A stretch of DNA of 64,000 nucleotides from Ancylobacter sp. SL191 (GTDB taxonomy: Bacteria; Pseudomonadota; Alphaproteobacteria; Rhizobiales; Xanthobacteraceae), in the NCBI RefSeq assembly GCF_026625645.1, contig NZ_CP113056.1, positions 2,083,001-2,147,000 on the forward strand, read 5' to 3'. The notes beneath the pieces were generated by a model that was not told the origin of the DNA, made no database searches, and saw only the letters and a program-made list of their open reading frames with translations. The first letter of the stretch is position 1. Every line of letters begins with the position of its first letter. A program made the position numbers and the translations under genes. Of this stretch, positions 1 through 64,000 are shown one piece after another.

Positions 1-98
1 CCCGGATCGGCGTTCCGCCTGCGGCGTCACTTGTCCGGGACACGAGCCATTTTCTGTTTCCCGGACAAGCTGCGCGACGCGCAGCGCCGATCCGGGAT
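1..98. repeat. Dispersed palindromic intergenic repeat (copy R1, cut by window edge)
   Basis: A nested inverted repeat. The outer arms, 1-12 (CCCGGATCGGCG) and 85-96, are perfect reverse complements. The inner arms, 30-40 and 59-69 (CTTGTCCGGGA / TCCCGGACAAG), are also perfect. It resembles the GATCCGGGATC cores of the repeats near 57.4 and 62.1 kb and lies just upstream of a gene, so it could fold in the transcript. The left end may continue outside the window. Confidence 0.6.
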
Positions 99-151
99 CC
101 AGCAGAGAAGCCGCCGCAGGCGTCATATGCTGCTTTTGAAGGGAGCACCCG

Positions 152-952
152 ATGACCCGCGCGCCGCTCACCCTCAAGATCGCCGCCCTTGGCGGGTTGG
201 CCTTCCTGCATTTGCCGCTGCTGTTCATCCTGCTCTACTGCTTCACCACCGAAGAGAAGAGCTACGCCTTTCCCCCGCCGGGCTTCACGCTGAAATGGTT
301 CGGCGTGGTGTGGGGGCGGGCGGATATCTGGGCGGCGGTCGGGCTGTCGCTGAAGGTGGCGACCATCGCCACCGCCCTGGCGCTGGTGCTGGGCACGCTC
401 GCCGCCGGGGCGCTGGCGCGCACGCGCTTTTTCGGCCGGGAGCCGATCTCGCTGCTGTTCGTGCTGCCGATCGCCCTGCCGGGCATCGTCACGGGTATCG
501 CGCTGCGTCAGGCCTTCGGGCTGATGGAGATCCCGTTCTCCTTCTGGACCATCGTGCTCGGCCACGCGACCTTCTGCATCGTCGTCGTCTACAATAACGC
601 GGTCGCGCGGCTGCGGCGGCTGTCGCCCTCGCTGATCGAGGCGTCGATGGATCTGGGGGCGGATGCGTTCCAGACCTTCCGCCTCATCGTGCTGCCCAAT
701 ATCGGCACGGCGCTGCTGGCGGGCGGCATGCTCGCCTTCGCGCTGAGCTTCGATGAAGTCATCGTCACAACCTTCACCGCCGGCCAGCAATCGACATTGC
801 CGATATGGATGCTGTCCGAGCTGATCCGCCCGCGGCAGCGACCGGTCACCAATGTCGTCGCCGTCCTCATCATCATTGTCACCTTCCTCCCCATCCTCGC
901 CGCGTACTATCTGACCCGCGAGGGCGAGGCGGTGGCCGGTTCAGGCAAATAG
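152..952 (+). CDS. ABC transporter permease, PotC/YdcV type (polyamine-like)
   Basis: A 266-aa inner-membrane permease with about six hydrophobic segments. The EAA-like loop reads [20 protein letters not shown] at about residues 160-180, which is the site contacting the ATPase in this family. The start is the ATG at 152, behind a GAAGGGAG ribosome site. It resembles the second permease (PotC/YdcV) of spermidine/putrescine importers. Its partner genes would lie left of the window. The stop TAG overlaps the AGGAGA ribosome site of the following aldehyde dehydrogenase, so the two are co-transcribed, the same order as ydcV-ydcW (patD) in E. coli. The polyamine substrate is inferred from family and context. 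Confidence 0.88.
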
Positions 953-961
953 GAGACGTTC

Positions 962-2413
962 ATGGCCGCCCTTTCCGATACGCAAATGCTCATCGGCTCC
1001 GAATTCGTCGCCGGCACGGAGACGGTGGAGAACGTCCTCAACCCGAAGACTGAGGAAACATTGATAGATCTGCCTGAGGCATCGGCAGAACAGATAGATG
1101 CGGCCGTGAACGCCGCCGACAAGGCGTTCACCACCTGGTCGCGCACCACCCCCGCCGAGCGCTCCTATCTCCTGCTCAAGCTCGCCGACCGCATCGAGGC
1201 CGAGGCGGAATCCTTCGCCACGCTGGAGGCGCTCAACTGCGGCAAGCCGCGCCACGCGGTGCTGAATGACGAGATTCCCGGCGTCGTCGACTGTTTCCGC
1301 TTCTTCGCCGGTGCCGCGCGCACGCAGCACGGTATGGTGGCGGGCGAGTACATGGCCGGCCACACCTCGATGATCCGGCGCGATCCGATCGGCGTCGTCG
1401 CCTCCATTGCGCCGTGGAACTACCCGCTGATGATGGCGGCCTGGAAGCTCGCGCCGGCGCTGGCGGGCGGCAACACGGTGGTCATCAAGCCGTCCGAGCA
1501 GACGCCGCTGACGCTGCTGAAGCTCGCCAAGATCATCGCCGACCTCTTCCCCGCGGGCGTGGTCAACGTCGTCGTCGGGCGTGGCGAAAGCGTGGGTAAC
1601 GCGCTGATCAACCATCCGAAAGTGTCGATGATCTCGCTCACCGGCGATATCGCCACCGGCAAGAAGGTGCTGACCGCCGCCGCCAAGACGGTGAAGCGCA
1701 CGCATCTCGAGCTTGGCGGCAAGGCTCCCGTCATCGTGTTCGACGATGCCGACATCGCGGCGGTCGTCGAGGGGGTGAAGATCTTCGGCTACTACAATGC
1801 CGGGCAGGACTGCACGGCGGCGTGCCGGATCTATGCCGGCGAGAAGGTCTATGAAAAGCTGGTCGCCGACCTCGCTTCCGCCGTCTCGGGGCTGAAATTC
1901 GGCCAGACCGACGACACGCAGAACGATATCGGTCCGCTGATCTCTGCCCGCCAGCGCGCCCGCGTCGCCTCCTTCGTCGAGCGCGCCTCCGAGCTCAATC
2001 ACATCGAGATTGCCACCGGCGGCAAGCTCTCGGGCGGGGCCGGGACCGGCAAGGGCTTCTTCTACGAGCCCACCGTGGTGGCCGGGGCGCTGCAGAGCGA
2101 CGAGATCGTCCGGCGCGAGGTGTTCGGGCCGGTCGTGTCCGTCACGCGCTTCTCCGATGTCGAGGAAGCGGTGGGGTGGGCCAATGACAGCGATTACGGC
2201 CTCGCTTCCTCGGTCTGGACCCGCGATGTCGGCAAGGGCATGGCGACGGCTTCGCGCCTGCAATATGGCTGCACCTGGGTGAACTGCCATTTCATGCTGG
2301 TCAGCGAGATGCCGCATGGCGGGCTCAAGCAGTCCGGCTATGGCAAGGATCTCTCCGCCTATGCGCTGGAGGACTACACGGTCGTACGGCACGTCATGGT
2401 CAAGAACGGCTGA
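962..2413 (+). CDS. Aldehyde dehydrogenase, probable gamma-aminobutyraldehyde dehydrogenase
   Basis: A 483-aa NAD(P)-dependent aldehyde dehydrogenase of normal family length. Visible motifs are PWNYP (about 151-155, oxyanion Asn153), the general-base motif LELGGK with Glu250, and the catalytic cysteine in GQDCTAACR (Cys284). It would oxidise an aminoaldehyde to the amino acid, as PatD/YdcW does for 4-aminobutanal in putrescine breakdown. The start follows the upstream permease by 9 bases with AGGAGA as ribosome site. The link to a polyamine-type transporter supports the aminoaldehyde assignment. Betaine-aldehyde or another aldehyde remains possible because substrate specificity cannot be read from the sequence alone. 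Confidence 0.85.
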
Positions 2414-2420
2414 AGCATCC

Positions 2421-2449
2421 GGCGCCGATCGGGCGAAACCATCGGCGCC
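2421..2449 (+). terminator. Hairpin downstream of the aldehyde dehydrogenase
   Basis: A perfect 9-bp stem, GGCGCCGAT (2421-2429) with ATCGGCGCC (2441-2449), around an 11-base loop, starts 7 bases after the stop codon. There is no clear T-run, so it is a terminator-like or mRNA-stabilising hairpin rather than a textbook intrinsic terminator. Confidence 0.5.
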
Positions 2450-2601
2450 ACTCTCAGAAAGGTGTAAGCTAATACCTTGCCGCGCAATTGTGTCCGACTG
2501 TCCCCGTTTATGACGGAGAATTAAGTTGGCACGCCATGCGCCGTCTGCTGTGTCGCAGCGTAATATATCTGCCTGCGACAACGGCCAGCGAAGGGGAGCT
2601 T

Positions 2602-3699
2602 ATGCGACGTCGGACCGGCCTGATGCTCTGTCTTGCCCTCGTGGTGGGAGGCGGAGCCTTCGCCTACCAGAAGGGATGGCTGGCTGCTCTGCCCGCTTTC
2701 AAGGGAGAGGCGGCGGCGCAGGAGCCGCGCGGCGCCGCGCCGCGCATTGCGGTCGAGGTCGCCTCGGCGCGTCAGGCCAATGTGACCACCGACATACGGT
2801 CCATCGGTAGTCTGCAGTCCGATGAATCGGTGAAGGTCGCCTCCGAGGTCGCCGGTCGCATTCAGGATATCCGCTTCCGGGAAGGTCAGCACGTCAAGGC
2901 GGGCGACGTGCTGATCCAGCTCGACGCAGCGCTGGTGAACGCCTCCCGTGAGGAAACCGAGGCGCGGCTGGAACTCGCCAAGGCGAATTACGAGCGGGCG
3001 CAGCGCCTGCAGCAGAGCGGTTCTGGCACGGCGCGGGCACTCGATGAGGCGCGGGCCGAGCTGAACACGGCGAATGCGCTGCTCGATTCCCAGCGGGTGC
3101 AGATCGCCAAGCACACGATCACCGCGCCGTTCGATGGAACGGTGGGTCTGCGCTCGGTTTCCCCCGGCGCTTACATCGCCATCGGCACGGAGCTGGTGAA
3201 TCTGGAGAAGATCGACACCCTCAAGGTCGACTTCAAGGTGCCGGAAACCCAGCTCGGGCGCGTGGCTGCCGACCAGTCCGTGGACGTGATGGTGGATGCG
3301 CTGCCTGGACGTAGCTTCACCGGCACCGTCTACGCCATCGATCCGCTGATCGACGTGAACGGGCGTGCGCTCAGCGTCCGCGCCCGCCTGCCCAATCCCG
3401 ACCTCACGCTCCGCCCGGGTCTGTTCGTGCGCGTGGTGCTGAAGGGTCGTGATGTGCGCAGCTCCGTCTTCGTGCCGGAGAGCGCTGTCGTGCCGCGGGG
3501 GCAGGAGCGGCTTGTCTGGGTGATTGAGGCCGGTAAGGCCTTGCAGAAAAAGGTGATTCTGGGCGAGCGCCAGGCCGGTGAGGTGGAGGTTGTGAGCGGC
3601 CTTCAGGCCGGCGCGACCGTGGTCACCGCCGGGCAGGGACGGCTGCGTCCCAATGCGGCTGTCGATATCGTGAGCGCCCCGCCGGCTCCGCAGAGCTGA
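2602..3699 (+). CDS. RND efflux periplasmic adaptor (membrane fusion protein)
   Basis: A 365-aa HlyD/AcrA-type adaptor. An N-terminal hydrophobic segment (about residues 5-22) anchors or exports it. A biotinyl-lipoyl-like half motif (EGQHVKAGDVLIQLD) follows, then a coiled-coil hairpin rich in Glu, Ala and Arg, the second lipoyl half (TAPFDGTVG) and beta-barrel segments. I chose the ATG at 2602 because AAGGGGAGC lies directly upstream and the signal-like MRRRTGLMLCLAL follows. The frame is open from 2488, but that part has no leader-like character. The RND permease starts 10 bases after its stop. No outer-membrane channel gene is present, so a channel encoded elsewhere is presumably shared. 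Confidence 0.9.
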   Translation: MRRRTGLMLCLALVVGGGAFAYQKGWLAALPAFKGEAAAQEPRGAAPRIAVEVASARQANVTTDIRSIGSLQSDESVKVASEVAGRIQDIRFREGQHVKAGDVLIQLDAALVNASREETEARLELAKANYERAQRLQQSGSGTARALDEARAELNTANALLDSQRVQIAKHTITAPFDGTVGLRSVSPGAYIAIGTELVNLEKIDTLKVDFKVPETQLGRVAADQSVDVMVDALPGRSFTGTVYAIDPLIDVNGRALSVRARLPNPDLTLRPGLFVRVVLKGRDVRSSVFVPESAVVPRGQERLVWVIEAGKALQKKVILGERQAGEVEVVSGLQAGATVVTAGQGRLRPNAAVDIVSAPPAPQS

Positions 3700-3709
3700 G
3701 GAGGCGAGG

Positions 3710-6700
3710 ATGGGACTTCCCGAGATCTGCATTCGCCGCCCGGTCTTCGCGACCGTGCTCAGCCTGCTGATGGTGCTGGTCGGCATCGTCGCCTATAGCC
3801 GTCTCACGGTGCGCGAATACCCGAACATCGACGAACCGGTGGTTTCCGTCGTCACCAGCTACACCGGCGCGTCGGCGAGCATCGTCGAGACGCAGGTCAC
3901 GCAGGTTCTGGAAGGCTCGATCGCCGGTATCGAGGGCATCGACGTTCTCGAATCCACCAGCCGCTCGGAATCCAGCCGCATCACCGTGCGCTTCCGCCCG
4001 GAGATCAACCCGGACGTCGCGGCCAGCGACGTGCGCGATCGTGTCAGCCGCGTGCGCCAGCGTCTGCCGGACGAGATCGACGAGCCGGTGATCTCCAAGG
4101 TCGAGGCGGACGCGCAGCCCGTCGTCTTCGTCGTGTTCCGTTCCGACCGGATGAACGGGTTGGAGCTGACCGACTACATCGACCGCTATGTGGTCGACCG
4201 CTTCAAGAACCTCACCGGCGTCGCCGACGTGCAGATCTATGGCGAGCGGCGCTACGCCATGCGGGTGTGGATCGACCGTGAGCGCCTCGCTTCCTATGCG
4301 CTGACGGTGCAGGACATCGAGGACTCGCTGCGGGCGCAGAATGTCGAGATCCCGTCCGGGCGCATCGAAAGCACGGATCGTGAGTTCAACGTGCTCTCGC
4401 GCACCGCGCTGTCGACGGTCGATCAGTTCAACGACATCGTGGTGAAGCGGGCCGACGGCGCGCAGGTGCGCCTCGGCGAGGTCGCGAGGGTCGAACTCGG
4501 CGCGGCCGATGAACGGCGCTCTAGCCGCTTCCAGGGCGCGCAGGCAATCATCGTCGGCATCATCAAGCAGGCGGTGGCCAACCCGCTCGACGTCTCCTCC
4601 GGCGTGCGCGGCGTGCTGCCGGCAGTGAACCAGAGCCTGCCCGAAGGCATGAGCGCGACGGTCGGCAATGACAACGCCGTGTTCATCGACCGCTCGATCA
4701 AGTCGGTGTTCCACACCATCTTCGAGGCGGTGGTGCTGGTGGTGCTAGTGATCGTGCTGTTCCTGCGGTCCTGGCGTGCCTCGCTCATCCCCATCGTCAC
4801 CATCCCGATCTCGCTGGTGACCACCTTCGCGATCATGTACGCGCTGGGTTTCAGCGTGAACACGCTGACCCTGCTGGCCATGGTGCTGGCCATCGGCCTG
4901 GTGGTGGATGACGCCATCGTCGTGCTGGAGAATATTTTCCGGCACATCGAGCATGGCATGAAGCCGATCCCCGCCGCCATCAAGGGCTCGCGCGAGATCG
5001 GTTTCGCGGTCATCGCCATGACGCTGACGCTCGCCGCGGTTTACGCCCCGGTGGCGTTCGCCTCGGGGCGCACCGGACGGCTGTTCCTGGAATTTGCCCT
5101 GACACTCGCCGGAGCCGTGCTCATCTCCGGTTTCGTCGCGCTGTCGCTGACGCCGATGATGTGCTCGCGGCTTCTTCGGCATGAGGCAAAGCCGGGCCGC
5201 GTCTCCGCCTTCATCGAGCGCGGTCTCAGTGGGCTCGAGAACGGCTATCGCCGCTGGCTGACTGCAACGCTCAAGGTACGCCCGCTGGTGCTGCTTGTGG
5301 CGCTGCTCGTTGGCGCATCAAGCGGTGTGCTGCTTTATGTCCTGCCCTCCGAACTCTCGCCGGTCGAGGATCGCGGCATCGTCCGCGTTACCGGCAGCGG
5401 GCCCGAAGGTTCGACGCTCGGCTACACCTCGCGCTACACCAACCAGATCGACGGAATCGTGAACAAGATTCCGGAGATCGACAGCGTGCTCATCATCAAC
5501 GGCATGCCCGAGGTGAACCGGTTCCTCGTCATCGGTCGCCTCAAGGACTGGAACGAGCGCGACCGCCGGCAGCAGGAGATTGTCGCCGCCACCTCGCCGC
5601 AGCTGCGGCGCATCGCCGGCGTGAATGCCTACGCCAATAATCCCGCCTCGCTCGGCGCTTCCAATAATTCGCGCCCCATCGAGTTCGTGCTGCAGACCTC
5701 GGGCACCTATGAGGAGCTCGACCAGTATGTCGACCGCTTCCTCGCGCGCGTCGCCGATTACCCCGGCCTGACCAGCGTCGAGAGCGACCTCAAGCTCAAC
5801 AAGCCGGAGATTTCCATCACGGTGGATCGCGCCAAGGCGGCCGATCTGGGCATCGACGTCTCCGCGCTTGGTCGCACGCTCGAGAGCCTGCTCGGCGGGC
5901 GGCAGGTCACGCGCTTTGAGGTGAGCGGCGAGCAGTATGACGTCTATGTCCAGCTGGACGCACAGGACCGCGCCTCCCCGGCCACGCTCGACACGATCTA
6001 CCTGCGGTCGGCGAGCGGTGACATGGTGCAGCTCTCCAACCTTGTAACGGTGCGTGAGACGGTAGCGCCCCAGGAGCTGAAGCGCTTCAACCAGCTGCGT
6101 TCAGCGACCATCTCGGCCAATCTCGCGCCCGGTTTCGCGCAGGGCGAGGCGCTGGCATTCCTCGACGAGACCGCCCGCGATATCCTGCCGCAGACAGTGC
6201 AAACGGATGTGGCTGGCCAGAGCCGTGAATTCCGGGCGACGGGCCAGAGTCTGCTCGTCGTGTTCATCCTGGCGCTCGGCTTCATCTATCTGGTGCTGGC
6301 GGCGCAGTTTGAGAGCTTCCGCGATCCGGTCATCATCATGCTGACGGTGCCACTGTCGATGACGGGAGCGCTGGCGGCGCTCTACCTCACCGGCGGGACG
6401 CTCAACGTCTATTCGCAGATCGGCCTCGTCACCCTCGTCGGTCTCATCACCAAGCACGGCATCCTGATCGTCGAGTTCGCCAACCAGCAGCAGGAGGCCG
6501 GTCACGACCGGCTCGGCGCGGTGATCGAATCGGCGGTGCTGCGTCTGCGGCCGATCCTGATGACCACAGGCGCCATGGTGCTCGGCGCGGTCCCGCTGGC
6601 GCTCGCGACGGGTGCCGGCGCCGAGAGCCGGTCGCAGATCGGCTGGGTCATTGTGGGCGGGATGACGCTCGGGACAGTGCTCACTCTCTTCGTCGTTCCC

Positions 6701-6784
6701 GCCGTCTATTCGCTGATCGGCCGCATCCATCATGTGGCCCATGCCGAGATCGCGCCGGGCCTCGTCCACAGCCCGGCCGAATAG
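3710..6784 (+). CDS. RND efflux permease (HAE1/AcrB-like)
   Basis: A 1024-aa inner-membrane proton-driven exporter of full family length. TM1 begins at about residue 12, followed by a large periplasmic porter domain, TM2-6, a second porter domain and TM7-12. The TM4 proton-relay motif VVDDAIVVLEN and the TM10 motif with Lys (LITKHGILIVEF) are both present, so it should be active. The ribosome site GAGGCGAGG precedes the ATG, and the gene follows the adaptor in one operon. No linked regulator is seen. Substrate (drugs, solvents or lipids) cannot be deduced. Confidence 0.92.
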   Translation: MGLPEICIRRPVFATVLSLLMVLVGIVAYSRLTVREYPNIDEPVVSVVTSYTGASASIVETQVTQVLEGSIAGIEGIDVLESTSRSESSRITVRFRPEINPDVAASDVRDRVSRVRQRLPDEIDEPVISKVEADAQPVVFVVFRSDRMNGLELTDYIDRYVVDRFKNLTGVADVQIYGERRYAMRVWIDRERLASYALTVQDIEDSLRAQNVEIPSGRIESTDREFNVLSRTALSTVDQFNDIVVKRADGAQVRLGEVARVELGAADERRSSRFQGAQAIIVGIIKQAVANPLDVSSGVRGVLPAVNQSLPEGMSATVGNDNAVFIDRSIKSVFHTIFEAVVLVVLVIVLFLRSWRASLIPIVTIPISLVTTFAIMYALGFSVNTLTLLAMVLAIGLVVDDAIVVLENIFRHIEHGMKPIPAAIKGSREIGFAVIAMTLTLAAVYAPVAFASGRTGRLFLEFALTLAGAVLISGFVALSLTPMMCSRLLRHEAKPGRVSAFIERGLSGLENGYRRWLTATLKVRPLVLLVALLVGASSGVLLYVLPSELSPVEDRGIVRVTGSGPEGSTLGYTSRYTNQIDGIVNKIPEIDSVLIINGMPEVNRFLVIGRLKDWNERDRRQQEIVAATSPQLRRIAGVNAYANNPASLGASNNSRPIEFVLQTSGTYEELDQYVDRFLARVADYPGLTSVESDLKLNKPEISITVDRAKAADLGIDVSALGRTLESLLGGRQVTRFEVSGEQYDVYVQLDAQDRASPATLDTIYLRSASGDMVQLSNLVTVRETVAPQELKRFNQLRSATISANLAPGFAQGEALAFLDETARDILPQTVQTDVAGQSREFRATGQSLLVVFILALGFIYLVLAAQFESFRDPVIIMLTVPLSMTGALAALYLTGGTLNVYSQIGLVTLVGLITKHGILIVEFANQQQEAGHDRLGAVIESAVLRLRPILMTTGAMVLGAVPLALATGAGAESRSQIGWVIVGGMTLGTVLTLFVVPAVYSLIGRIHHVAHAEIAPGLVHSPAE

Positions 6785-6814
6785 AACCTTTCTCATCTTT
6801 CCGAGCCCAAGCGC

Positions 6815-6840
6815 CGCGTGCAGGCCTTTGCCTGCACGCG
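6815..6840 (+). terminator. Strong hairpin after the RND operon
   Basis: A perfect 11-bp stem, CGCGTGCAGGC (6815-6825) with GCCTGCACGCG (6830-6840), has a 4-base CTTT loop. It lies 30 bases after the permease stop and is followed by a pyrimidine-rich stretch. It probably ends the efflux transcript. Confidence 0.65.
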
Positions 6841-6934
6841 CTGCGTGCTTTGCGCTCTTTTCCACCCGTCCCGTTAGGGGTGCGGGTCGTTTCAGCAACG
6901 CTAGTTCATATAATCGTTCAAAAGAGGGTCTTCT

Positions 6935-6951
6935 CTTAGAGTTAATCTAAA
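6935..6951. promoter_or_regulatory. Candidate Irr box (ICE-like palindrome) upstream of the heme receptor
   Basis: The sequence CTTAGAGTTAATCTAAA contains inverted arms TTAGA and TCTAA. It matches the rhizobial iron control element TTTAGAA-N3-TTCTAAA at 11 of its 14 fixed positions by my count. It lies about 170 bases before the heme receptor start in AT-rich DNA. Irr binds ICE motifs to control heme and iron genes in Hyphomicrobiales. Use of this site is inference. Confidence 0.45.
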
Positions 6952-7119
6952 AGATGGCTTTCTTTGAAACTATTTAAACTAACGAATACATTAATTGACT
7001 CAAGTTTTTGCTCAAATTAAGCAGTCATTCGAGTTCATCGGGGCGCGAGTCCCGAATCTTCAAATATTGGGGGCGGCTTGGGGTGAGAACTCCGACGCGC
7101 GCCGGCTTGGGGACACCGA

Positions 7120-9312
7120 ATGACACGCACGCGCCACCACACCCGCACCCGTCGTGCACTCTCGCTGGGCGTCTCCCTCCTGACGCTCGCTGTGGCGGCG
7201 CCCGCGCTGGCGCAGCAGGCGGCCTCGACGACGCAGGTGGTTGCCACCGACGAGTTCGTCGAGCTTGATCCCGTCACCGTCGTTGCCACCCTCACGCCGG
7301 AAAGCTGGATTGATACGCTGGCCGCGGTCAGTGTCGTGCGACCCGACGATCTTGAGATGATCATGCCCGTTCGGACGCAGGATCTCTTCCTCGGCATGCC
7401 CGGCGTCACCGCCATCCAGAACGGCAATTCGAGCCAGACGGCGATCAACATTCGCGGTCTGCAGGATTTCGGTCGCGTGGCGGTGATCATTGACGGGGCC
7501 CGTCAGAACTTCACCCAGCTCGGCCACGGCAACGGCGCGGGCACCTTCTTCGTCGAACCGGGCCTCATCTCGGATGTCGACGTGGTGCGCGGCCCGGTGT
7601 CGAACATTTACGGCTCCGGCGCGATTGGCGGCGTGGTGACGATGCGCACCAAGGATGCGGACGACATCATCGCGGCGGGCAATAGCTGGGGCGTCGAAGC
7701 CGATGCCGAAGGCGGCACCAACGGCCCGATGGGCTATGGTTCGCTGCTGGCGGCGGCTCATGTCGGCCAGAACATTGATGTGCTGTTCGGCGGCACCTAC
7801 CGCAACCAGGATGATTACAAGGACGGCGACGGCGATGTCGTGGCCGACACCGGCTACGAGACCTGGACCGGCCTCGCCAAGGTCACGGTCCGCCCGGCCG
7901 ACTTCCACGAGGTCAAGCTGAGCTTCCTCAATTATGAGAGCCAGTACGACACCAGCAGCAGCGCCACGTCGACAGCGACCGTCTACGGCACCGATGTTGC
8001 CAACCGCACCCTCACGCTGAGCTGGAACTACCAGAACCCCGACGACAAGCTGGTTGACTGGCGTTCGGCGGTCTACTGGAACCAGGTCGATCAGGACCAG
8101 GTCAAGGTGGCCGGCAGCGCCAGCGCGATCACGGGCGCGATCGGCGATCCCCGCAGCTTCGTGATCAACACGGTCGGCTTCGACGCCAACAACACCAGCC
8201 GCTTCGACTGGGGTTCGGTGGAGAACGCCATCACCTATGGTGGCGACTATTTCCACGACGACGTGAACAACACCGACGATTATGGCTTCGGTGACGGCTA
8301 CAACCCCTCGGGCGAGCGCGGTGTGGGCGGCGCCTTCGTGCAGTGGAAGGCGAACTACTCCACCTGGCTCGAGGCCATCGCCGCGCTGCGCTACGACGCC
8401 TACTCGCTGAGCTCCGATGCGGGCGGCACGGATGGCAGCCGTGTCTCGCCGAAGTTCACTGTGGGTGTGACGCCGGTTGAATGGCTGACCGTTTACGCCA
8501 CCTATGCGGAAGGCTATCGCGCGCCGACCGTTACCGAGGCGCTGGTCTCTGGCGCTCACCCGGCCTTCTTCACCGGCGGCCTTGAACCCTTCACGTTCGT
8601 CGCCAATCCCGATCTCGAAGCTGAAGTCGGAAAGAACAAGGAAATCGGCGTCAACATCAAGCAGGACAACCTGTTCAAGGGCGGCGACACGCTGAGGGTT
8701 AAGGCGAACTACTACCAGAACGATGTCGACAATTACATCGAGCTGGTGACGTATGGCGGCCCTGCCTGCATTTACTCGGTGCGTGGGCGCTGCGTCTCCT
8801 ACAACTCCTATTCGCTGGCGCAGTACCAGAACGTCGAGGAGGCGCGCCTGCGCGGCTTCGAATTCGAGGGCACCTATGATGCGCGCCAGTGGTTCCTGAA
8901 GCTGTCTGGCCAGACCACCGAAGGCGAAGTCACGGCGGGCCCCGATTCCGGCCAGCCGCTGTCGACCATCCCGCCTGATCAGATCACCACCACACTCGGC
9001 TTCCGCTTCCTGGATGAGAAGCTGACGCTGGCGGTCAGCTGGACGGCGGTGGCGGCGGTGACGGCGGACGACCTTCCGGACAATTCGGTCTATGAGCCTA
9101 CCGACAGCTTCAATCTTGTCAGCCTCTATGCGGGCTACCAGCCGAACGCCAACACGCTGTGGCGCGTCTCGGTGGAAAATCTGCTGGATGAACAATATAC
9201 GCAGTACGAGAATTTCCTCCCCAGCGCTGGCCTGACGGTGAAGGCCGGCTTGACCATTCGATTTGGCGGCGGCGAGGTGGCACAGGCGTCGCCTGCGCTC
9301 ATCACCAAGTGA
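7120..9312 (+). CDS. TonB-dependent heme/hemoglobin receptor
   Basis: A 730-aa outer-membrane receptor. The signal peptide (about residues 1-30) ends at APALAQQ. It is followed by a TonB-box-like stretch (LDPVTVVATLTPES), a plug domain with the NIRGLQDFGRV and RGPVSNIYGSGAIGG motifs, and a 22-strand barrel. The heme-receptor FRAP-like and NPDL boxes appear as YRAPT and NPDLEAEVG, which favours heme or hemoglobin over siderophore. It would pass heme to the periplasmic binding protein. The heme oxygenase gene overlaps or closely follows it, and hmuTUV converges on the pair. The ATG at 7120 follows a GGGGAC site. Iron control is likely through the upstream palindrome. Confidence 0.9.
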   Translation: MTRTRHHTRTRRALSLGVSLLTLAVAAPALAQQAASTTQVVATDEFVELDPVTVVATLTPESWIDTLAAVSVVRPDDLEMIMPVRTQDLFLGMPGVTAIQNGNSSQTAINIRGLQDFGRVAVIIDGARQNFTQLGHGNGAGTFFVEPGLISDVDVVRGPVSNIYGSGAIGGVVTMRTKDADDIIAAGNSWGVEADAEGGTNGPMGYGSLLAAAHVGQNIDVLFGGTYRNQDDYKDGDGDVVADTGYETWTGLAKVTVRPADFHEVKLSFLNYESQYDTSSSATSTATVYGTDVANRTLTLSWNYQNPDDKLVDWRSAVYWNQVDQDQVKVAGSASAITGAIGDPRSFVINTVGFDANNTSRFDWGSVENAITYGGDYFHDDVNNTDDYGFGDGYNPSGERGVGGAFVQWKANYSTWLEAIAALRYDAYSLSSDAGGTDGSRVSPKFTVGVTPVEWLTVYATYAEGYRAPTVTEALVSGAHPAFFTGGLEPFTFVANPDLEAEVGKNKEIGVNIKQDNLFKGGDTLRVKANYYQNDVDNYIELVTYGGPACIYSVRGRCVSYNSYSLAQYQNVEEARLRGFEFEGTYDARQWFLKLSGQTTEGEVTAGPDSGQPLSTIPPDQITTTLGFRFLDEKLTLAVSWTAVAAVTADDLPDNSVYEPTDSFNLVSLYAGYQPNANTLWRVSVENLLDEQYTQYENFLPSAGLTVKAGLTIRFGGGEVAQASPALITK

Positions 9313-9353
9313 GTGCGGCGGTGTCGGGAACAGATGACGTGAAGGCGGACACA

Positions 9354-9935
9354 ATGACCATCGTGACGGATATCCAGCCGGACACTCGCGCCAAGCGGCT
9401 GAAGGCGGCGACAACGGCGGCGCATGAAGTGGTGGATACCACCGTCATGAGTGCGCAGCCCTTCGCCAGTCGCGCGAATTATGAGCGCTTCCTGCGTTTC
9501 CAGTACCGGCTGCATCGTCATGTCGAGCCGCTCTACGCCGCGCCGGCGTTCCAGACCCTGTTGCCGGACCTTGCGGAGCGCTCGCGCCTCGACGCGCTGG
9601 AGCAGGATTTCGCCGATCTCGGCGTGACGGCGCCGGTTGCCGACTTCGGCCCGGAGCGTCCGCTGGCCGAGGCCCTGGGCTGGCTCTATGTGGTCGAGGG
9701 CTCGAACATGGGCGCGGCCTTCCTTGCCAAGGACGCGGCCAAGATCGGCTTCTCCAGCGAGTTTGGTGCCCGCCACCTCGCGGGCCACGCCGAGGGGCGG
9801 GGCCTGCACTGGCGCCGCTTCACAGCGGGCCTGGATTCGGTCGAACTGACCGAAGCCGAGGAGCGCGCGGCCGAGGTCGCTGCCACGGCGGCCTTCAACC
9901 ACGTGCTGGAACTCGTTCGGCAGGAAATGCTCTGA
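9354..9935 (+). CDS. Heme oxygenase (biliverdin-producing, bacterial type)
   Basis: A 193-aa heme oxygenase family protein. The proximal-histidine region reads LKAATTAAHEVVD (His24 from this start), and the distal-helix region reads LYVVEGSNMGAAFL, matching the conserved G-rich helix above the heme. It would open heme to biliverdin, CO and iron in the cytoplasm. I place the start at the ATG at 9354, preceded by GAAGGCGG. A GTG at 9309 overlapping the receptor stop would add 15 residues. It is co-transcribed with the receptor and takes the place usually held by a HmuS-type heme-handling gene. It could alternatively be a BphO serving a bacteriophytochrome, but the location favours iron release. 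Confidence 0.85.
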   Translation: MTIVTDIQPDTRAKRLKAATTAAHEVVDTTVMSAQPFASRANYERFLRFQYRLHRHVEPLYAAPAFQTLLPDLAERSRLDALEQDFADLGVTAPVADFGPERPLAEALGWLYVVEGSNMGAAFLAKDAAKIGFSSEFGARHLAGHAEGRGLHWRRFTAGLDSVELTEAEERAAEVAATAAFNHVLELVRQEML

Positions 9936-9954
9936 GCTCAAGGCTCATCAAGCT

Positions 9955-9979
9955 GGCCGGACGAGTGCCTCGCCCGGCC
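9955..9979. terminator. Bidirectional terminator between convergent heme genes
   Basis: The hairpin GGCCGG-A-CGAG / CTCG-C-CCGGCC has one mismatch and a 3-base loop. It sits in the 50-base gap between the heme oxygenase stop and the convergent hmuV stop, and could serve both transcripts. Confidence 0.55.
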
Positions 9980-9985
9980 GCAGCG

Positions 9986-10750
9986 TCAGTGTTCCACCGA
10001 CTGCGGCAGCAGGAACGGTGCCGCCGGGGTCCATCCGACCCGTGCCTGCACCCCGTAGAGCGCATGAATGGTCGCGTCCGTGAGGACAGTGCCCGGCGCG
10101 CCATCCGCCAGCACCGTGCCATCCCGCATCGCCACGATCGTATCGGCGGCCATAGCCGCGAGATTGAGATCGTGCAGAACGGCGAGTACGCCCACGCCCT
10201 CCTCTGCCGCCAGCGTCCGCAGATGCCGGATGACGAGCAGCTGCTGGGCTAGGTCCAGGCTGGCGGTCGGCTCGTCCAGCAGTAGATAGCCGGGGCGGGT
10301 GCCGCCCGCGAGCTGTGCCAGCGCCCGGGCGATTTGCACACGCTGGCGCTCGCCTCCCGACAATTCGTCATAGGGCCGGGCCTCGAATCCTCCGAGCTGC
10401 ACCTGATCGAGCACCCTGCGGATAAGCCGGGCGCTCTCGCGGCTACCCTCGGAGCCGATCGCGACAATTTCCGCCACTGTGAACGGAAAGGCGAGCTGGG
10501 CGCTCTGCGGCACCACGGCCCTGAGACTGGCGAGCTCAAAGGGACGAAGCTGGCGGATATCGGTTCCCGCGAGGCGGACGTCGCCGGCGTGCGGTCGATG
10601 CTCGCCCGCGAGCACTTTCAGTAGCGTCGATTTTCCCGCTCCGTTCGGGCCAATCAGCACGGTCACGCGGCCGGGCACCACACGCACGGAAGCGCCGGAG
10701 AGCAGGCTGCGGCGCCCGGCGCGGAAATGGACATCGCGGGCTTCGTACAT
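9986..10750 (-). CDS. hmuV: Heme ABC transporter ATP-binding protein HmuV
   Basis: A 254-aa ATPase of the FecE/HmuV class. It shows Walker A (GPNGAGKST), a Q-loop (VVPQSAQL), the signature LSGGERQRVQ, Walker B (YLLLDEPTA) and the switch histidine (VLHDLN). It powers heme import through HmuU. The ATG at 10750 has AGGAGCAGGT just upstream; the longer open frame from 11065 lies inside hmuU and is not real. It is the last gene of hmuT-hmuU-hmuV. Confidence 0.92.
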   Translation of the reverse strand: MYEARDVHFRAGRRSLLSGASVRVVPGRVTVLIGPNGAGKSTLLKVLAGEHRPHAGDVRLAGTDIRQLRPFELASLRAVVPQSAQLAFPFTVAEIVAIGSEGSRESARLIRRVLDQVQLGGFEARPYDELSGGERQRVQIARALAQLAGGTRPGYLLLDEPTASLDLAQQLLVIRHLRTLAAEEGVGVLAVLHDLNLAAMAADTIVAMRDGTVLADGAPGTVLTDATIHALYGVQARVGWTPAAPFLLPQSVEH

Positions 10751-10758
10751 ACCTGCTC

Positions 10759-11853
10759 CTATCCGAACAGCGCTGCGCGGCGCTTCAGCAGAAGACCGAT
10801 GAAGAAGGGCGCGCCGAGTGCCGCCGTGACCACGCCAAGCGGCAGTTCGGCGGGGCTGGCGATCGTGCGCGCCACGACATCCGCCCCGAGTAGCAGCGCG
10901 CCGCCCAGCAGGCCGGCGGCCGGCAGGAGCATCCGGTGTCCCGGCCCCATGGCGAGGCGGATGAGGTGAGGCACCACCAGTCCAACGAAACCGATCACCC
11001 CCGCCACCGCAACGGCCGCCCCAGTCCCGGCAGCGATCGCGGCGATGGCCAGAGCTTTCGTCCACTGAACATTCACGCCGACATGGAAGGCCTCGGCTTC
11101 GCCGAGGGCGAGCGCGTCGAGCGCCCGGCCAAGACGCGCGGCGACGAGAGCAAGCAGCGCCATGAAGGGCAACATGCTCGCCACCTTGTGCCAGGTCGCG
11201 CCGCCGAGGCTGCCGAACGACCAGAAGGTGAAGTCGCGCAATTGCTGGTCCGACGCCATGAACACCATCAGCCCGGTGCCGGCGGCGGCGAGCGCGCCGA
11301 TGGCGATGCCGGCGAACAGCATGGTGGGAATGGATGTGCGGCCCTGATGCGTGGCGATGGCGTAGAGCCCCAACGTGGCAGCGAGTGCCCCGAGAAAGGC
11401 CATCAGGGGCAGGCCGGCTTCGGCCAGCAGTCCCGGCATCAGCGGCGCGAGGTGGGCGCCGAGTACAATCCAGATGACGGCTCCCAGTGCGGCGCCATTG
11501 GAAATCCCAATGAGCGCGGGATCGGCGAGAGGATTGCGGAAGATGCCCTGCATCAGCGCGCCCGCCACGGCAATGCCGCCGCCAACCAGCATTCCCAGCA
11601 GCGTGCGCGGGAGGCGGATGTCCAGCACGATGACGCTCTCACGCAGGCTGACGCCGCTCGGCTGTGTGCCGCTTAACGCGCCGAGCAGAATCTCGAGCAC
11701 GCGGCGGGGTGCGATGGTGACCGGTCCGATCGCCAGTGAGGCCAGGAAGGCGAGGAGGAGGAGCGCCCCGCATACCAGCAGCCCTTGCCGCGTGCTGCCG
11801 ACCCAGCGCGCCGATCGGGCTGCGGCAAGGTGCGATGCTTGTGCGTCGCTCAT
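10759..11853 (-). CDS. hmuU: Heme ABC transporter permease HmuU (FecCD family)
   Basis: A 364-aa permease of the BtuC/FecCD class. An N-terminal cytoplasmic tail is followed by about ten hydrophobic segments. Family motifs include GVSLRESVIVLDIRLPR near the start and VGFVGLVVPHLIR with RLAMGPGHR near the C-terminus, the region coupling to the ATPase. It pairs with HmuV (start 8 bases downstream of its stop) and HmuT (16 bases upstream). It moves heme delivered by HmuT across the inner membrane. Confidence 0.92.
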   Translation of the reverse strand: MSDAQASHLAAARSARWVGSTRQGLLVCGALLLLAFLASLAIGPVTIAPRRVLEILLGALSGTQPSGVSLRESVIVLDIRLPRTLLGMLVGGGIAVAGALMQGIFRNPLADPALIGISNGAALGAVIWIVLGAHLAPLMPGLLAEAGLPLMAFLGALAATLGLYAIATHQGRTSIPTMLFAGIAIGALAAAGTGLMVFMASDQQLRDFTFWSFGSLGGATWHKVASMLPFMALLALVAARLGRALDALALGEAEAFHVGVNVQWTKALAIAAIAAGTGAAVAVAGVIGFVGLVVPHLIRLAMGPGHRMLLPAAGLLGGALLLGADVVARTIASPAELPLGVVTAALGAPFFIGLLLKRRAALFG

Positions 11854-11869
11854 CAGCGAGTCCTCGGTC

Positions 11870-12805
11870 TCACGGTGCCGCCGGCGCTGTCCAAGGATGG
11901 TTCGGGAGGGTCGCCAGCTCCAGTTCGGGGTAGATCAGTGCCGCGAGATCGCGGGCTGCCTGGGGCGTGCGTGGGCCAAATCCCAGCAGATATCCGCCAT
12001 CCAACCGATAGAGCCGCTTCGCCGTCGCCGCGGGCGAGCCGGCAAAGGCTGGCATGGCGGCGATCGCGTCATCGCCTACCGCGTGGTTGCTGTCCTTCAT
12101 CAGGATGATCGCATAGGGCTGGGCGCCGAGAACCGCCTCGTCAACGGCGGGCTTATAACCATTGACCGCGCGCATGGCGTTCTCGACACCCGCCAGCGCG
12201 AAGATCGCGTCGGCACTAGTATGCGCGCCACCGACCACTGGTGCGGTTCCCGAAGCTGACAGGACAAAGGCCGCGCTGCGTGGGCTCGTGATGCGGGCCC
12301 GCTGGGCGGCGAGCGCGGCGAAATCCTGCTCAACTGCCTGCGCCAGCGCGGCGCCGCGTTCCGGTACGCCGGCAAGATCAGCTACCCGGCGGATATTGGC
12401 GACGACACTGCCGGCATCCCGTGGCTCGGGGACGGTCTCGAAGGGCACGGCGGCGCCCTTGAGCACTTTCACCGCGTCCGGAGGCCCCGCGCCCTCAAGC
12501 GCGATGATGAGGCTTGGCCCCGCCGACAGCACGCCTTCCGGCGACAAGGCGCGCATATAACCGACATTCGGCTTGGTCTTCAGGGCCTCGGGTGGATAGG
12601 TGCTGGATGTGTCTACCGCCACGATGCGATCGCCGACGCCCAGCGCATAGAGAATCTCGGTAACAGCGCCGCCAATGGCGACGATGCGTGAGGTGTCACG
12701 CGGCGTGGGCGCGGATTGAGCCCGCACGGGTTCGAGCGAAGCCGTCAGGACCAGGAGAGCCATGCCAAGCGCCAAGGACCAAGGAAGGTGCGGGCTCAAG
12801 CGCAT
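11870..12805 (-). CDS. hmuT: Periplasmic heme-binding protein HmuT
   Basis: A 311-aa periplasmic binding protein of the helical-backbone (BtuF/HmuT) class, with a Sec signal peptide ending near VRAQS. The mature part starts with RIVAIGGAVTEILYALG and shows the typical DTSSTYP and VGYMRALSPEGVL motifs of heme binders. I prefer the ATG at 12805, which has GGAG nine bases upstream and begins directly with a leader peptide. The frame is open to 12859 through upstream ATGs. It is the first gene of hmuTUV, preceded by AT-rich DNA with a perfect palindrome. Confidence 0.9.
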   Translation of the reverse strand: MRLSPHLPWSLALGMALLVLTASLEPVRAQSAPTPRDTSRIVAIGGAVTEILYALGVGDRIVAVDTSSTYPPEALKTKPNVGYMRALSPEGVLSAGPSLIIALEGAGPPDAVKVLKGAAVPFETVPEPRDAGSVVANIRRVADLAGVPERGAALAQAVEQDFAALAAQRARITSPRSAAFVLSASGTAPVVGGAHTSADAIFALAGVENAMRAVNGYKPAVDEAVLGAQPYAIILMKDSNHAVGDDAIAAMPAFAGSPAATAKRLYRLDGGYLLGFGPRTPQAARDLAALIYPELELATLPNHPWTAPAAP

Positions 12806-13541
12806 GATGGGTATCTCCAGCATCGAGGCGACACCCGTGCAGGGCAGTCGTCCCGACACTGATAAGGCCTCGCAGATGGATGGTGAAATGATATCTCGTT
12901 GAAGCTAAATAATTGGAATTATTAGAATAATAATCAAGGTGGTGTTGTCTGTCCGGTCTTTGAGTCGATGCGGAACCCGCCACTCCGCGCGAATCGCCTG
13001 CTGGAACATACGTTGTCCAGGAACTCGTCGCGTTCAACGAAGGGGTATCTAGTAACCGGGATTTTGATACAGGAGGGGCGCGCTCCACCGTCATTTATTG
13101 CTCAATATGTTGGCCCGAAACCGTCCAGCAAAATATTGATTTATAAAGCATTTTTCTCTTTTCGCGCAGAGCGCGCGCCTTGACGTGTGTCGGTGGGTCT
13201 AACCTTTTGCCTTGCTCTGGCTGTAGATTTGTCCAATGCTAAAGTGAAAGATCGTGGATGGTGCGTTAGGGTCGTTACGTGGTTTGGGTGCCTTACGTAG
13301 ATAAACCTAAGTCTATTTGGCCCAATGCTCGGTTGCCCCGCTCTGCTATCCTTAAGGTTCCTGCAGCGGCAGGGCCAACGCCTTGGCTTCAGGTTCGTCC
13401 GGCGGTCGCCATTGGGCACGAATTTTCAATGCCGGGACGCCGAAAAGACCTTGTCTCGTTCTCTTCGGAGAGCTTCCTCAGCGGCATCGCTGGGTTGCAA
13501 GGCGTTGTCATCAAAGGGGCATGCTCCAAGGGGGGCATAGG
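12806..13541. other. Intergenic region between hmuT and the epimerase gene
   Basis: This gap is over 700 bases. The first part (12860-12940) is the AT-rich hmuT control region. The stretch to about 13330 is also AT-richer than the genes and then becomes GC-rich. Short open frames here have no recognisable motifs or ribosome sites. It presumably holds the divergent promoters of the heme and polysaccharide transcripts. Confidence 0.6.
12918..12931. promoter_or_regulatory. Candidate iron-regulator palindrome upstream of hmuT
   Basis: The perfect inverted repeat ATTATT-AG-AATAAT lies about 110 bases upstream of the hmuT start in AT-rich sequence. Its surroundings match the ICE consensus only weakly (9 of 14 fixed positions). 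It may be a site for Irr, RirA or Fur, or just AT-rich promoter DNA. Confidence 0.3.
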
Positions 13542-14477
13542 TTGAGAGTTCTCGTTCTCGGTGGCTGCGGTTTCATCGGCTCCCATGTTGTCGATGCCAT
13601 GCTTGCGGCGAACCTGAGCGTTCGCGTCCTGGATCGAGGGCCGGAGAAGTTCCGCGCGCCCCTCGAGGGCGTCGATTATGTGTTTGCGGACTTTCGGGAC
13701 GTGAATCGTCTCTACGAGTCGCTGGTCGACGTTGATGTCGTCGTTCACTTGATTAGCGCCACTGTTCCCGGTACCGCAGCGCTCGATCCTCAGGCGGATG
13801 TCCGCGACAATCTGCTGCCGGCGATTGCCGTTCTGGAGGCGATGCTCAAGCTTTCGGTGCGAAAGATCGTTTACGCCTCATCGGGCGGCACCGTTTATGG
13901 TGTGCCGGAGGTTGTTCCGACGCCGGAAACGCACCCGCTACGGCCGGTCAACTCCTATGGAATCGTCAAGGTCGCCATAGAGAGCTATGTAGAGATGTAT
14001 GCGCGCGCCCATGGCATGTCGGCGACGATCATCCGTCCCTCCAATCCCTATGGGCCGCGGCAGGGGCACACGGGCGTCCAGGGCGTCGTCACCACATTCA
14101 TGAACCGCGTCCTGAATGATGAGCCCATCCACGTATGGGGCGATGGAAGCGTTGTGCGCGACTATGTCTATGTCGAGGACTTGGCGACGCTCTGCGTCGC
14201 TGCCGTCGTCGCGGGCCAAGGCGGCACGTTCAATGCGGGAAGCGGTGTCGGCGTCTCCATCAATGAGGTGGTTGCCGGCCTTCGTAAGGTCACCGGCCGC
14301 GAGTTGCGCGTGAGCTACCAGCCCGGTCGCTCAATTGATGTGCCTCGGTCCATTCTCGACATTCAGGCCGCTAAGATGCAACTCGGCTGGGAACCACACG
14401 TGTCGTTCTATGAAGGGCTTGAGCGGCTGTGGCGGTGGATCCGCCAGAACAATGCCCCTCTCTCGCACCCGCGTTGA
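13542..14477 (+). CDS. NAD-dependent epimerase/dehydratase (GalE-like extended SDR)
   Basis: A 311-aa nucleotide-sugar epimerase or dehydratase. The N-terminus VLVLGGCGFIGSH holds the GxxGxxG NAD-binding motif. ASSGGTVYG carries the catalytic Ser/Thr region, YGIVK is the YxxxK pair, and PSNPYGPRQ is typical of UDP-glucose 4-epimerase relatives. I prefer the TTG at 13542, which has AAGGGGGG six bases upstream. The ATG at 13521 has its purine run only one base away, and the longer open frame from 13383 has no support. It probably converts a UDP-sugar for the glycosyltransferases that follow; the exact sugar is unknown. Confidence 0.82.
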   Translation: MRVLVLGGCGFIGSHVVDAMLAANLSVRVLDRGPEKFRAPLEGVDYVFADFRDVNRLYESLVDVDVVVHLISATVPGTAALDPQADVRDNLLPAIAVLEAMLKLSVRKIVYASSGGTVYGVPEVVPTPETHPLRPVNSYGIVKVAIESYVEMYARAHGMSATIIRPSNPYGPRQGHTGVQGVVTTFMNRVLNDEPIHVWGDGSVVRDYVYVEDLATLCVAAVVAGQGGTFNAGSGVGVSINEVVAGLRKVTGRELRVSYQPGRSIDVPRSILDIQAAKMQLGWEPHVSFYEGLERLWRWIRQNNAPLSHPR

Positions 14478-14817
14478 CGGTGTGTTCCGAGCTCCCATTC
14501 GGGGCGGCAATGCACAGCGCAGGTGGTTGCCGAGTAAGGCCAAGTGCTTCGTGAAATCTCCCTGATCGGTTGCTACCTATCGAATCGCGGCTCAACATAT
14601 TAAAATCGTTCCGGTATATCCGTGTGCAGCGCATCTATGCGCTGGCCGACACCCTTTAAGCGCAGCGCAATCTCCATTGGAGTGGGCGCCTCACGAGTTG
14701 ATGGATGATGGCCCCGCACCCGACCTCCCTCATGTTTCGGTCCAAAGGCTTACTCATAGTTGTGTGTGTACCTGGGTGCGTGACAGTGACGGCCCCCGAT
14801 GACGGGTCGTTGATGTG
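14478..14817. other. Intergenic region before the GT4-RgpF gene
   Basis: This 340-base gap separates two same-strand polysaccharide genes. I see no convincing gene, RNA or terminator. It may contain a separate promoter for the downstream glycosyltransferase. Confidence 0.5.
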
Positions 14818-17196
14818 ATGCCTGCTCACGGATTGAATCCCATCTTCTTCAGAAAGGGCCGTGTACGTGGCATCTTTCGCAAGCTTATGGCCTCTCGTCT
14901 CGGGCGATCAAACGTCGTCTCACGGCACTTGGTTCCTCGCCTGCTCGGTAAGCGCGACCCGCGGGATCCGCGCGATGTCGTGATGGTTCTGCTGCACGAA
15001 GCCTCACGAACAGGCGCTCCGATCCTCGGCTGGAACATCATTCGCGGCCTCGTCGGCCGTTATCAGGTGATTTGCGTGCCGTTTGGCGGGGGCGAGATCG
15101 AGGGCGACTTGCGCAGGGCCGCGACCTTCACGACCGCCGCTCTCCTCTGGTTGCGGCGCAAGCCGCAAAGTGCGGACGCGATTGCCCACGCTCTCGTGGC
15201 GAATTACCGCCCGCTCTATGTCATCGCGAACAGCGTCGAGACCCATTGCCTCGTGCCGTATTTCGCGCGGTCCGGCATTCCCGTGGTGGCGCTGTTCCAC
15301 GAATTTGCCGCCTATACGCGTCCGCTCTCCAAGCTTGAGGATGTGTTCGGGTGGGCTGATGAGCTCGTGTTTTCCTCGCAGATGACCATTGAATCGGCCG
15401 CGACCTACTACCAGGGGCTCGAATTGCGCGCGGGCGTCCACCTCATTCCGCAAGGACGATCGGAGATTCCGATTCCGAAAGCGGGTAGCCCCGCGGAACG
15501 GCGTCCGCCGGAGCCCTTGCGACCGAAAGGGCGCGAGGAGGCGTTTGTCGTGCTCGGCGCAGGTTCGGTTCACCTGCGAAAGGGCGTGGAGCTTTTCGTC
15601 GCGACCGCTGCTGCTGCGCGCCGCCTGCGGCCCGATATCCCCTTTCTGTTCATCTGGATCGGCGACGGGTTCGACCCGCAGCGGGAACTCGGCTACTCGA
15701 TCTATCTCGACGAGCAGATCAAGCGATCCGACCTCGGCGACAGCCTCATCATGCGCCCTCCGGTCGATGACCTCGACGCTCTCTACCCGCAGGCCGATCT
15801 GTTCCTGCTCAGTTCGCGCCTGGACCCCCAGCCGAACGTCGCCATTGATGCGATGACCTTTGGCGTGCCGGTCTTGTGCTTTGAGGGCGCTGCCGGCACG
15901 GCGGAAATCCTTGCCTCCGATCCCACCACAAGCCAGCTGGTAATGCCCCACCTTGATGCGCACGCTGCGGCGGGGGCCATCTGTCGGCTGGCCAGCGAAA
16001 GCAGTGAGCTGGTCCAGCTGAAGATGTCGGTGCAGCGCCTCGCCCAGGCAACATTCGATATGCCGACCTATATCGAGCGTCTCGACGCGTTGGGACGCGC
16101 CGCGGCGGAACGCCGTAACACACGCGATGTAGAATTGATCGCGGCGGCGAATGCGCTCGATCCGTCCTTTGTCCTTGCGCCCGGTGAAGAGGCAGCCAGC
16201 CGCGCCGTACTGGCCCAGACAGCGATGATCCGCTGGCGGCTGTGGGGTGGATCGACCGTGGAACTCGCACATGCCAACCGGTCGCGACCCTACCGGCGTG
16301 CCTGTGCCGGCTTCCATCCGGGGATCTATGCACTCGCGCACGAGGACGCGTGTCTCGTCGACGGGCGCGATCCTCTGGCGCACTGGATTGAGAACGGGCA
16401 GCCCGCCGGTGCGTGGTCGCGGCGTGTCTATTCGCCCCTTCCCGCTGCCCGTGACGACGCCGGCCGCGCGGTAGGGCTGAGGGCCGCCCTTCATGGCCAT
16501 TTCCACTATCCTGAACTTGTTGATGATCTGCTGGCGCGCCTGTCGGCGAACCAGAGCCGACCGCATCTGATTCTGACATGCGAAACGGAGGCGAAGGCCG
16601 AACAACTGCGTTCGGCGCTCGCTGCTTATCAAGGCACGTCGCAAGTTCGGGTCGTGCCGAACCGGGGGCGTGACATTGGCCCGCTGCTTCCGGTGCTCGC
16701 TGACGTCATCTCCGGCGGGGAATATGACGTTATCGGTCATGTGCACGGCAAACGTAGCCACTCGACCGACGCCCAGATGGGCGAGCGGTGGCGTGACTTC
16801 CTGTTCGAGAATCTGGTGGGTGGGCGCTTCGCCATGGTCGACACGGCGATCGCCGCCTTCGCCGAAGACGCATCGCTCGGCCTGTTGATGGCGGAAGACC
16901 CGCATGTAGTCGGCTGGAACGCGAATCTGGACCTTGCTCAGACGCTCGCGCGACGCATGGGCATCGATCAGCCTTTGCCCATGCAGTTCGATTTCCCCCT
17001 GGGCACGATGTTCTGGGCGCGCCCAGCGGCACTGAAACCATTGCTCGATCTTCGTCTGACCGTGGACGACTATCCGGAGGAGCCGGCGCCTGACGACGGC
17101 ACGCTGCTTCATGCGATCGAGCGGCTGATCCCATTTGCCGCTCGCCAGGCTGGACTAAGCGTCGCGGGCCTGCGCGTGGCAAACACCACATGGTAA
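14818..17196 (+). CDS. Two-domain glycosyltransferase: GT4 plus rhamnan-synthesis F (RgpF) domain
   Basis: A 792-aa protein with no signal peptide. The N-terminal half is a GT-B, family 4-like transferase: HEASRTGAPILGWNI near residue 60 is the usual first loop, and VVLGAGSVHLRKGVELF (about 245-262) begins the nucleotide-sugar half. At about residue 490 is a FHPGIYA...DPLAHWIENG segment related to the HY-GW-EGR repeats of the next gene. The C-terminal about 220 residues are an RgpF domain, with NRGRDIGPLL, HVHGKRS and GTMFWARP. Start context is weak; I take the ATG at 14818. It likely adds one or two sugars, perhaps rhamnose, to a surface glycan. Confidence 0.85.
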   Translation: MPAHGLNPIFFRKGRVRGIFRKLMASRLGRSNVVSRHLVPRLLGKRDPRDPRDVVMVLLHEASRTGAPILGWNIIRGLVGRYQVICVPFGGGEIEGDLRRAATFTTAALLWLRRKPQSADAIAHALVANYRPLYVIANSVETHCLVPYFARSGIPVVALFHEFAAYTRPLSKLEDVFGWADELVFSSQMTIESAATYYQGLELRAGVHLIPQGRSEIPIPKAGSPAERRPPEPLRPKGREEAFVVLGAGSVHLRKGVELFVATAAAARRLRPDIPFLFIWIGDGFDPQRELGYSIYLDEQIKRSDLGDSLIMRPPVDDLDALYPQADLFLLSSRLDPQPNVAIDAMTFGVPVLCFEGAAGTAEILASDPTTSQLVMPHLDAHAAAGAICRLASESSELVQLKMSVQRLAQATFDMPTYIERLDALGRAAAERRNTRDVELIAAANALDPSFVLAPGEEAASRAVLAQTAMIRWRLWGGSTVELAHANRSRPYRRACAGFHPGIYALAHEDACLVDGRDPLAHWIENGQPAGAWSRRVYSPLPAARDDAGRAVGLRAALHGHFHYPELVDDLLARLSANQSRPHLILTCETEAKAEQLRSALAAYQGTSQVRVVPNRGRDIGPLLPVLADVISGGEYDVIGHVHGKRSHSTDAQMGERWRDFLFENLVGGRFAMVDTAIAAFAEDASLGLLMAEDPHVVGWNANLDLAQTLARRMGIDQPLPMQFDFPLGTMFWARPAALKPLLDLRLTVDDYPEEPAPDDGTLLHAIERLIPFAARQAGLSVAGLRVANTTW

Positions 17197-17395
17197 AGCT
17201 GTCACCGACGATTGCAGCTTTGCCGAGTGTAAGTTTTGGATTGTCTTACAAGGTAGAAAATATTCAGAACCGCTCCTGAAAGCGCTGCTTCCCTTGATGC
17301 ACGGGCGCGTTTATCCAGGCGTGGTGCCGAATGAAGTGCCTTTCGGCTGCATCCATCCTGTCGTGTACCATCGACGTGCCCCTTGGAGTGCTAGA

Positions 17396-19378
17396 ATGCC
17401 TCTCGACGAGACGCAGATCGCTGATATCGTCCGGCTCCAAGGCCACCCGGCGTTGTGGATGCCGACACGAACGGGGTCGATGAGCGCATGGTGGGGGCAT
17501 GTGCCGTTCGCTCACTGGATTGTCTCGGAACTCCGACCGCGCTGCATCGTAGAATTGGGCACGCATAACGGTGTGTCGTTCGCTGCCTTCTGTGAGGCCG
17601 TGCTGCGCCAGCATCTGAGCTGTCGCTGCTATGCCGTCGATACCTGGCAAGGTGACGACCATGCGGGCCATTATGGTGAGGGCGTGTTTGCCGATCTGCA
17701 GCCCTTTATCGCCACGCGCTTTGGCTCGTTCGCCGAACTGATGCGCATGACCTTCGATGAGGCGCTGCCCTATTTTGCCGACGGCTTTGTCGATCTCCTG
17801 CACATCGACGGCTTGCACACCTACGAGGCGGTGAAAGCAGACTTCGAGGGCTGGCTACCCAAAATGTCCGAGCGCGGTGTCATCCTGTTCCACGACATCA
17901 ATGTCCGCGAACGAGGCTTTGGTGTGTGGCGGCTCTGGGAGGAGCTGCGCACCATCTATCCGTCCTTTGAGTTTCTGCACGGGCATGGGCTCGGCGTCCT
18001 CGCCGTCGGCCGTGAGGCGCCCGAGATCATGAAGCTGCTTTCCGGTCTCGGGCCCGACAATACGCACGCGGTGCAGGACTTTTTCGGTAAAATTGGGGGA
18101 CGCTGGATCACCGCGGATCTCCTGGACCGACGGCGCGCGGAGGATAAGGCTGCCAACCGGCAGCTTGCCGTTCTCCAACGTGATCTGGCTGTCATATCTG
18201 GATGCTTGTTGGACGTTTTCAAGCAGCATTATGGGGAAAGCCTACGGCGTGTGCGGCCACCCCGATTTCCAGCAATGGCGTCCCAAACTGGCGAAGCCCC
18301 TGTACGAAGCGTCCGTACAGGTGCAGCGAAGCGCGGCCCATCAATGCCGTTTAGACTTCCTCGGTGGTTGCGAATTCATTTTGTCAGCCATGCGTCGATC
18401 ACGCCCACGGGGCTCGAGGGTCTCTCACCCGAAGAGATCGACCGCGTGCGGGCGGCGTTTGACCCCTCATACTACTTGGATACTTACCCGGATATTCGCG
18501 ACGCACGCATAGATACATTTCATCATTACATCACTGCGGGCTGGCAGGAGGGACGCAATCCCGGAAAAGAATTCGTCACCACCTATTATCTCGCGCGCTG
18601 GCCAGATGTTGCTGATGCGGGTACAAATCCCTTCATACATTGGGTGCTCTACGGAATTGCAGAGGGGCGGGAGGCGGTGCCACCTTCGCATGTCTCGGAG
18701 ATTCGTGCTGGCACCCCTCGTATTGCGGCCATCGTTCTTGCTGGTCACTATGTGCCAGAGTTGGCTCGTCGCATCGAATCCGTACTGGCACAGAGCTATT
18801 CGAATATCGAGATCATTATCCATGTTGATGCGCCGACGGATGAAATCTCGAGCATCATCAGAGCCTATTGCGAGCGATACCCTGACCGCATACGCCTGAT
18901 CGCAGCTGATGGGCACTCCCGCCGGCTTTCCGATTCCTGGCGACGGTGTATTGAGGCAAGTACCGGCGAACTCATCTGGATGTGTGAGAGTGACGGTTTC
19001 TGCGAACCTAGTTTTGTGGAAAGTCTGTACAACCACTTCAGCGACAGAAGTGTTCTGATTGCGTCCGGCCACGCATCTTGTTTCGATCAGGACGACAATG
19101 CCATCGAGATTGCCAGCTCCAGTGCGAAGGGCCTGCAAGAGTGGCCCCGCGCCCCGTCCGGCACATGTCCTGCGGTCGAATGGTCCCGTGGTGAGCCTGG
19201 TGGCAATAAGATAGCAAGCCCGGGTGTGTGTCTGTTCAGGCGGGCGCTGCTGCCGACCGACGTTCCGCCCGAGCTAACTGCGAATACTGCGGGGGACTGG
19301 TTGCTTGATCTGGCTATCAGTTCCGGTGGTCAGTTAGCCTGGAATCTAAACGCTATTGCCTACGTTCGCGCCCGCTGA
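17396..19378 (+). CDS. Fusion of SAM methyltransferase and family 2 glycosyltransferase
   Basis: A 660-aa protein. Residues about 40-200 form a class I methyltransferase: IVELGTHNGVSFAAF is the SAM loop, and DLLHIDGLHTYEAVKAD and ILFHDINVRERGFGV are typical of Methyltransf_24 enzymes. A linker follows, then paired FDPSYYLDTYPDI...HYITAGWQEGRNPG repeats at about 370-450. The C-terminal part from about residue 455 begins like GT2 (RIESVLAQSYSNIEIIIHVD) and has ELIWMCESDGFCEP as the likely DxD-equivalent loop. The ATG at 17396 is preceded by GGAG at seven bases. It would both methylate and extend a surface polysaccharide; the acceptor is unknown. Confidence 0.8.
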   Translation: MPLDETQIADIVRLQGHPALWMPTRTGSMSAWWGHVPFAHWIVSELRPRCIVELGTHNGVSFAAFCEAVLRQHLSCRCYAVDTWQGDDHAGHYGEGVFADLQPFIATRFGSFAELMRMTFDEALPYFADGFVDLLHIDGLHTYEAVKADFEGWLPKMSERGVILFHDINVRERGFGVWRLWEELRTIYPSFEFLHGHGLGVLAVGREAPEIMKLLSGLGPDNTHAVQDFFGKIGGRWITADLLDRRRAEDKAANRQLAVLQRDLAVISGCLLDVFKQHYGESLRRVRPPRFPAMASQTGEAPVRSVRTGAAKRGPSMPFRLPRWLRIHFVSHASITPTGLEGLSPEEIDRVRAAFDPSYYLDTYPDIRDARIDTFHHYITAGWQEGRNPGKEFVTTYYLARWPDVADAGTNPFIHWVLYGIAEGREAVPPSHVSEIRAGTPRIAAIVLAGHYVPELARRIESVLAQSYSNIEIIIHVDAPTDEISSIIRAYCERYPDRIRLIAADGHSRRLSDSWRRCIEASTGELIWMCESDGFCEPSFVESLYNHFSDRSVLIASGHASCFDQDDNAIEIASSSAKGLQEWPRAPSGTCPAVEWSRGEPGGNKIASPGVCLFRRALLPTDVPPELTANTAGDWLLDLAISSGGQLAWNLNAIAYVRAR

Positions 19379-19433
19379 GCGCGTTACCGTGAGTCACTGA
19401 GCTCTGCTCTGGACGGGCGGTTGCTTGGCGGTG

Positions 19434-19838
19434 TCAAAGGCTGCTCCGCTCTGGACGGAACGTGAAAAACTTGTGCAGGAAATAACTGGTGAAGGTGGGG
19501 CTCGCGACGCCTATGGCGTGCGCGACGAGTTCGCGATGGTAGTCGTATCCGATGGCTGGGAGTACCCAGTCGGCGAGGCCGACGCTGACCGCCCATACCT
19601 GAACGAGAGCGACTAGATTCACCAAGATGAAGCGGGAATACTGCCCAGCAACTGTTCCACTGTCAGCGTCGAAAACGTAACGGCGATTGAGATAAAATGC
19701 CAAAGTGAGGGCCAGAGGGTAGGCCAATATGACCGAAATCTGGAAGGATACGACATAATTCAGCAGGATGCGGGCAATGATATTGACTGCGGCGGCGGTC
19801 GCGCCGACCAAGAGAAATAGTAGAAATCGTGACGTCAC
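19434..19838 (-). CDS. GtrA family membrane protein (possible polyprenyl-phosphate-sugar flippase)
   Basis: A 134-aa protein with four hydrophobic segments, the size and layout of GtrA proteins. It contains the usual FxxNRRYVF motif (FYLNRRYVFDA) after the second segment and FTSYFLHKFFTFR at the end. GtrA-type proteins are thought to help move polyprenyl-phosphate-linked sugars across the inner membrane. It is the last gene of the operon that would make such a lipid donor, and its start overlaps the upstream small ORF by an ATGA junction. Confidence 0.85.
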   Translation of the reverse strand: MTSRFLLFLLVGATAAAVNIIARILLNYVVSFQISVILAYPLALTLAFYLNRRYVFDADSGTVAGQYSRFILVNLVALVQVWAVSVGLADWVLPAIGYDYHRELVAHAIGVASPTFTSYFLHKFFTFRPERSSL

Positions 19839-20029
19839 GAAGCGCTCCGCTTGCGCGCTAGAGCGAGATGCGGCTTGCCAAATATGCCCCAGGCGATCGG
19901 CAGGGTGCGGTAGGTCCGGATAATCGGCCCGCGCGTCCGCGTCTTATCGTTGATCGTATAGGCTAGTGAGTGCGTCTCCCGTCCGGTATTAGCGAAACGC
20001 TCACGATAAATACTGGCAAGGTCGTCCAT
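19835..20029 (-). CDS. Small protein of unknown function (64 aa)
   Basis: A 64-residue basic ORF starting at the ATG at 20029 with a good AGGAG site six bases upstream. It lies 19 bases after the FAD oxidoreductase gene and its stop overlaps the gtrA start (ATGA), the spacing of a real translated cistron. It has no signal peptide. The C-terminal half is moderately hydrophobic (LPIAWGIFG) between basic residues. I do not recognise the family. It could be a small membrane-associated partner of the operon or a remnant of a larger gene. Confidence 0.55.
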   Translation of the reverse strand: MDDLASIYRERFANTGRETHSLAYTINDKTRTRGPIIRTYRTLPIAWGIFGKPHLALARKRSAS

Positions 20030-20048
20030 ATGAGCTCCTGTCCAATGT

Positions 20049-21329
20049 TCATTGGATGACCTGCGCCATAGCGCGGCCCAGACGGATGCTTTCGGCAATG
20101 CCCCGATCCTCGGGGTAGTAATAACAGGTGTCGGCAATCTGCAGCCCGGCAAGGGCGGTTTGCACGGATGGGATCATCTGTTGGAAGTTCGGACCGCAGA
20201 CAGGTTGAGCGTAGCGCAGGCGGCCTACCTTGGCGTCGATCAGGTCATCATCGGTGATCGCGGGATTCAGCCGCTTGATGTAGCCGAAGGCCTCCGCCGT
20301 GAACGCTGCATCTGGCCAGTTCCACTTTGGATGCGTAACCGGCATGTAATAGGGCACGTAGACCATCGTCTGCGGTAGCGGGCGCAGATTGGAGAACTCG
20401 ATGATGCCGGGGATCTCGATGTCTGGCTCCACGATGTTGATCCAGAAATGCGGGCTCACCGACTTCCTGAGTTTGAACAACAAGCACACTACGCCGATGT
20501 TCTTGATGGCGTCGTAGCGGGTCTTGTCGGCCTCCGGCAGATCGGGGACGAGGGTGCTGATCAGCGGCGTCGGCACGGTCGAGATCACGGCGTCGGCCGG
20601 GAATTCCTTGCCACCCGCCCGGACGCCGGTGACGCGCCCGTCGGCGGTCAGAACCTGTTCCGCTGGGGTCGCGAGGTGCAGCCGCCCGCCCTTGGCCATT
20701 AATGCACTGACCAGCGCATCCACGAGGGTCTGCGAGCCACCTTCGATATAGCCGAGTTGCTCATGGAACAGGCTGCGGCGGGAATTGCCGATGCGCCGCA
20801 CCCGCGTCGCGATCCAGGAGGCCGAGACATGGTCGGCATATTGGTAGAACTTGAGCTCCTGAAGCCGCTTCCACATTTTGGCGTAGACGCCCTTGCCGGA
20901 TCCGCGCTCGATCCATTGGCGGGATGTCAGATGTTCGATGGACGCGAAGCTGCGCGCCTTGGTGGCGAGGAACATCTGCAGCCCCGTGCGGAATTTCTCC
21001 ACAAGGGTCAGGTGCGGGAAGGTCAGCAGCGAGACGGGGTCGCCCCATTTGTGGAGCGTCCCAGCCATACGATAGGCCATGGACGTGTCGCGCCACCGCA
21101 TTTTGTCGCCGATGCCGAGCTCGGCCATCATCTCGAAGGTCGGCGCGTCCGACTTGCACACGAAATGATAGAAGCGCTCGATCGACACGCCGTCGAAATC
21201 GAAATGCGCGGCCATGCCGCCGGCGTGCGCATCGGCCTCCACAAGATCGACCGAATGGCCGCGCCCGACAGCCTCCCAGGCTGCGGCAAGACCCATCAGG
21301 CCGGCTCCGATCACCACGACGCGTGCCAA
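20049..21329 (-). CDS. FAD-dependent oxidoreductase (amine oxidase/protoporphyrinogen oxidase-like)
   Basis: A 426-aa flavoprotein. The N-terminus VVVIGAGLMGLAAAWEA is a GxGxxG dinucleotide fold, followed by VDLVEADAHAGGMAAHF, the second FAD contact of the amine-oxidase/UDP-galactopyranose-mutase/HemY superfamily. I prefer the TTG at 21329, which has GAGGGGG just upstream; another TTG at 21350 would overlap the epimerase stop. It sits in the polyprenyl-phospho-sugar operon. A role in oxidising or isomerising a lipid- or nucleotide-linked sugar is inferred from context only. Confidence 0.75.
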   Translation of the reverse strand: MARVVVIGAGLMGLAAAWEAVGRGHSVDLVEADAHAGGMAAHFDFDGVSIERFYHFVCKSDAPTFEMMAELGIGDKMRWRDTSMAYRMAGTLHKWGDPVSLLTFPHLTLVEKFRTGLQMFLATKARSFASIEHLTSRQWIERGSGKGVYAKMWKRLQELKFYQYADHVSASWIATRVRRIGNSRRSLFHEQLGYIEGGSQTLVDALVSALMAKGGRLHLATPAEQVLTADGRVTGVRAGGKEFPADAVISTVPTPLISTLVPDLPEADKTRYDAIKNIGVVCLLFKLRKSVSPHFWINIVEPDIEIPGIIEFSNLRPLPQTMVYVPYYMPVTHPKWNWPDAAFTAEAFGYIKRLNPAITDDDLIDAKVGRLRYAQPVCGPNFQQMIPSVQTALAGLQIADTCYYYPEDRGIAESIRLGRAMAQVIQ

Positions 21330-21339
21330 ACGGACCCCC

Positions 21340-22269
21340 TCAGAACTCAAGAACGATCTGGCCGTAGACCGGATCGAGATAGGTTTCCGCCAGCGCCTGT
21401 TTCAGCGGCGTGCGCGCAACCCCGAACGTTCCCGGCCAGTCGGTCACGGGAAACTCCTCAGGGATGACGAGCGCTTCCAGTTGGCTCGTGGTGAAGGGAG
21501 GCGTGCGGCTGAAACGTGCATAGAGCCAAAGGAGGAGCCAGAACATGCGGTAGGGGATATGCACCAGGCGGGCGCGCGGTTTGACTGTGTCATGGATCAT
21601 GCCGATCAACGCGCCATAGCTGACCTTCTCATGCCCGGAGATGTCATGGGTTCCGGTCGCGCGCGTGGCGAGGCTGGCGGCGATGACCGAGACAAAGTCG
21701 CCGACATAAAGCGGCTGGCGCAGATAGTTGCCGTCGCCGGGTATCGGGAAGACCGGCGTGCGGTCCATGAAGCGCCGTAGCCAGCCGAGGTGCTTGCGAT
21801 CGAACCAGCCGAACATGAGGGTGGGGCGCAGGATAACATGCGGGATCGGGCTCGCGAGGAAGAGCTTTTCCTGCGCCGTCTTTGAGCGCGTGTAGAAATC
21901 ATCGGCGCGTGAGTTCACCACCGAAGACGAGATGCCGACGAAATAGCCCACGCCATGTTGTTCCATGGCCGCCAGAATGTGGTGCGTCGCCGTGACATTG
22001 TTGGCGACGAACTCCCCCTCATCCAGCCCGCCAATCTGGGCCTGATTGATGACAACGGCATCCGCGCCCCTAAAGGCTTCCGTCCAGTCGCCGGGCAAAG
22101 ACAGATCTGCCTCGATGATCGGGACGTCCGGATGCACCTTGCGGAACAGCGCGACATTGGCCGGATGCTTGTCGATGCCCACCAGCGTGACATCCGACCG
22201 CTGCTTGAGCCGTGCAATCAGGTTCTGTCCAACCAGTCCGGCAGCGCCGGTGACGACGATTTTGCTCAT
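21340..22269 (-). CDS. NAD-dependent epimerase/dehydratase (SDR)
   Basis: A 309-aa extended SDR. The N-terminal KIVVTGAAGLVGQNL holds the TGxxGxxG motif, VVINQAQIGG follows as the second cofactor loop, and ISSSVVNS precedes YTRSK, the YxxxK catalytic pair. Its ATG overlaps the stop of the upstream DprE2-like gene by one base (TAATG), so the two are translationally coupled. It probably acts on a sugar nucleotide or lipid-linked sugar in the same pathway; the substrate is not visible. Confidence 0.8.
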   Translation of the reverse strand: MSKIVVTGAAGLVGQNLIARLKQRSDVTLVGIDKHPANVALFRKVHPDVPIIEADLSLPGDWTEAFRGADAVVINQAQIGGLDEGEFVANNVTATHHILAAMEQHGVGYFVGISSSVVNSRADDFYTRSKTAQEKLFLASPIPHVILRPTLMFGWFDRKHLGWLRRFMDRTPVFPIPGDGNYLRQPLYVGDFVSVIAASLATRATGTHDISGHEKVSYGALIGMIHDTVKPRARLVHIPYRMFWLLLWLYARFSRTPPFTTSQLEALVIPEEFPVTDWPGTFGVARTPLKQALAETYLDPVYGQIVLEF

Positions 22270-23018
22270 TACAGGTTCATCTTATTGAAGATGCGCGACG
22301 GAATGAACCCAATGATCAGCATGATCAATCGCCAGCGTGCCGGTGCATATTGGACGGGCCCTCCCGTGTCGGCCGCCCGGCGCACCACTTTCGCGACCTG
22401 CTCGGGCGTCGCCCATAGCGGCCCGCCCTTTGTCATGCCAGCGGTCATCGGCGTGTCCGTCGGGCCCGGCTTGACGATCACGGCGCGCGGACCCTTGTCG
22501 GCGAAGCGATGGGCGATGCCCTGGATCAGGGTCGCGAGGCCGGCCTTGGCCGCACCATAAATGTAATTGGCCCGTCGCCCGCGATCGCCGGCGACTGACC
22601 CGAGCACGACCAGCGAGCCCTTGCCGCGACGCTCCAACTCTTCCGCAATCAGCAGAGACCATGCGGCAGCCGAGGTGAAGTTGACCGCCAGTATGTCTTG
22701 CGCAGCGACGGGCTGCAGTTCGGCCAGCGCATTATCGCCGAGTACCCCATAGGCGATGAGGATGTGGTCGAAGGGGCCGTGTTCCGCCCACAACTCCTGC
22801 CATGCCGTGCGAGGATCTACTGCCAGGAAATCGAGTTCGACACTCGTGGCTGAAGAGGCTCCGCGCAAGCTGAGGTCCGCGGCGATCTGGTCGAGGCGTT
22901 CCTTGTGGCGGCCGGTCAGCACCAAGGCCGCACCTTCGGCGGCGTAGAGGCGAGCGGTGGCCTGCGCGATGCCGGAGGCGGCTCCGAGAATGAGGACGCT
23001 GAGTTTGGGGTTCGCCAT
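22269..23018 (-). CDS. Short-chain dehydrogenase, DprE2-like (decaprenyl-phospho-ketopentose reductase)
   Basis: A 249-aa classical SDR. The N-terminus VLILGAASGIAQATA gives the NAD(P) motif, VVLGSVAGDRG holds the catalytic Ser region, and YIYGAAKAG is YxxxK. It starts 2 bases after the stop of a DprE1-like FAD oxidase. That pairing is the hallmark of DprE1/DprE2, which together convert decaprenyl-phospho-ribose to decaprenyl-phospho-arabinose via a 2-keto intermediate. DprE2 does the NADH-dependent reduction. The assignment rests on the pair and on the UbiA gene upstream. Confidence 0.78.
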   Translation of the reverse strand: MANPKLSVLILGAASGIAQATARLYAAEGAALVLTGRHKERLDQIAADLSLRGASSATSVELDFLAVDPRTAWQELWAEHGPFDHILIAYGVLGDNALAELQPVAAQDILAVNFTSAAAWSLLIAEELERRGKGSLVVLGSVAGDRGRRANYIYGAAKAGLATLIQGIAHRFADKGPRAVIVKPGPTDTPMTAGMTKGGPLWATPEQVAKVVRRAADTGGPVQYAPARWRLIMLIIGFIPSRIFNKMNL

Positions 23019-23020
23019 GT

Positions 23021-24352
23021 CTATCCCTGCATGCGCCGCCAGAAGGAGGAGGAGAGTCCCGGGTCCAGATGGGTCACGAAGCGCTCCATCTCGGGATAGC
23101 CCGACCTGAAGAGGTCGGCCGGTAAACGCCCATCCTTCGCGGGATAAAGCCGCCCGCCAGCCTCTCGCACGATGCTGTCGAGGCGCGCAAGCAGATGGAG
23201 TGTCTCGGCGCCACGATTGGGGAAATCAAGCGCCAATGTCGTTCCGGCGCGCGGAAATGACAGAAGGCCGGGGGAGGGAGCGTCACCGAAATCCTTGAGC
23301 ACGGCGAGAAACGAGCCCGTGCCGGCGCTTGAGATGGTCTTCAGCATCGCGGTGGTTGCGTCATGGGCGACCGCGGGCGGGACCACGCTCTGATACTGGT
23401 ACATACCGCGCCGTCCATAGAGCCGGTTCCAGTGCTGGAGGCCGTCGAGAGGGTAGAAATAGGGATCGTAGGAGATGCTTCTGGTCCCGGGGCTGCGCGA
23501 TCCCTTCCAGTAGTAGAGGCTATTGAAGGCCGAGATCGACAGACGGTTGAGCATGAACTCCGGCATGTCCACCGGCACCGTCGGGCCGCTTTTGCTGGCG
23601 GCCTTGAGCTCGCCTGCGGAGGCGTGATTGGCGCGACTCATAAGGCCCCGCCCCAGATTTCGTCCGCCGGCGAGGCAATCGATCCAGGCAACGGAATATT
23701 CGTGCGTCTCCGCGCTCTCACGCGACAGGGCAAAAAATCCCGCGAGATCTGCGAAAGGGATCGCTTCTACGATCATGTCGGAGCTGACGATCGGCTTCAG
23801 TTGAAGGGCCACGCGGGTGATAACCCCGGTCAAGCCGAGCCCACCGATGGTCGCGGCGAACAAGCCGCTCGCGTCGTCGGGAGTCAGTACATGCTGTGAG
23901 CCATCCGAACGCAGCAGCGTGAGCCGGCGCACCCATCGCCCGAAGGTGCCGGCGCGGTGATGATTCTTCCCATGGACATCGTTGGCGACCGCTCCGCCCA
24001 GCGTGACGAATTTCGTGCCGGGGGTGACCGGCAGAAAGAAACCGCGCGGTATCGCAAAGGCGAGAATCTTGGCGATCGAGATGCCCGCCTCAGCCTCCAG
24101 AAGTCCGCTTGCCGCGTCGAAGCTGATGAGGCGGTCGAGGGAGCGCGTCTCGATCAGCGCCCCTTCGGCATTCAGCGCGGTGTCGCCATAGGATCGACGC
24201 AGGCCGCTGGCGAGAACGCCATTGGCGTGGGTGGCTCCCTCAGCCAGCAGGCTAGGTAGTTGATCGAGGAATTGCGGGTGTGCCACGCCATGGGGTGCCC
24301 GAATGACGCGCCCCCACGAGACGATATCCGTTCGGGTGAGAAACGCGCTCAC
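23021..24352 (-). CDS. FAD-linked oxidase, DprE1-like (decaprenyl-phospho-ribose 2-oxidase)
   Basis: A 443-aa flavoprotein of the vanillyl-alcohol-oxidase fold. The FAD region reads PVTPGTKFVTLGGAVANDV followed by HGKNHH, as in DprE1, and the C-terminal region has LALDFP and YPAKDGR matching the DprE1 active site. The catalytic-lysine equivalent (Lys406) is kept; the cysteine targeted by benzothiazinones in M. tuberculosis appears to be Ala374 here. I prefer the GTG at 24352, whose GTGA overlaps the upstream UbiA stop; the frame stays open to 24406. It would oxidise the C2 hydroxyl of polyprenyl-phospho-ribose. Confidence 0.8.
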   Translation of the reverse strand: MSAFLTRTDIVSWGRVIRAPHGVAHPQFLDQLPSLLAEGATHANGVLASGLRRSYGDTALNAEGALIETRSLDRLISFDAASGLLEAEAGISIAKILAFAIPRGFFLPVTPGTKFVTLGGAVANDVHGKNHHRAGTFGRWVRRLTLLRSDGSQHVLTPDDASGLFAATIGGLGLTGVITRVALQLKPIVSSDMIVEAIPFADLAGFFALSRESAETHEYSVAWIDCLAGGRNLGRGLMSRANHASAGELKAASKSGPTVPVDMPEFMLNRLSISAFNSLYYWKGSRSPGTRSISYDPYFYPLDGLQHWNRLYGRRGMYQYQSVVPPAVAHDATTAMLKTISSAGTGSFLAVLKDFGDAPSPGLLSFPRAGTTLALDFPNRGAETLHLLARLDSIVREAGGRLYPAKDGRLPADLFRSGYPEMERFVTHLDPGLSSSFWRRMQG

Positions 24353-25806
24353 AGGGCGGCCAGGAAGAACACGGCAACGCAAATGGCGAGGAACCGGCTT
24401 GGCCAATCGCGCAGCGCGAAGGAAACCGGATCGTCATGCATGCGACCGCGGTGAGTGAGAAGCCAGATTCGTCCGATCCAGATCGCCACCAGAAGTGTCA
24501 CAGCCCAGAGATATTCGGGTCGTCCGTAGCCCACAGCTCGAAACGCCTCGTCGACCATGTAGAGGACCAATATGATGAGCGAGGCGAGGCCCGAGCCGAT
24601 CCCGAATGTCAGGGTGAGCGGCCAGTCGTCCGCCTCATACCCGCGCCCCCTCAGCATGCTGTCTTTGGCGCCGCGGGCCTGCACGATCTCGACATGGCGC
24701 TTCGCCGTGGCAAGCGAGAAGAAGAAGAACATCGAAAAGGTGAGCAGCCATATCGGCATCGGTCCCCCGAGCAGCGCGACGCCCATGATCAGGCGGAGCG
24801 TGAACAGGACCGCGATGATGAAGGTATCGAGCAGCGGGATACGCTTGAGCCCAAAGGAGTAGGCGAGCGTGAGGACGAGATAGGCGCCGAGAGCCAAGGC
24901 GAAGGCTCGGTCGAGCACCAAGGCCGCGACCAAGGTGCAGGGAATGACCAGGACTGGAAACAGCACCGCCTGCATCAGCGGCAGCTGGCCACTTGCCACC
25001 GGCCGGTATCGCTTGGTCAGGTGCCGACGGTCGGCGTCGATGTCGGCGATGTCGTTGATGAGATAACTGGATGAGGAGATCAGCAGCAGAAGGGCAAATC
25101 CCAGCCCGGTGTGGACGACCATGCCGAGATCGCCCCAGGCGTGAGCCAGGATCAATGGCACGAACATCAGCAGGTTCTTCGACCAATGATGCACGCGCAG
25201 CGCGCGCGGCCAGACCTGCAGCAGGCGGGGGCGCTGCGCGCGGCTGCGGAATTCCGCGATGATCGGCTTTCCCAGAGCGCTCGCACGGCGCGCGACGCTG
25301 GCGCTGACGCCAACCAGCACGATGCCATCGGCCTTGGCCCATACGACCAGATCCGAGGCGTGGTCGCCCGCATAGACGAAGCCCTGCGGGAAGCGTCGCG
25401 CCAGCATGGCGGCCTTGGCCTCACCCTTCAAATTGACGCCGGCTTCGGTGGCGATCACCTCGTCGAAAATGCCGAGATGGTCGGCGACGAGGCGGGCAAC
25501 GCGGTGATCGGCGGCGGTACACAGCACGAGATAGCTGCCGCGCTCCTGTTCCTTCGCCAGATAGGCCAGCACTTCGTCGCAGGTGTCGAGATTCCCCGGA
25601 TCAAGGACGACGGCCTCGGCGCAGAAGTCCTTGAATGCCGCCTTTCCCTTGAACAGCGCCCCCAGGAGTTGTGGCAGCAGGCGCGGCTTTTGAAACACGA
25701 TCCGAGCGAGTTGCTCGTGCAGCGTATCTGCCTTGATCAAGGTGTTATCGAGGTCCACCACGACCACGCGGCGCGAGGCCGGCATTTCAGCGGGGCTGAC
25801 GGGCAT
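24349..25806 (-). CDS. HAD hydrolase-UbiA prenyltransferase fusion (probable polyprenyl-phosphate phosphoribosyltransferase)
   Basis: A 485-aa two-domain protein. Residues 14-185 are a HAD phosphatase-like domain: DLDNT (Asp18, Asp20, Thr22), CTAAD near 96-100, Lys in LKGEAK, and GDHASD (Asp148, Asp152). Residues about 200-485 are a UbiA membrane domain with eight or nine hydrophobic segments and the motif NDIADIDAD (251-259). UbiA relatives of this kind attach phosphoribose from PRPP to decaprenyl phosphate, and the HAD part could then remove the 5-phosphate. It is the first gene of the operon and overlaps the DprE1-like gene. The joint function is inference from context. Confidence 0.8.
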   Translation of the reverse strand: MPVSPAEMPASRRVVVVDLDNTLIKADTLHEQLARIVFQKPRLLPQLLGALFKGKAAFKDFCAEAVVLDPGNLDTCDEVLAYLAKEQERGSYLVLCTAADHRVARLVADHLGIFDEVIATEAGVNLKGEAKAAMLARRFPQGFVYAGDHASDLVVWAKADGIVLVGVSASVARRASALGKPIIAEFRSRAQRPRLLQVWPRALRVHHWSKNLLMFVPLILAHAWGDLGMVVHTGLGFALLLLISSSSYLINDIADIDADRRHLTKRYRPVASGQLPLMQAVLFPVLVIPCTLVAALVLDRAFALALGAYLVLTLAYSFGLKRIPLLDTFIIAVLFTLRLIMGVALLGGPMPIWLLTFSMFFFFSLATAKRHVEIVQARGAKDSMLRGRGYEADDWPLTLTFGIGSGLASLIILVLYMVDEAFRAVGYGRPEYLWAVTLLVAIWIGRIWLLTHRGRMHDDPVSFALRDWPSRFLAICVAVFFLAAL

Positions 25807-26271
25807 CGGCCGAGCTCCAAACCGAAGTGACGGTGGCAGGGCCGAGACAAGCCAAACCAGCTACGAGATAAACGCCCGGCATTCCGTCGAATCCAAAAAA
25901 GCCTCGGTGGGAACGAGGATATAACGCCTGCATAACGATCTTCTTTGATCCCGCTTCCGCACCGGGGACACAACCATCGCCCGTGACGTCCGTCAATGAT
26001 CGGGCGTTCAACAATTTCGATCTTCTTCGATTCGATGGCGAGTTTGCCGGTTCTTAAAGGCCATGAGAGGCGCCTAGATCAATATAGGCGAATGAGCGTG
26101 TGGGTAACCGAGATTGGCGTGGCAACAATTGCATGTTGCCTGTTCCTCCGCGCCGTTCTGCGATAGGAGTTTATGCTCACTGTGCGTCATAACTGGCGAA
26201 TCATTTTTCCAGAATGGACGCGACGATACTGAACGATCACCTCTTCGTTTCGCTGGATGTGAGGCCGAAAG
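25807..26271. other. Divergent promoter region between the polyprenyl-sugar operon and the GT39 gene
   Basis: This 465-base gap lies between the minus-strand UbiA operon start and the plus-strand glycosyltransferase. It is somewhat AT-richer than its neighbours. I see no convincing gene or RNA. It should hold the promoters of both transcripts. Confidence 0.55.
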
Positions 26272-27846
26272 ATGCAACGTGGAACCGAAAGCAAAGAGCG
26301 CTTCCGCTCCGCTGGCCGGGCATCGATCTATCTGAATTCGCTGCGCCTTTTTTTGGCTTTGTCACTCTCGTTCGCACTATTCGTCCTGTTTGTCGGATTG
26401 AAGAATCCGATCATGGACATGTACAATTTTCGTCAAACGCAGACCGCGTTGACGTCATATTGGATCCTCCAAGGCGGGCCGTGGATCGCCTACGAGACCC
26501 CGGTTCTCGGCGCGCCGTGGGCTGTACCTTTCGAATTTCCTGTCTACCAGCTCGTCGTATCGGCCCTTGCGATGCTCGGTGTTCCGCTCGATGTCGCCGG
26601 CCGGCTTGTCAATTTTGGCTTTTTCCTCGGGACTCTTGGCCCGCTCTGGCTGTTGTTTCGGGCGCTACGCTTGGGGACCGCCAGCTACCTCGCCACGGCG
26701 ATCCTGTACGTATTGTCTCCCCTGTACCTCTATTGGAGCCGCACCTTTCTGATTGAGTCGTGCGCGCTCTTCTTCTCCACGCTTTGGCTGGCTCTGCTGG
26801 CACATTATCTGACGCGTGGTGGCTGGTTGTCCGTTCCCGGTGCCGTTGTTGCGGGTTGTCTGGCTGTGCTCGCCAAGTCCACGACCTTCCCGGCCTTTGT
26901 CCTGGTGGGCGGGTTGGGCACCGCATGGACGCTGATCGCGCGGTTGCGGGACGGGGAACGGCTCACTCGCTTGTTGGCGGAGGCTCTCATTTTGAGCCTT
27001 TTCGTCATTGTGCCCTTCGCCGTCGCCTGGGTCTGGGTCGGCTATTCGGATCAGGTGAAGCTGGCGAACGAGTTCGGCGGTCACCTGACATCGACGGCTC
27101 TGTCATCGTGGAATTTCGGGACTCTCGATCAAAAGCTGAGCCTCAAGCTCTGGAAAGGTGTGATCTTCGCCCGCATGGTGCCCGAAATCACGGGTTCACT
27201 TTATTGGATTGCCATTGCGGCCATTTTATTCAGTGCTGTTTCTCGTAAATCCCTGGTGCTGTCCATACTTGCTCTGATTGGATTTTTGACCTCGATTATT
27301 GTTTTTACAAATCTCCATATGGTCCACACCTACTATCAGGTGGCGAACGGTCTCTTCCTGATTATCGCGGTTGGAATCGCTCTTGGTGCGCTGTTCAAGC
27401 GCGGTTATCCAGCGATTTCTCTTGCGTGTCTCATCGCGGTCGCTGTGGGACAAGTGTTGTTCTTTCAAGAGACTTATATCAACGTAATAAAGAACGATCA
27501 TGCTCAGGACCGGACGCTCCAAATCGCGCTCATCGCGAAGGCGCAAACACAGCCCAGCCAGAGCCTAATCGTTATCGGTGAGGACTGGTCCTCCGCTGTT
27601 GCCTATTATTCTCAGCGCAAGTCGCTCACCTTGCCGGCCTGGGCGCCGCGAGCAAGCATCGAGAGAGTGTTCGCGGATCCGCAGGCGTTTCTCGGCGATC
27701 GGCCCCTCGGTGGCATCGTGTTCTGTGCGAACAAGGTGACCGAGTACGGGACCGCCGCGCCTTTGGTGCAGAGCTTTGTGGCGGATCGTGCGGTAATGGG
27801 GGAGTTTGGCGGATGCCAGCTTCTCGCCGCTCAGCGATCCTCGTGA
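26272..27846 (+). CDS. GT39/ArnT-like polyprenyl-phosphate-sugar glycosyltransferase
   Basis: A 524-aa integral membrane protein with about ten to twelve hydrophobic segments and a soluble C-terminal part, the GT-C layout. In the first periplasmic loop, PIMDMYNFRQTQTA carries the acidic residue expected to be catalytic, and FEFPVYQLVV follows as in related proteins. GT-C enzymes take sugars from polyprenyl-phosphate donors on the periplasmic side. It is divergent from the operon predicted to make such a donor, so it may be the pentosyl (arabinosyl-like) transferase. The start has GAGG upstream. The acceptor is unknown. Confidence 0.75.
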   Translation: MQRGTESKERFRSAGRASIYLNSLRLFLALSLSFALFVLFVGLKNPIMDMYNFRQTQTALTSYWILQGGPWIAYETPVLGAPWAVPFEFPVYQLVVSALAMLGVPLDVAGRLVNFGFFLGTLGPLWLLFRALRLGTASYLATAILYVLSPLYLYWSRTFLIESCALFFSTLWLALLAHYLTRGGWLSVPGAVVAGCLAVLAKSTTFPAFVLVGGLGTAWTLIARLRDGERLTRLLAEALILSLFVIVPFAVAWVWVGYSDQVKLANEFGGHLTSTALSSWNFGTLDQKLSLKLWKGVIFARMVPEITGSLYWIAIAAILFSAVSRKSLVLSILALIGFLTSIIVFTNLHMVHTYYQVANGLFLIIAVGIALGALFKRGYPAISLACLIAVAVGQVLFFQETYINVIKNDHAQDRTLQIALIAKAQTQPSQSLIVIGEDWSSAVAYYSQRKSLTLPAWAPRASIERVFADPQAFLGDRPLGGIVFCANKVTEYGTAAPLVQSFVADRAVMGEFGGCQLLAAQRSS

Positions 27847-27920
27847 GCCGCTGGCAGGATAGGCCAATCAAGGGGCTGCGAGCTTGCCTGGTTCGCGACG
27901 CACGCCACAGGAGCGCGGAG

Positions 27921-27968
27921 GCTGGAGCGGGCGAAGGGAATCGAACCCTCGTATGCAGCTTGGGAAGC
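27921..27968. repeat. Left attachment repeat (tRNA-Gly 3' fragment)
   Basis: 48 bases identical to 45468-45515. They comprise the anticodon-stem to CCA end of tRNA-Gly on the minus strand. The 5' part of the tRNA is missing here, since the sequence diverges at 27969. This is the duplicated crossover region left by site-specific integration. Confidence 0.9.
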
Positions 27969-27997
27969 CCAAGCACCGTTTGACATAGCATGACCCA

Positions 27998-28006
27998 CGT
28001 TCCCCA
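27998..28006 (-). repeat. Possible integrase arm site, left end
   Basis: Minus-strand TGGGGAACG, the same 9-mer found three times at the right end. It lies 30 bases inside the left attachment repeat and in the opposite orientation to the right-end copies. It is followed by a CGAACC/GGTTCG hairpin at 28009-28026. Confidence 0.45.
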
Positions 28007-28027
28007 CGCGAACCGAGAGAGGTTCGT

Positions 28028-28264
28028 ATGGGCAAAGCACGCAATGGGCATCACGACGCCACGAAGAGCAGGATGCACCGGAGGTTAACCGGGATCCACT
28101 CGACCCTGTCCGTGGCCGTTTATAACGGTCGGGAGCGGCTCGGAAGCGTCAAGGAATGTGCGACGGGCGGTTTCGATGCTCTGTCGCTCTCCGGCACATT
28201 GATCGGCCACTTTCCAAGCATGAAAACTGCGGCCGGTGCGGTGACCCGGGGAGCAGCGTCATGA
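28028..28264 (+). CDS. Small hypothetical protein at the element's left end
   Basis: A 78-aa basic protein. The ATG at 28028 follows a GAGAGAGG purine stretch, and its stop overlaps the ATGA start of the next gene, so it is probably the first cistron of the left module. I do not recognise the family and see no transmembrane segment. A short GRERLGSVKE stretch suggests a small beta fold, but no function can be assigned. Confidence 0.5.
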   Translation: MGKARNGHHDATKSRMHRRLTGIHSTLSVAVYNGRERLGSVKECATGGFDALSLSGTLIGHFPSMKTAAGAVTRGAAS

Positions 28265-29043
28265 GCGCTTCACTCTCTACAGCAGCCGCCGCTCTCCAAA
28301 CAGCCATTCTCTCGACGAAGCGCCAGCACCTCGATGGCATCAGCCGGGATCTATGGCGCTTGTATGCGGGCCAGCGGCTAAGCGACGACGAGGCGACGAC
28401 ACTCGACGCCTTGATCCGCAGCCGTCGCTCCTGCAGCGGTGGTGAGAGAGAAGCCGGTGTCGCTGACGATTGCGCGGCGAAGCAGGTAAAGGTGGCACTC
28501 CGGTTTCGGCCCCGCCGGGTGCAGCGCTCACCCGACAAGGAAGCCTCGCTGCGACGGCGGCGCGAGCTCTCCCGCTCCTCGCCCATGCCGCGCCATCTGG
28601 CTAGCCGCTTCACCGAGGGGCAGTGCGCCGCACTGGCCGTTATCGGTGGCGAGGTGAAGGGTCGGGGTGTGTGCGATCTGCCGCTCGACAAGATTGCCGC
28701 CCTCGCCGGCGTGTGCCGCACCACGGTGCGCAACGCCATCAACGAAGCGCGGCGGCTAGGGCTGGTGCGTGTCACCTCCCGCCCGAGGCCGGGGCAGAAG
28801 AACCTCACCAACCTGATCGAGATCCTCTCGCCCGAGTGGCGCGCCTGGCTCAAGCGCGGACCGACCGCGCACCGCCCGACAGGGTGCAAAACGGTTTCTG
28901 CGACCACGAATTTGCGCCCCACGATGAGCATAGAGATAAGAAAAGAGGCCTTCGAGGAAGCAGGTGGAGGCCGACCTCCCGGCTTTAGTGGTAGCCGCCC
29001 TAGCGGAAAGGGAGGCCGGCATGGCGTCTCCGTCCCTCAATGA
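28261..29043 (+). CDS. Helix-turn-helix protein (possible replication or control protein of the element)
   Basis: A 260-aa protein starting at the ATG at 28261, overlapping the previous stop by four bases. Residues about 140-190 form a winged helix-turn-helix: FTEGQCAALAVIGGEV, then LDKIAALAGVCRTTVRNAI and ARRLGLVRVTSRP, a pattern seen in phage and plasmid replication or control proteins. The first half is Arg-rich and poorly defined. It lies directly before the terminase genes. A role in replication or in controlling packaging genes is inference. Confidence 0.6.
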   Translation: MSASLSTAAAALQTAILSTKRQHLDGISRDLWRLYAGQRLSDDEATTLDALIRSRRSCSGGEREAGVADDCAAKQVKVALRFRPRRVQRSPDKEASLRRRRELSRSSPMPRHLASRFTEGQCAALAVIGGEVKGRGVCDLPLDKIAALAGVCRTTVRNAINEARRLGLVRVTSRPRPGQKNLTNLIEILSPEWRAWLKRGPTAHRPTGCKTVSATTNLRPTMSIEIRKEAFEEAGGGRPPGFSGSRPSGKGGRHGVSVPQ

Positions 29044-29266
29044 ACCGGCGCTGGCCGCCGTGCTGCAGGACCTGGCGGCGCGGGTCGGGCGGCTTGAGCC
29101 CTCGCACCGCGACCCCGAGGCCTTTCACGAGGCGAAGTCTGAGATCGCGGCCGCCCTCCGACGCCTGTCGCGGGTCCTCCCCACGGTCCACGTATGCGGG
29201 AGGCGACAGCGCTTGACCTCGTTAGATTTACCCGGATTTGAGCCTAAACTTAGTGGGCGGGAATGA
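29021..29266 (+). CDS. Small helical hypothetical protein upstream of terminase
   Basis: An 81-aa ORF starting at the ATG at 29021, behind a GGGAGG site five bases away. It overlaps the end of the HTH gene, and its own stop forms ATGA with the terminase small subunit start. The sequence is helical (ALAAVLQDLAARVGRLEP...AKSEIAAALRRLSRVL). I do not recognise it. The tight coupling on both sides supports translation. Confidence 0.55.
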   Translation: MASPSLNEPALAAVLQDLAARVGRLEPSHRDPEAFHEAKSEIAAALRRLSRVLPTVHVCGRRQRLTSLDLPGFEPKLSGRE

Positions 29267-29817
29267 GGGGCATCATGCAGGAATTGCAGGGCTCTACGCC
29301 CCGTCCCGGTCTCACGATTGCCGATGTCGAGACGATCTCGAAAAAGGGCTTCTCCGAGTTGCTCGGCGTGTCGCCGGGGCGTGTCTCGCAGCTCATTGCT
29401 GCCGGCCTACCGGTCGAGCCGAATGGCCGCATCCATATCGAGCGTGGCAAGGCCTGGGTGAAGGCGAATGTCGATGCGAACCGGCGCCGCTCGGTGGTCG
29501 GCGGATCGCCTTTGTTCGACACTCTATCCCCACGCGCCATGAAAGATGCGTCGGAGGCGGAAATCGCCCGCCTGCGGGCGGAGCGGATGGGCGGGGCGCT
29601 GATCGGTCGTTCGGCAGCACTGCGCACCATCGAAAGCCGGGCCCGCTTCGAACGTGATGCCTGGATCGGGTGGGTCAACCGGGCTGCGCCAGAGATCTCG
29701 GCCGCGACAGGAGCCGAGCTGGCGACGCTTGTCGCGGTAATGGATCGGCTGGTGCGAGAGCATCTGCACAGCTTGTCCTCAGTCCCCGTCGGAGGGCTCG
29801 GCCATGATGACGAGTGA
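29263..29817 (+). CDS. Terminase small subunit, Nu1-like
   Basis: A 184-aa protein. An N-terminal helix-turn-helix (KKGFSELLGVSPGRVSQLI, about residues 27-45) is followed by a basic linker and a helical C-terminal part. This matches the Nu1/gpNu1 type of DNA-recognising terminase small subunit. It overlaps the large subunit gene by 14 bases. It would recognise the packaging site of the element and recruit TerL. In a satellite, its own TerS would direct packaging of satellite rather than helper DNA. Confidence 0.7.
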   Translation: MRGIMQELQGSTPRPGLTIADVETISKKGFSELLGVSPGRVSQLIAAGLPVEPNGRIHIERGKAWVKANVDANRRRSVVGGSPLFDTLSPRAMKDASEAEIARLRAERMGGALIGRSAALRTIESRARFERDAWIGWVNRAAPEISAATGAELATLVAVMDRLVREHLHSLSSVPVGGLGHDDE

Positions 29818-31690
29818 CCTTGACCGGCTGACCGCGCAGCTGGTGGATGAGGCTTGGCGGCGCGGCCTGCGTCCCGAGCTTCAGGTTACCGTGACCGAAT
29901 GGGCGGACGCCAACCGTACCCTGCCGGGCACCAATGCCGAGCCGGGGCCGTGGCGCACGTCGCGCGTGCCCTATCTCGCCGAGATCATGGATTGCCTCTC
30001 CACGGCCTCGCCCGTCGAGCGCGTGGTGCTGATGAAGGGCGCACAGACCGGCGGTACTGAGGCCGGACTCAACGCCATCGGTTATTGGGTGGCGCATGCG
30101 CCGGGGCTGATCCTCGCCGTCTGGCCTTCCATCGACATGGTGCGCCGTAACTCGCGCACCCGCATCGAGCCGCTGATCGAGGGCACGCCCGCGCTCAGGA
30201 GCCGTATTGCTCCCGCCCGCTCCAAGGACCCCGGCAATACGGTCGGGCTGAAGGAGTTTCCCGGCGGCGCCCTCATCATGACCGGAGCCAACTCCGCCAC
30301 GGGCCTGCGCTCCACCCCGGCGCGCTACCTCGTGCTCGACGAGGTGGACGCCTTCCCGGCGGACGCCGATGGCGAAGGCGACCCGGTGGCTCTGGCTGTC
30401 CAGCGCACCGTGACCTTCCGAGGCCGGCGCAAGATCTTCCTCATTTCCACCCCGACCGAAGCCGGAGTGTCGCGGATCGAGAAGGCCTATGCCGAGAGCG
30501 ACCAGCGCCGGTTCTTCGTGCCGTGCCCGCATTGCGGCACGCACCAGGCGCTGAGCTGGCGCGGCGTGACCTGGCCGGAAGGTGAGCCGCGCAAGGCGTT
30601 CTATACCTGCGAGGCCTGCGGCGGCGTGATCGAGGAGGCCGACAAGCCGGCGATGCTCGCCAAGGGCGAATGGCGCGCCACGGCCGAGGGAGACGGGCTC
30701 ACCGCCGGCTTCCACCTCTCCGCGCTCTACTCGCCCTTTGAAAGCTGGGGCGAGATCGCTGCCGACTTCCTCACCTCGAAGCGCGACCCGGCGCGGATGA
30801 AGACATGGACCAATCTGAAGCTCGGCGAGGCCTATGAGGATCGGGATATGGCGCCGCTGGCGCCGGACAGCCTTGCGGCTCGTGGCGTCCCCTGCGATCC
30901 ACCATGGACTGAGCTTCTCCCCGAGGGTGTCGCCGCCATCACTGCCGGCGTTGATACCCAGGACGACCGCATCGAGGTGGAGTTTGTCGGCTGGGGCCGC
31001 GGCGAGGCCAGTTGGTCGCTCGACTATGACATCATCCATGGCGACACCTCGCGCCCGGAAGTGTGGGCGGCGCTCGATCGGCTTCTCGCCCGGCGCTTCC
31101 GCCACCCGAAGGCCGTTCCTGACCTTCCCGTCCTCGCCGTTGCCATCGATTCCGGCGGGCACCGCACCGACCAGGTGATGCGGTTCTCGGCCGAGCGGCT
31201 CAACCGCCGGATATGGGCGATCAAGGGGCGCGGCGGGCCGGGCGTGCCGCCCTGGCCCAAGCGCCCGCCGAAACTGCGCACTGCCAGCCTCGCCCCCGTT
31301 CACATTGTCGGCGTCGACACGCTCAAGCACGGGCTGCTCTCGCGGCTGCGCATCGACGATGGCGGCCCCGGCGCCTGCCACTGGCCGGCCGAGCGTGATT
31401 ATCACTGGTTCACCGGCCTCGTCGCCGAGCGCCCGGTGCGCCGCTACACAAAGGGCGTGGCCCGGATCGAATGGGTGCCTGACCCCGGCGTGCGCAACGA
31501 GCCGCTCGACTGCCGCGTCTACGCCACGGCTGCCCTGCATGGACTGTATGCGGCGGGCATGAGCTTGCAGGAGATGATAGCGAAGGTTGACGGAGCGGCC
31601 ACACCGACCGCAGAGTCGGCTATCGCGGGCGTCGAGGCACCTAAGGCCCCCAGCGTGCTGCGGTCGAAGTGGCTGGCAGCGCCTAGGTAG
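29804..31690 (+). CDS. Terminase large subunit, GpA family
   Basis: A 628-aa packaging motor and nuclease of the lambda gpA family, full length. The ATPase part includes MKGAQTGGTEAGLNAIGYW as the Walker-A-like region and RYLVLDEVDAFP as Walker B, followed by FLISTPT. A CPHCG...CEACGG zinc-like pair follows at about 240-275. The C-terminal nuclease region begins near AGVDTQDDRIEVE, with further acidic residues in LAVAIDSGGH. It translates out of the small subunit gene by overlap and ends just before a hairpin. It appears intact and likely functional. Confidence 0.9.
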   Translation: MMTSDLDRLTAQLVDEAWRRGLRPELQVTVTEWADANRTLPGTNAEPGPWRTSRVPYLAEIMDCLSTASPVERVVLMKGAQTGGTEAGLNAIGYWVAHAPGLILAVWPSIDMVRRNSRTRIEPLIEGTPALRSRIAPARSKDPGNTVGLKEFPGGALIMTGANSATGLRSTPARYLVLDEVDAFPADADGEGDPVALAVQRTVTFRGRRKIFLISTPTEAGVSRIEKAYAESDQRRFFVPCPHCGTHQALSWRGVTWPEGEPRKAFYTCEACGGVIEEADKPAMLAKGEWRATAEGDGLTAGFHLSALYSPFESWGEIAADFLTSKRDPARMKTWTNLKLGEAYEDRDMAPLAPDSLAARGVPCDPPWTELLPEGVAAITAGVDTQDDRIEVEFVGWGRGEASWSLDYDIIHGDTSRPEVWAALDRLLARRFRHPKAVPDLPVLAVAIDSGGHRTDQVMRFSAERLNRRIWAIKGRGGPGVPPWPKRPPKLRTASLAPVHIVGVDTLKHGLLSRLRIDDGGPGACHWPAERDYHWFTGLVAERPVRRYTKGVARIEWVPDPGVRNEPLDCRVYATAALHGLYAAGMSLQEMIAKVDGAATPTAESAIAGVEAPKAPSVLRSKWLAAPR

Positions 31691-31708
31691 CACCCAACAT
31701 AAACAAAA

Positions 31709-31739
31709 CCCCGCCGGGCTTGTTATCGCCTTGGCGGGG
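31709..31739 (+). terminator. Hairpin after terminase
   Basis: CCCCGCC (31709-31715) pairs with GGCGGGG (31733-31739) across a 17-base loop, 18 bases after the TerL stop. It probably separates the packaging transcript from the convergent cargo genes. Confidence 0.45.
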
Positions 31740-31799
31740 CTGCCCCGAAGGGTCTTGAGGCTCGACAGGCGCGCCCGCGAGCAGACGTACCCAAATTGG

Positions 31800-32231
31800 T
31801 TACTCGTCGGTTAATGTCAAGTTAACAAATCCGAGACCACGCAACACGCCCTGACGGATGCGCTCGAAATCACCCCCGGGCAGGCGGAACTCCTGATACT
31901 TACGCTTCCCGGAGACGTCCCGGCCCGTGCGGAACAGATCGAGGCGGCGGAGAGCGACGGCAGCAACCATATCGCACTTAGCCCAACATGTCGTTTGATC
32001 AAATGGAGCGGGCAAGGCAAACGGGAGTTCGAGAGCCACGACATAGGGCACATCGTGCTCGGGAGGGGTTGTCGAGAGAGGAACAACGGCGCAAAGGTTC
32101 GGGCGACGAGGAAGTTGAGGACTGATGACTACAGCCGGGCGGCGCTTCACCATTTCCGGCTCACAGAAACCGCCCATTTCGTAATCGCAAAGCAAAATCG
32201 TCCGGATTCTCGGATGATACTGAATGCCCAA
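31800..32231 (-). CDS. PemK/MazF-family toxin-like protein, no antitoxin seen
   Basis: A 143-aa protein from a TTG at 32231 with GGAGGG upstream. This start gives LGIQYHPRIRTILLCDYEM, the usual beginning of the alphaproteobacterial branch, followed by PEMVKRRPAVVISP, the conserved first motif, and CAVVPLSTTPPEH. The frame is open upstream to 32309 but without family sequence. MazF-like proteins are mRNA endonucleases. This branch carries a C-terminal extension (KYQEFRLPGGDFERIRQGV). No antitoxin ORF of typical size is visible on either side, so it may be orphaned or not an active toxin. It opens the cargo block of the element. Confidence 0.72.
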   Translation of the reverse strand: MGIQYHPRIRTILLCDYEMGGFCEPEMVKRRPAVVISPQLPRRPNLCAVVPLSTTPPEHDVPYVVALELPFALPAPFDQTTCWAKCDMVAAVALRRLDLFRTGRDVSGKRKYQEFRLPGGDFERIRQGVLRGLGFVNLTLTDE

Positions 32232-32446
32232 GAAATTTTTCCCTCCAGCCGAATCGCTCGACGAGGACGTTATTATATAAGTTCCGGAGCCATCGGTCTG
32301 GCGCCTCAAAGTGACATGTGGATCGACGCGCTACATTGATAAAAAACGGCCATCGATGACAGCAGGCAACGTGCCGAAAAAAGGACTATGATGCCCACTT
32401 GAACACCGATTCATCCGAACGGTGCTGGTAAGTTCTTTATAGTAGA

Positions 32447-35400
32447 ATGCACCCTCCAAATTTGTTAGCTGATCTTCCCGATCGTGCAGCATTGGACCAA
32501 CTTAGCAGCGCGCTATGGTCGCGGGGAACCTTGCGCGGTGCGGCTGTCCTCATCGGCGCTGGTGTCAGCCGTAGCGGCGCCCGACCGCTCTCGATTGATA
32601 CTCCACCATTGCCGCTGTGGTTAGAACTCGCTGAGGACATGGCGCGTGAGCTCTACGGAGTGCACCGCGCTAGCGCCCCGAGAGATCCGTTGCGACTTGC
32701 AGAAGAGTTCAGATCCGGTCTAGGGGACGCTGCGCTGACCGACTTTCTGCGCCGCCGGATTCGAGATGATGCCTTCGAGCCCGGCCAGATCCATCGAGAC
32801 TTACTCGACCTGCCTTGGGCAGATGTACTGACCACTAACTACGATACACTTCTTGAACGTGCAGTAAAAGACTCGCGACGCAGTTACGATCCGGTTCTTA
32901 GGGAAAGCGATCTTGCTCACGCTATAGGAGCGCGGATCATTAAATTGCACGGCTCGCTCCGAGACCCAACAAGCATTGTGATCTCGGAGGAGCATTACCG
33001 AACCTATCCAGAGCGCCATGCAGCGTTTGTCAATACGGCTCGACAGTTATTCATAGAGAACGAGCTGTGCTTGCTAGGTTTCTCGGGAGACGATCCGAAC
33101 TTTCTGCAGTGGGCTGGTTGGGTGCGTGACCGGTTAGGCGGCAGCGCCAGGCGCATTTACCTTGTCGGGGCACTTGATCTGCCGCCTGTGAAGCGGCGCC
33201 TTCTGGAGGCACGTGGCGTGGCTCCTATTGATCTGGCCCCTGCAGTCTCAGGAGAGCGGGATGACCGGCGTCATGCGGTCGCCATCTCATTGTTTCTGGC
33301 ACACCTGAAGGACGCGAGGCCCACGGAGCCGGATGATTGGGTGCCTATATCTTCAGGTAATTATCCGAGGCTGGGTGGCAATGATATACACGCGAGGCAA
33401 AACGACTTTCGAAATTCGAGTAAGGTCGTTGAAGCTTTTCGTTCTGCACTAGATAAATGGAAATCTGATCGCAAGGCATGCCCCGACTGGCTGATATGTC
33501 CACAGGAAGTGCGAATTGCGCTTCGACATGGAACGACCGCTGTTGAGAATCTCCCACTTGCTCTCGATACATTGCCAGAGAGCGAGCGGCAGGAGGCTCT
33601 TTTGGAGTTGGCTTGGCGGTATGACCGCGGGAGCCAGCCTCTATCTCCATGGCTAACAGAGCGTATGCACGCGATTTTTACGCAGGGCTCGCTATCCGAC
33701 GCCGAGCCCAGTTCGATAGGTGCGCTGGCGCGGACCCTGCTTGGCGCTGCCCGTGCCGCCGACGATGAAAGCGCTTTCGCAAGCTGCGCGGCACGGTTTG
33801 AAGCGCTCACGGTGCCGGAAGATTTGCCCGCCATTGTAATGTACGAGAGATGTCTGTTCGCGCGCGACCGGCTTGACTTCGCATTCGTGGCAGAAAACCT
33901 CACCAAAATCGATGGCGATGATCCCGTTTGGGGGCTCCGGCGGGCGGCGCTGCTCTATTGGGTTGGGGACACAGAGGGAGCCCAAAGGACAGTCGGCGCG
34001 GCGGCTCGCGACTTGCGAACAAGGGTTCTACGTGACCCCGACAGCATCGCGCTTCGATCGAGATTGGCCTGGGCGAAGATGCTCGTCCGTTCGTTGCGGT
34101 GGGAGGACGACGGCGCCCTCTTTGCAGAGTTGAATGGCCTCGATCGACTGGCAATGCGTGATTATGACCCATGGGCAGAGTTGCGTGCGCTTGAGTCGGA
34201 GGTGGAGGCTGGGCTCCGCAAGCGACTAGAAGCGAGGCAGATCGAGCCCAGCTTCGATACGGGTGCCTATCGTGACAATCGGAATACCCTCAAATTCGGC
34301 AATGCCGCGGGGGTGACGCCGCTAAGCGAGTTAAGGCACTTGGCGGAGACGGCAGGACTACCGATCCGGACCCGGCACGTGAACTTGCTTGGCACTAGTT
34401 TGGCTGACGCGCTCCGGCTTGCCTTCGAACCAACCGCAGCTTGGTACTCCGCCTTTCTTGCGACCAGGCCGAGCCACTCCAAAGGCCCAATCGAAATCCA
34501 TCTTGGCCGCATACCCATAGCTCGCCTTGGCCTCGAGGCAGTTGTGGAACTTCGGAAACGACTTGAACATGCGGTCACGTACTGGCACGCCCGCGTTCGC
34601 AAGCGCTTTGACAGCATTGGGGACATTGACGCACTGCGCCTCTACGTCGAGGCATTATCGCGAGTGACGGCGATAGATGATGCGGATACCGCCAAAGCAC
34701 ATGCGCGCCTTGCCGTAGAGATGGGAAGCGATGAAGCGCTGAATCACTGGTGGCTGAACGAGCCGATAGGCAATTTGCTGAAACGCTCCCTCGACGCGGT
34801 TCCGTCCAGCGAGCGCGCTGAATTGTCGTCCGAACTTCTCAAATTTCCCATGGCTGTTGAGAAGGATGCGGGCGGCCCATCTATGTCTTGGTACAACCCC
34901 GGCCCAGATGCCTATCGCTTTGTGAGGCGAAGCGAAAGCGAAGCGATCTTTGACACTCGGGTAGCCGCATTCCTTCAACATCTTGCCCCAGGCGGGCTTT
35001 CACGAGCTGAGGCTACCATTCGTTTGTTTTACCTTTACGAGAATGGGCAGCTGAGTTCCAGCCAGATCTCGTCGTTTGCCGCGGCGCTATGGGAGGGCGT
35101 TCCAGAGACGGGAACGGCACTTCCTAAGGGAACGAACCTCTTTTCTCATGCCTTTCTGAGCGCACCGGCACCTCCGAATATCGATGTTCACTCGCGGGTT
35201 TATGCTCACCTTTTCGCAGCTGACGGGTCCGAGTCGAAAGCAGATCCGGAGGAGTTGGTCGCCACAGTCTCAGGCCGAAGAAATCACCTCCGGCCGAACG
35301 AAAACGACGCGGCCCGCCTGTTCGATAATGTGACCAAATGGCGACCAGAACGGCTGCCACGTGATCCGATCGACGAAGTCTTGAGCCGGGGGATCCAAGA

Positions 35401-36070
35401 AAAGGGCGACAAGATGATGGCTAGTGTCCTGGGGATGGTAGCTGCGCCCGCACTCGCTCATCATGATCGCACGGTGGAGCGGGCAAAGGCAGCGTTGGCC
35501 TTCATGCGAGAGACGGAGCTTCCCGAAACCCTGGCTGCATTTCCAGTGTTCTATGGTTTGGACACAGACGTTGACTTGGAGATCGCAAACGCTTTTCGTC
35601 GAGTACTGGCCACGGGCGACCGCCGGGCGACACCCGCAGCTGTCACCGCGATCGACCTTTGGCTGCGTCTATCCGAAGCCGGTGAAGCGTCGCCCCTGCC
35701 CGATGTTCTACGGAATAGGGCATTGCGGGCCTTGGAACGCGGGAGGATCGGCGGATTGGCCAGCCTCATATATCTCGCGCGGCGCCTGATCGTGGCAGGC
35801 TGCTGCGGCGATCCGGAGCTCGATCAGATCGTCGAGGTTCTTGATGAGCTTCGTGTGGGAACGGACTATGGCTCTCCCGACGGAGACATTGATTTTGAAT
35901 CCGACCGGGCCGTTTCCTTGCCCCTCATTCGCGCCGAGTGCGTTCGCCTTGCTCAAGCACTGGAAGCGGAGGGGGTTGCTACTGAACCGGTACGCATCTG
36001 GCGCGATGTGGCAGCTAGCGACCCGCTACCCGAGGTGCGATACGCCGCACGTCGTGTAGTAGATGCATAA
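32447..36070 (+). CDS. SIR2-domain anti-phage protein, DSR-like (defence-associated sirtuin)
   Basis: A 1207-aa protein. Residues about 30-260 are a SIR2 NAD-binding domain: GAGVS (37-41), TTNYD (129-133, Asn131), KLHGS (166-170, His168) and GFSGDDPNF (211-219). The Asn and His are the catalytic pair of SIR2 NADases. The remaining about 900 residues are largely helical and repeat-like, without a Walker A motif, so it is not a SIR2-STAND (Avs5) protein. This is the layout of DSR1/DSR2 single-gene systems, in which a C-terminal sensor detects phage proteins and the SIR2 domain depletes NAD. Base composition is visibly lower in GC than the flanking packaging genes. The start ATG has no clear ribosome site. 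Confidence 0.82.
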   Translation: MHPPNLLADLPDRAALDQLSSALWSRGTLRGAAVLIGAGVSRSGARPLSIDTPPLPLWLELAEDMARELYGVHRASAPRDPLRLAEEFRSGLGDAALTDFLRRRIRDDAFEPGQIHRDLLDLPWADVLTTNYDTLLERAVKDSRRSYDPVLRESDLAHAIGARIIKLHGSLRDPTSIVISEEHYRTYPERHAAFVNTARQLFIENELCLLGFSGDDPNFLQWAGWVRDRLGGSARRIYLVGALDLPPVKRRLLEARGVAPIDLAPAVSGERDDRRHAVAISLFLAHLKDARPTEPDDWVPISSGNYPRLGGNDIHARQNDFRNSSKVVEAFRSALDKWKSDRKACPDWLICPQEVRIALRHGTTAVENLPLALDTLPESERQEALLELAWRYDRGSQPLSPWLTERMHAIFTQGSLSDAEPSSIGALARTLLGAARAADDESAFASCAARFEALTVPEDLPAIVMYERCLFARDRLDFAFVAENLTKIDGDDPVWGLRRAALLYWVGDTEGAQRTVGAAARDLRTRVLRDPDSIALRSRLAWAKMLVRSLRWEDDGALFAELNGLDRLAMRDYDPWAELRALESEVEAGLRKRLEARQIEPSFDTGAYRDNRNTLKFGNAAGVTPLSELRHLAETAGLPIRTRHVNLLGTSLADALRLAFEPTAAWYSAFLATRPSHSKGPIEIHLGRIPIARLGLEAVVELRKRLEHAVTYWHARVRKRFDSIGDIDALRLYVEALSRVTAIDDADTAKAHARLAVEMGSDEALNHWWLNEPIGNLLKRSLDAVPSSERAELSSELLKFPMAVEKDAGGPSMSWYNPGPDAYRFVRRSESEAIFDTRVAAFLQHLAPGGLSRAEATIRLFYLYENGQLSSSQISSFAAALWEGVPETGTALPKGTNLFSHAFLSAPAPPNIDVHSRVYAHLFAADGSESKADPEELVATVSGRRNHLRPNENDAARLFDNVTKWRPERLPRDPIDEVLSRGIQEKGDKMMASVLGMVAAPALAHHDRTVERAKAALAFMRETELPETLAAFPVFYGLDTDVDLEIANAFRRVLATGDRRATPAAVTAIDLWLRLSEAGEASPLPDVLRNRALRALERGRIGGLASLIYLARRLIVAGCCGDPELDQIVEVLDELRVGTDYGSPDGDIDFESDRAVSLPLIRAECVRLAQALEAEGVATEPVRIWRDVAASDPLPEVRYAARRVVDA

Positions 36071-36124
36071 GCGGCATCCCAACATCGGGTTCCGCAGTAA
36101 CGAAATTGGCGTCTGTCGCCAGCC

Positions 36125-36532
36125 CTAAACACTACGTTCCTTTAGCCAAGAAACATACCAGTGCCGAAACTCTTCCATGCGCGCCGTCCATTTCACCACT
36201 TTGCTACAGGCTCTCGCAATCATTAAAGCCGCATCAAACAATTCAATCGAAATCGGTTCTATTGTATTACTAGAATGCTTGAGCCAGTCCCGCTCCATAT
36301 TGAGCAAAGCGATCCACTCTTTCCGGCACATTCGCTCCAGGGCGCGCTCGGCCCCAGCCAAGCCGTCGAAAATCGCACCATCTTTCCGCAAATCGAACAT
36401 TCCTTCCGCGGCCCCGGCCAGCGTAATAGCTACATCGAACTCACCACATTCGAGTGCAGCGATCGCAGCCTCGATCTGACGGATGGCGGCTTCTTCCCGC
36501 ATCAGTTTTAAAGGCAAACTGGGTGGCTTCAT
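36125..36532 (-). CDS. Hypothetical helical protein, possibly HEPN-like
   Basis: A 135-aa helical protein. The ATG at 36532 follows AAGGGGCGGG. Its N-terminal part (REEAAIRQIEAAIAALECG...VAITLAGAAEGMF) resembles the first helices of a group of small alphaproteobacterial proteins with a HEPN-like look, but I see no clear RxxxxH RNase motif. It lies on the opposite strand to the SIR2 gene, in the lower-GC cargo block. Its function is unknown. It may belong to the cargo defence set or be an independent insertion. Confidence 0.55.
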   Translation of the reverse strand: MKPPSLPLKLMREEAAIRQIEAAIAALECGEFDVAITLAGAAEGMFDLRKDGAIFDGLAGAERALERMCRKEWIALLNMERDWLKHSSNTIEPISIELFDAALMIARACSKVVKWTARMEEFRHWYVSWLKERSV

Positions 36533-36637
36533 CGCCCGCCCCTTAGCCGCATCCTGACTCCTCGCTATTCTCTGCTGTGAGAATTACGTCATTGGCTTGA
36601 TGTACGTACCTGGCTATCTGCGCTCGGTGCTTTAACG

Positions 36638-37519
36638 TTACTCTGGTGATATCGCCGTCCCGGACTGATCGATTGGATCCTTGATCGCGCTTGCAAGCCG
36701 GTCGGCTGCTGCGAGAATTTCTGCCGCCCGCTCAAGGCTTTCATGATCAACCTCAGCACTTTTTAGCGACTTCTGCAGTTCCGCTAGCAAAGCGTCTTCC
36801 AGTTGTTCTATCAAAAAAGGCAGTCCTGACGCTCCAAAATCATCGACGAACGCGGCGTACTGAGGGGCGGCAGATTTAACTAGATCGAGCATGGGCTGAG
36901 GATCAGCAAGGATTTTTTTGCCTGCACCGCTGCGCATAGCAGCAAGCTGAGCTGGAGCATAACTTAGCACTGAACTGTAGGCGGAGTATAATGCCCAGAC
37001 CAATGGCGGAACGAATGGCCGCTCTGTCTGAGGCCATTCATGATCATTTAATTTATCGAGACCCGACGATTTCCAAATTATTTCAGCAAACTGACGCGCT
37101 TTGTCACCGTCGATGTCTGAACGTTCCGACGCCTCAAGCATAGGATCGGCTTTAATACGCTCCATCATCTTAGATGCTGTCTTTAGGTGGCTCTTTTTAA
37201 CAGCAGAAGTCCAAACTTTCTCTAATACTTCAAAGCGGCGCTTATCGAGCGCGGCATATCGGCTTGCGAGGCCTGACAAAGCGCCACTCCGAAGCGCGGC
37301 GATCTGATCTCCTTTTGCCCTAAGTTCCGCTCGAAGATTTTCCTCTTCTTTACGGAGGTCTGCACGAATATTTTCGATACGAACATCAAATTTATGTTGT
37401 ATAGATTTTTCAATTTTGGCCTTATAGTAAATACTAAAAACCCAGGCAGCCGCGCTACTAATCATCGTCGGGGTTAAAATGTGAATCAATTCTGTGGAAA
37501 GCCATTCGCTTACTAACAT
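36638..37519 (-). CDS. Membrane-anchored coiled-coil hypothetical protein
   Basis: A 293-aa protein with one N-terminal transmembrane segment (about residues 12-32) followed by a charged coiled coil (RIENIRADLRKEEENLRAELRAKG, about 47-70) and a mostly helical soluble part. I do not recognise the family. Its start overlaps the stop of the upstream XRE regulator by seven bases, so it is transcribed with the regulator and could be expressed in the integrated state. Codon use and composition look AT-richer than the packaging genes. A superinfection-exclusion or defence role is possible but unproven. Confidence 0.6.
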   Translation of the reverse strand: MLVSEWLSTELIHILTPTMISSAAAWVFSIYYKAKIEKSIQHKFDVRIENIRADLRKEEENLRAELRAKGDQIAALRSGALSGLASRYAALDKRRFEVLEKVWTSAVKKSHLKTASKMMERIKADPMLEASERSDIDGDKARQFAEIIWKSSGLDKLNDHEWPQTERPFVPPLVWALYSAYSSVLSYAPAQLAAMRSGAGKKILADPQPMLDLVKSAAPQYAAFVDDFGASGLPFLIEQLEDALLAELQKSLKSAEVDHESLERAAEILAAADRLASAIKDPIDQSGTAISPE

Positions 37520-37737
37520 TTCCTTAGCCTCACGCCGACACCCCCTCCATTCTCAGCGATGAATTCGACGCCTGCAACCTCCAGCGCGCGCTGTATGGCC
37601 TCCACTGTGCGGGGTTTCAGCTCCTCGCCGGCCTCAAACCGCACGATGGTGTCGTGTGATACGCCCGCCAGGGCGGCCAAGTCCCGCACTGTCAGGCCGA
37701 GCGCGGCACGTGCCATCTTGGACTGAATGGCGATCAA
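37513..37737 (-). CDS. XRE-family regulator (candidate repressor of the element)
   Basis: A 74-aa helix-turn-helix protein: MARAALGLTVRDLAALAGVS, then HDTIVRFEAGEELKPRTVEAI, a classic XRE fold with recognition helix. I take the TTG at 37737 because AGGAG lies six bases upstream; the frame is open further but without family sequence. It is divergent from the early small genes, and a perfect 11-bp inverted repeat lies between them. That makes it the likely maintenance regulator. It overlaps the downstream coiled-coil gene. Confidence 0.75.
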   Translation of the reverse strand: MIAIQSKMARAALGLTVRDLAALAGVSHDTIVRFEAGEELKPRTVEAIQRALEVAGVEFIAENGGGVGVRLRKC

Positions 37738-37748
37738 AACTGACTCCT

Positions 37749-37796
37749 GTTCAGAATCTGATTGACGTTCAGAAAATACTCCGGCATTTTCTGAAC
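37749..37796. promoter_or_regulatory. Operator cluster between the XRE regulator and early genes
   Basis: GTTCAGAAAAT (37767-37777) and ATTTTCTGAAC (37786-37796) form a perfect 11-bp inverted repeat around an 8-base spacer. A further half-site, GTTCAGAA, lies at 37749-37756, next to the regulator's ribosome site. This arrangement fits autoregulation and control of the divergent early promoter. Confidence 0.7.
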
Positions 37797-37827
37797 ATTG
37801 ATCAGTTTCTACCACAGGAGCACGCGC

Positions 37828-38271
37828 ATGGGCATCCATGTTCGCGAACACCCGAACTCTGTCCGCAGATTCGAGATGATCGAGACAACAGCGCTGCGAC
37901 GCCGGATGGAGCGCGCGGTCGAGGCCCTCCTCGCCGCACTCGATGACATGGATGGAGATCCTGACCTCGAAGATGCCGATCCCGCAGAAATGGATGACTT
38001 TCCGGAGGAAGATGACCCTCCCGGCGGCGATGTCGTCGACGAGCCGCATGACGCGGACACGTTCACCGACCTGATCGCGGATCAGGATGCAGCCGAGCTG
38101 CTTCAGGATGAGCTCTGGTTCGCGGAGCGCATGGATCTGACGCGAAACGAGCGCCGCGACGCCAGCAACGCCACGCTGCAGGCGCTTGCCAAAGTTACCG
38201 GGCGTTCCTTCGGATCCTTGCACTGCCCGATGCAGAACTTTCAGCCGACTAGTAAGGAGACCAGACCATGA
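37828..38271 (+). CDS. Acidic hypothetical protein, first early gene
   Basis: A 147-aa protein starting at the ATG at 37828 with AGGAG eight bases upstream. A helical basic segment (IETTALRRRMERAVEALLAAL) is followed by a strongly acidic stretch (residues about 45-90, rich in Asp and Glu) and an amphipathic end. It lies directly behind the operator and overlaps the next gene by four bases. The acidic patch could mimic DNA or bind a basic partner, but no family is recognised. Confidence 0.55.
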   Translation: MGIHVREHPNSVRRFEMIETTALRRRMERAVEALLAALDDMDGDPDLEDADPAEMDDFPEEDDPPGGDVVDEPHDADTFTDLIADQDAAELLQDELWFAERMDLTRNERRDASNATLQALAKVTGRSFGSLHCPMQNFQPTSKETRP

Positions 38272-38690
38272 ACCGGCGCGATGTTGTTCATAGCGGTCTC
38301 ATTGCGGCTACCGTTTTGGCTGTCCCCGCGGTCTGCTTGTTGACGCCTCACGGCGGGCGCCTGCGAAGCGACGCGCCCGATCCCATCTTCGCCGCTATCG
38401 CCGAGCATAAGCGGCTCTGGGCTGATGTTCAGGCCTGCGACACCACGCGTGACGGGGAAGAGCGCCTCGGCGAGCTGGTGACCGAAGCTGATTGGTACTT
38501 CGAGTGCATGATCGGGACCGTCCCCACCACGCTCGCGGGCATGCTGGCACTGGTCTCCTATGTTCATCAGGCCAATCCCGGTCTGCCGCTGGGTGTTCAT
38601 GACGCGGACGATGGCGGCACCTGGGAAGACCTCTTCCTCGCCACGCTCAAGGCGAGTCTGTCGAGCATGGTGACGGAGGTGCGGGTATGA
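38268..38690 (+). CDS. Hypothetical protein of the early operon
   Basis: A 140-aa protein with an N-terminal leader-like segment (MNRRDVVHSGLIAATVLAVPAV), so it may be membrane-attached or exported, perhaps by the Tat route. The soluble part contains AIAEHKRLWADVQAC and EADWYFECMIGTVPTT, motifs I associate with small rhizobial prophage proteins without known function. It overlaps both neighbours by ATGA junctions, so translation is coupled. Confidence 0.6.
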   Translation: MNRRDVVHSGLIAATVLAVPAVCLLTPHGGRLRSDAPDPIFAAIAEHKRLWADVQACDTTRDGEERLGELVTEADWYFECMIGTVPTTLAGMLALVSYVHQANPGLPLGVHDADDGGTWEDLFLATLKASLSSMVTEVRV

Positions 38691-39082
38691 GCACAGAACC
38701 CGTTGCCTCGGTGCGCCTCTCCTCCAGCCGGCGCCAGGCGCTTTGCCTTGGCGCGGCCTTTGTCGCGATGCCGGCGGGCACCGCCACCCTAAAGCCAGCC
38801 CCGGCGTCAATGGTGGCGCCCCTCTCGCCGCAGGAGCACATTGCACGGGCGGTGCGCGAGATCGAGGTGGCGCTGGCCGAGATCTATCCCGGCGCCTGTC
38901 AGAACCCGATCGTGCATCTGCCGGATCCCGAGGTTTTCGCCTCGATGGTCTTTCCCGATGGAACCTTCTCCCCCGGTCGGATGGCCATGGTGTCTGTCAC
39001 CGCTAATTCGTTCAGCGCTCTCTTTGACGCCGGGCTCAAGAGCCGATCCTCTAACGACTGGTTCGGCAGGGGGGCGGCATGA
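38687..39082 (+). CDS. Hypothetical protein of the early operon
   Basis: A 131-aa protein with an N-terminal Arg-Arg and hydrophobic segment (SSRRQALCLGAAFVAMPAG), resembling a Tat leader or membrane anchor. The rest is a short mixed fold (HIARAVREIEVALAEIYPGA; MVFPDGTFSPGRMAMVSV). I do not recognise it. Four-base overlaps with both neighbours indicate a translated member of the early operon. Confidence 0.55.
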   Translation: MSTEPVASVRLSSSRRQALCLGAAFVAMPAGTATLKPAPASMVAPLSPQEHIARAVREIEVALAEIYPGACQNPIVHLPDPEVFASMVFPDGTFSPGRMAMVSVTANSFSALFDAGLKSRSSNDWFGRGAA

Positions 39083-39465
39083 GCGGCGACCTTTTCGGAC
39101 AAGCGGTGCCGACCGAAGTTCTTCTCTCGCCACATCTGCGGCTTGAGAGGGTGCCGAGCGACACCATGGAGCCGACGCTGCGCGGCGGCTGGGACTATGT
39201 GTTGGTGCGGCCCTGCACGAAGTATGAGGGCGAGGGCATCTATCTCGTCGGTAACCCCTTCGGCAGCTGGGATCTCAGGCGGGCGTCGAACGTGCTCGGT
39301 GGCAGGGAGCAGATACGGCTCACCGTCGACAACAAGCATTATGGCGATCGTCTGGTGTCGGCCGACTGGTTCGATGAGAACGTGCTCGCATTGGTGGTCG
39401 CTGATGTGAAGATCAGAGATCAGCGTCTGCTGGAAGCCACGTGCCGGCATGGGAGGGCGGCATGA
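39079..39465 (+). CDS. S24/LexA-like fold protein with altered catalytic pair
   Basis: A 128-aa protein that reads like the catalytic half of S24 peptidases (LexA/CI C-terminal domain) without a DNA-binding half. VPSDTMEPTLRGGWDYVLV corresponds to the usual GDSMEPTL...GDxVLV, and GIYLVGNPFGSWDLRRAS to the lysine-containing strand. The catalytic Ser is Thr and the Lys position appears to be Arg, so it is probably not a protease. It may act as a partner or decoy for a repressor. It is coupled to both neighbours by overlapping start and stop codons. Confidence 0.6.
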   Translation: MSGDLFGQAVPTEVLLSPHLRLERVPSDTMEPTLRGGWDYVLVRPCTKYEGEGIYLVGNPFGSWDLRRASNVLGGREQIRLTVDNKHYGDRLVSADWFDENVLALVVADVKIRDQRLLEATCRHGRAA

Positions 39466-39701
39466 GCGCGTCCAGTCCCTTCGTTCCCCACCTCTGCACT
39501 TTCTGCGGCCTCCCTTGGGATGCGGTTGGCTTGATGGTGACGGGGCCAAACAATCAGGCGATATGCGATGGATGCATTCGGCTTTGCTGGCTCATCCGCG
39601 AAGGTCGAAGGTCCGATGACATGATCGCGCGCTTGCGCCGATGGAACGAGGCGATTTCGAAGGCTCCGAGTTTGCCTCCGAAATCGCCTTGGTTGCGATG
39701 A
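39462..39701 (+). CDS. Small protein with ClpX-type C4 zinc finger
   Basis: A 79-aa protein starting at the ATG at 39462 inside the stop of the previous gene. CTFCGLPWDAVGLMVTGP followed by ICDGCI has the two CxxC pairs and spacing of the ClpX zinc-binding domain, which recruits substrates and adaptors to ClpXP. No ATPase part is present. It could be a stand-alone adaptor or decoy for ClpXP, for instance acting on repressors, but that is inference. Confidence 0.65.
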   Translation: MSASSPFVPHLCTFCGLPWDAVGLMVTGPNNQAICDGCIRLCWLIREGRRSDDMIARLRRWNEAISKAPSLPPKSPWLR

Positions 39702-39931
39702 TCGGTCATATCGTGGATTCGCAGTGACAGGGTGCCAAGCACCGCGGCAGCGAGGAGAGCGGCGGACGGTGAAGCCACCCATGCTCGGCTGGAGACTAAC
39801 CAGCGCGCGAGGATCCCACAGACGTAGGCCGTCCAGCTCCCAACGTTTCCCGCCGAGCACAAAAATAGAACGTGATACTTCCCACGCATCAAAATTCGTG
39901 TTATCCATCTCGATAACGTGGGAGGCATCAC

Positions 39932-40444
39932 ATGGTTGGTCAGCGCATTACTATCGACCGCGAGGCTTTCAGTGCTGCCGAGGTGGAGGCCATCACCGGC
40001 ATCTCCCAGATCGTGCTGCGTGACTGGCGCCGCCGCAAGTTCCTCAAGACCAAGATCGTCAGCAACCGTGCGCTCTATTACGCCTATGACCTCGGTTATC
40101 TGATGGCGCTGCAAGCGCTTACCTCGCAGGGCGTGGCAGTCGGCACAGCCACTATGGCGGCTGGAACGGCGGGTCCAATGATTGAGCATTTCGCCGAGGC
40201 GGTTAGCGTCCCGCCAGCCGACGCTCCCTTGGTCGGCTTCCATGGCAACCGCACCGCCCGCTTCCTGATCGTTGCCCAGGATGGCGAGATCGTTCGCGCC
40301 GGCTTCCTGGAAGACTGGGTGAAGATGCGTGACGAGTGCGGCAAGGCGGCCTCAGCCATCGTGATCGACTGCAAGGCTCTCGGCGAGCAGATCGCGCAGA
40401 AGGCGCCGCGTCCGGTGGTCTCCGTCAAGCGTGAGAGCGAGTGA
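39932..40444 (+). CDS. MerR-like helix-turn-helix regulator
   Basis: A 170-aa protein. The N-terminal helix-turn-helix FSAAEVEAITGISQIVLRDW followed by RRRKFLKTK looks like a MerR-type DNA-binding domain. The C-terminal part (FLIVAQDGEIVRAGFLEDW, IVIDCKALGEQIA) is a small beta-alpha domain. It follows a 230-base gap after the early genes, and its stop overlaps the portal gene start. A late-gene activator role is plausible. The ATG at 39932 has GGGAGG upstream. Confidence 0.65.
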   Translation: MVGQRITIDREAFSAAEVEAITGISQIVLRDWRRRKFLKTKIVSNRALYYAYDLGYLMALQALTSQGVAVGTATMAAGTAGPMIEHFAEAVSVPPADAPLVGFHGNRTARFLIVAQDGEIVRAGFLEDWVKMRDECGKAASAIVIDCKALGEQIAQKAPRPVVSVKRESE

Positions 40445-41844
40445 TGAGCGGCATGTTCTCCTCCCTCCTCAAGCGTGCCACGGGTGGCTGGCGCACGTGG
40501 AGCCGCTCCTATGAGGGCGCGGCGACAGGCCGGCGCACGGGCGGCTGGGGCGCGATGCGCAACCAGCACGGCGCGGCGCAGGCGGCGCGGGCGCCGACCA
40601 GCTATCGCGCCCGCTATCTGGTGGCGAACAACCCGCACGGCGCCGCCGGCAAGGCGGCTTGGGCGGCGGCTCTGGTCGGCACGGGCATCGTCCCGGCCGT
40701 GACCGGCGACGTATCGGCGCGCTGGACGGCGTGGACGGACGAGGCGGACGCCGACGGCCTGATGGACTTCTATGGTCTCACCGCGCTGATGGTCGGCGGC
40801 ATGGTGGTAGATGGCGAGGCGCTGGCGCTGCTGATTGCCACCCCGGCCGGCCTGCGTATTCGCGTGCTCGATCCCGACCAGCTCGACGCTTCGCTCACCC
40901 GCCCGCTCCCCGAGGGCGGGCGCATCGTCAACGGCGTGGAGTTCGATATGTTCGGCTCCCGCGTCGCCTACTGGATCGTGAAGGAGCGCCCCGAGATCGG
41001 CCTCGGCTTGAACCTTCAGCCCGTGCGCGTGCCTGCCGAGGATGTGGTGCATCTGTTCCGCCCGGACTTCCCCGGCCAGGTGCGCGGCGTCTCTTGGTTC
41101 GCCCCGGCGATCCTGCGCCTCGCCGAGCACGACGAGTGGCACGGCGCCCAGCTCACCCGCCAGAAGGTCGGCGCCCTGCTCGCCGGCCTCATCACGACCA
41201 ACGATGCCACCCTTCCCTTTGGTGGGGAGGCCCAGGGCGATGCGCTTATCGGTTCGCTGGAGCCGGGCGCCATGGTGGTGCTGCCGCCGGGCAAGGACGT
41301 GACCTTCTCCAACCCGCCAGCCATCGCGCAGGAGGCGAACGACTTCGCCCGCATTACCCTGCACGAGATCGCCGCCGCCCTCGGCCTGCCCTATGAGGTA
41401 CTCACCGGCGACCTCTCCAGCGTCAACTATTCCTCGATCCGTGCCGGCCTCGTCGAGTGGCGTCGCCGGGTGGAGATGATCCAGCACAACGTCATCGTCT
41501 TCCAGGCGCTGCGCCCCATCTGGCGCCGCTGGGCGATGATCGAGAGCCTGCAGGGCCGGCTTGCCGCCCGCCCGCAGGACCTTCTCCCGGTGCGCTGGAT
41601 CACGCCAAAGCAGCAATGGGTGGACCCGGCCAAGGACGTGCAGGCGGAGATCGACGCCATCAACGCCGGGCTGATGAGCCGCCGCGAGGCCGTGGCAGCG
41701 CGTGGCATGGATGTCGGCGCGCTTGATGATGAGATTGCCGCTGACAAGGCCCGCGAGGCGCGCCTCGGCCTTGCCTTCAGCACGCCCGCCAAGGCGGCGC
41801 CCGCCGCCCCGGCAAAGGCGCCCATTGAGGAGACCGTGGCATGA
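40444..41844 (+). CDS. Phage portal protein, lambda family
   Basis: A 466-aa portal protein that forms the dodecameric DNA gate of the capsid. It contains YRARYLVANNPHGAAGKAAW near residue 55, VRVPAEDVVHLFRPDFPGQV (about 195-215) and YEVLTGDLSSVNYSSIRAGL (about 318-337), all typical of lambda gpB-like portals. The C-terminal Ala/Pro tail is normal. It follows the MerR-like gene by an overlap and precedes the protease-capsid gene with another. It is intact. Confidence 0.9.
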   Translation: MSGMFSSLLKRATGGWRTWSRSYEGAATGRRTGGWGAMRNQHGAAQAARAPTSYRARYLVANNPHGAAGKAAWAAALVGTGIVPAVTGDVSARWTAWTDEADADGLMDFYGLTALMVGGMVVDGEALALLIATPAGLRIRVLDPDQLDASLTRPLPEGGRIVNGVEFDMFGSRVAYWIVKERPEIGLGLNLQPVRVPAEDVVHLFRPDFPGQVRGVSWFAPAILRLAEHDEWHGAQLTRQKVGALLAGLITTNDATLPFGGEAQGDALIGSLEPGAMVVLPPGKDVTFSNPPAIAQEANDFARITLHEIAAALGLPYEVLTGDLSSVNYSSIRAGLVEWRRRVEMIQHNVIVFQALRPIWRRWAMIESLQGRLAARPQDLLPVRWITPKQQWVDPAKDVQAEIDAINAGLMSRREAVAARGMDVGALDDEIAADKAREARLGLAFSTPAKAAPAAPAKAPIEETVA

Positions 41845-43673
41845 GCGCCCCTGCTGAGATCTTCACCCGCCGCGCGCCGCTCCCCGCGTCCTCTTGGGAC
41901 GCGGACAGCCAGACGTTCGAGGCTGTGCTCTCGACCGGCGCCGCTGTCGAGCGCTGGGACGTGCACGGTCCCTATGACGAGATCCTCCTCCTGTCGCAGC
42001 CGATGTGGCCCGCCCGTGTGCCCCTGCTCGACAGCCACGGAAGGGAGAGCGTGGATCGCCAGCTCGGGAGCGTCGACACGCTGCGCGTCGTCGGCGGGGA
42101 CCTCCTGGGGCGCGCCACGCTCTCCCGCCACAATCCCCGCTCCCAGCGCATTGCCGCCGAGCTGACGGACGGTGCCACCTTCGGCATCTCCATCGGCTAC
42201 GCCGTCGAGCGCTGGTCGGAGCGTACCAATGCGAAGACCGGTCGCCGCGAGAAGGTGGCCGAGCGCTTCACCCTGATCGAGGCGAGCCTCGTCGTTGTCC
42301 CCGCCGACCCGCATGCAGGCATCAGGAGCCACGACATGACGGTCAGCACCGAGCCGGCGAACCCGCCCGCTCCCTCCGCCCCGGCGCCCGCGCCGTCCCT
42401 CAACCCGCCGGCCGCCACTGAGCGCGCGGCCATCAATCTGGAGATCCGTTCCATCGCAAGCGTCGCCGGTCTCGATCAGGGCTGGATCGACAGCCAGATC
42501 GACGCCAATGCCACCACGGACGCGGCCCGTGCCGCCGCCTTCGCCGCCATGCAGACCCGCAGCGCGCCGCTGCAGACGATCCGGCCGACGGTGGCGACGG
42601 TCACCCACGACCACACCGACCCTGCCGCGATCCGCTCCGCCATGGGCGAAGCGCTCGCCCATCGCCTCGCCCCCGGCCGCGTGAAGCTGGAAGGGCGCGC
42701 CCGCGCCTATGCCGGCTTCCGCATGCTGGACATGATCGGCGACCTCGCCCAGGCGCGCGGCGAGCGCCTCAACCTGCGCGACCAGAATGCGCTGATGGAG
42801 CGTGCCGTCGGCGCTCACTCCACCAGCGACTTCCCCCTTCTGCTGGCGGACGCGGCCAACAAGGCCCTTCTCGCCAACTACGCCGCAGCCGAACCGACCT
42901 ATCGCCTGATCGCTGCCCGGCGCGGATTCACCGACTTCCGCGATCACGCCTTCCTGCGCATCGGTGACTTCCCGACGTTTCAGGAGACCAGCGAGGCTGG
43001 CGAACTGCGTTACGGCACGATCTCCGAGAACCGCGAGAAGGTGCGGGCGAAGGAACTGAATGCCGGCATCGCCATCGGCCGCCGCGCTCTCATCAATGAC
43101 GACCTCTCGGCGCTGGCGGACTTCTCCGCCCTCATCGCCATCCGTGCCGCCAGCGACGAGAACGCCCGCGTCTACGGCCTTCTCGCCACCAATGCCGCCC
43201 TCTCCGACGGCAAGGCGCTGTTCCATGCCGACCACGGCAACGTAGCCACCCTCGCCGTCGCTCTCTCGCTCTCCGGGCTCTCGCTCGCTGTCGCCTCCCT
43301 GCGCAAGCAGCGCAGCCTCGACGGCGTGCCGCTCAACCTCGCCCCCCGCTTCCTCGTGGTTGGGCCGGACACCGAGCTTGGCGGCCGCCAGATCCTCGCC
43401 GCCGTCACTGCCACCAAGGCGGGTGACGTGAACCCGTGGGCGGGCACGATGGAGCTGGTGGTGGACGCCAATATCGTCGGCAATGCCTGGTACGTTGTGG
43501 CTGACCCCGCAGCCGCCCCCAGCCTCGTCTATGGCTATGTCTCCGGCGCCGAGGGGCCGCAGATCCGCACCGAGATCGACTTCGATACCCGCGCCGTCAA
43601 GGTCGCGGCCGGGCTCGACTTCGGCTGCGGCGTCATCGACTTCCGCGGCCTCTACAAGAATGAGGGCGCGTGA
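41841..43673 (+). CDS. Prohead protease-major capsid protein fusion
   Basis: A 610-aa fusion. Residues 1-160 are an HK97-type prohead protease: PLLDSHGRESVDRQLGSVD with the likely catalytic His, then TFGISIGYAVERW with the Ser. An Ala/Pro linker (about 165-195) follows. The C-terminal part from about residue 200 is a HK97-fold capsid protein: FRDHAFLRIGDFPTFQETSE, then GIAIGRRALINDDLSAL and WYVVADPAAAPSLVYGYV. Fused protease and shell proteins are known in some phages and self-cleave during head maturation. No separate scaffold gene is seen. Confidence 0.88.
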   Translation: MSAPAEIFTRRAPLPASSWDADSQTFEAVLSTGAAVERWDVHGPYDEILLLSQPMWPARVPLLDSHGRESVDRQLGSVDTLRVVGGDLLGRATLSRHNPRSQRIAAELTDGATFGISIGYAVERWSERTNAKTGRREKVAERFTLIEASLVVVPADPHAGIRSHDMTVSTEPANPPAPSAPAPAPSLNPPAATERAAINLEIRSIASVAGLDQGWIDSQIDANATTDAARAAAFAAMQTRSAPLQTIRPTVATVTHDHTDPAAIRSAMGEALAHRLAPGRVKLEGRARAYAGFRMLDMIGDLAQARGERLNLRDQNALMERAVGAHSTSDFPLLLADAANKALLANYAAAEPTYRLIAARRGFTDFRDHAFLRIGDFPTFQETSEAGELRYGTISENREKVRAKELNAGIAIGRRALINDDLSALADFSALIAIRAASDENARVYGLLATNAALSDGKALFHADHGNVATLAVALSLSGLSLAVASLRKQRSLDGVPLNLAPRFLVVGPDTELGGRQILAAVTATKAGDVNPWAGTMELVVDANIVGNAWYVVADPAAAPSLVYGYVSGAEGPQIRTEIDFDTRAVKVAAGLDFGCGVIDFRGLYKNEGA

Positions 43674-43885
43674 TGGCGGGCGTTGATGTCCTTCAGGAGC
43701 GCCTGGAGAAACTGAGAGCTGCGCGGGCGACGGGTATCCGTCGCCTGCGCTACTCGGACGGTAAGGAGCATGAGTATCGCACTGATGCTGAACTTGCCGC
43801 CGCCATCGCCGACCTAGAACGCCAGATCGCCGGGGCAAATGCCCCGGCGAAGGTCGTCTATTTCTCCTCCAGCAAAGGGCTGTGA
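43673..43885 (+). CDS. Head-tail joining protein, gpW-like
   Basis: A 70-aa protein, the size of lambda gpW. The pattern LQERLEKLRAARATGIRRLR, YRTDAELAAAIADLERQIAG and a C-terminal SSSKGL matches small head-tail joining proteins that close the portal and offer a tail-docking surface. The ATG at 43673 overlaps the capsid stop. It is the last morphogenesis gene; no tail gene follows, so tails would have to come from another phage. Confidence 0.75.
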   Translation: MAGVDVLQERLEKLRAARATGIRRLRYSDGKEHEYRTDAELAAAIADLERQIAGANAPAKVVYFSSSKGL

Positions 43886-43888
43886 AAG

Positions 43889-44152
43889 ATGGGCGCGCGG
43901 AAGATCAATCCCGTCACTTCGCAGGGTCTCTTTCCCTCCGAGGCCGAGATCGCGCGTCGCCTCAGTCAGGACCCGCGCGGGTGGACGGCCAAGGCCACCA
44001 TGCTGGAGCGCGAGGGTCTGCCCCGCGTCGACCCCATTATGGGTGGGCGCTTTTGGCCGGCCGTTCTTGCCTTCTGGAATCGTCGCTACGGCCTCTCTAC
44101 CGTTCAGGCGTCTCAACCTGACGGAGAGGAGAACCTTGATGCACTCCGCTGA
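43889..44152 (+). CDS. Small winged-helix-like protein beside the integrase (candidate excisionase)
   Basis: An 87-aa protein. LFPSEAEIARRLSQDPRGWTAK followed by LEREGLPRVDPIMGGRFW resembles small HTH/excisionase-like proteins that bind DNA beside phage integrase genes. It overlaps the integrase start by 14 bases and begins 3 bases after the gpW-like gene. Excisionase function is inferred from position and size. Confidence 0.55.
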   Translation: MGARKINPVTSQGLFPSEAEIARRLSQDPRGWTAKATMLEREGLPRVDPIMGGRFWPAVLAFWNRRYGLSTVQASQPDGEENLDALR

Positions 44153-45383
44153 TCTCGATGCGCCCGGCCTGAAGCGCCGGCATAATAAAGACGGCACTAC
44201 CCGGTTTAGCTGGGTGGCCCGCAGCGATATCGCCAAAGCTGGTTACGAACCGAAGACTGTTCGCCTGCACTATAACCTCGACGACCCGCGCGAGCGTCTT
44301 CTCGCCGAGGCCATGTGCCGCAAGCTGCAGGCGGAGATGCTGGCCTGGCGTGCCGGGCACCGGCAGACCCGCCGGCCGTTCGACGGCACGGTTTCGAGCC
44401 TCGTGCGACTTTATCAAACCGACGAAGCCTCGCCATATTTCGAGCTAAAGCATAACACGCGGGAGACCTACGATCAGGTGCTCCGCGTGATCGACCGCGC
44501 TTTCGGCAAGCGCGTCCTGTCCAATCTCGCCCTGGCCGACTTCCGCCGCTGGTACGAGGAGGCGAAGAAGCCGCGCGAGCCGGACGGCCCGGAGCGCGTG
44601 CGCAAGGCGCACGGCATCATCAGCATGTTCCGGCGCTTGTTCGCCTATGGCATCGCGGCCGAGCACGCGGGTTGCGCCCGGCTCGCCAGCATTCTCGACG
44701 CCACCCGGTTCAAGCAATCCAAGCGGAGGCGTATCCGCCTAGAACGACACCATGTTGAGGCTTTCATCCCCAAGGCGATCGAGGCCGGACGGCTCTCCCT
44801 CGCGCTGGGCACGGCACTGCAGTTCGAGACGGGCATGCGGCAGAAGGACGTGATCGGTGAGTGGGAGCCGCACGTCGCCCGCTCGGAGATCGGCGGCATC
44901 ATGCTCAAGGGCAAGCGCGGCCGGCGCATGCTGCGCTGGGCGAACGGCCTGACCTGGGCGGACCTCGCCAACACCTCCGTGTTCACCAAGGAGACAACCA
45001 AAACCGGCGCGCTCGTGTCGCATGACCTCTCGCTGTGCCCGATGACGGCGGCGCTGCTGGCGAAGGTGCCGGCGGCAGCGAAGGTCGGGCCGCTCATCAT
45101 CGACGAGCACGCCCGCCGCCCCTACGCCAAGGATGCCTATGCCCGCGAGTGGCGTGTGATCGCCCGCGCCGCAGGGATCCCGGACGAGGTGTGGAACATG
45201 GACGCCCGCGCAGGCGCCATCACAGAGGCCGAGGACGCCGGCGCCGATCTCGATGAGATCCGTGGTGCCATCGGCCATACACAGGCTTCCACGACGGCCC
45301 GCTACTCGCGCGGCGCCGTGGGCAAGAGCCGCAAGGTTGCCGAGCTTCGGCAGGCGCATCGCGCCGGCCGGAACGAGTCGTAA
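44139..45383 (+). CDS. int: Tyrosine-type site-specific integrase
   Basis: A 414-aa phage integrase. The N-terminal arm- and core-binding domains run to about residue 200. The catalytic part has FETGMRQKDVIG (first Arg), the lysine turn in FTKETTKTG, MDARAG (second Arg, with Met where the usual His of HxxR would be), AIGHTQ (Gly-His) and TTARYSR with the nucleophilic Tyr. The ATG at 44139 is preceded by GGAGAGGAG; the longer frame from 43839 is spurious. It lies 84 bases from the right attachment repeat, as usual for tRNA-targeting elements. Confidence 0.9.
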   Translation: MHSADLDAPGLKRRHNKDGTTRFSWVARSDIAKAGYEPKTVRLHYNLDDPRERLLAEAMCRKLQAEMLAWRAGHRQTRRPFDGTVSSLVRLYQTDEASPYFELKHNTRETYDQVLRVIDRAFGKRVLSNLALADFRRWYEEAKKPREPDGPERVRKAHGIISMFRRLFAYGIAAEHAGCARLASILDATRFKQSKRRRIRLERHHVEAFIPKAIEAGRLSLALGTALQFETGMRQKDVIGEWEPHVARSEIGGIMLKGKRGRRMLRWANGLTWADLANTSVFTKETTKTGALVSHDLSLCPMTAALLAKVPAAAKVGPLIIDEHARRPYAKDAYAREWRVIARAAGIPDEVWNMDARAGAITEAEDAGADLDEIRGAIGHTQASTTARYSRGAVGKSRKVAELRQAHRAGRNES

Positions 45384-45390
45384 ACAGACA

Positions 45391-45420
45391 TGGGGAACGC
45401 GATGGGGAACGTGGGGAACG
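45391..45420 (+). repeat. Three direct 9-mers, possible integrase arm sites
   Basis: TGGGGAACG occurs at 45391-45399, 45403-45411 and 45412-45420, between the integrase stop and the attachment repeat. An inverted copy lies at 27998-28006 inside the left end. Short repeats on both arms of the attachment region are typical of Int or Xis binding sites. Confidence 0.5.
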
Positions 45421-45443
45421 TGTAGTTCAGCGGTAGGGCGGCA

Positions 45444-45464
45444 AACCGTTGGTTCGTAACGGTT
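45444..45464 (+). terminator. Hairpin after the integrase, next to a tRNA-like D-arm sequence
   Basis: AACCGTT (45444-45450) pairs with AACGGTT (45458-45464) around GGTTCGT. Just upstream, TAGTTCAGCGGTAG (45422-45435) resembles a tRNA D-arm, similar to the D-arm of the host tRNA-Gly. It probably ends integrase transcription; the tRNA likeness may be a remnant. Confidence 0.4.
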
Positions 45465-45467
45465 GGC

Positions 45468-45515
45468 GCTGGAGCGGGCGAAGGGAATCGAACCCTCGTA
45501 TGCAGCTTGGGAAGC
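45468..45515. repeat. Right attachment repeat within tRNA-Gly
   Basis: 48 bases identical to 27921-27968, covering the tRNA-Gly from the anticodon stem to the CCA end. The tRNA is complete at this side, so integration preserved the gene. Confidence 0.9.
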
Positions 45516-45543
45516 TGCCGTTCTACCATTGAACTACGCCCGC
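45470..45543 (-). tRNA. tRNA-Gly (anticodon CCC)
   Basis: 74 bases on the minus strand with CCA encoded. The acceptor stem is GCGGGCG/CGCCCGC, the D-arm contains GTTCAATGGTAGAAC, the anticodon arm is GCAGC-TTCCCAA-GCTGC with CCC at positions 34-36, and the T-arm is GAGGGTTCGATTCCCTT. The stems pair perfectly. It is the integration target of the 17.5-kb element, whose right repeat supplies its 3' part. Confidence 0.95.
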
Positions 45544-45642
45544 TCAGGCGCCGGCACATTAGAGGGCCGAGGCGGGAGCTTCAACCCCTTCCTGAGGCTG
45601 TTCACACCCGTCTCAGCACAGCCGTCAGAAGGCGGCTAACCG

Positions 45643-46515
45643 CTAGAAATTCTCATGCGTGAGCGCCGCCAGATAGCGCCCATAGGCGCTCTTGCCCAAC
45701 GCGCCGGCCAGTCGCTGCAATTGCTCGGCGTCGATGAAACCCTGGCGGAAGGCTATCTCTTCGGGGCAGGCGATCTTGAAGCCCTGTCGCTTCTCGAGCG
45801 TGCGCACGAATTCGGCGGCTTCCACCAGGCTATCCGGCGTGCCCGTATCCAGCCAGGCATAGCCGCGCCCCATCACCTCGACCGACAACGTCTTTCGCTC
45901 GAGATAGGCGCGGTTGACGTCGGTGATTTCGAGCTCCCCGCGCGCTGAGGGCTTCAGATTGGCGGCGATGTCGACGACCGTGCCATCGTAGAAATAAAGC
46001 CCCGTCACCGCCCAGTTGGATTTGGGCTGGAGCGGCTTTTCCTCGATCGAGAGCGCCCGCATCGACGCGTCGAACTCGACCACGCCGTAACGCTCGGGGT
46101 CGGTAACATGGTAGGCAAAAACCGTCGCGCCATCCGTGCGGTTGCGCGCATCGTTCAGCATCCGCTGCAGGCCGGCGCCATAGAAGATATTGTCGCCGAG
46201 GATCAGGCAGGAGGGGCTGTTGCCGACGAAGTCGGCGCCGATCGTGTAGGCCTGCGCGAGGCCGCCGGGGTCGGGCTGCACGCGGAAGGAGAGGTTCAGC
46301 CCCCACTGCGAGCCATCGCCGAGCAGGCGCTCGAAATTCGGCAGGTCGTGCGGCGTCGAGATCACCAGAATGTCGCGTATGCCCGCCAGCATCAGCACCG
46401 ACAGCGGGTAGTAGATCATCGGCTTGTCATAGACCGGCATCATCTGCTTGGACGTGACAAGCGTCATCGGATGGAGGCGTGTCCCGGCGCCGCCGGCGAG
46501 AATGATGCCCTTCAA
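45643..46515 (-). CDS. rfbA: Glucose-1-phosphate thymidylyltransferase RmlA
   Basis: A 290-aa nucleotidyltransferase of the expected length. It begins [17 protein letters not shown] (signature loop) and has [18 protein letters not shown], the product-binding region, and [11 protein letters not shown]. It makes dTDP-glucose from dTTP and glucose-1-phosphate, the first step to dTDP-L-rhamnose. It is the last gene of the minus-strand operon, 4 bases after rfbD. Confidence 0.95.
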
Positions 46516-46519
46516 CGTC

Positions 46520-47434
46520 TCAATCCTTCTTCAGCCCGCTGCCCGGAGCGGTGCCGGCCAGTTGGTCCATCACGACCTCCAGCGAACGGCGCCAGTCCGG
46601 GAGATTAATGCCATAGACGCGGGCGATCTTTGATCCATCCATCAGCGAATTGGCTGGCCGCCGCGCGGGCGTCGGGTAGTCGGCCGTGCCGATGCGCCCG
46701 ATCTGTGCCCCCTTCTGACCGCGCCGCGCCGCGTTGGCAAAGATCGCCTCAGCGAAATCCGCCCAGCTGGCGGCAGGCCCGCCCGCCGGCAGGTGGAAGA
46801 GACCGCGCAGTGCCGCCTCCTGCGGGTGAGCGGTGAGCTGTTCCGCGACCTGCCAGATCGCGCTGGCGATGTCGAGCGCAGAGGTCGGCCGGCCGATCTG
46901 GTCGGCGACCACACCGAGGCTGTCGCGTGTTTCCGCGAGGCGCAGCATGGTGCGCACGAAATTCGCGCCGAAGGGGGCGTAGACCCAGGAGACGCGTAGG
47001 ATTGCCGCGTTCGGGGTGGCCACCAGAACGGCCTGCTCGCCGGCGAGCTTGGAGGCGCCATAGACGCCAAGCGGGCCGGTCGCGTCGTCCTCCACCCATT
47101 CGCCCGTCTTCGAGCCGTCGAAGACATAATCAGTGGACAGGTGAATGACCGGCACGTTCAGCGCCGCGGCCGCGCGCGCTACGGAGCCGGCGCCGTCGGC
47201 ATTGATGCGGTGAGCGAGTTCCGGCTCGCTTTCCGCCTTGTCGACGGCCGTATAGGCGGCAGCGGAGACGATGACATCCGGCCGCGCGGCCGCGAAGACG
47301 GTTGAGGCGTTGTCGGGCGCGGCGAGATCAAAGTCTGGGCGCCCGATCAGCACGGCATCACCGCCCGCGGCGGCGGCATGGCGGGCGAGGGACTGCGCGA
47401 CCTGCCCCGATGTGCCGGTAATGGCGATCCTCAT
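46520..47434 (-). CDS. rfbD: dTDP-4-dehydrorhamnose reductase RmlD
   Basis: A 304-aa [19 protein letters not shown] (NAD(P) motif), [15 protein letters not shown] (the conserved AAYTAVDxAE of RmlD), [12 protein letters not shown], and YGASKLAGE (YxxxK). It performs the final reduction to dTDP-L-rhamnose in the cytoplasm. It lies 3 bases downstream of rfbB and just before rfbA. Confidence 0.95.
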
Positions 47435-47437
47435 CGC

Positions 47438-48499
47438 TCAGCGATCCGCGGTCGCCAGCAGGCCCAGGCGCTCGCCGGCATAGACCTTATCCCGCAGCGG
47501 GCGCCACCAAGCCTCATTGGCGAGGTACCATTCAACCGTCTTGCGGATGCCTGTCTCGAAGTTCTCCTGTGCCCGCCAGTTCAGCTCAGTCTCCAGCTTG
47601 GTGGCGTCGATGGCGTAGCGCGCATCGTGGCCCGGCCTATCGGCGACGAAGGTGATGAGGTCGCTGTGCGGGAAGCTCTTGGGCGCCAGCTCATCGAGAA
47701 TGCCGCAGACGACACGCACTACCTCGATATTGCTGCGTTCATTGCGGCCGCCGACATTGTAGGTCTCGTTCAGCCGGCCTTCGCTGGCGATGAGGTGCAG
47801 CGCCCGGGCGTGATCCTCGACATAGAGCCAGTCGCGAATGTTCGAGCCATTGCCGTAGACCGGCAGCTTCTTGCCGTGCAGGGCGTTGAGGATGGTGAGC
47901 GGGATCAGCTTCTCGGGGAAGTGGTAGGGGCCGTAATTATTCGAGCAGTTCGAGACCAGGACGGGCAGCCCATAGGTGCGGCCCCAGGCCACGACCAGAT
48001 GATCGGACGCGGCCTTGGAGGCGGAGTAGGGCGAGGAGGGGTCGTAGGGCGTCGTCTCCGTAAACAGCCCGTCGGGCCCTAGCGAGCCATAGACCTCGTC
48101 GGTCGAGACATGCAGGAAGCGGAACGCGGCCTTGGCGGCGGGATCGAGCCCGCTCCAATAGCCACGCGCGGCTTCCAGCAGGGTGAAGGTGCCGAGAACG
48201 TTGGTCTGGACGAAGTCCGCCGCGCCGGTGATCGAGCGGTCGACATGACTCTCGGCGGCGAGGTGATAGACGCGGTCGGGGCGGAATGTCTGGAACGCCT
48301 CACGCACGGCGTCGGCGTCGCAGATGTCGGCCTTCAGAAACTGATGATTCGGCAGATTGCCGATCTCGGTGAGATTCGCGAGGTTGCCGGCATAGGTCAG
48401 TTTGTCGAAGGTGAGCACCTCGGCGCCGACCTCACGCACCAGGTGGCGAACGACGGCGGATCCAATGAAGCCAGCGCCACCTGTCACCAAGATTCGCAT
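47438..48499 (-). CDS. rfbB: dTDP-glucose 4,6-dehydratase RmlB
   Basis: A 353-aa enzyme. The ATG at 48499 has GGGAG seven bases upstream and begins [16 protein letters not shown]; the frame is open to 48517. Motifs are [14 protein letters not shown] (catalytic Thr-Asp-Glu) and [10 protein letters not shown] (YxxxK), with [15 protein letters not shown] as in all RmlB proteins. It converts dTDP-glucose to the 4-keto-6-deoxy intermediate, used by RmlC next. It is in the rfb operon after rfbC. Confidence 0.95.
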
Positions 48500-48551
48500 G
48501 CGTGATCTCCCTTGCACCGCGCGTCATGGAACGCCGGTCGAGTGTGCCCCC

Positions 48552-49106
48552 TCAGGCGAAGACAGGCCCAAGGTCGCGAAGACGAGGTTGCCGCCGGTCC
48601 TTCTCGGACAGGATGGCATCCTCTTCTTTCACCGGCCACGCGATGGCAAGCTCGGAATCGTTCCACAGAAGGCCACGGTCATGCGCGGCGCTGTAATAAT
48701 CCGTCACGAGATAGGCGACCTCGCAATCCTCGGTGAGGGTGCAGAAGCCGTGGGCGAAGCCGGCCGGAATCCAGAACTGACAGCCATTCTCGGCGGAAAG
48801 CTCCACGGCAACATGCCGGCCGAAGGTCGGGGATGTGCGGCGCAGATCGACGGCGACATCCAGCATCCGCCCGCGCGCGCAGCGCACCAGCTTGCCCTGT
48901 GCCTTCGGCTCCAATTGGAAGTGCAGGCCGCGCACGGTGCCCTTGGGGCGGGAATAGGACTGGTTGTGCTGGACGAAATGCACGTCTCCGGCTTCCGCGC
49001 GGAAGAGATCCTCGCGAAAGATCTCGGAGAACCACCCACGCTCGTCACCGATCCGCTTGGGCGTCACAAGAAGGAGGTCGGCGATGTCGAAACGGTCAAA
49101 TCGCAT
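48552..49106 (-). CDS. rfbC: dTDP-4-dehydrorhamnose 3,5-epimerase RmlC
   Basis: A 184-aa cupin-fold epimerase of typical length. It shows FSEIFREDLF, FVQHNQSYSRPKGTVRGLHF (with the catalytic His in RGLHFQ) and FWIPAGFAHGF. It makes the L-rhamno configured intermediate. It starts 10 bases after the upstream RgpF-domain gene and precedes rfbB. Confidence 0.94.
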   Translation of the reverse strand: MRFDRFDIADLLLVTPKRIGDERGWFSEIFREDLFRAEAGDVHFVQHNQSYSRPKGTVRGLHFQLEPKAQGKLVRCARGRMLDVAVDLRRTSPTFGRHVAVELSAENGCQFWIPAGFAHGFCTLTEDCEVAYLVTDYYSAAHDRGLLWNDSELAIAWPVKEEDAILSEKDRRQPRLRDLGPVFA

Positions 49107-49116
49107 CTAACGCTAC

Positions 49117-50355
49117 TCACACCAGGCGGATGATCGGTTCGGCGGGCGCCGGAGCTAAGGACGATTGAGTGGCGGTTTCAAGCCCATCCACGGAGGCGAG
49201 CCTGTAGCCCGCCGCTTCCGCGGCTGTCGAGAACAGCCGTTCCACGGCATGTTCCAGGGCGCCGTCCAGCTTGCCCTGCTCCTCCGCAAAAGCCGCTGAC
49301 AGCTTGAGTTCCCTTAGCGGAGAAAGTGCTTCCGGACGAGCCCAGAACATGGTGCCGCCAAAGAAATCGAGCTTGAAAAGCTCTGGCGGTATTCCCATGC
49401 GACTGGCAATCGCCAGCACCGTCTCGCGGTTCTTGCCCCAGCTCGCCTTGAGGTCGAAATGGTCGCTGGGATACCGGTAAGACTGGGAGCCCACCATGCC
49501 GGCGCGGGGAAACGCGTCGAAGATGCCGAGGATCCGGTCAATCACACCGGGGGCGGCGAGGAGATCGAACAGCAGCCGGTTGCGCCAGATGTTTCCAAGC
49601 AGCGCGACGCGCCCGCCATCGACCGACTTCTTGCCGTGGATCTTGCAGATACTCGCGTAGCGGTCGAGCCGGCCTTCCTCGAGCAGACACAGGAACGGAC
49701 GCACATCCCGCCCGCGATTCTCGAAGACGCGGATGTCGGCATCGGGGAAGTCCTGCAGGATCCGCGCGCTCAGTGCCTCGCGGTCGGGAACGGTTGTGAT
49801 GATGAGATCGAAGGGCTGGTCGACCAAGCGCAGGATGGTGGAGATTTCCGGCCACACCTCCGGATAGTAGACATGCGCAACGATGGCAAAGCGCGGCGGT
49901 CCCGGGCGGCGGGGTTGGTTCGGCGTCACGGGGGAAGGGGTCGACCGATCGGCCCAACCGGCGAGCAACTCCGGGAATTGCGACAGCTCGGGACGGTCGA
50001 GCGCGAGGCCGCCATTGCGAAAGCTCTGCAGCACCTTGCGAAACTCGCGCCGCTTGCCGCGTCGACCTCGGGCGAAGATGACCATCTGGTCCAAGACCAG
50101 TTGATCCTTCGGTTTCACCAGCCAGCGGGCGCGCGCGCGCATCAGTAAGCCGCGCAGGTAGCCGCAGGGTTGAACGGAAAAGTCCTCCCCGGCCAGTGCG
50201 ATCGGCGCGTCAACTTGCGGGACAAGCTGATAGGTGAGCCCGTCAATGCTCGGCAGGTTCAGGCGCGTGAGACGCCCGTCAATCTCCACCTGCAACTCGG
50301 ACAACAGCCGGGACACGTTGGCCCGAGGGCGTACTTCAAAGGCGCGAAACTGCAT
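49117..50355 (-). CDS. RgpF-domain protein (rhamnan synthesis F family)
   Basis: A 412-aa protein. The first about 160 residues are a less conserved N-terminal part. From about residue 165, the RgpF domain reads FAIVAHVYYPEVWPEI, IRVFENRGRDVRPFL, YASICKIHGKKSVDG and FFGGTMFWARPEAL. Such proteins take part in rhamnose-polymer assembly. It is the first gene of the rfb operon, which supplies dTDP-rhamnose, so a rhamnosyltransferase role is likely. I use the ATG at 50355; the frame is open to 50391. It shares its domain with the C-terminus of the GT at 14.8-17.2 kb. Confidence 0.82.
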   Translation of the reverse strand: MQFRAFEVRPRANVSRLLSELQVEIDGRLTRLNLPSIDGLTYQLVPQVDAPIALAGEDFSVQPCGYLRGLLMRARARWLVKPKDQLVLDQMVIFARGRRGKRREFRKVLQSFRNGGLALDRPELSQFPELLAGWADRSTPSPVTPNQPRRPGPPRFAIVAHVYYPEVWPEISTILRLVDQPFDLIITTVPDREALSARILQDFPDADIRVFENRGRDVRPFLCLLEEGRLDRYASICKIHGKKSVDGGRVALLGNIWRNRLLFDLLAAPGVIDRILGIFDAFPRAGMVGSQSYRYPSDHFDLKASWGKNRETVLAIASRMGIPPELFKLDFFGGTMFWARPEALSPLRELKLSAAFAEEQGKLDGALEHAVERLFSTAAEAAGYRLASVDGLETATQSSLAPAPAEPIIRLV

Positions 50356-50521
50356 AAGTCCTACATGACAGGTTCGGCGGCAGCCGATCACAAGACGGCA
50401 AGATAGATCGTCTCCAAACTACCCGCGAAGCTATACGCTTGGCGTCTTTCGGTGGCGAGTTTCAAAACATGTCTGGCTGTTGCGCGGGCCATGCGCCCTG
50501 CGCAGCGGTTATAAAATACCG

Positions 50522-51166
50522 TCATCGCTTCCCAACCCAGCCGGCAACCCGCTCCCGGTTCAGCGCGAACCATTGCAGCGCCAGCAGGACGAAGCCGTTT
50601 TCGATCGCAGGATCGGGGTGCGTGAGGCTGGCGAGCGCGTCCTCGACCGGCACCAGCAGCGGGCGCGTGTGCTCGGTCTCACCGGCCTCACCAGCCTCGG
50701 CGGGTGCCTGTGACGAATCGACGAGGGCGAGAAAGACATGCGCGTACTCGTCAGAGACGCCGGGGCTCGGCAAAAAATTGAACATTGGCAAGAGTTTACG
50801 CGGGGCTACGCCGATTTCCTCGCGGCATTCGCGCGCCGCCGCCTCGATCGGCACCTCGCCCGGCTCCAGCAGCCCCGCCGCCAGCTCGACGATCTCCCCT
50901 CGCCCGGTGGCGAGGTGGGCGGCGATGCGGAACTGGCGGATGAGGACGAAGAGTGCAGCGTCGGGGTCATAGGCGAGCGTCGCAACCACAGGGCCGACAC
51001 GTATAATGTCGCGCTGCTGGCGCAGGGGCGCGCCGCCGCGACCAGAAGTTGTAACGTGATGACGCTCATAGGGGCGGAAACCATCGCCGATGCGGATCGG
51101 CGGCTCGCTCACGACCTCGATGGCGCGGTCCTCAAGCGGGCCGGCCTTGGCGCGTTCGATCAACAT
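50522..51166 (-). CDS. Nudix hydrolase, ADP-ribose pyrophosphatase-like
   Basis: A 214-aa protein with a complete Nudix box, GLLEPGEVPIEAAARECREEIGV in two consecutive halves (about residues 95-117), and an upstream Glu-Leu-Ala-Ala loop typical of the NudF/ADP-ribose branch. It would cleave ADP-ribose or a similar nucleoside diphosphate sugar. It begins 11 bases after the yejF stop on the same strand, so it may be read with that operon. No special link to peptide import is obvious. Confidence 0.82.
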   Translation of the reverse strand: MLIERAKAGPLEDRAIEVVSEPPIRIGDGFRPYERHHVTTSGRGGAPLRQQRDIIRVGPVVATLAYDPDAALFVLIRQFRIAAHLATGRGEIVELAAGLLEPGEVPIEAAARECREEIGVAPRKLLPMFNFLPSPGVSDEYAHVFLALVDSSQAPAEAGEAGETEHTRPLLVPVEDALASLTHPDPAIENGFVLLALQWFALNRERVAGWVGKR

Positions 51167-51177
51167 GCAACCTCCGG

Positions 51178-52808
<1,631 letters not shown>

Positions 52809-52812
<4 letters not shown>

Positions 52813-54017
52813 TGGAAGGTCTTCCGCGGGTCGAAGGCGTCGCGGACCGCTTCGCCGATGAAGATCAGCAGGCTGAGCATCAGGGCGACGGTGAAGAAGC
52901 CGGTGAGGCCGAGCCAGGGGGCCTGCACATTGGACTTGCCCTGCGCCAGCAATTCACCCAGCGAGGGCGAGCCGGGGGGCAGACCGAAGCCGAGAAAGTC
53001 CAATGCCGTCAAGGTCATGACCGAGGACGAGACGATGAAGGGCAGCATGGTGAGCGTCGCCACCATGGCGTTGGGCAGCAAATGCCGCCACATGATGGTG
53101 CCGCTGGAGACGCCGAGCGCGCGGGCGGCCTGCACATACTCAAAGTTGCGGGCGCGCAGGAATTCGGCGCGCACAAGCCCGACCAGCGACACCCAGGAAA
53201 ACAGCAGCATGATACCGAGCAGCACCCAGAAGCCGGGCGCCAGGATGGAGGACACGATCAGCAGCAGATAGAGCGCCGGGATCGACGTCCAGATCTCGAT
53301 AAACCGTTGAAAAATAAGGTCTGTCCAGCCGCCGAAATAGCCCTGCACGGCGCCCGCGGCGACGCCGATGGCGGAGGATATGATGGTCAGGATCAGGCCG
53401 AAAAGCACGGAGAGTCGAAAGCCATAGATCAGGCGGGCGAGCACGTCGCGGCCCTGGTCGTCGGTGCCGAGCCAGTTCCACTCCAGCGCGCCGCAGCCAT
53501 TGCCGCCGAGCTTTTCCGCCACCGGCTGGCACTGCGCGTCGGTCAGCATCCAGGTCGGCGGGGAGGGGGCGGGGGTCGGCAGATCGAGGTTATGGGTCTG
53601 GTAGCTATAGCGAATTGGCGGCCAGAGCATCCAGCCGTGCTTCTCCGTGATCAGCTTCTGGAGAAACGGGTCGCGGTAATCCGCCTCGGTCTCGAAATCC
53701 CCGCCGAACGTGGTCTCGGGATAGGCCTTGAAGGCGGGAAAATAGTAGCCGCCATCATAGCTTACGAGAAACGGCTTGTTGTTGGCGATGATCTCCGCGC
53801 CGAGACTCAGCACGAACAGCACCATGAAGATCCAGAAGCTCCACCACCCGCGCCGGTTGCGCTTGAAATTCTCCCAGCGCCGCTGGTTTATCGGCGAAAG
53901 CCGCGCCGGGCGCGTGGATTGTGAGTGCAGTGAGGTGGACGATGAGGCCGATGTGTCCAGCCCCGTGGCGGGTGAGGCCGATGTGTCCGAGGGCGGCAGT
54001 GTGTTGGCGGCGTCCAT
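52809..54017 (-). CDS. yejE: Peptide ABC transporter permease YejE-like
   Basis: A 402-aa permease. A long Ser/Thr-rich N-terminus (about 40 residues, with a short TSAS repeat) precedes RRWENFKRNRRGWWSFWIF and the first membrane segment. A periplasmic loop with YDGGYYFPAFKAYPETTFGG is typical of YejE, as is WLGTDDQGRDVLARLIYGFR. The EAA loop reads AARALGVSSGTIMWRHLLPN. It pairs with YejB, three bases upstream, and YejF, overlapping. Confidence 0.9.
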
Positions 54018-54020
54018 GGC

Positions 54021-55127
54021 TCAGACGTCCCGCGTGTCGAAGTCGATGCGCGGATCGACCCAGGTGTAGGTGAGGTCGGAGATGAGGTTCACCAGGAGGC
54101 CCACCAACGAGAAGATGTAGAGATTGGCGAACACCACGGGGTAATCGCGGTTCAGCACGCTCTCGAAGCCGAGCAGGCCCAGCCCGTCGAGCGAGAAGAT
54201 GGTCTCGATCAGCAGCGATCCCGTGAAGAAGGCGGAGATGAAGGCGCCGGGGAAGCCGGCAATGATGATGAGCATCGCGTTGCGGAACACATGGCGGTAG
54301 AGTACCGCCCGCTCCGACAGCCCCTTCATGCGGGCGGTGACCACATACTGCTTCCGGATCTCGTCGAGGAAGGAGTTCTTGGTGAGCAGCGTCATGGTGG
54401 CGAAGGCGCCGAGCACCATGGAGATGATGGGGAGAGCCAGGTGCCAGAAATAATCGACGATCTTGGCACTGAGGGAGAGCTGTTCCCAATTGTCGGAGGT
54501 CAAACCGCGCAAGGGGAACCAGGAGAAGAAGGAGCCGCCGGCGAACAGGATGATCAGCAGGATGGCGAACAGGAAGCTCGGTATGGCGTAGCCGACCACG
54601 ATCACCGCCGAGGTCCACACATCGAAGCGCGAGCCGTCGCGCACGGCTTTCGCGATGCCGAGCGGGATGGAGATGGCGTAGGTGATCAGCATCATCCACA
54701 GGCCGAGCGAGACGGAGACGGCCATCTTCTCGCCGATCAGGTCGATGACCGAGATGTCGCGGAAATAGGAGCGGCCGAAGTCGAAGCGCAGATAGTTCCA
54801 CATCATCAGGCCGAAGCGCTCATAGGCCGGCTTGTCGAAGCCGAACTGCTTCTCCAGCTCCTTGATGAAGGCGGGGTCCAGCCCCTGCGCGCCCCTATAT
54901 TTCGAGGAGACGGGATCGCCGGCCGGCGCGCCCTGCGACATGCCGCCGAAATCGCCGCCGCCGCCGGAAATCCGCGCCGTGGCCGAGGAGCCCTGGCCGG
55001 TGATCTCGGCGATGACGCGCTCCACCGGCCCGCCGGGGGCGAACTGCACGACCGCGAAGGAGATCAGCATGATGCCGATGATGGTCGGCACCATCAGCGC
55101 GAGGCGTCTCACAATATAGGCGAGCAT
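54021..55127 (-). CDS. yejB: Peptide ABC transporter permease YejB-like
   Basis: A 368-aa permease with six main hydrophobic segments. It begins MLAYIVRRLALMVPTIIGIMLI like all DppB/YejB proteins. It includes the inserted Gly-rich loop after PGGPVERV and the EAA loop TARMKGLSERAVLYRHVFRN. It forms the channel with YejE. The gap upstream to the binding protein gene holds a palindromic repeat. Confidence 0.9.
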   Translation of the reverse strand: MLAYIVRRLALMVPTIIGIMLISFAVVQFAPGGPVERVIAEITGQGSSATARISGGGGDFGGMSQGAPAGDPVSSKYRGAQGLDPAFIKELEKQFGFDKPAYERFGLMMWNYLRFDFGRSYFRDISVIDLIGEKMAVSVSLGLWMMLITYAISIPLGIAKAVRDGSRFDVWTSAVIVVGYAIPSFLFAILLIILFAGGSFFSWFPLRGLTSDNWEQLSLSAKIVDYFWHLALPIISMVLGAFATMTLLTKNSFLDEIRKQYVVTARMKGLSERAVLYRHVFRNAMLIIIAGFPGAFISAFFTGSLLIETIFSLDGLGLLGFESVLNRDYPVVFANLYIFSLVGLLVNLISDLTYTWVDPRIDFDTRDV

Positions 55128-55280
55128 TCGGCGCGATGTCCTCCGCGGGGCTCCGGCAGCGCATCAAGGTGGCGGTCGTGCGCTACCGCGTCAACTTAAC
55201 GTCCGTTCATGCGCCTTCGTTGCGCGGGGTGAGGTGGTCCGACGATGGACCCTTGATGCGGGACTGGCCACCCGCGCGCC

Positions 55281-55365
55281 GTCATGGCCGGGCTTGGCCC
55301 GGCCATCCACGCCTTTGACGTGCGGAAGGCAAGTCGTGGATCCCCGGGCCAAGCCCGGGGATGAC
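55281..55365. repeat. Palindromic intergenic repeat (copy R2)
   Basis: An 85-base unit that begins GTCAT and ends ATGAC. It contains two strong stems, GGCCGGGCTTGGCCCGGCC and CCCCGGGCCAAGCCCGGGG, with a matching CCACG/CGTGG inner pair. It lies in the 290-base gap between yejB and the binding-protein gene, where no ORF is supported. It belongs to the class of dispersed repeats common between rhizobial genes. Confidence 0.7.
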
Positions 55366-55417
55366 GGTGTTCTGGGGCGGGGATGGAGACGGTAAGCGCC
55401 CTGCCACGCCATCGCCC

Positions 55418-57388
55418 TCACCCCGCCGTCCGCGCGCGGGAGGACCAGATGTCGGGGATGGCGCGGGCATAGGTCGGGCGGGGGCTCGCCGGCCAGCCGA
55501 ACTCGTCCCAGAAGGCGATGCGGAACTCGGCCGAGTACCAGTGCGGCACCCAGTAGCGGCCCGCGCGCAGGCGCCGGTCGAGCACGCGGCAGGCGGTGCG
55601 TAGCGCCTCGCGGGTGGGGGCGGCGATGACCTGCTCGATCAGGAGGTCGATGACGGGATCGGAGATGCCGGACAGGTTGCTTGAGCCGGGCGTGGCGGCA
55701 GCGCGCGAGCCGAAATAGTTGCGCAGCGACTCGCCGGGCACGGTGGACATGGAATAGCGCCGCACCGTGCTGTCGAAGTCGAACTCGTTCAGCCGGCGCT
55801 GATATTGCGGCCCGTCCACCAGCCGGAAATGGGCCTCGATGCCCAGGAGCTTGAGGTTCTTGATGAAGGGCGCGGTGTGGCGCTCGAGCCCGTTCTCATC
55901 GTCGAGGAACTCGATGGTGAGCCCTTCGCCCGCGGGATTCACCAGCCGCCCGCTTTTGATCTCCCAGCCGGCCTCGCGCAGCAGCTGGGCGCCCTTGCGC
56001 AGCAGCGCGCGGTCCTGGCCCGAACCGTCGGAGACCGGCGGGCTCCAGGGCGGGGCCTTGAGCACGGCGATGTCGGCCGGGGTGAGCTTATCGCCCAGGC
56101 TCTCGATCAGCGCGATCTCCTCCGGCCCGGCGGGGCCTTCCGCCTCGAGGTCGGAATTCTCGAAGAAGGAGCTGGTGCGCCGATAGGCGTCGAACATCAG
56201 GTTCTTGTTGGTCCATTCGAAATCGAAGGCGTAGGACAGCGCCTCGCGCACGCGCGGATCGGAAAACTTCGGGCGGCGGGTGTTGAGGAACCAGCCCTGC
56301 GCCCCCGAGGGCGTGGCGTCCGGCAGGATCGCGCGCTTCACCTTGCCCTCGGTGAAGGCGGGGAAGGTGTAGCCGGTGGCCCAGGAGCGGGCGGTGAATT
56401 CCTGGCGGAACAGATAGGCCTTGGCCTTGAACGCCTCGAAGCCGACCTCGCGGTCGCGGAAATACTCGAAGCGGATGGTGTCGAAATTGTCGGTGCCGAC
56501 ATTCACCGGCAGGTCGGCGCCCCAATAATCCGTCACTCGCTCGAAGGCGATGGTGCGGCCCGGCTCGACCCGGCCGACCTTGTAGGGGCCGGAGCCCAGC
56601 GGGGGCTCGAGCGTGCTCTCCTCGAAGCTCTTCACGCTGTAATAGGCCTTGGAGAAGATCGGCAGCGTGGCGACGAAGAGCGGCACGTCGCGGGCGCGGG
56701 CGGGGGTGAAGCGCACCGCCACCAGATCGGGCGCCTCGGCCTGCGCCCCCTCCATCTCCCGCAGCACCTGCGTGATGACGGGATGGCCCTTGGCCTTCAG
56801 GAGGTTCAGCGAGAAGGCGACATCCTCGGCGGTGAGCGGCGTGCCGTCATGAAAGCGCGCTTGCGGCCGCAGGCGGAAGCGGTAGAGCGTGCCATCGGCG
56901 GAGATGGCGACGCTTTTCGCCACCAGCCCATAGACCGCGTCCGGCTCGTCATTGGCCCTAGCCATCAGCGAATCGAAGGTCAGCTCCATGCCCTGCGCGC
57001 CATCGCCCCGGAGGATATAGGCGTTGAGCGAGTTGAAGGTCTGGAAGGACTGGTTGTAGGCCGCGCTGGGGCCGATCTGCGAGAAGGTGCCGCCCTTGGC
57101 GACCTTCGGGTCGACATAGTCGAAATGGGCGAAATCGGCGGGGTATTTCAGGTCGCCAAAGGCGGAGAGACCGTGGCGCTCCGCGTCGGGCGCGGCGCCA
57201 GTGGCCGGCGCCGCCACTGGGGCCTCGGGGGACGTCTGCGCGACGCCGCGCCGGGGCAGGGCAAAGGCCGCGCCGGCGCCGGCGGCGAGCGTCAGGACAG
57301 TGCGGCGGGAGAGGGTGCCCGGCGCCTCACCTCTCCTCGTGGGGGAGAGGTCGGCGGCGTGCGGGTCGACATCCGCGCTCTGGCGCAT
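55418..57388 (-). CDS. yejA: Extracellular solute-binding protein, YejA/family 5 (second of tandem pair)
   Basis: A 656-aa oligopeptide-type binding protein. The N-terminus has a twin-arginine motif (SRRTVLTLAAGAGAAFALP) and cleavage region near GVAQT. The mature protein has HGLSAFGDLKYPADFAHFDYV and DPKVAKGG, the usual YejA start, and PDYWG-like VTDYWGADLPVNVG. I take the ATG at 57388, although no strong ribosome site is seen. The frame is open upstream through a dispersed repeat and a duplicated Tat motif. It lies between the other binding-protein gene and yejB in the same direction. Confidence 0.85.
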   Translation of the reverse strand: MRQSADVDPHAADLSPTRRGEAPGTLSRRTVLTLAAGAGAAFALPRRGVAQTSPEAPVAAPATGAAPDAERHGLSAFGDLKYPADFAHFDYVDPKVAKGGTFSQIGPSAAYNQSFQTFNSLNAYILRGDGAQGMELTFDSLMARANDEPDAVYGLVAKSVAISADGTLYRFRLRPQARFHDGTPLTAEDVAFSLNLLKAKGHPVITQVLREMEGAQAEAPDLVAVRFTPARARDVPLFVATLPIFSKAYYSVKSFEESTLEPPLGSGPYKVGRVEPGRTIAFERVTDYWGADLPVNVGTDNFDTIRFEYFRDREVGFEAFKAKAYLFRQEFTARSWATGYTFPAFTEGKVKRAILPDATPSGAQGWFLNTRRPKFSDPRVREALSYAFDFEWTNKNLMFDAYRRTSSFFENSDLEAEGPAGPEEIALIESLGDKLTPADIAVLKAPPWSPPVSDGSGQDRALLRKGAQLLREAGWEIKSGRLVNPAGEGLTIEFLDDENGLERHTAPFIKNLKLLGIEAHFRLVDGPQYQRRLNEFDFDSTVRRYSMSTVPGESLRNYFGSRAAATPGSSNLSGISDPVIDLLIEQVIAAPTREALRTACRVLDRRLRAGRYWVPHWYSAEFRIAFWDEFGWPASPRPTYARAIPDIWSSRARTAG

Positions 57389-57422
57389 TGCATCTATCAG
57401 GACAGAGCGGCGGGAGAGGGTG
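57292..57422. repeat. 26-bp in-frame direct repeat in the leader region of the binding-protein gene
   Basis: 57292-57317 and 57397-57422 are identical except for one base. On the minus strand they encode TLSRRTVL and TLSRRSVL, that is, two Tat-like motifs 35 codons apart in the same frame. The DNA between them contains a CTCTCC...GGAGAG palindrome, hinting that a repeat element inserted or was copied into the 5' end of this gene. Confidence 0.6.
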
Positions 57423-57427
57423 TGTCC

Positions 57428-57530
57428 GTCATCCCGGACGGCCGGAACGGCCGAGCCGGGATCGCGTGCCGGCGTGGCCGGATGCGGGTGACGATCCCGG
57501 CTCGAAGGCTTCGCCTCCGGCCGGGATGAC
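57428..57530. repeat. Palindromic intergenic repeat (copy R3)
   Basis: A 103-base unit from GTCATCCCGGACGGCCG to CCGGCCGGGATGAC, with an internal GAGCCGGGATCGCGTGCCGG segment. It closely resembles copy R4 at 62.1 kb in ends, length and core, and lies between the two binding-protein genes. Confidence 0.75.
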
Positions 57531-57558
57531 GGTGAACCGAACTCCATCTCCCGCCCGC

Positions 57559-59505
57559 TCACCGGGCGCCCCCGGTCTTGGCGGCTTTCTCCGCGTCCCA
57601 CCACCAGATGTCGGGGAAGGCGAAGGAATAGTCCGGCAGCTTGTCGGGGTGGCCGAAGCGGTTCCAGCGGGCGGTGCGGATGTTCGGGTAGTTCCAGCTC
57701 GGCACCACATAGTCATGCGCCAGCAGCACGCGGTCGAGGGCGCGGGTGGCGGCGACGAGTTCGGCGCGGTCGCGGGCGTAGATCACCTTCTCGATCAGCG
57801 CGTCGATGCCCGCGTCCTTGATGCCGGCATAGTTGCTGGAGCCTTCCTGATCGGCGGCGGCCGAGCCCCAGAAATCGCGCTGCTCATTGCCCGGCGAGAG
57901 CGACTGGCCCCAGCCGGTGATGATCATGTCGAAGTCGCGGGCGCGCAGGCGGTTGATATATTGCGAGGTGTCGACCTGCCGGACATTCACCGTCATGCCG
58001 AGCCGCTCCAGCGAGGGCTTGTAATAGAGCGCGACGCGCTCGAAGGCCGGGTTGGCGATGAGGATCTCCAGCGTGAAGGGCTCGCCCTTGGCGTTGACCA
58101 GCTTGCCGCCCTTCACCTCATAGCCGGCCTGGCGCAGGAGGTTTGCCGCCTCGCGCAGATTGCCGCGGCGCAGGCCCTCGCTCCAGCCTTCCGGGTTGGT
58201 GTAGGGCGTGGTGAAGACGCTGGCCGGGATCTTGTCCTTCACGCTCTCCAGTATCGCCAGTTCCTGGCCCTGCGGCAGGCCGGAGGAGGCCAGTTCGGTG
58301 TTCTGGAAATAGGAGGAGGTGCGCTTGTACTGGCCGAAGAACAGCGTGCGGTTCATGCCGTCGAAATCGAGGGCGAGGTTCAGCGCCCGGCGCACCCGCT
58401 GGTCCTGAAACTTCTCGCGGCGGAGGTTCGGAATGAAGGCCTGCATCGAGCCGGAGGCGCGGTTGGGGAATTCCTCCAGCACCACGCGGCCCTCCTTCAC
58501 CGCCGGGAAGTCATAGGCGGTTGCCCAGTCCTTGGCCGAGGTCTCGACGCGGAAATCATACTGGTCGCCCTTGAAGGCCTCCAGCTCCACCGTGCCGTCG
58601 CGGAAATACTCGTAGCGCTGCTCGGCGAAATTATTGGTGCCGATATTCACCGGCAGATCCTTGCCCCAATAGTCCGGCACCCGCTCGAAGGAGATGGAGC
58701 GGCCGGGGGTCACCTGCTTGACCTTGTAGGGGCCGGAGCCGAGCGGGATTTCCAGCGTGCCCTGGCTGATGTCGCGCGGCTTGCCGGAGGCGTCATTCGC
58801 CGTCCACCAGTGCTTGGGCAGAATGCGGAGCTGGCCGACGATCTGCGGCAGCTCGCGATTGCCGGTCTGGTCGAAGGTGAAGGTCACCTCGCGCTCGCCG
58901 GTGACGGCGGCGCCCTTCACATGGCTGTAGTAATAGCCCATGCGCGGGTTGTTCTTGGTCATCTGCTCGAAGGACCAGACAACGTCCTCGGCGGTCACCG
59001 GCTGGCCGTCATGCCATTTGGCCTCCGGGCGCAGGCGGTAGGTGACGGAGGAGAAGTCCGCCGGGTAGCTCACCGCCTCGGCGAGCAGGCCATATTCGGT
59101 CGCCACCTCGTCGGAGGCGGGGGCCATCAGCGTGTCGTAGATGAGCTGGAGGCCGGAGGCGGGCGTGCCGCGGGCGATGAGGTCGTTCAGCGAATCGAAG
59201 GTGCCGTCGACCGAGAGGCGCAGCAGCCCGCCCTTGGGCGCGTCCGGGTTCACATAGTCGAAATGGGCGAAGCCCGGCTTGTATTTCGGCTCGCCGAGCA
59301 AGGAGAGGCCGTGGCGCCATTCCTTCGCCGGCGCCGCCGCGGGGGTCGCTGCTGGGGTCGCGGCCGGGCTAGCCTCCTGCGCGCCGGCCGGGCCGGTCAC
59401 AGCGAGGCCGAGAAGCGCGGCGCCTCCGCACAGGGCCGCCAGCATGTGCCGGCGCGAGGCCATCAGCCGGACGGGGGCGGGGGAACAGGCGGAACGGCTC
59501 GTCAT
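57559..59505 (-). CDS. Extracellular solute-binding protein, YejA/family 5 (first of tandem pair)
   Basis: A 648-aa binding protein. The ATG at 59505 has AAGGA eight bases upstream. The leader contains RLMASRRHMLAALCGGAALLGLAV and ends near AGAQE, followed by Ala/Pro/Thr repeats. The mature part has HGLSLLGEPKYKPGFAHFDYV and VPDYWGKDLPVNIG. It is clearly a paralogue of the next gene. It is the first gene of the yej-type operon and would deliver oligopeptides to YejBEF. Confidence 0.87.
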   Translation of the reverse strand: MTSRSACSPAPVRLMASRRHMLAALCGGAALLGLAVTGPAGAQEASPAATPAATPAAAPAKEWRHGLSLLGEPKYKPGFAHFDYVNPDAPKGGLLRLSVDGTFDSLNDLIARGTPASGLQLIYDTLMAPASDEVATEYGLLAEAVSYPADFSSVTYRLRPEAKWHDGQPVTAEDVVWSFEQMTKNNPRMGYYYSHVKGAAVTGEREVTFTFDQTGNRELPQIVGQLRILPKHWWTANDASGKPRDISQGTLEIPLGSGPYKVKQVTPGRSISFERVPDYWGKDLPVNIGTNNFAEQRYEYFRDGTVELEAFKGDQYDFRVETSAKDWATAYDFPAVKEGRVVLEEFPNRASGSMQAFIPNLRREKFQDQRVRRALNLALDFDGMNRTLFFGQYKRTSSYFQNTELASSGLPQGQELAILESVKDKIPASVFTTPYTNPEGWSEGLRRGNLREAANLLRQAGYEVKGGKLVNAKGEPFTLEILIANPAFERVALYYKPSLERLGMTVNVRQVDTSQYINRLRARDFDMIITGWGQSLSPGNEQRDFWGSAAADQEGSSNYAGIKDAGIDALIEKVIYARDRAELVAATRALDRVLLAHDYVVPSWNYPNIRTARWNRFGHPDKLPDYSFAFPDIWWWDAEKAAKTGGAR

Positions 59506-59656
59506 GCACACATCCTTCTCAGGCCACGCTTCTTGGACGCCGCGTCTCACATCACGCGTCGTGCGGCACGGCACCGGACGCGCGCAGCCGCGCAGCATCC
59601 CCGGCGCGCCGCGCCGTGTCGCGGGGATTATGGACCGTTACGTCATGAAAAGAATA

Positions 59657-59684
59657 AGGCCGGGGCGCAAAGCGCCGCCGGCCT
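59657..59684 (-). terminator. Hairpin with T-rich tail after cytochrome c gene
   Basis: AGGCCGG-GGCGC-AAA-GCGCC-G-CCGGCCT forms a long stem with one bulge. On the minus strand it is followed by TTATTCTTTTC, a convincing intrinsic terminator downstream of the cytochrome gene. Confidence 0.65.
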
Positions 59685-59712
59685 GACGGAATCGTGAAAG
59701 TTTTGAAGCAAC

Positions 59713-59730
59713 GGGCGGCGTCGGCCGCCC
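59713..59730 (-). terminator. Second hairpin after cytochrome c gene
   Basis: A perfect stem, GGGCGGC (59713-59719) with GCCGCCC (59724-59730), has a 4-base loop and starts about 20 bases after the minus-strand cytochrome stop. It may act with the T-tailed hairpin further on. Confidence 0.5.
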
Positions 59731-59749
59731 GGCTTTATTGGCTGGCCAA

Positions 59750-60289
59750 TCAGGGCGCCGGCAGCGGCTGCGGGCTGTGCGACAGGCTGTTGAGATAGAC
59801 CAGCAGGTCGGCGCGCTCGGTTTCCTTGGCGATGCCGGCGAAGCCCATGGCGGTGCCGGGAATGTCTGCCTTCGGGTTCTTGATGAAGGCGTTCAGCTCG
59901 TCGAAGGTCCAGTTGCCACCATGCGCCTTCAGCGCGGCGGAATAGGCAAAGCCTTCCGCGCTGGCGATCGGGCGACCGACAATGCCGTAGAGATCCGGGC
60001 CGACCTTGGCGCCGGCGCCTTCGACGAAATTGTGGCAAGCGGCGCACTTCTTGGCGACGGCGGCGCCCTTCTCGACGCTCGCGGCGCCAAGCAGCTGGGC
60101 GATCGGCACGTCAGCCGGGGCGGCGGCCTGCGCCTCGCCCGAGGCGGCTTCCTGGACAGCAATCTCGTAGCCGGGCTTCTCCGGCGCGTGGCTGGAGAAC
60201 AATATGTCGGAGAACACGTTCAGCCCCAGCGTGAAGGTCAGCACGCCGAGCACGGCTCCCGCAATCTTGTTCAGCTCGAAGCTGTCCAT
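59750..60289 (-). CDS. Membrane-anchored cytochrome c (CycM-like)
   Basis: A 179-aa class I cytochrome c. It starts MDSFELNKIAGAVLGVLTFTLGLNVF, an uncleaved N-terminal anchor typical of rhizobial CycM/c552. A linker follows, then CAACH heme attachment (about residues 90-94) and the axial Met in GTAMGF. ATGs at 60298 and 60313 are alternatives, but family proteins begin at MDSF. It would carry electrons from the bc1 complex to the terminal oxidase. It is divergent from kdsB, a known rhizobial arrangement. Confidence 0.9.
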   Translation of the reverse strand: MDSFELNKIAGAVLGVLTFTLGLNVFSDILFSSHAPEKPGYEIAVQEAASGEAQAAAPADVPIAQLLGAASVEKGAAVAKKCAACHNFVEGAGAKVGPDLYGIVGRPIASAEGFAYSAALKAHGGNWTFDELNAFIKNPKADIPGTAMGFAGIAKETERADLLVYLNSLSHSPQPLPAP

Positions 60290-60507
60290 TTGAAACATTC
60301 GCTCCCTAAACACGGTGCGGCCCCTTCCCGAAGGTCCACCGCACCCCGCACGCAGTTTAGCAGCCGTCTGAAACAGCCGCCAATGCCGCGGCGGAACTAA
60401 TCATTTTGACGGTTGCCGTGCAACCCGTATAAGCGCGCCGCGGTTGCTACGTTTCGCCACGAGGGGCGGGGCCGACCGGCCGCGGTTCCGTAGCGAAGGC
60501 CCGCCCA

Positions 60508-61272
60508 ATGTCCGCTCAGGACGTCCTTATTCTCATTCCAGCCCGCATGGCCTCGACAAGGCTGCCCGGCAAGCCGCTCGCCGATGTCGGCGGCCGCCCG
60601 ATGATCGTCGAAGTGGCGCGGCGTTCCGCCGCGGCAGGTATCGGCCGCGTTGTGGTCGCCACCGACGATGCGGCGGTGTTCGCGGCGGTGGATGCCGCCG
60701 GATTCGCGGTGGTGATGACCCGCGCCGACCACGCCTCGGGCTCGGACCGAATCTTCGAGGCGCTCACCGCCATCGACCCCGAGGGCCGGGTCGGCCGCAT
60801 CGTCAATGTGCAGGGCGACCTGCCGACCATCGACCCGGCGCTGATCCGCGCGGCGGTGGACCTGCTTGACGACGACGCCGTCGATATCGGCACGCTGACC
60901 GCCGAGATTACCGACCCGCATGAGCGCACCAACCCGAATGTGGTGAAGGTGGTCGGCAGCGCGCTGACCCCTGACCGGCTGCGCGCGCTCTATTTCACCC
61001 GCGCCACCGCCCCTCATGGCGAGGGCCCGCTGTTCCATCATATCGGCCTCTACGCCTATCGCCGCGCCGCGCTGGAGCGCTTCGTCGCCCTGCCGCCCTC
61101 GCCGCTGGAAAGCCGCGAGAAGCTGGAGCAGCTGCGCGCGCTGGAGGCCGGCATGCGCATCGATGTCGCCATCGTCGACACGGTGCCGCTCGGCGTCGAT
61201 ACGCCGGAGGATCTCGTCAAGGCGCGCGAGCTCATCGCGCGCGAGGACGCCAATCAGGGACGTGCATCATGA
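60508..61272 (+). CDS. kdsB: 3-deoxy-manno-octulosonate cytidylyltransferase (CMP-Kdo synthetase)
   Basis: A 254-aa enzyme of standard length. [21 protein letters not shown] is the KdsB signature. HASGSDRI and [12 protein letters not shown] are substrate and metal sites, and [17 protein letters not shown] occurs near the C-terminus. It activates Kdo with CTP for LPS inner core synthesis. Its stop overlaps the pheA start by four bases. Confidence 0.96.
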
Positions 61273-62126
61273 GCCTGCGCCGCACCGTCGTGTTCCAGGG
61301 GGAGCCCGGCGCCAATTCGCACATCGCCTGCCGCGAGGTTTTCCCGGACCATGAGGCGGTGCCCTGCGCCACCTTCGAGGACGCCTTCGCCGCGCTGCAG
61401 AATGGCGAGGCCGATCTCGGCATGATCCCGATCGAGAATTCGGTCGCCGGGCGCGTGGCTGACATCCACCATCTGATGCCGACCTCGGGCCTCACCATCA
61501 TCGGCGAGTTTTTCCTGCCGCTGTCGCACCAGCTCATGGCGATTCCCGGCGCATCGCTGGCGACGGTGAAGACGGTGGAGAGCCATGTGATGGCGCTCGG
61601 CCAGTGCCGCAACATCATCCGCAAGCTCGGCCTCAAGGCGATCGTCGGCGCCGACACGGCGGGTTCCGCGCGCCTCGTCGCCGAGGCGGGCGACCCGACC
61701 CAGGCCGCCATCGCCTCGCGCCTCGCGGCGGAGATCTACGGGCTCGACATCATCGCCGAGAATATCGAGGACGAGGCGCACAACACCACGCGCTTCATCA
61801 TCCTCGCCAAGGACGGCGAATGGGCCCCGGCGGGTAACGGGCCGACCGTGACCACCTTCGTGTTCCGCGTGCGTAACGTGCCGGCGGCGCTCTACAAGGC
61901 GATGGGCGGCTTCGCCACCAATGGCGTGAACATGACCAAGCTGGAATCCTACCAGATGGACGGCAAGTTCTTCGCCACGCAGTTCTATGCCGACGTGGTC
62001 GGCCACCCCGACGACGCCTCGGTGAAGCTCGCTCTGGAAGAACTCGCCTTCTTCTCCAAGGAACTGCGTATCCTCGGCGTCTACCCCGCCCACCCCTACC
62101 GCATCGCCCTGAGCGCGGCGGAGTAG
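61269..62126 (+). CDS. pheA: Prephenate dehydratase
   Basis: A 285-aa monofunctional prephenate dehydratase. [21 protein letters not shown] and [18 protein letters not shown] are catalytic-domain motifs, and HNTTRFIIL holds the conserved Thr-Arg-Phe. An ACT regulatory domain starts near residue 195 ([20 protein letters not shown]) with [11 protein letters not shown]. It converts prephenate to phenylpyruvate for phenylalanine synthesis, with feedback control by Phe expected from the ACT domain. It is coupled to kdsB. Confidence 0.95.
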
Positions 62127-62144
62127 GGGGCGCCTTCCGCCGCC

Positions 62145-62252
62145 GTCATCCCGGACGGCCGTCAGGCCGATCCGGGATCGCGTGCCGACGTGGCGGCGGT
62201 CGCCCCAGGAGAATGGCAGCCTATCCCGGCGCAGCGCTCCGGCCGGGATGAC
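62145..62252. repeat. Palindromic intergenic repeat (copy R4)
   Basis: A 108-base unit from GTCATCCCGGACGGCCG to GGCCGGGATGAC, with the internal GATCCGGGATCGCGTGCCG also seen in copy R3. It lies between the convergent pheA and fabI genes and may double as a terminator for both. Confidence 0.75.
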
Positions 62253-62318
62253 GACGTTTTGGATCACGGGCCGGGCAGGGGAGCGCGGCGGATGTCCGCC
62301 CGCGCCCACGCCGCCCCC

Positions 62319-63155
62319 TCACTCCGCCGCGGCTTCGCCGGTGATGCTGGCTTCGGCGTCTTCGATCGCCTTCAGCGCGTCGGGGTGCGGCATGGAGATG
62401 ATGTTGTAGCCGGAATCGACGAAGTGGACCTCGCCGGTCACGCCGCTCGACAGGTCGGAGAGCAAATAGAGCGCGGCGCCGCCGACCTCGTCGATGGTGA
62501 CGGTGCGGCGCAGCGGGGCGTGGCGCTTCTGGTAGTTGAACATCAGCCGCGCATCGGCGATGCCGGCGCCCGCGAGGGTGCGGATCGGGCCGGCGGAGAT
62601 GGCGTTCACGCGGATCGCCTGTGGCCCATAATCGGCCGCGAGGTAGCGCACGCTGGCTTCCAGCGCGGCCTTGGCGACGCCCATCACATTGTAGTTCGGC
62701 ATCACCCGCGTCGAGCCGCCATAGGTCAGCGTGATCAGCGAGCCGCCATTCGGCATGATCGCCGCCGCGCGCTTGGCGAGCTCGGTGAAGGAGAAGCAGG
62801 AGATCACCATGGTGCGGGTGAAATTGGCCCGCGTGGTGTCGGCGTAGCGGCCCTTCAGCTCGTTCTTGTCGGAGAAGCCGATGGCGTGGACGAGGAAGTC
62901 GATGCCGCCCCACTTCTCCTGCAGCGCGGCGAAGGTGGCGTCGACCGAGGCGAGATCCTCGACATCGCAGGCCAGCACCGTGTCCGAGCCGAGGCTCTGG
63001 GCCAGCGGCTTGACGCGGCGCCCGAGCGCCTCGCCCTGATAGGTGAAGGCGAGTTCCGCCCCCTGCGCCGCCAGCGAGCGGGCGATGCCCCACGCGATGG
63101 AGTGGTCGTTCGCGACACCCATGATCAGGCCGCGTTTGCCCTGCATCAGGCTCAT
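62319..63155 (-). CDS. fabI: Enoyl-[acyl-carrier-protein] reductase FabI
   Basis: A 278-aa enzyme of the FabI branch. GLIMGVANDHSIAWGIA is the NADH loop, IDFLVHAIGFSDK follows, and YNVMGVAKAALE is the FabI-type YxxxxxxK active site. The ATG at 63155 has GAAGGA upstream, and the frame is open further without family sequence. It carries out the last reduction of fatty acid elongation. It lies 34 bases downstream of fabB, an arrangement seen in rhizobial fabA-fabB-fabI clusters. Confidence 0.95.
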   Translation of the reverse strand: MSLMQGKRGLIMGVANDHSIAWGIARSLAAQGAELAFTYQGEALGRRVKPLAQSLGSDTVLACDVEDLASVDATFAALQEKWGGIDFLVHAIGFSDKNELKGRYADTTRANFTRTMVISCFSFTELAKRAAAIMPNGGSLITLTYGGSTRVMPNYNVMGVAKAALEASVRYLAADYGPQAIRVNAISAGPIRTLAGAGIADARLMFNYQKRHAPLRRTVTIDEVGGAALYLLSDLSSGVTGEVHFVDSGYNIISMPHPDALKAIEDAEASITGEAAAE

Positions 63156-63189
63156 TCTGGTTCGTCCTTCCACCGCCGCGAGGGTCTGG

Positions 63190-64000
63190 TCACGCATCCG
63201 GGTGCTGGAGAACCAGCACGGCATTGGTGCCGCCGAAGCCGAAGCCGTTCGACAGCACCCGGCCGAGCCGCGCATGGTCGACGCGCTCGCGCACGATCGG
63301 CATGTCGGCGAAGTCGGGGTCGATTTCGTCGATATGGGCGCTCGCCGAGATGAAGCCGTTCTGCATCATCAGGATCGAGTAGATCGCCTCATGCACGCCG
63401 GTCGCGCCCTGCGAGTGGCCGGTGAGCGACTTGGTGGCCGAGATGGGCGGGCACTTGTCGCCGAACACGGCGCGGATCGCCTCGATCTCCTTGAGATCGC
63501 CGATCGGCGTCGAGGTGGCGTGCGGGTTGATGTAGTCGATGCCGCCCTTCACGTTCTGCAGCGCGAGGCGCATGGCGCGGGCCGCGCCCTCGCCGGAGGG
63601 GGCGACCATGTCGGCGCCGTCCGAGGAGGCGCCATAGCCGACGATCTCGGCATAGATGCGCGCGCCGCGGGCCTTGGCGTGCTCCAGCTCTTCCAGAACC
63701 AGAACGCCGGCGCCGCCGGAGATGACGAAGCCGTCGCGGTTCTTGTCATAGGGGCGGGAGGCGACCGAGGGGCGGTCGTTGTAGTCGGACGACATGGCGC
63801 CCATGGCGTCGAACAGGCAGGAGAGGGTCCAGTCGAGATCCTCGCAGCCGCCGGCGAACATGATGTCCTGCTTGCCGTACTGGATCTGCTCGGCGGCGTT
63901 GCCGATGCAGATATTGGTGGTCGCGCAGGCCGCCGAGATCGAATAGCTCGCGCCCTTGATCTTGAACCAGGTGGACAGCGTCGCCGAGGCGGTGGAGCCC
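63190..64000 (-). CDS. fabB: 3-oxoacyl-[acyl-carrier-protein] synthase I FabB, 5' part outside window
   Basis: The 3' two-thirds (270 codons) of a beta-ketoacyl synthase; the frame runs off the window edge. Near the edge, [16 protein letters not shown] carries the nucleophilic Cys. [13 protein letters not shown] holds the first His, and [14 protein letters not shown] the Lys and second His. The C-terminus [17 protein letters not shown] is complete. It elongates acyl-ACP with malonyl-ACP. FabB rather than FabF is favoured by the fabI neighbour and [11 protein letters not shown]. Confidence 0.92.

Follow-up and report, generated by a model that had tools for sequence, protein, structure and literature searches.

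Tail-less integrated element at tRNA-Gly in Ancylobacter with the gene set of a capsid-forming phage satellite

The window analysed here is a 64,000-nucleotide stretch of Ancylobacter DNA. It contains a 17,547-bp integrated element, spanning positions 27921..45515, at a tRNA-Gly(CCC) gene (Table 1). An original prediction, made from the letters of the window, had placed perfect 48-bp attachment repeats at tRNA-Gly; both copies were found to be perfect and to lie 17,547 bp apart, one of them within the intact tRNA gene. With up to three mismatches allowed, the repeat is present as a single copy in 27 of 30 Ancylobacter genomes and as two copies in the other three (G000, G019 and G029). G015 has a precise empty site, where the window flanks both align (85-95% identity) around one repeat copy.

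Table 1. Features of the element, in window coordinates
Feature	Position	Strand	Evidence and remarks
attL	27921..27968		Perfect 48-bp direct repeat; 3' part of tRNA-Gly
Winged-HTH protein	28156..29043	+	phrog_15967; weak replication-initiator similarity (phrog_270, 0.0046)
Small conserved ORF 5' of terS	28964..29266	+	74% homologue in G023; 3' part conserved
Candidate cosN (TATGCGGGAGGCGACAGCGC...), predicted packaging start	29193..29225 (given also as 29193-29212)	+	Motif conservation; placement by terminase
TerS (Nu1-like)	29263..29817	+	phrog_57 1.4e-19; start 29263 or 29275
TerL (lambda gpA type)	29804..31690	+	PF05876 3.7e-94; PF20454 6.8e-84
PemK/MazF-like protein, cargo	31800..32309	-	PF02452; phrog_15698
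DSR2-type SIR2 protein, 1,207 aa, putative anti-phage cargo	32447..36070	+	PADLOC Dsr2 5.5e-129
Cargo protein without assigned function, 135 aa	36125..36532	-	70% homologue in G023
Cargo protein, 293 aa	36638..37519	-	No confident family
XRE repressor	37513..37737	-	PF13560, PF01381; TTG start inferred by comparison with relatives; sister-element homologues at 49-79%
Operator-like inverted repeat	37767..37796		Perfect 11-bp arms (37767-37777/37786-37796) in the XRE-RegC intergenic stretch
RegC, conserved acidic ORF divergent from XRE	37828..38271	+	Start inferred; alignment of relatives
Conserved small regulatory-block protein	38268..38690	+	Homologues in sister elements
Conserved small regulatory-block protein	38687..39082	+	Homologues in sister elements
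S24-like protein (weak)	39079..39465	+	phrog_4 0.0017; 63-71% homologues
ClpX-type zinc-finger protein	39441..39701	+	PF06689
MerR-like HTH protein directly 5' of portal	39932..40444	+	PF13411
Portal (lambda B family)	40441..41844	+	PF05136 1.3e-89; phrog_21; start 40441 or 40444
Prohead protease-major capsid fusion	41841..43673	+	phrog_4523 6.5e-154; PF25209
gpW-like head-tail adaptor Ad1	43670..43885	+	phrog_2545 1.7e-15; presumed dock for borrowed tail
Putative excisionase	43889..44152	+	Function inferred from position; 76-84% homologues adjoin same integrase
Tyrosine integrase, 414 aa	44139..45383	+	phrog_1 3.6e-21; homologues 84% L165, 98% L166, 93% L134
attR	45468..45515		48-bp repeat copy within intact tRNA-Gly(CCC) (45470-45543, minus strand)

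The integrase, XRE regulator, TerS, TerL, portal, protease-capsid and gpW-like genes named by the original prediction are all backed by Pfam or PHROG matches. So is its view that the morphogenesis genes are coupled by overlapping starts: the overlap is 14 nt between TerS and TerL, 4 nt between portal and capsid, and 4 nt also between capsid and gpW if the gpW start is taken at 43670 (a simple gene finder puts it at 43673). A cargo and control region separates the terminase and capsid modules, its slot holding the PemK/MazF-like protein, DSR2 and two further proteins, and the XRE gene has its operator-like repeat. RegC is a label coined in the present analysis; matches to its profile occur in 13 of 198 family genomes. 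Apart from XRE, MerR, the zinc finger and the weak S24 match, the short regulatory proteins of the window belong to no confident family, and the ORF before the integrase, considered as an AlpA counterpart, has no Pfam or PHROG match. Gene maps come from a simple in-house gene finder that overlooks cargo genes, and cargo ORFs were catalogued separately.

As predicted, no tail, lysis or clear replication gene was recognised among the 20 window ORFs scanned (Pfam, PHROG), the winged-HTH protein having weak initiator similarity only. Its gene occupies the place of a primase in some sister elements and has homologues in L165, L166 and G023h. Neither a primase nor an HNH endonuclease was matched among the scanned ORFs; a primase (phrog_239) is found in sister element G000b, with homologues in others.

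Eleven loci of the window type were found in 8 of the 30 Ancylobacter genomes, at four tRNA genes, two of them in the window's genome. Seven are structurally intact, with tail genes recognised in none of the seven, and two look decayed: G002 (a TerL fragment) and G019b (without TerS/TerL). The sister element at tRNA-Phe in the same genome has TerL 93%, portal 93%, capsid 95% and gpW 97% identical to those of the window, with unlike integrase and cargo. The expectation of related elements with the same gene order and different cargo at tRNA-Gly held in part: such elements exist, mostly at other tRNA genes, but the two other occupied tRNA-Gly sites hold a different head module. L165 and L166 join a window-like integrase and regulators to HK97-type heads. 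The HK97 portal-protease-capsid-TerS-TerL set recurs in sister elements, with an adaptor in L166 and an HNH in L165, and at least 8 of 15 HK97-type loci carry a tape-measure gene.

Purifying selection is seen in the head genes: pN/pS is 0.10-0.25 for TerL over 7 pairs and, over 8 pairs in each case, 0.18-0.40 for portal and 0.21-0.50 for capsid. The ratio is low in the two decayed loci as well and so does not discriminate against recent decay. In the capsid tree, midpoint-rooted and with long branches, the window type falls in an 18-row group with 100/100 support, where it is intermixed with the R2 type; no row is established as a tailed phage.

These data bear on whether the element could be a cryptic prophage, derived by tail-gene loss from a lambda-like siphophage. 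Complete Ancylobacter siphoprophages do have a cos-like motif and homologous TerL, gpW, portal and capsid genes, and two sister loci are visibly decayed. However, the phage genes reach only about 29-43% identity across their full length. Capsid identity stays below 45% in the complete related phages inspected, and their genes run TerS-TerL-gpW-portal-capsid-tail, which puts gpW before portal; in window-type elements it follows capsid. Neither the gene order of tailed relatives nor tail-gene remnants were found in the element, and a search for a full-length prophage that adds tail genes between gpW and integrase to the window gene order found none. Tail-less elements recur, at four tRNAs, and vary in integrase and cargo. 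On gene order, separate capsid group and multiplicity we reject a deletion derivative as improbable; together with the low pN/pS, this bears out the earlier view that the element is not an obviously decayed prophage.

Another reading, of which we are still more doubtful, is that the element does not package itself and is either a defence island built on a domesticated head module or a packager resembling a gene transfer agent. Defence cargo is indeed frequent. Gene transfer agents are vertically inherited clusters without integrase or att sites; the element has its own of both, and a transfer agent was rejected on that ground. Its att sites, integrase and repressor, together with near-identical head genes at several tRNAs in unlike neighbourhoods, indicate a mobile element, and the genome holds a separate cluster resembling a gene transfer agent.

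Tail genes were sought more widely. Among 57 non-core proteins of the seven intact elements (a set without head, terminase, integrase, primase, wHTH, XRE, RegC or large defence proteins), 21 PHROGs were matched and none is a tail family. A set of 115 proteins, leaving out five capsids and one portal spanning two sequence stretches and several very small ORFs, had 25 of its 117 families listed, none of them a tail family. Tail proteins annotated in three phages found no counterpart at 1e-3 among six-frame ORFs of six of the seven intact elements, the window's being the one left out; these proteins do match four complete prophages. No locus with a capsid at least 60% identical has a full tail module, G013a, G013b and IMG/VR contigs in this comparison being cut by contig ends. 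In the R2-type loci of that group a tape-measure gene is accompanied by one or two further tail-class genes; tube, sheath and tip were not recognised there (R2-type and HK97-type loci were searched by selected PHROG scans and by BLAST with a local reference set). Concealment of tail genes in the variable middle was ruled out: the slot between terminase and regulators usually holds defence genes, and since its contents differ between elements it cannot hold conserved tail genes. A self-sufficient small phage with tail genes too diverged for recognition, which the several small proteins without family might suggest, is the least likely reading, given that the 57-protein set met 21 families and no tail.

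A candidate cos motif precedes terS in five of the seven intact elements; of the other two, G015 carries a degenerate form and G019a does not match the pattern. Two further G013 contigs bearing satellite terminases have the motif as well, as do complete siphoprophages, beside their terminase genes. The G013 phage and both of these contigs share an identical 20-mer; phage and satellite sequences differ in G022. Resemblance to the lambda end (18 of 27 positions in the window, 20 in G000b, 19 in G008a and 20 in G013p) proves nothing alone, because 18 of 27 is reached at five places in the window element. With at most one mismatch the pattern gave 15 real matches against 12 in a backward-read control, the mismatches of the control matches not being displayed. 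All ten zero-mismatch sites were mapped and adjoin terminase genes, though the G014p site lies 4.6 kb from its TerS; among the five one-mismatch sites, G022p alone was placed on the gene map. The case for this candidate is carried by placement near terminase genes, not by lambda-end similarity.

We regard the element as a probable capsid-forming phage satellite (probability roughly 0.82), known here from its genes, that would make its own heads and borrow tails from a helper. The gene set, the tail-less kin and the separate capsid group support this reading, which was also that of the original prediction; particle formation and helper-tail use are inferred. Capsid-forming PICIs (cf-PICIs) were reportedly described by Alqurainy et al. 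in 2023. In the available parts of four papers (PMC10690885, PMC10803314, PMC11389934, PMC10448857) cf-PICIs are integrated islands with TerS, TerL, portal, protease, capsid and connectors, without a tail; their mean size is 14 kb (PMC10803314). The window island resembles them in size and in having an integrase with att sites, its own TerS, TerL, portal, protease, capsid and head-tail connector, and no tail or lysis genes. It differs in its lambda gpA-type terminase, its protease-capsid fusion (phrog_4523), the lack of a matched HNH or primase (Pri-Rep), and a cargo slot that splits the terminase and capsid modules. The sister HK97-type elements (L165, L166, G000c and others) have a different head module, and their gene content resembles that of cf-PICIs, with a tape measure in many. 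The groups named in the part of PMC10803314 available are Gammaproteobacteria and Firmicutes, whereas PMC10690885, in its available part, calls cf-PICIs widely distributed across Bacteria; the window element is alphaproteobacterial, and an alphaproteobacterial variant of the cf-PICI kind is its best reading.

Two other systems, as the available parts of their papers describe them, are comparable. Vibrio satellite-plasmids (cf-PISP/PISP; PMC13230959) likewise make heads and lack tails, but are kept as plasmids and have PF05065 or PF03864 capsids, not the fusion type. The Streptomyces satellites MulchRoom and MiniFlayer (PMC10690885), compared here by description, also have their own capsid and terminase, and MulchRoom presumably relies on the tail of a helper; their helpers are virulent phages, and the genomes have terminal repeats.

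The life cycle of such a satellite might run as follows. Entry or induction of a helper phage would relieve the XRE block, and the island would excise and be copied, presumably by helper or host machinery because no primase was found. Its own TerS/TerL would cut at its own cos and pack the unit-length 17.5-kb genome into its own, probably smaller, heads; the gpW-like adaptor would dock helper-made tails, and helper lysis would release the particles. While integrated, the cargo slot would guard the cell, here via DSR2.

In the available part of PMC10981675, Bacillus subtilis DSR2 destroys NAD+ when bound by a phage tail-tube protein. The window protein shares with it the PADLOC Dsr2 match and a SIR2 domain with both catalytic residues, N131 and H168 aligning with N133 and H171, the Asn and His named there. 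It is longer (1,207 against about 1,005 aa), and beyond the SIR2 region has no sequence match to the solved structure. An element without a tail tube cannot trigger DSR2 itself, and DSR2 would therefore act on tailed competitors. That role requires DSR2 to ignore the helper's tube; DSR2 could otherwise hinder the element's own helper.

No lambda-like complete prophage was found in the window's genome. The tail-class genes found there belong to a Mu-like myophage (R3, C1:3387000-3427300) and to the cluster resembling a gene transfer agent; two more satellite-like loci contribute tape measures. The window gpW differs from the R3 adaptor type, which is present in 3 of the 30 Ancylobacter genomes. 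The adaptor of the G015 satellite is 57% like that of a Mu-like myophage, and G015 also holds an R3-type adaptor 99% identical to that of R3. As a separate observation, made without statistics, satellites co-occur with lambda-like prophages.

More tentatively, and on balance doubtfully as a whole, one alphaproteobacterial satellite chassis (integrase, XRE, RegC and defence slot) may wear interchangeable, independently acquired heads of lambda or HK97 type and swap its tail-docking part to fit local tails. The tape measure of several members, which lack a recognised tube, would fix how long a tail assembled from helper tube protein becomes, and the window member's DSR2 would kill cells infected by tailed competitors with ill-fitting tubes.

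Beyond the earlier description, the analysis adds a candidate cos, HK97-type heads exchanged with lambda-type ones on a shared chassis, and a defence slot with DSR2. The G015 adaptor swap, with the matching phage adaptor in the same genome, offers a natural experiment on the tail choice of a satellite head, and the DSR2 cargo poses the puzzle of a would-be tail-stealing element with a tail-directed weapon. As read here, the family would extend the capsid-forming satellite lifestyle, with a different terminase and capsid type, to Alphaproteobacteria, beyond the groups named in the available part of PMC10803314.

The element at tRNA-Gly lies between two perfect 48-bp repeats spaced 17,547 bp apart, the right one falling within an intact tRNA-Gly(CCC) gene of the single-contig host genome (G000; 4,654,763 bp). 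The repeat is found in all 30 Ancylobacter genomes, singly in 27 and doubly in three. In G015 a single copy is flanked on both sides by sequence aligning with the window flanks, so the window insertion was precise; the original prediction of a tRNA-Gly element with such repeats is borne out by this empty-site alignment and by the repeats themselves.

From the left, attL is followed by a winged-HTH protein, a small ORF, a candidate cos site, TerS and a lambda-type TerL. The cargo block 3′ of TerL holds a PemK-like protein, DSR2 and two unknowns. The regulatory block has an XRE repressor divergent from RegC (our label for a conserved acidic ORF) with an 11-bp inverted repeat in between, then small regulatory proteins, one weakly S24-like and one with a ClpX-type zinc finger, and then a MerR-like protein. 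Portal, a protease-capsid fusion, a gpW-like adaptor, a putative excisionase, the integrase and attR complete the right end. Scanned against Pfam and PHROG, 20 ORFs of the window gave no tail or lysis family, as had been noticed from the sequence.

Coordinates of features in the window, the host genome (G000) and compared loci (other G numbers, genomes; L numbers, fetched stretches; C1, contig)
Feature	Location	Remarks
Element under study	window 27921..45515	
Candidate cos site, TATGCGGGAGGCGACAGCGC	window 29193-29212	zero mismatches
PemK/MazF-like gene	window 31800-32309	adjoins DSR2; no obvious antitoxin partner
S24-like protein	window 39079-39465	in translations, Thr at the position that we take to be the nucleophile; Ser in sister element G000b
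G000c (L180)	G000:C1:2626507-2641991	third such element in host; short tape-measure protein
R2 (L007-L008)	G000:C1:3260259-3274700	second kind of head-making element in host genome; tape-measure gene on opposite strand
R3	G000:C1:3387000-3427300	apparently complete prophage; only sheath match found in genome
Tip-protein cluster	G000:C1:4389700-4401600	HK97-like capsid ~36% identical to that of L166
G015 adaptors compared	C1:4515123-4515353 and 1155326-1155598	
Tape-measure genes with no recognised tube	L166 10103-12046; L234 15097-17448; L242 15015-17009; L247 14460-16409; L251 15083-17029	and others

A sister element (G000b, 16.7 kb, 39-bp repeats) occupies tRNA-Phe in the same genome, straddling the end and start of the contig, with the portal reading across the junction. 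Its identities to the window element are 63% for TerS, 93% for TerL and portal, 95% for capsid and 97% for gpW, and it differs in its integrase, a primase at the left end and its cargo; as in the window, gpW is followed by one small ORF and then the integrase. The window capsid was matched in 34 of 151 genomes. Defining the window type by the order TerS-TerL-cargo-regulators-portal-capsid-gpW-integrase, we count 11 loci in eight of the 30 Ancylobacter genomes, leaving out a capsid fragment alone in G004. Seven are structurally intact (window, G000b, G023, G019a, G022a, G008a and G015) and two look decayed (G002, with a TerL fragment, and G019b, with no TerS or TerL); G013a and G013b end at contig edges, their terminase halves probably sitting on contigs C24 and C35. 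Loci with both ends set are ~13.6-18.0 kb, and the sites, where a tRNA was called, are tRNA-Gly, -Phe, -Arg and -Leu. Elements with the same gene order and different cargo, as expected, do exist, mostly at tRNA genes other than tRNA-Gly; the two other occupied tRNA-Gly sites (G029 and G019) carry heads of another, HK97 type.

Tail genes were sought further in the seven intact elements. In a PHROG scan of their 115 proteins, which matched 117 families, no tail family was among the 25 listed. When 57 non-core proteins were scanned, they matched 21 families, all of which are listed and none of which is a tail family; a head decoration and an Ad1 adaptor, which both fit G015, a MazF-like family and a protease-type zinc finger are among them, the remainder being unknown. 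When ORFs of at least 150 bases in the six intact elements other than that of the window were compared with 22 proteins annotated in the tail regions of three phages, almost all of them tail proteins, none matched at 1e-3.

The reading as a prophage that has lost its tail genes fares poorly against the complete siphoprophages of G013, G022, G014 and G007, whose tube, tail chaperone and tape measure match annotated RcDormio proteins. Their TerL, gpW, portal and capsid homologues are only ~29-43% identical to those of the window, and in them gpW precedes the portal, as it does in the annotations of phages RcDormio, Psul1 and yong2. A maximum-likelihood tree built from 43 capsids, 40 of them different, places the window-type and R2-type loci of Ancylobacter (R2 being a related head-module locus of the host genome) with two viral contigs (L136, L137) in an 18-row group supported at 100/100; no row of this group was shown to be a tailed phage, L137, at 5.3 kb, being too short to judge. 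These differences, with the seven intact loci, uphold the view that this is not an obviously decayed prophage. The two types intermingle within the group, G015 grouping with R2 and G008b. Between the window and other loci, pN/pS is 0.10-0.25 for TerL (seven pairs), 0.18-0.40 for portal and 0.21-0.50 for capsid (eight pairs each); because decayed loci also give low values, these reflect long-term selection and not the present state of each copy.

A conserved block 5′ of terS, seen in an alignment of upstream regions, contains the candidate cos site. Allowing three mismatches, its sequence has no second match in the window (0.12 expected; a match arose in 12 of 100 shuffles). The sister element has the identical sequence, and variants lie 5′ of terS in G008a, G023, G022a and the two G013 contigs, and near the terminase genes of the four complete prophages. 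The pattern was matched in five of the seven intact elements, is degenerate in G015 and found no match in G019a; read backward as a control, it matched 12 times, compared with 15 real matches. The lambda end agrees at 18 of 27 positions, a score reached at five places in the element and so not significant alone, which makes the satellite reading very slightly less likely and the deletion reading very slightly more so; the candidate stands on conservation and position rather than on lambda resemblance. The shared motif points to the siphoprophage lineage as a possible further class of helper or as the ancestor.

Heads appear to be exchangeable. The tRNA-Gly elements of G029 and G019 (16.5 and 17.2 kb) have integrases 84% and 98% identical to that of the window and related excisionase-like, wHTH, XRE and regulatory proteins, with an HK97-type head set, which in L166 comprises portal, protease, capsid, adaptor, TerS and TerL; L165 has HNH. 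An IMG/VR viral contig (L134) has an integrase 93% and a capsid 70% identical. HK97-type capsids (at least 58% identity) mark 15 loci in 12 of the 30 genomes, one being G000c, at tRNA-Met of the host. Tape-measure proteins were found by PHROG in eight of the 15; further tail-class genes are a tail-assembly chaperone (L166), a neck protein and a ‘tail protein’ family (G000c) and a tail terminator (G026h). Local BLAST and selected PHROG scans recognised no tube or tip in the 15 loci, of which that of G014 ends at a contig edge. Might such tape-measure proteins determine how long a tail made of a helper's tube protein becomes? Tape-measure proteins have already been reported from putative E. coli satellites (PMC10448857).

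The R2-type loci (R2, G016, G009, G008b and G013c) have related heads, an integrase near one end, and a tape-measure gene plus one or two further tail-class genes; in none of these loci was a tube, sheath or tip recognised. By the union of searches, 17 of the 30 Ancylobacter genomes have at least one window-, R2- or HK97-type locus. Similar tail-poor layouts were met in Stappia (L050), in a Pleomorphomonas MAG (L056) in which the capsid frame is broken, in G079, in G103, where no integrase was seen, and in G072 and G161, which have a tape measure between TerS and TerL. A locus of Paracoccus yeei (L051) resembles them.

Searches of the host genome for tail-class genes of a possible helper found R3, a Mu-like myophage with sheath, tube and tape measure; tape measures are also in R2 and G000c. 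They also found a tip protein (PF13550) clustered with a capsid gene ~10 kb away; capsids similar to that one are present in most of the 30 genomes, and we take the cluster for a probable gene transfer agent. R3-type adaptors are present in three of the 30 genomes. The G015 satellite has, in place of the usual gpW, an adaptor 57% like that of R3, and the same genome has an R3-type adaptor 99% identical to that of R3, which hints that satellites may change the docking part to suit available tails.

Matches to PADLOC, which includes candidate systems, are plentiful in the slot between TerL and the regulators. Among selected cargo ORFs, several of them without a match, nine of ten window-type cargo blocks had one, two weak: DSR2 (window), Drt8 (G000b), Drt6 and PDC-S06 (G002), type IIG restriction (G008a), Dsr1 (G022a), PDC-M07A and AbiJ (G015), PD-Lambda-1 (G023), ThsA-like (G019a, weak) and Tmn (G013 C24, weak and partial); the single ORF scanned in G019b had none. 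Of five HK97-type elements scanned, G012, G001, L165 and G085 (another genus) had matches, and selected ORFs of L166 had none. Residues 14-926 of the window DSR2 match PADLOC Dsr2 (5.5e-129), and in an alignment its N131 and H168 correspond to N133 and H171 of the B. subtilis protein (numbered by hand). A monomeric tail-tube protein is reported to activate DSR2 (PMC10981675), and by analogy the window homologue may sense tail tubes.

The mode of life would resemble that described for capsid-forming PICIs (cf-PICIs), which make their own heads and take tails from a helper phage (PMC10690885), but scans of the window element found neither HNH (PMC10690885) nor a Pri-Rep initiator (PMC10448857), both named there among the genes of cf-PICIs, and we do not claim strict membership. 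PMC10690885 describes cf-PICIs as widely distributed across Bacteria, and PMC10803314 names capsid-forming satellites in groups of Gammaproteobacteria and Firmicutes; the literature searched, chiefly at listing level, held no evident description from Alphaproteobacteria. The 11 loci, the separate capsid group and the lack of recognised tail genes support the proposed reading of the element as a Hyphomicrobiales version of the capsid-forming satellite, belonging to a family with exchangeable heads and defence cargo.
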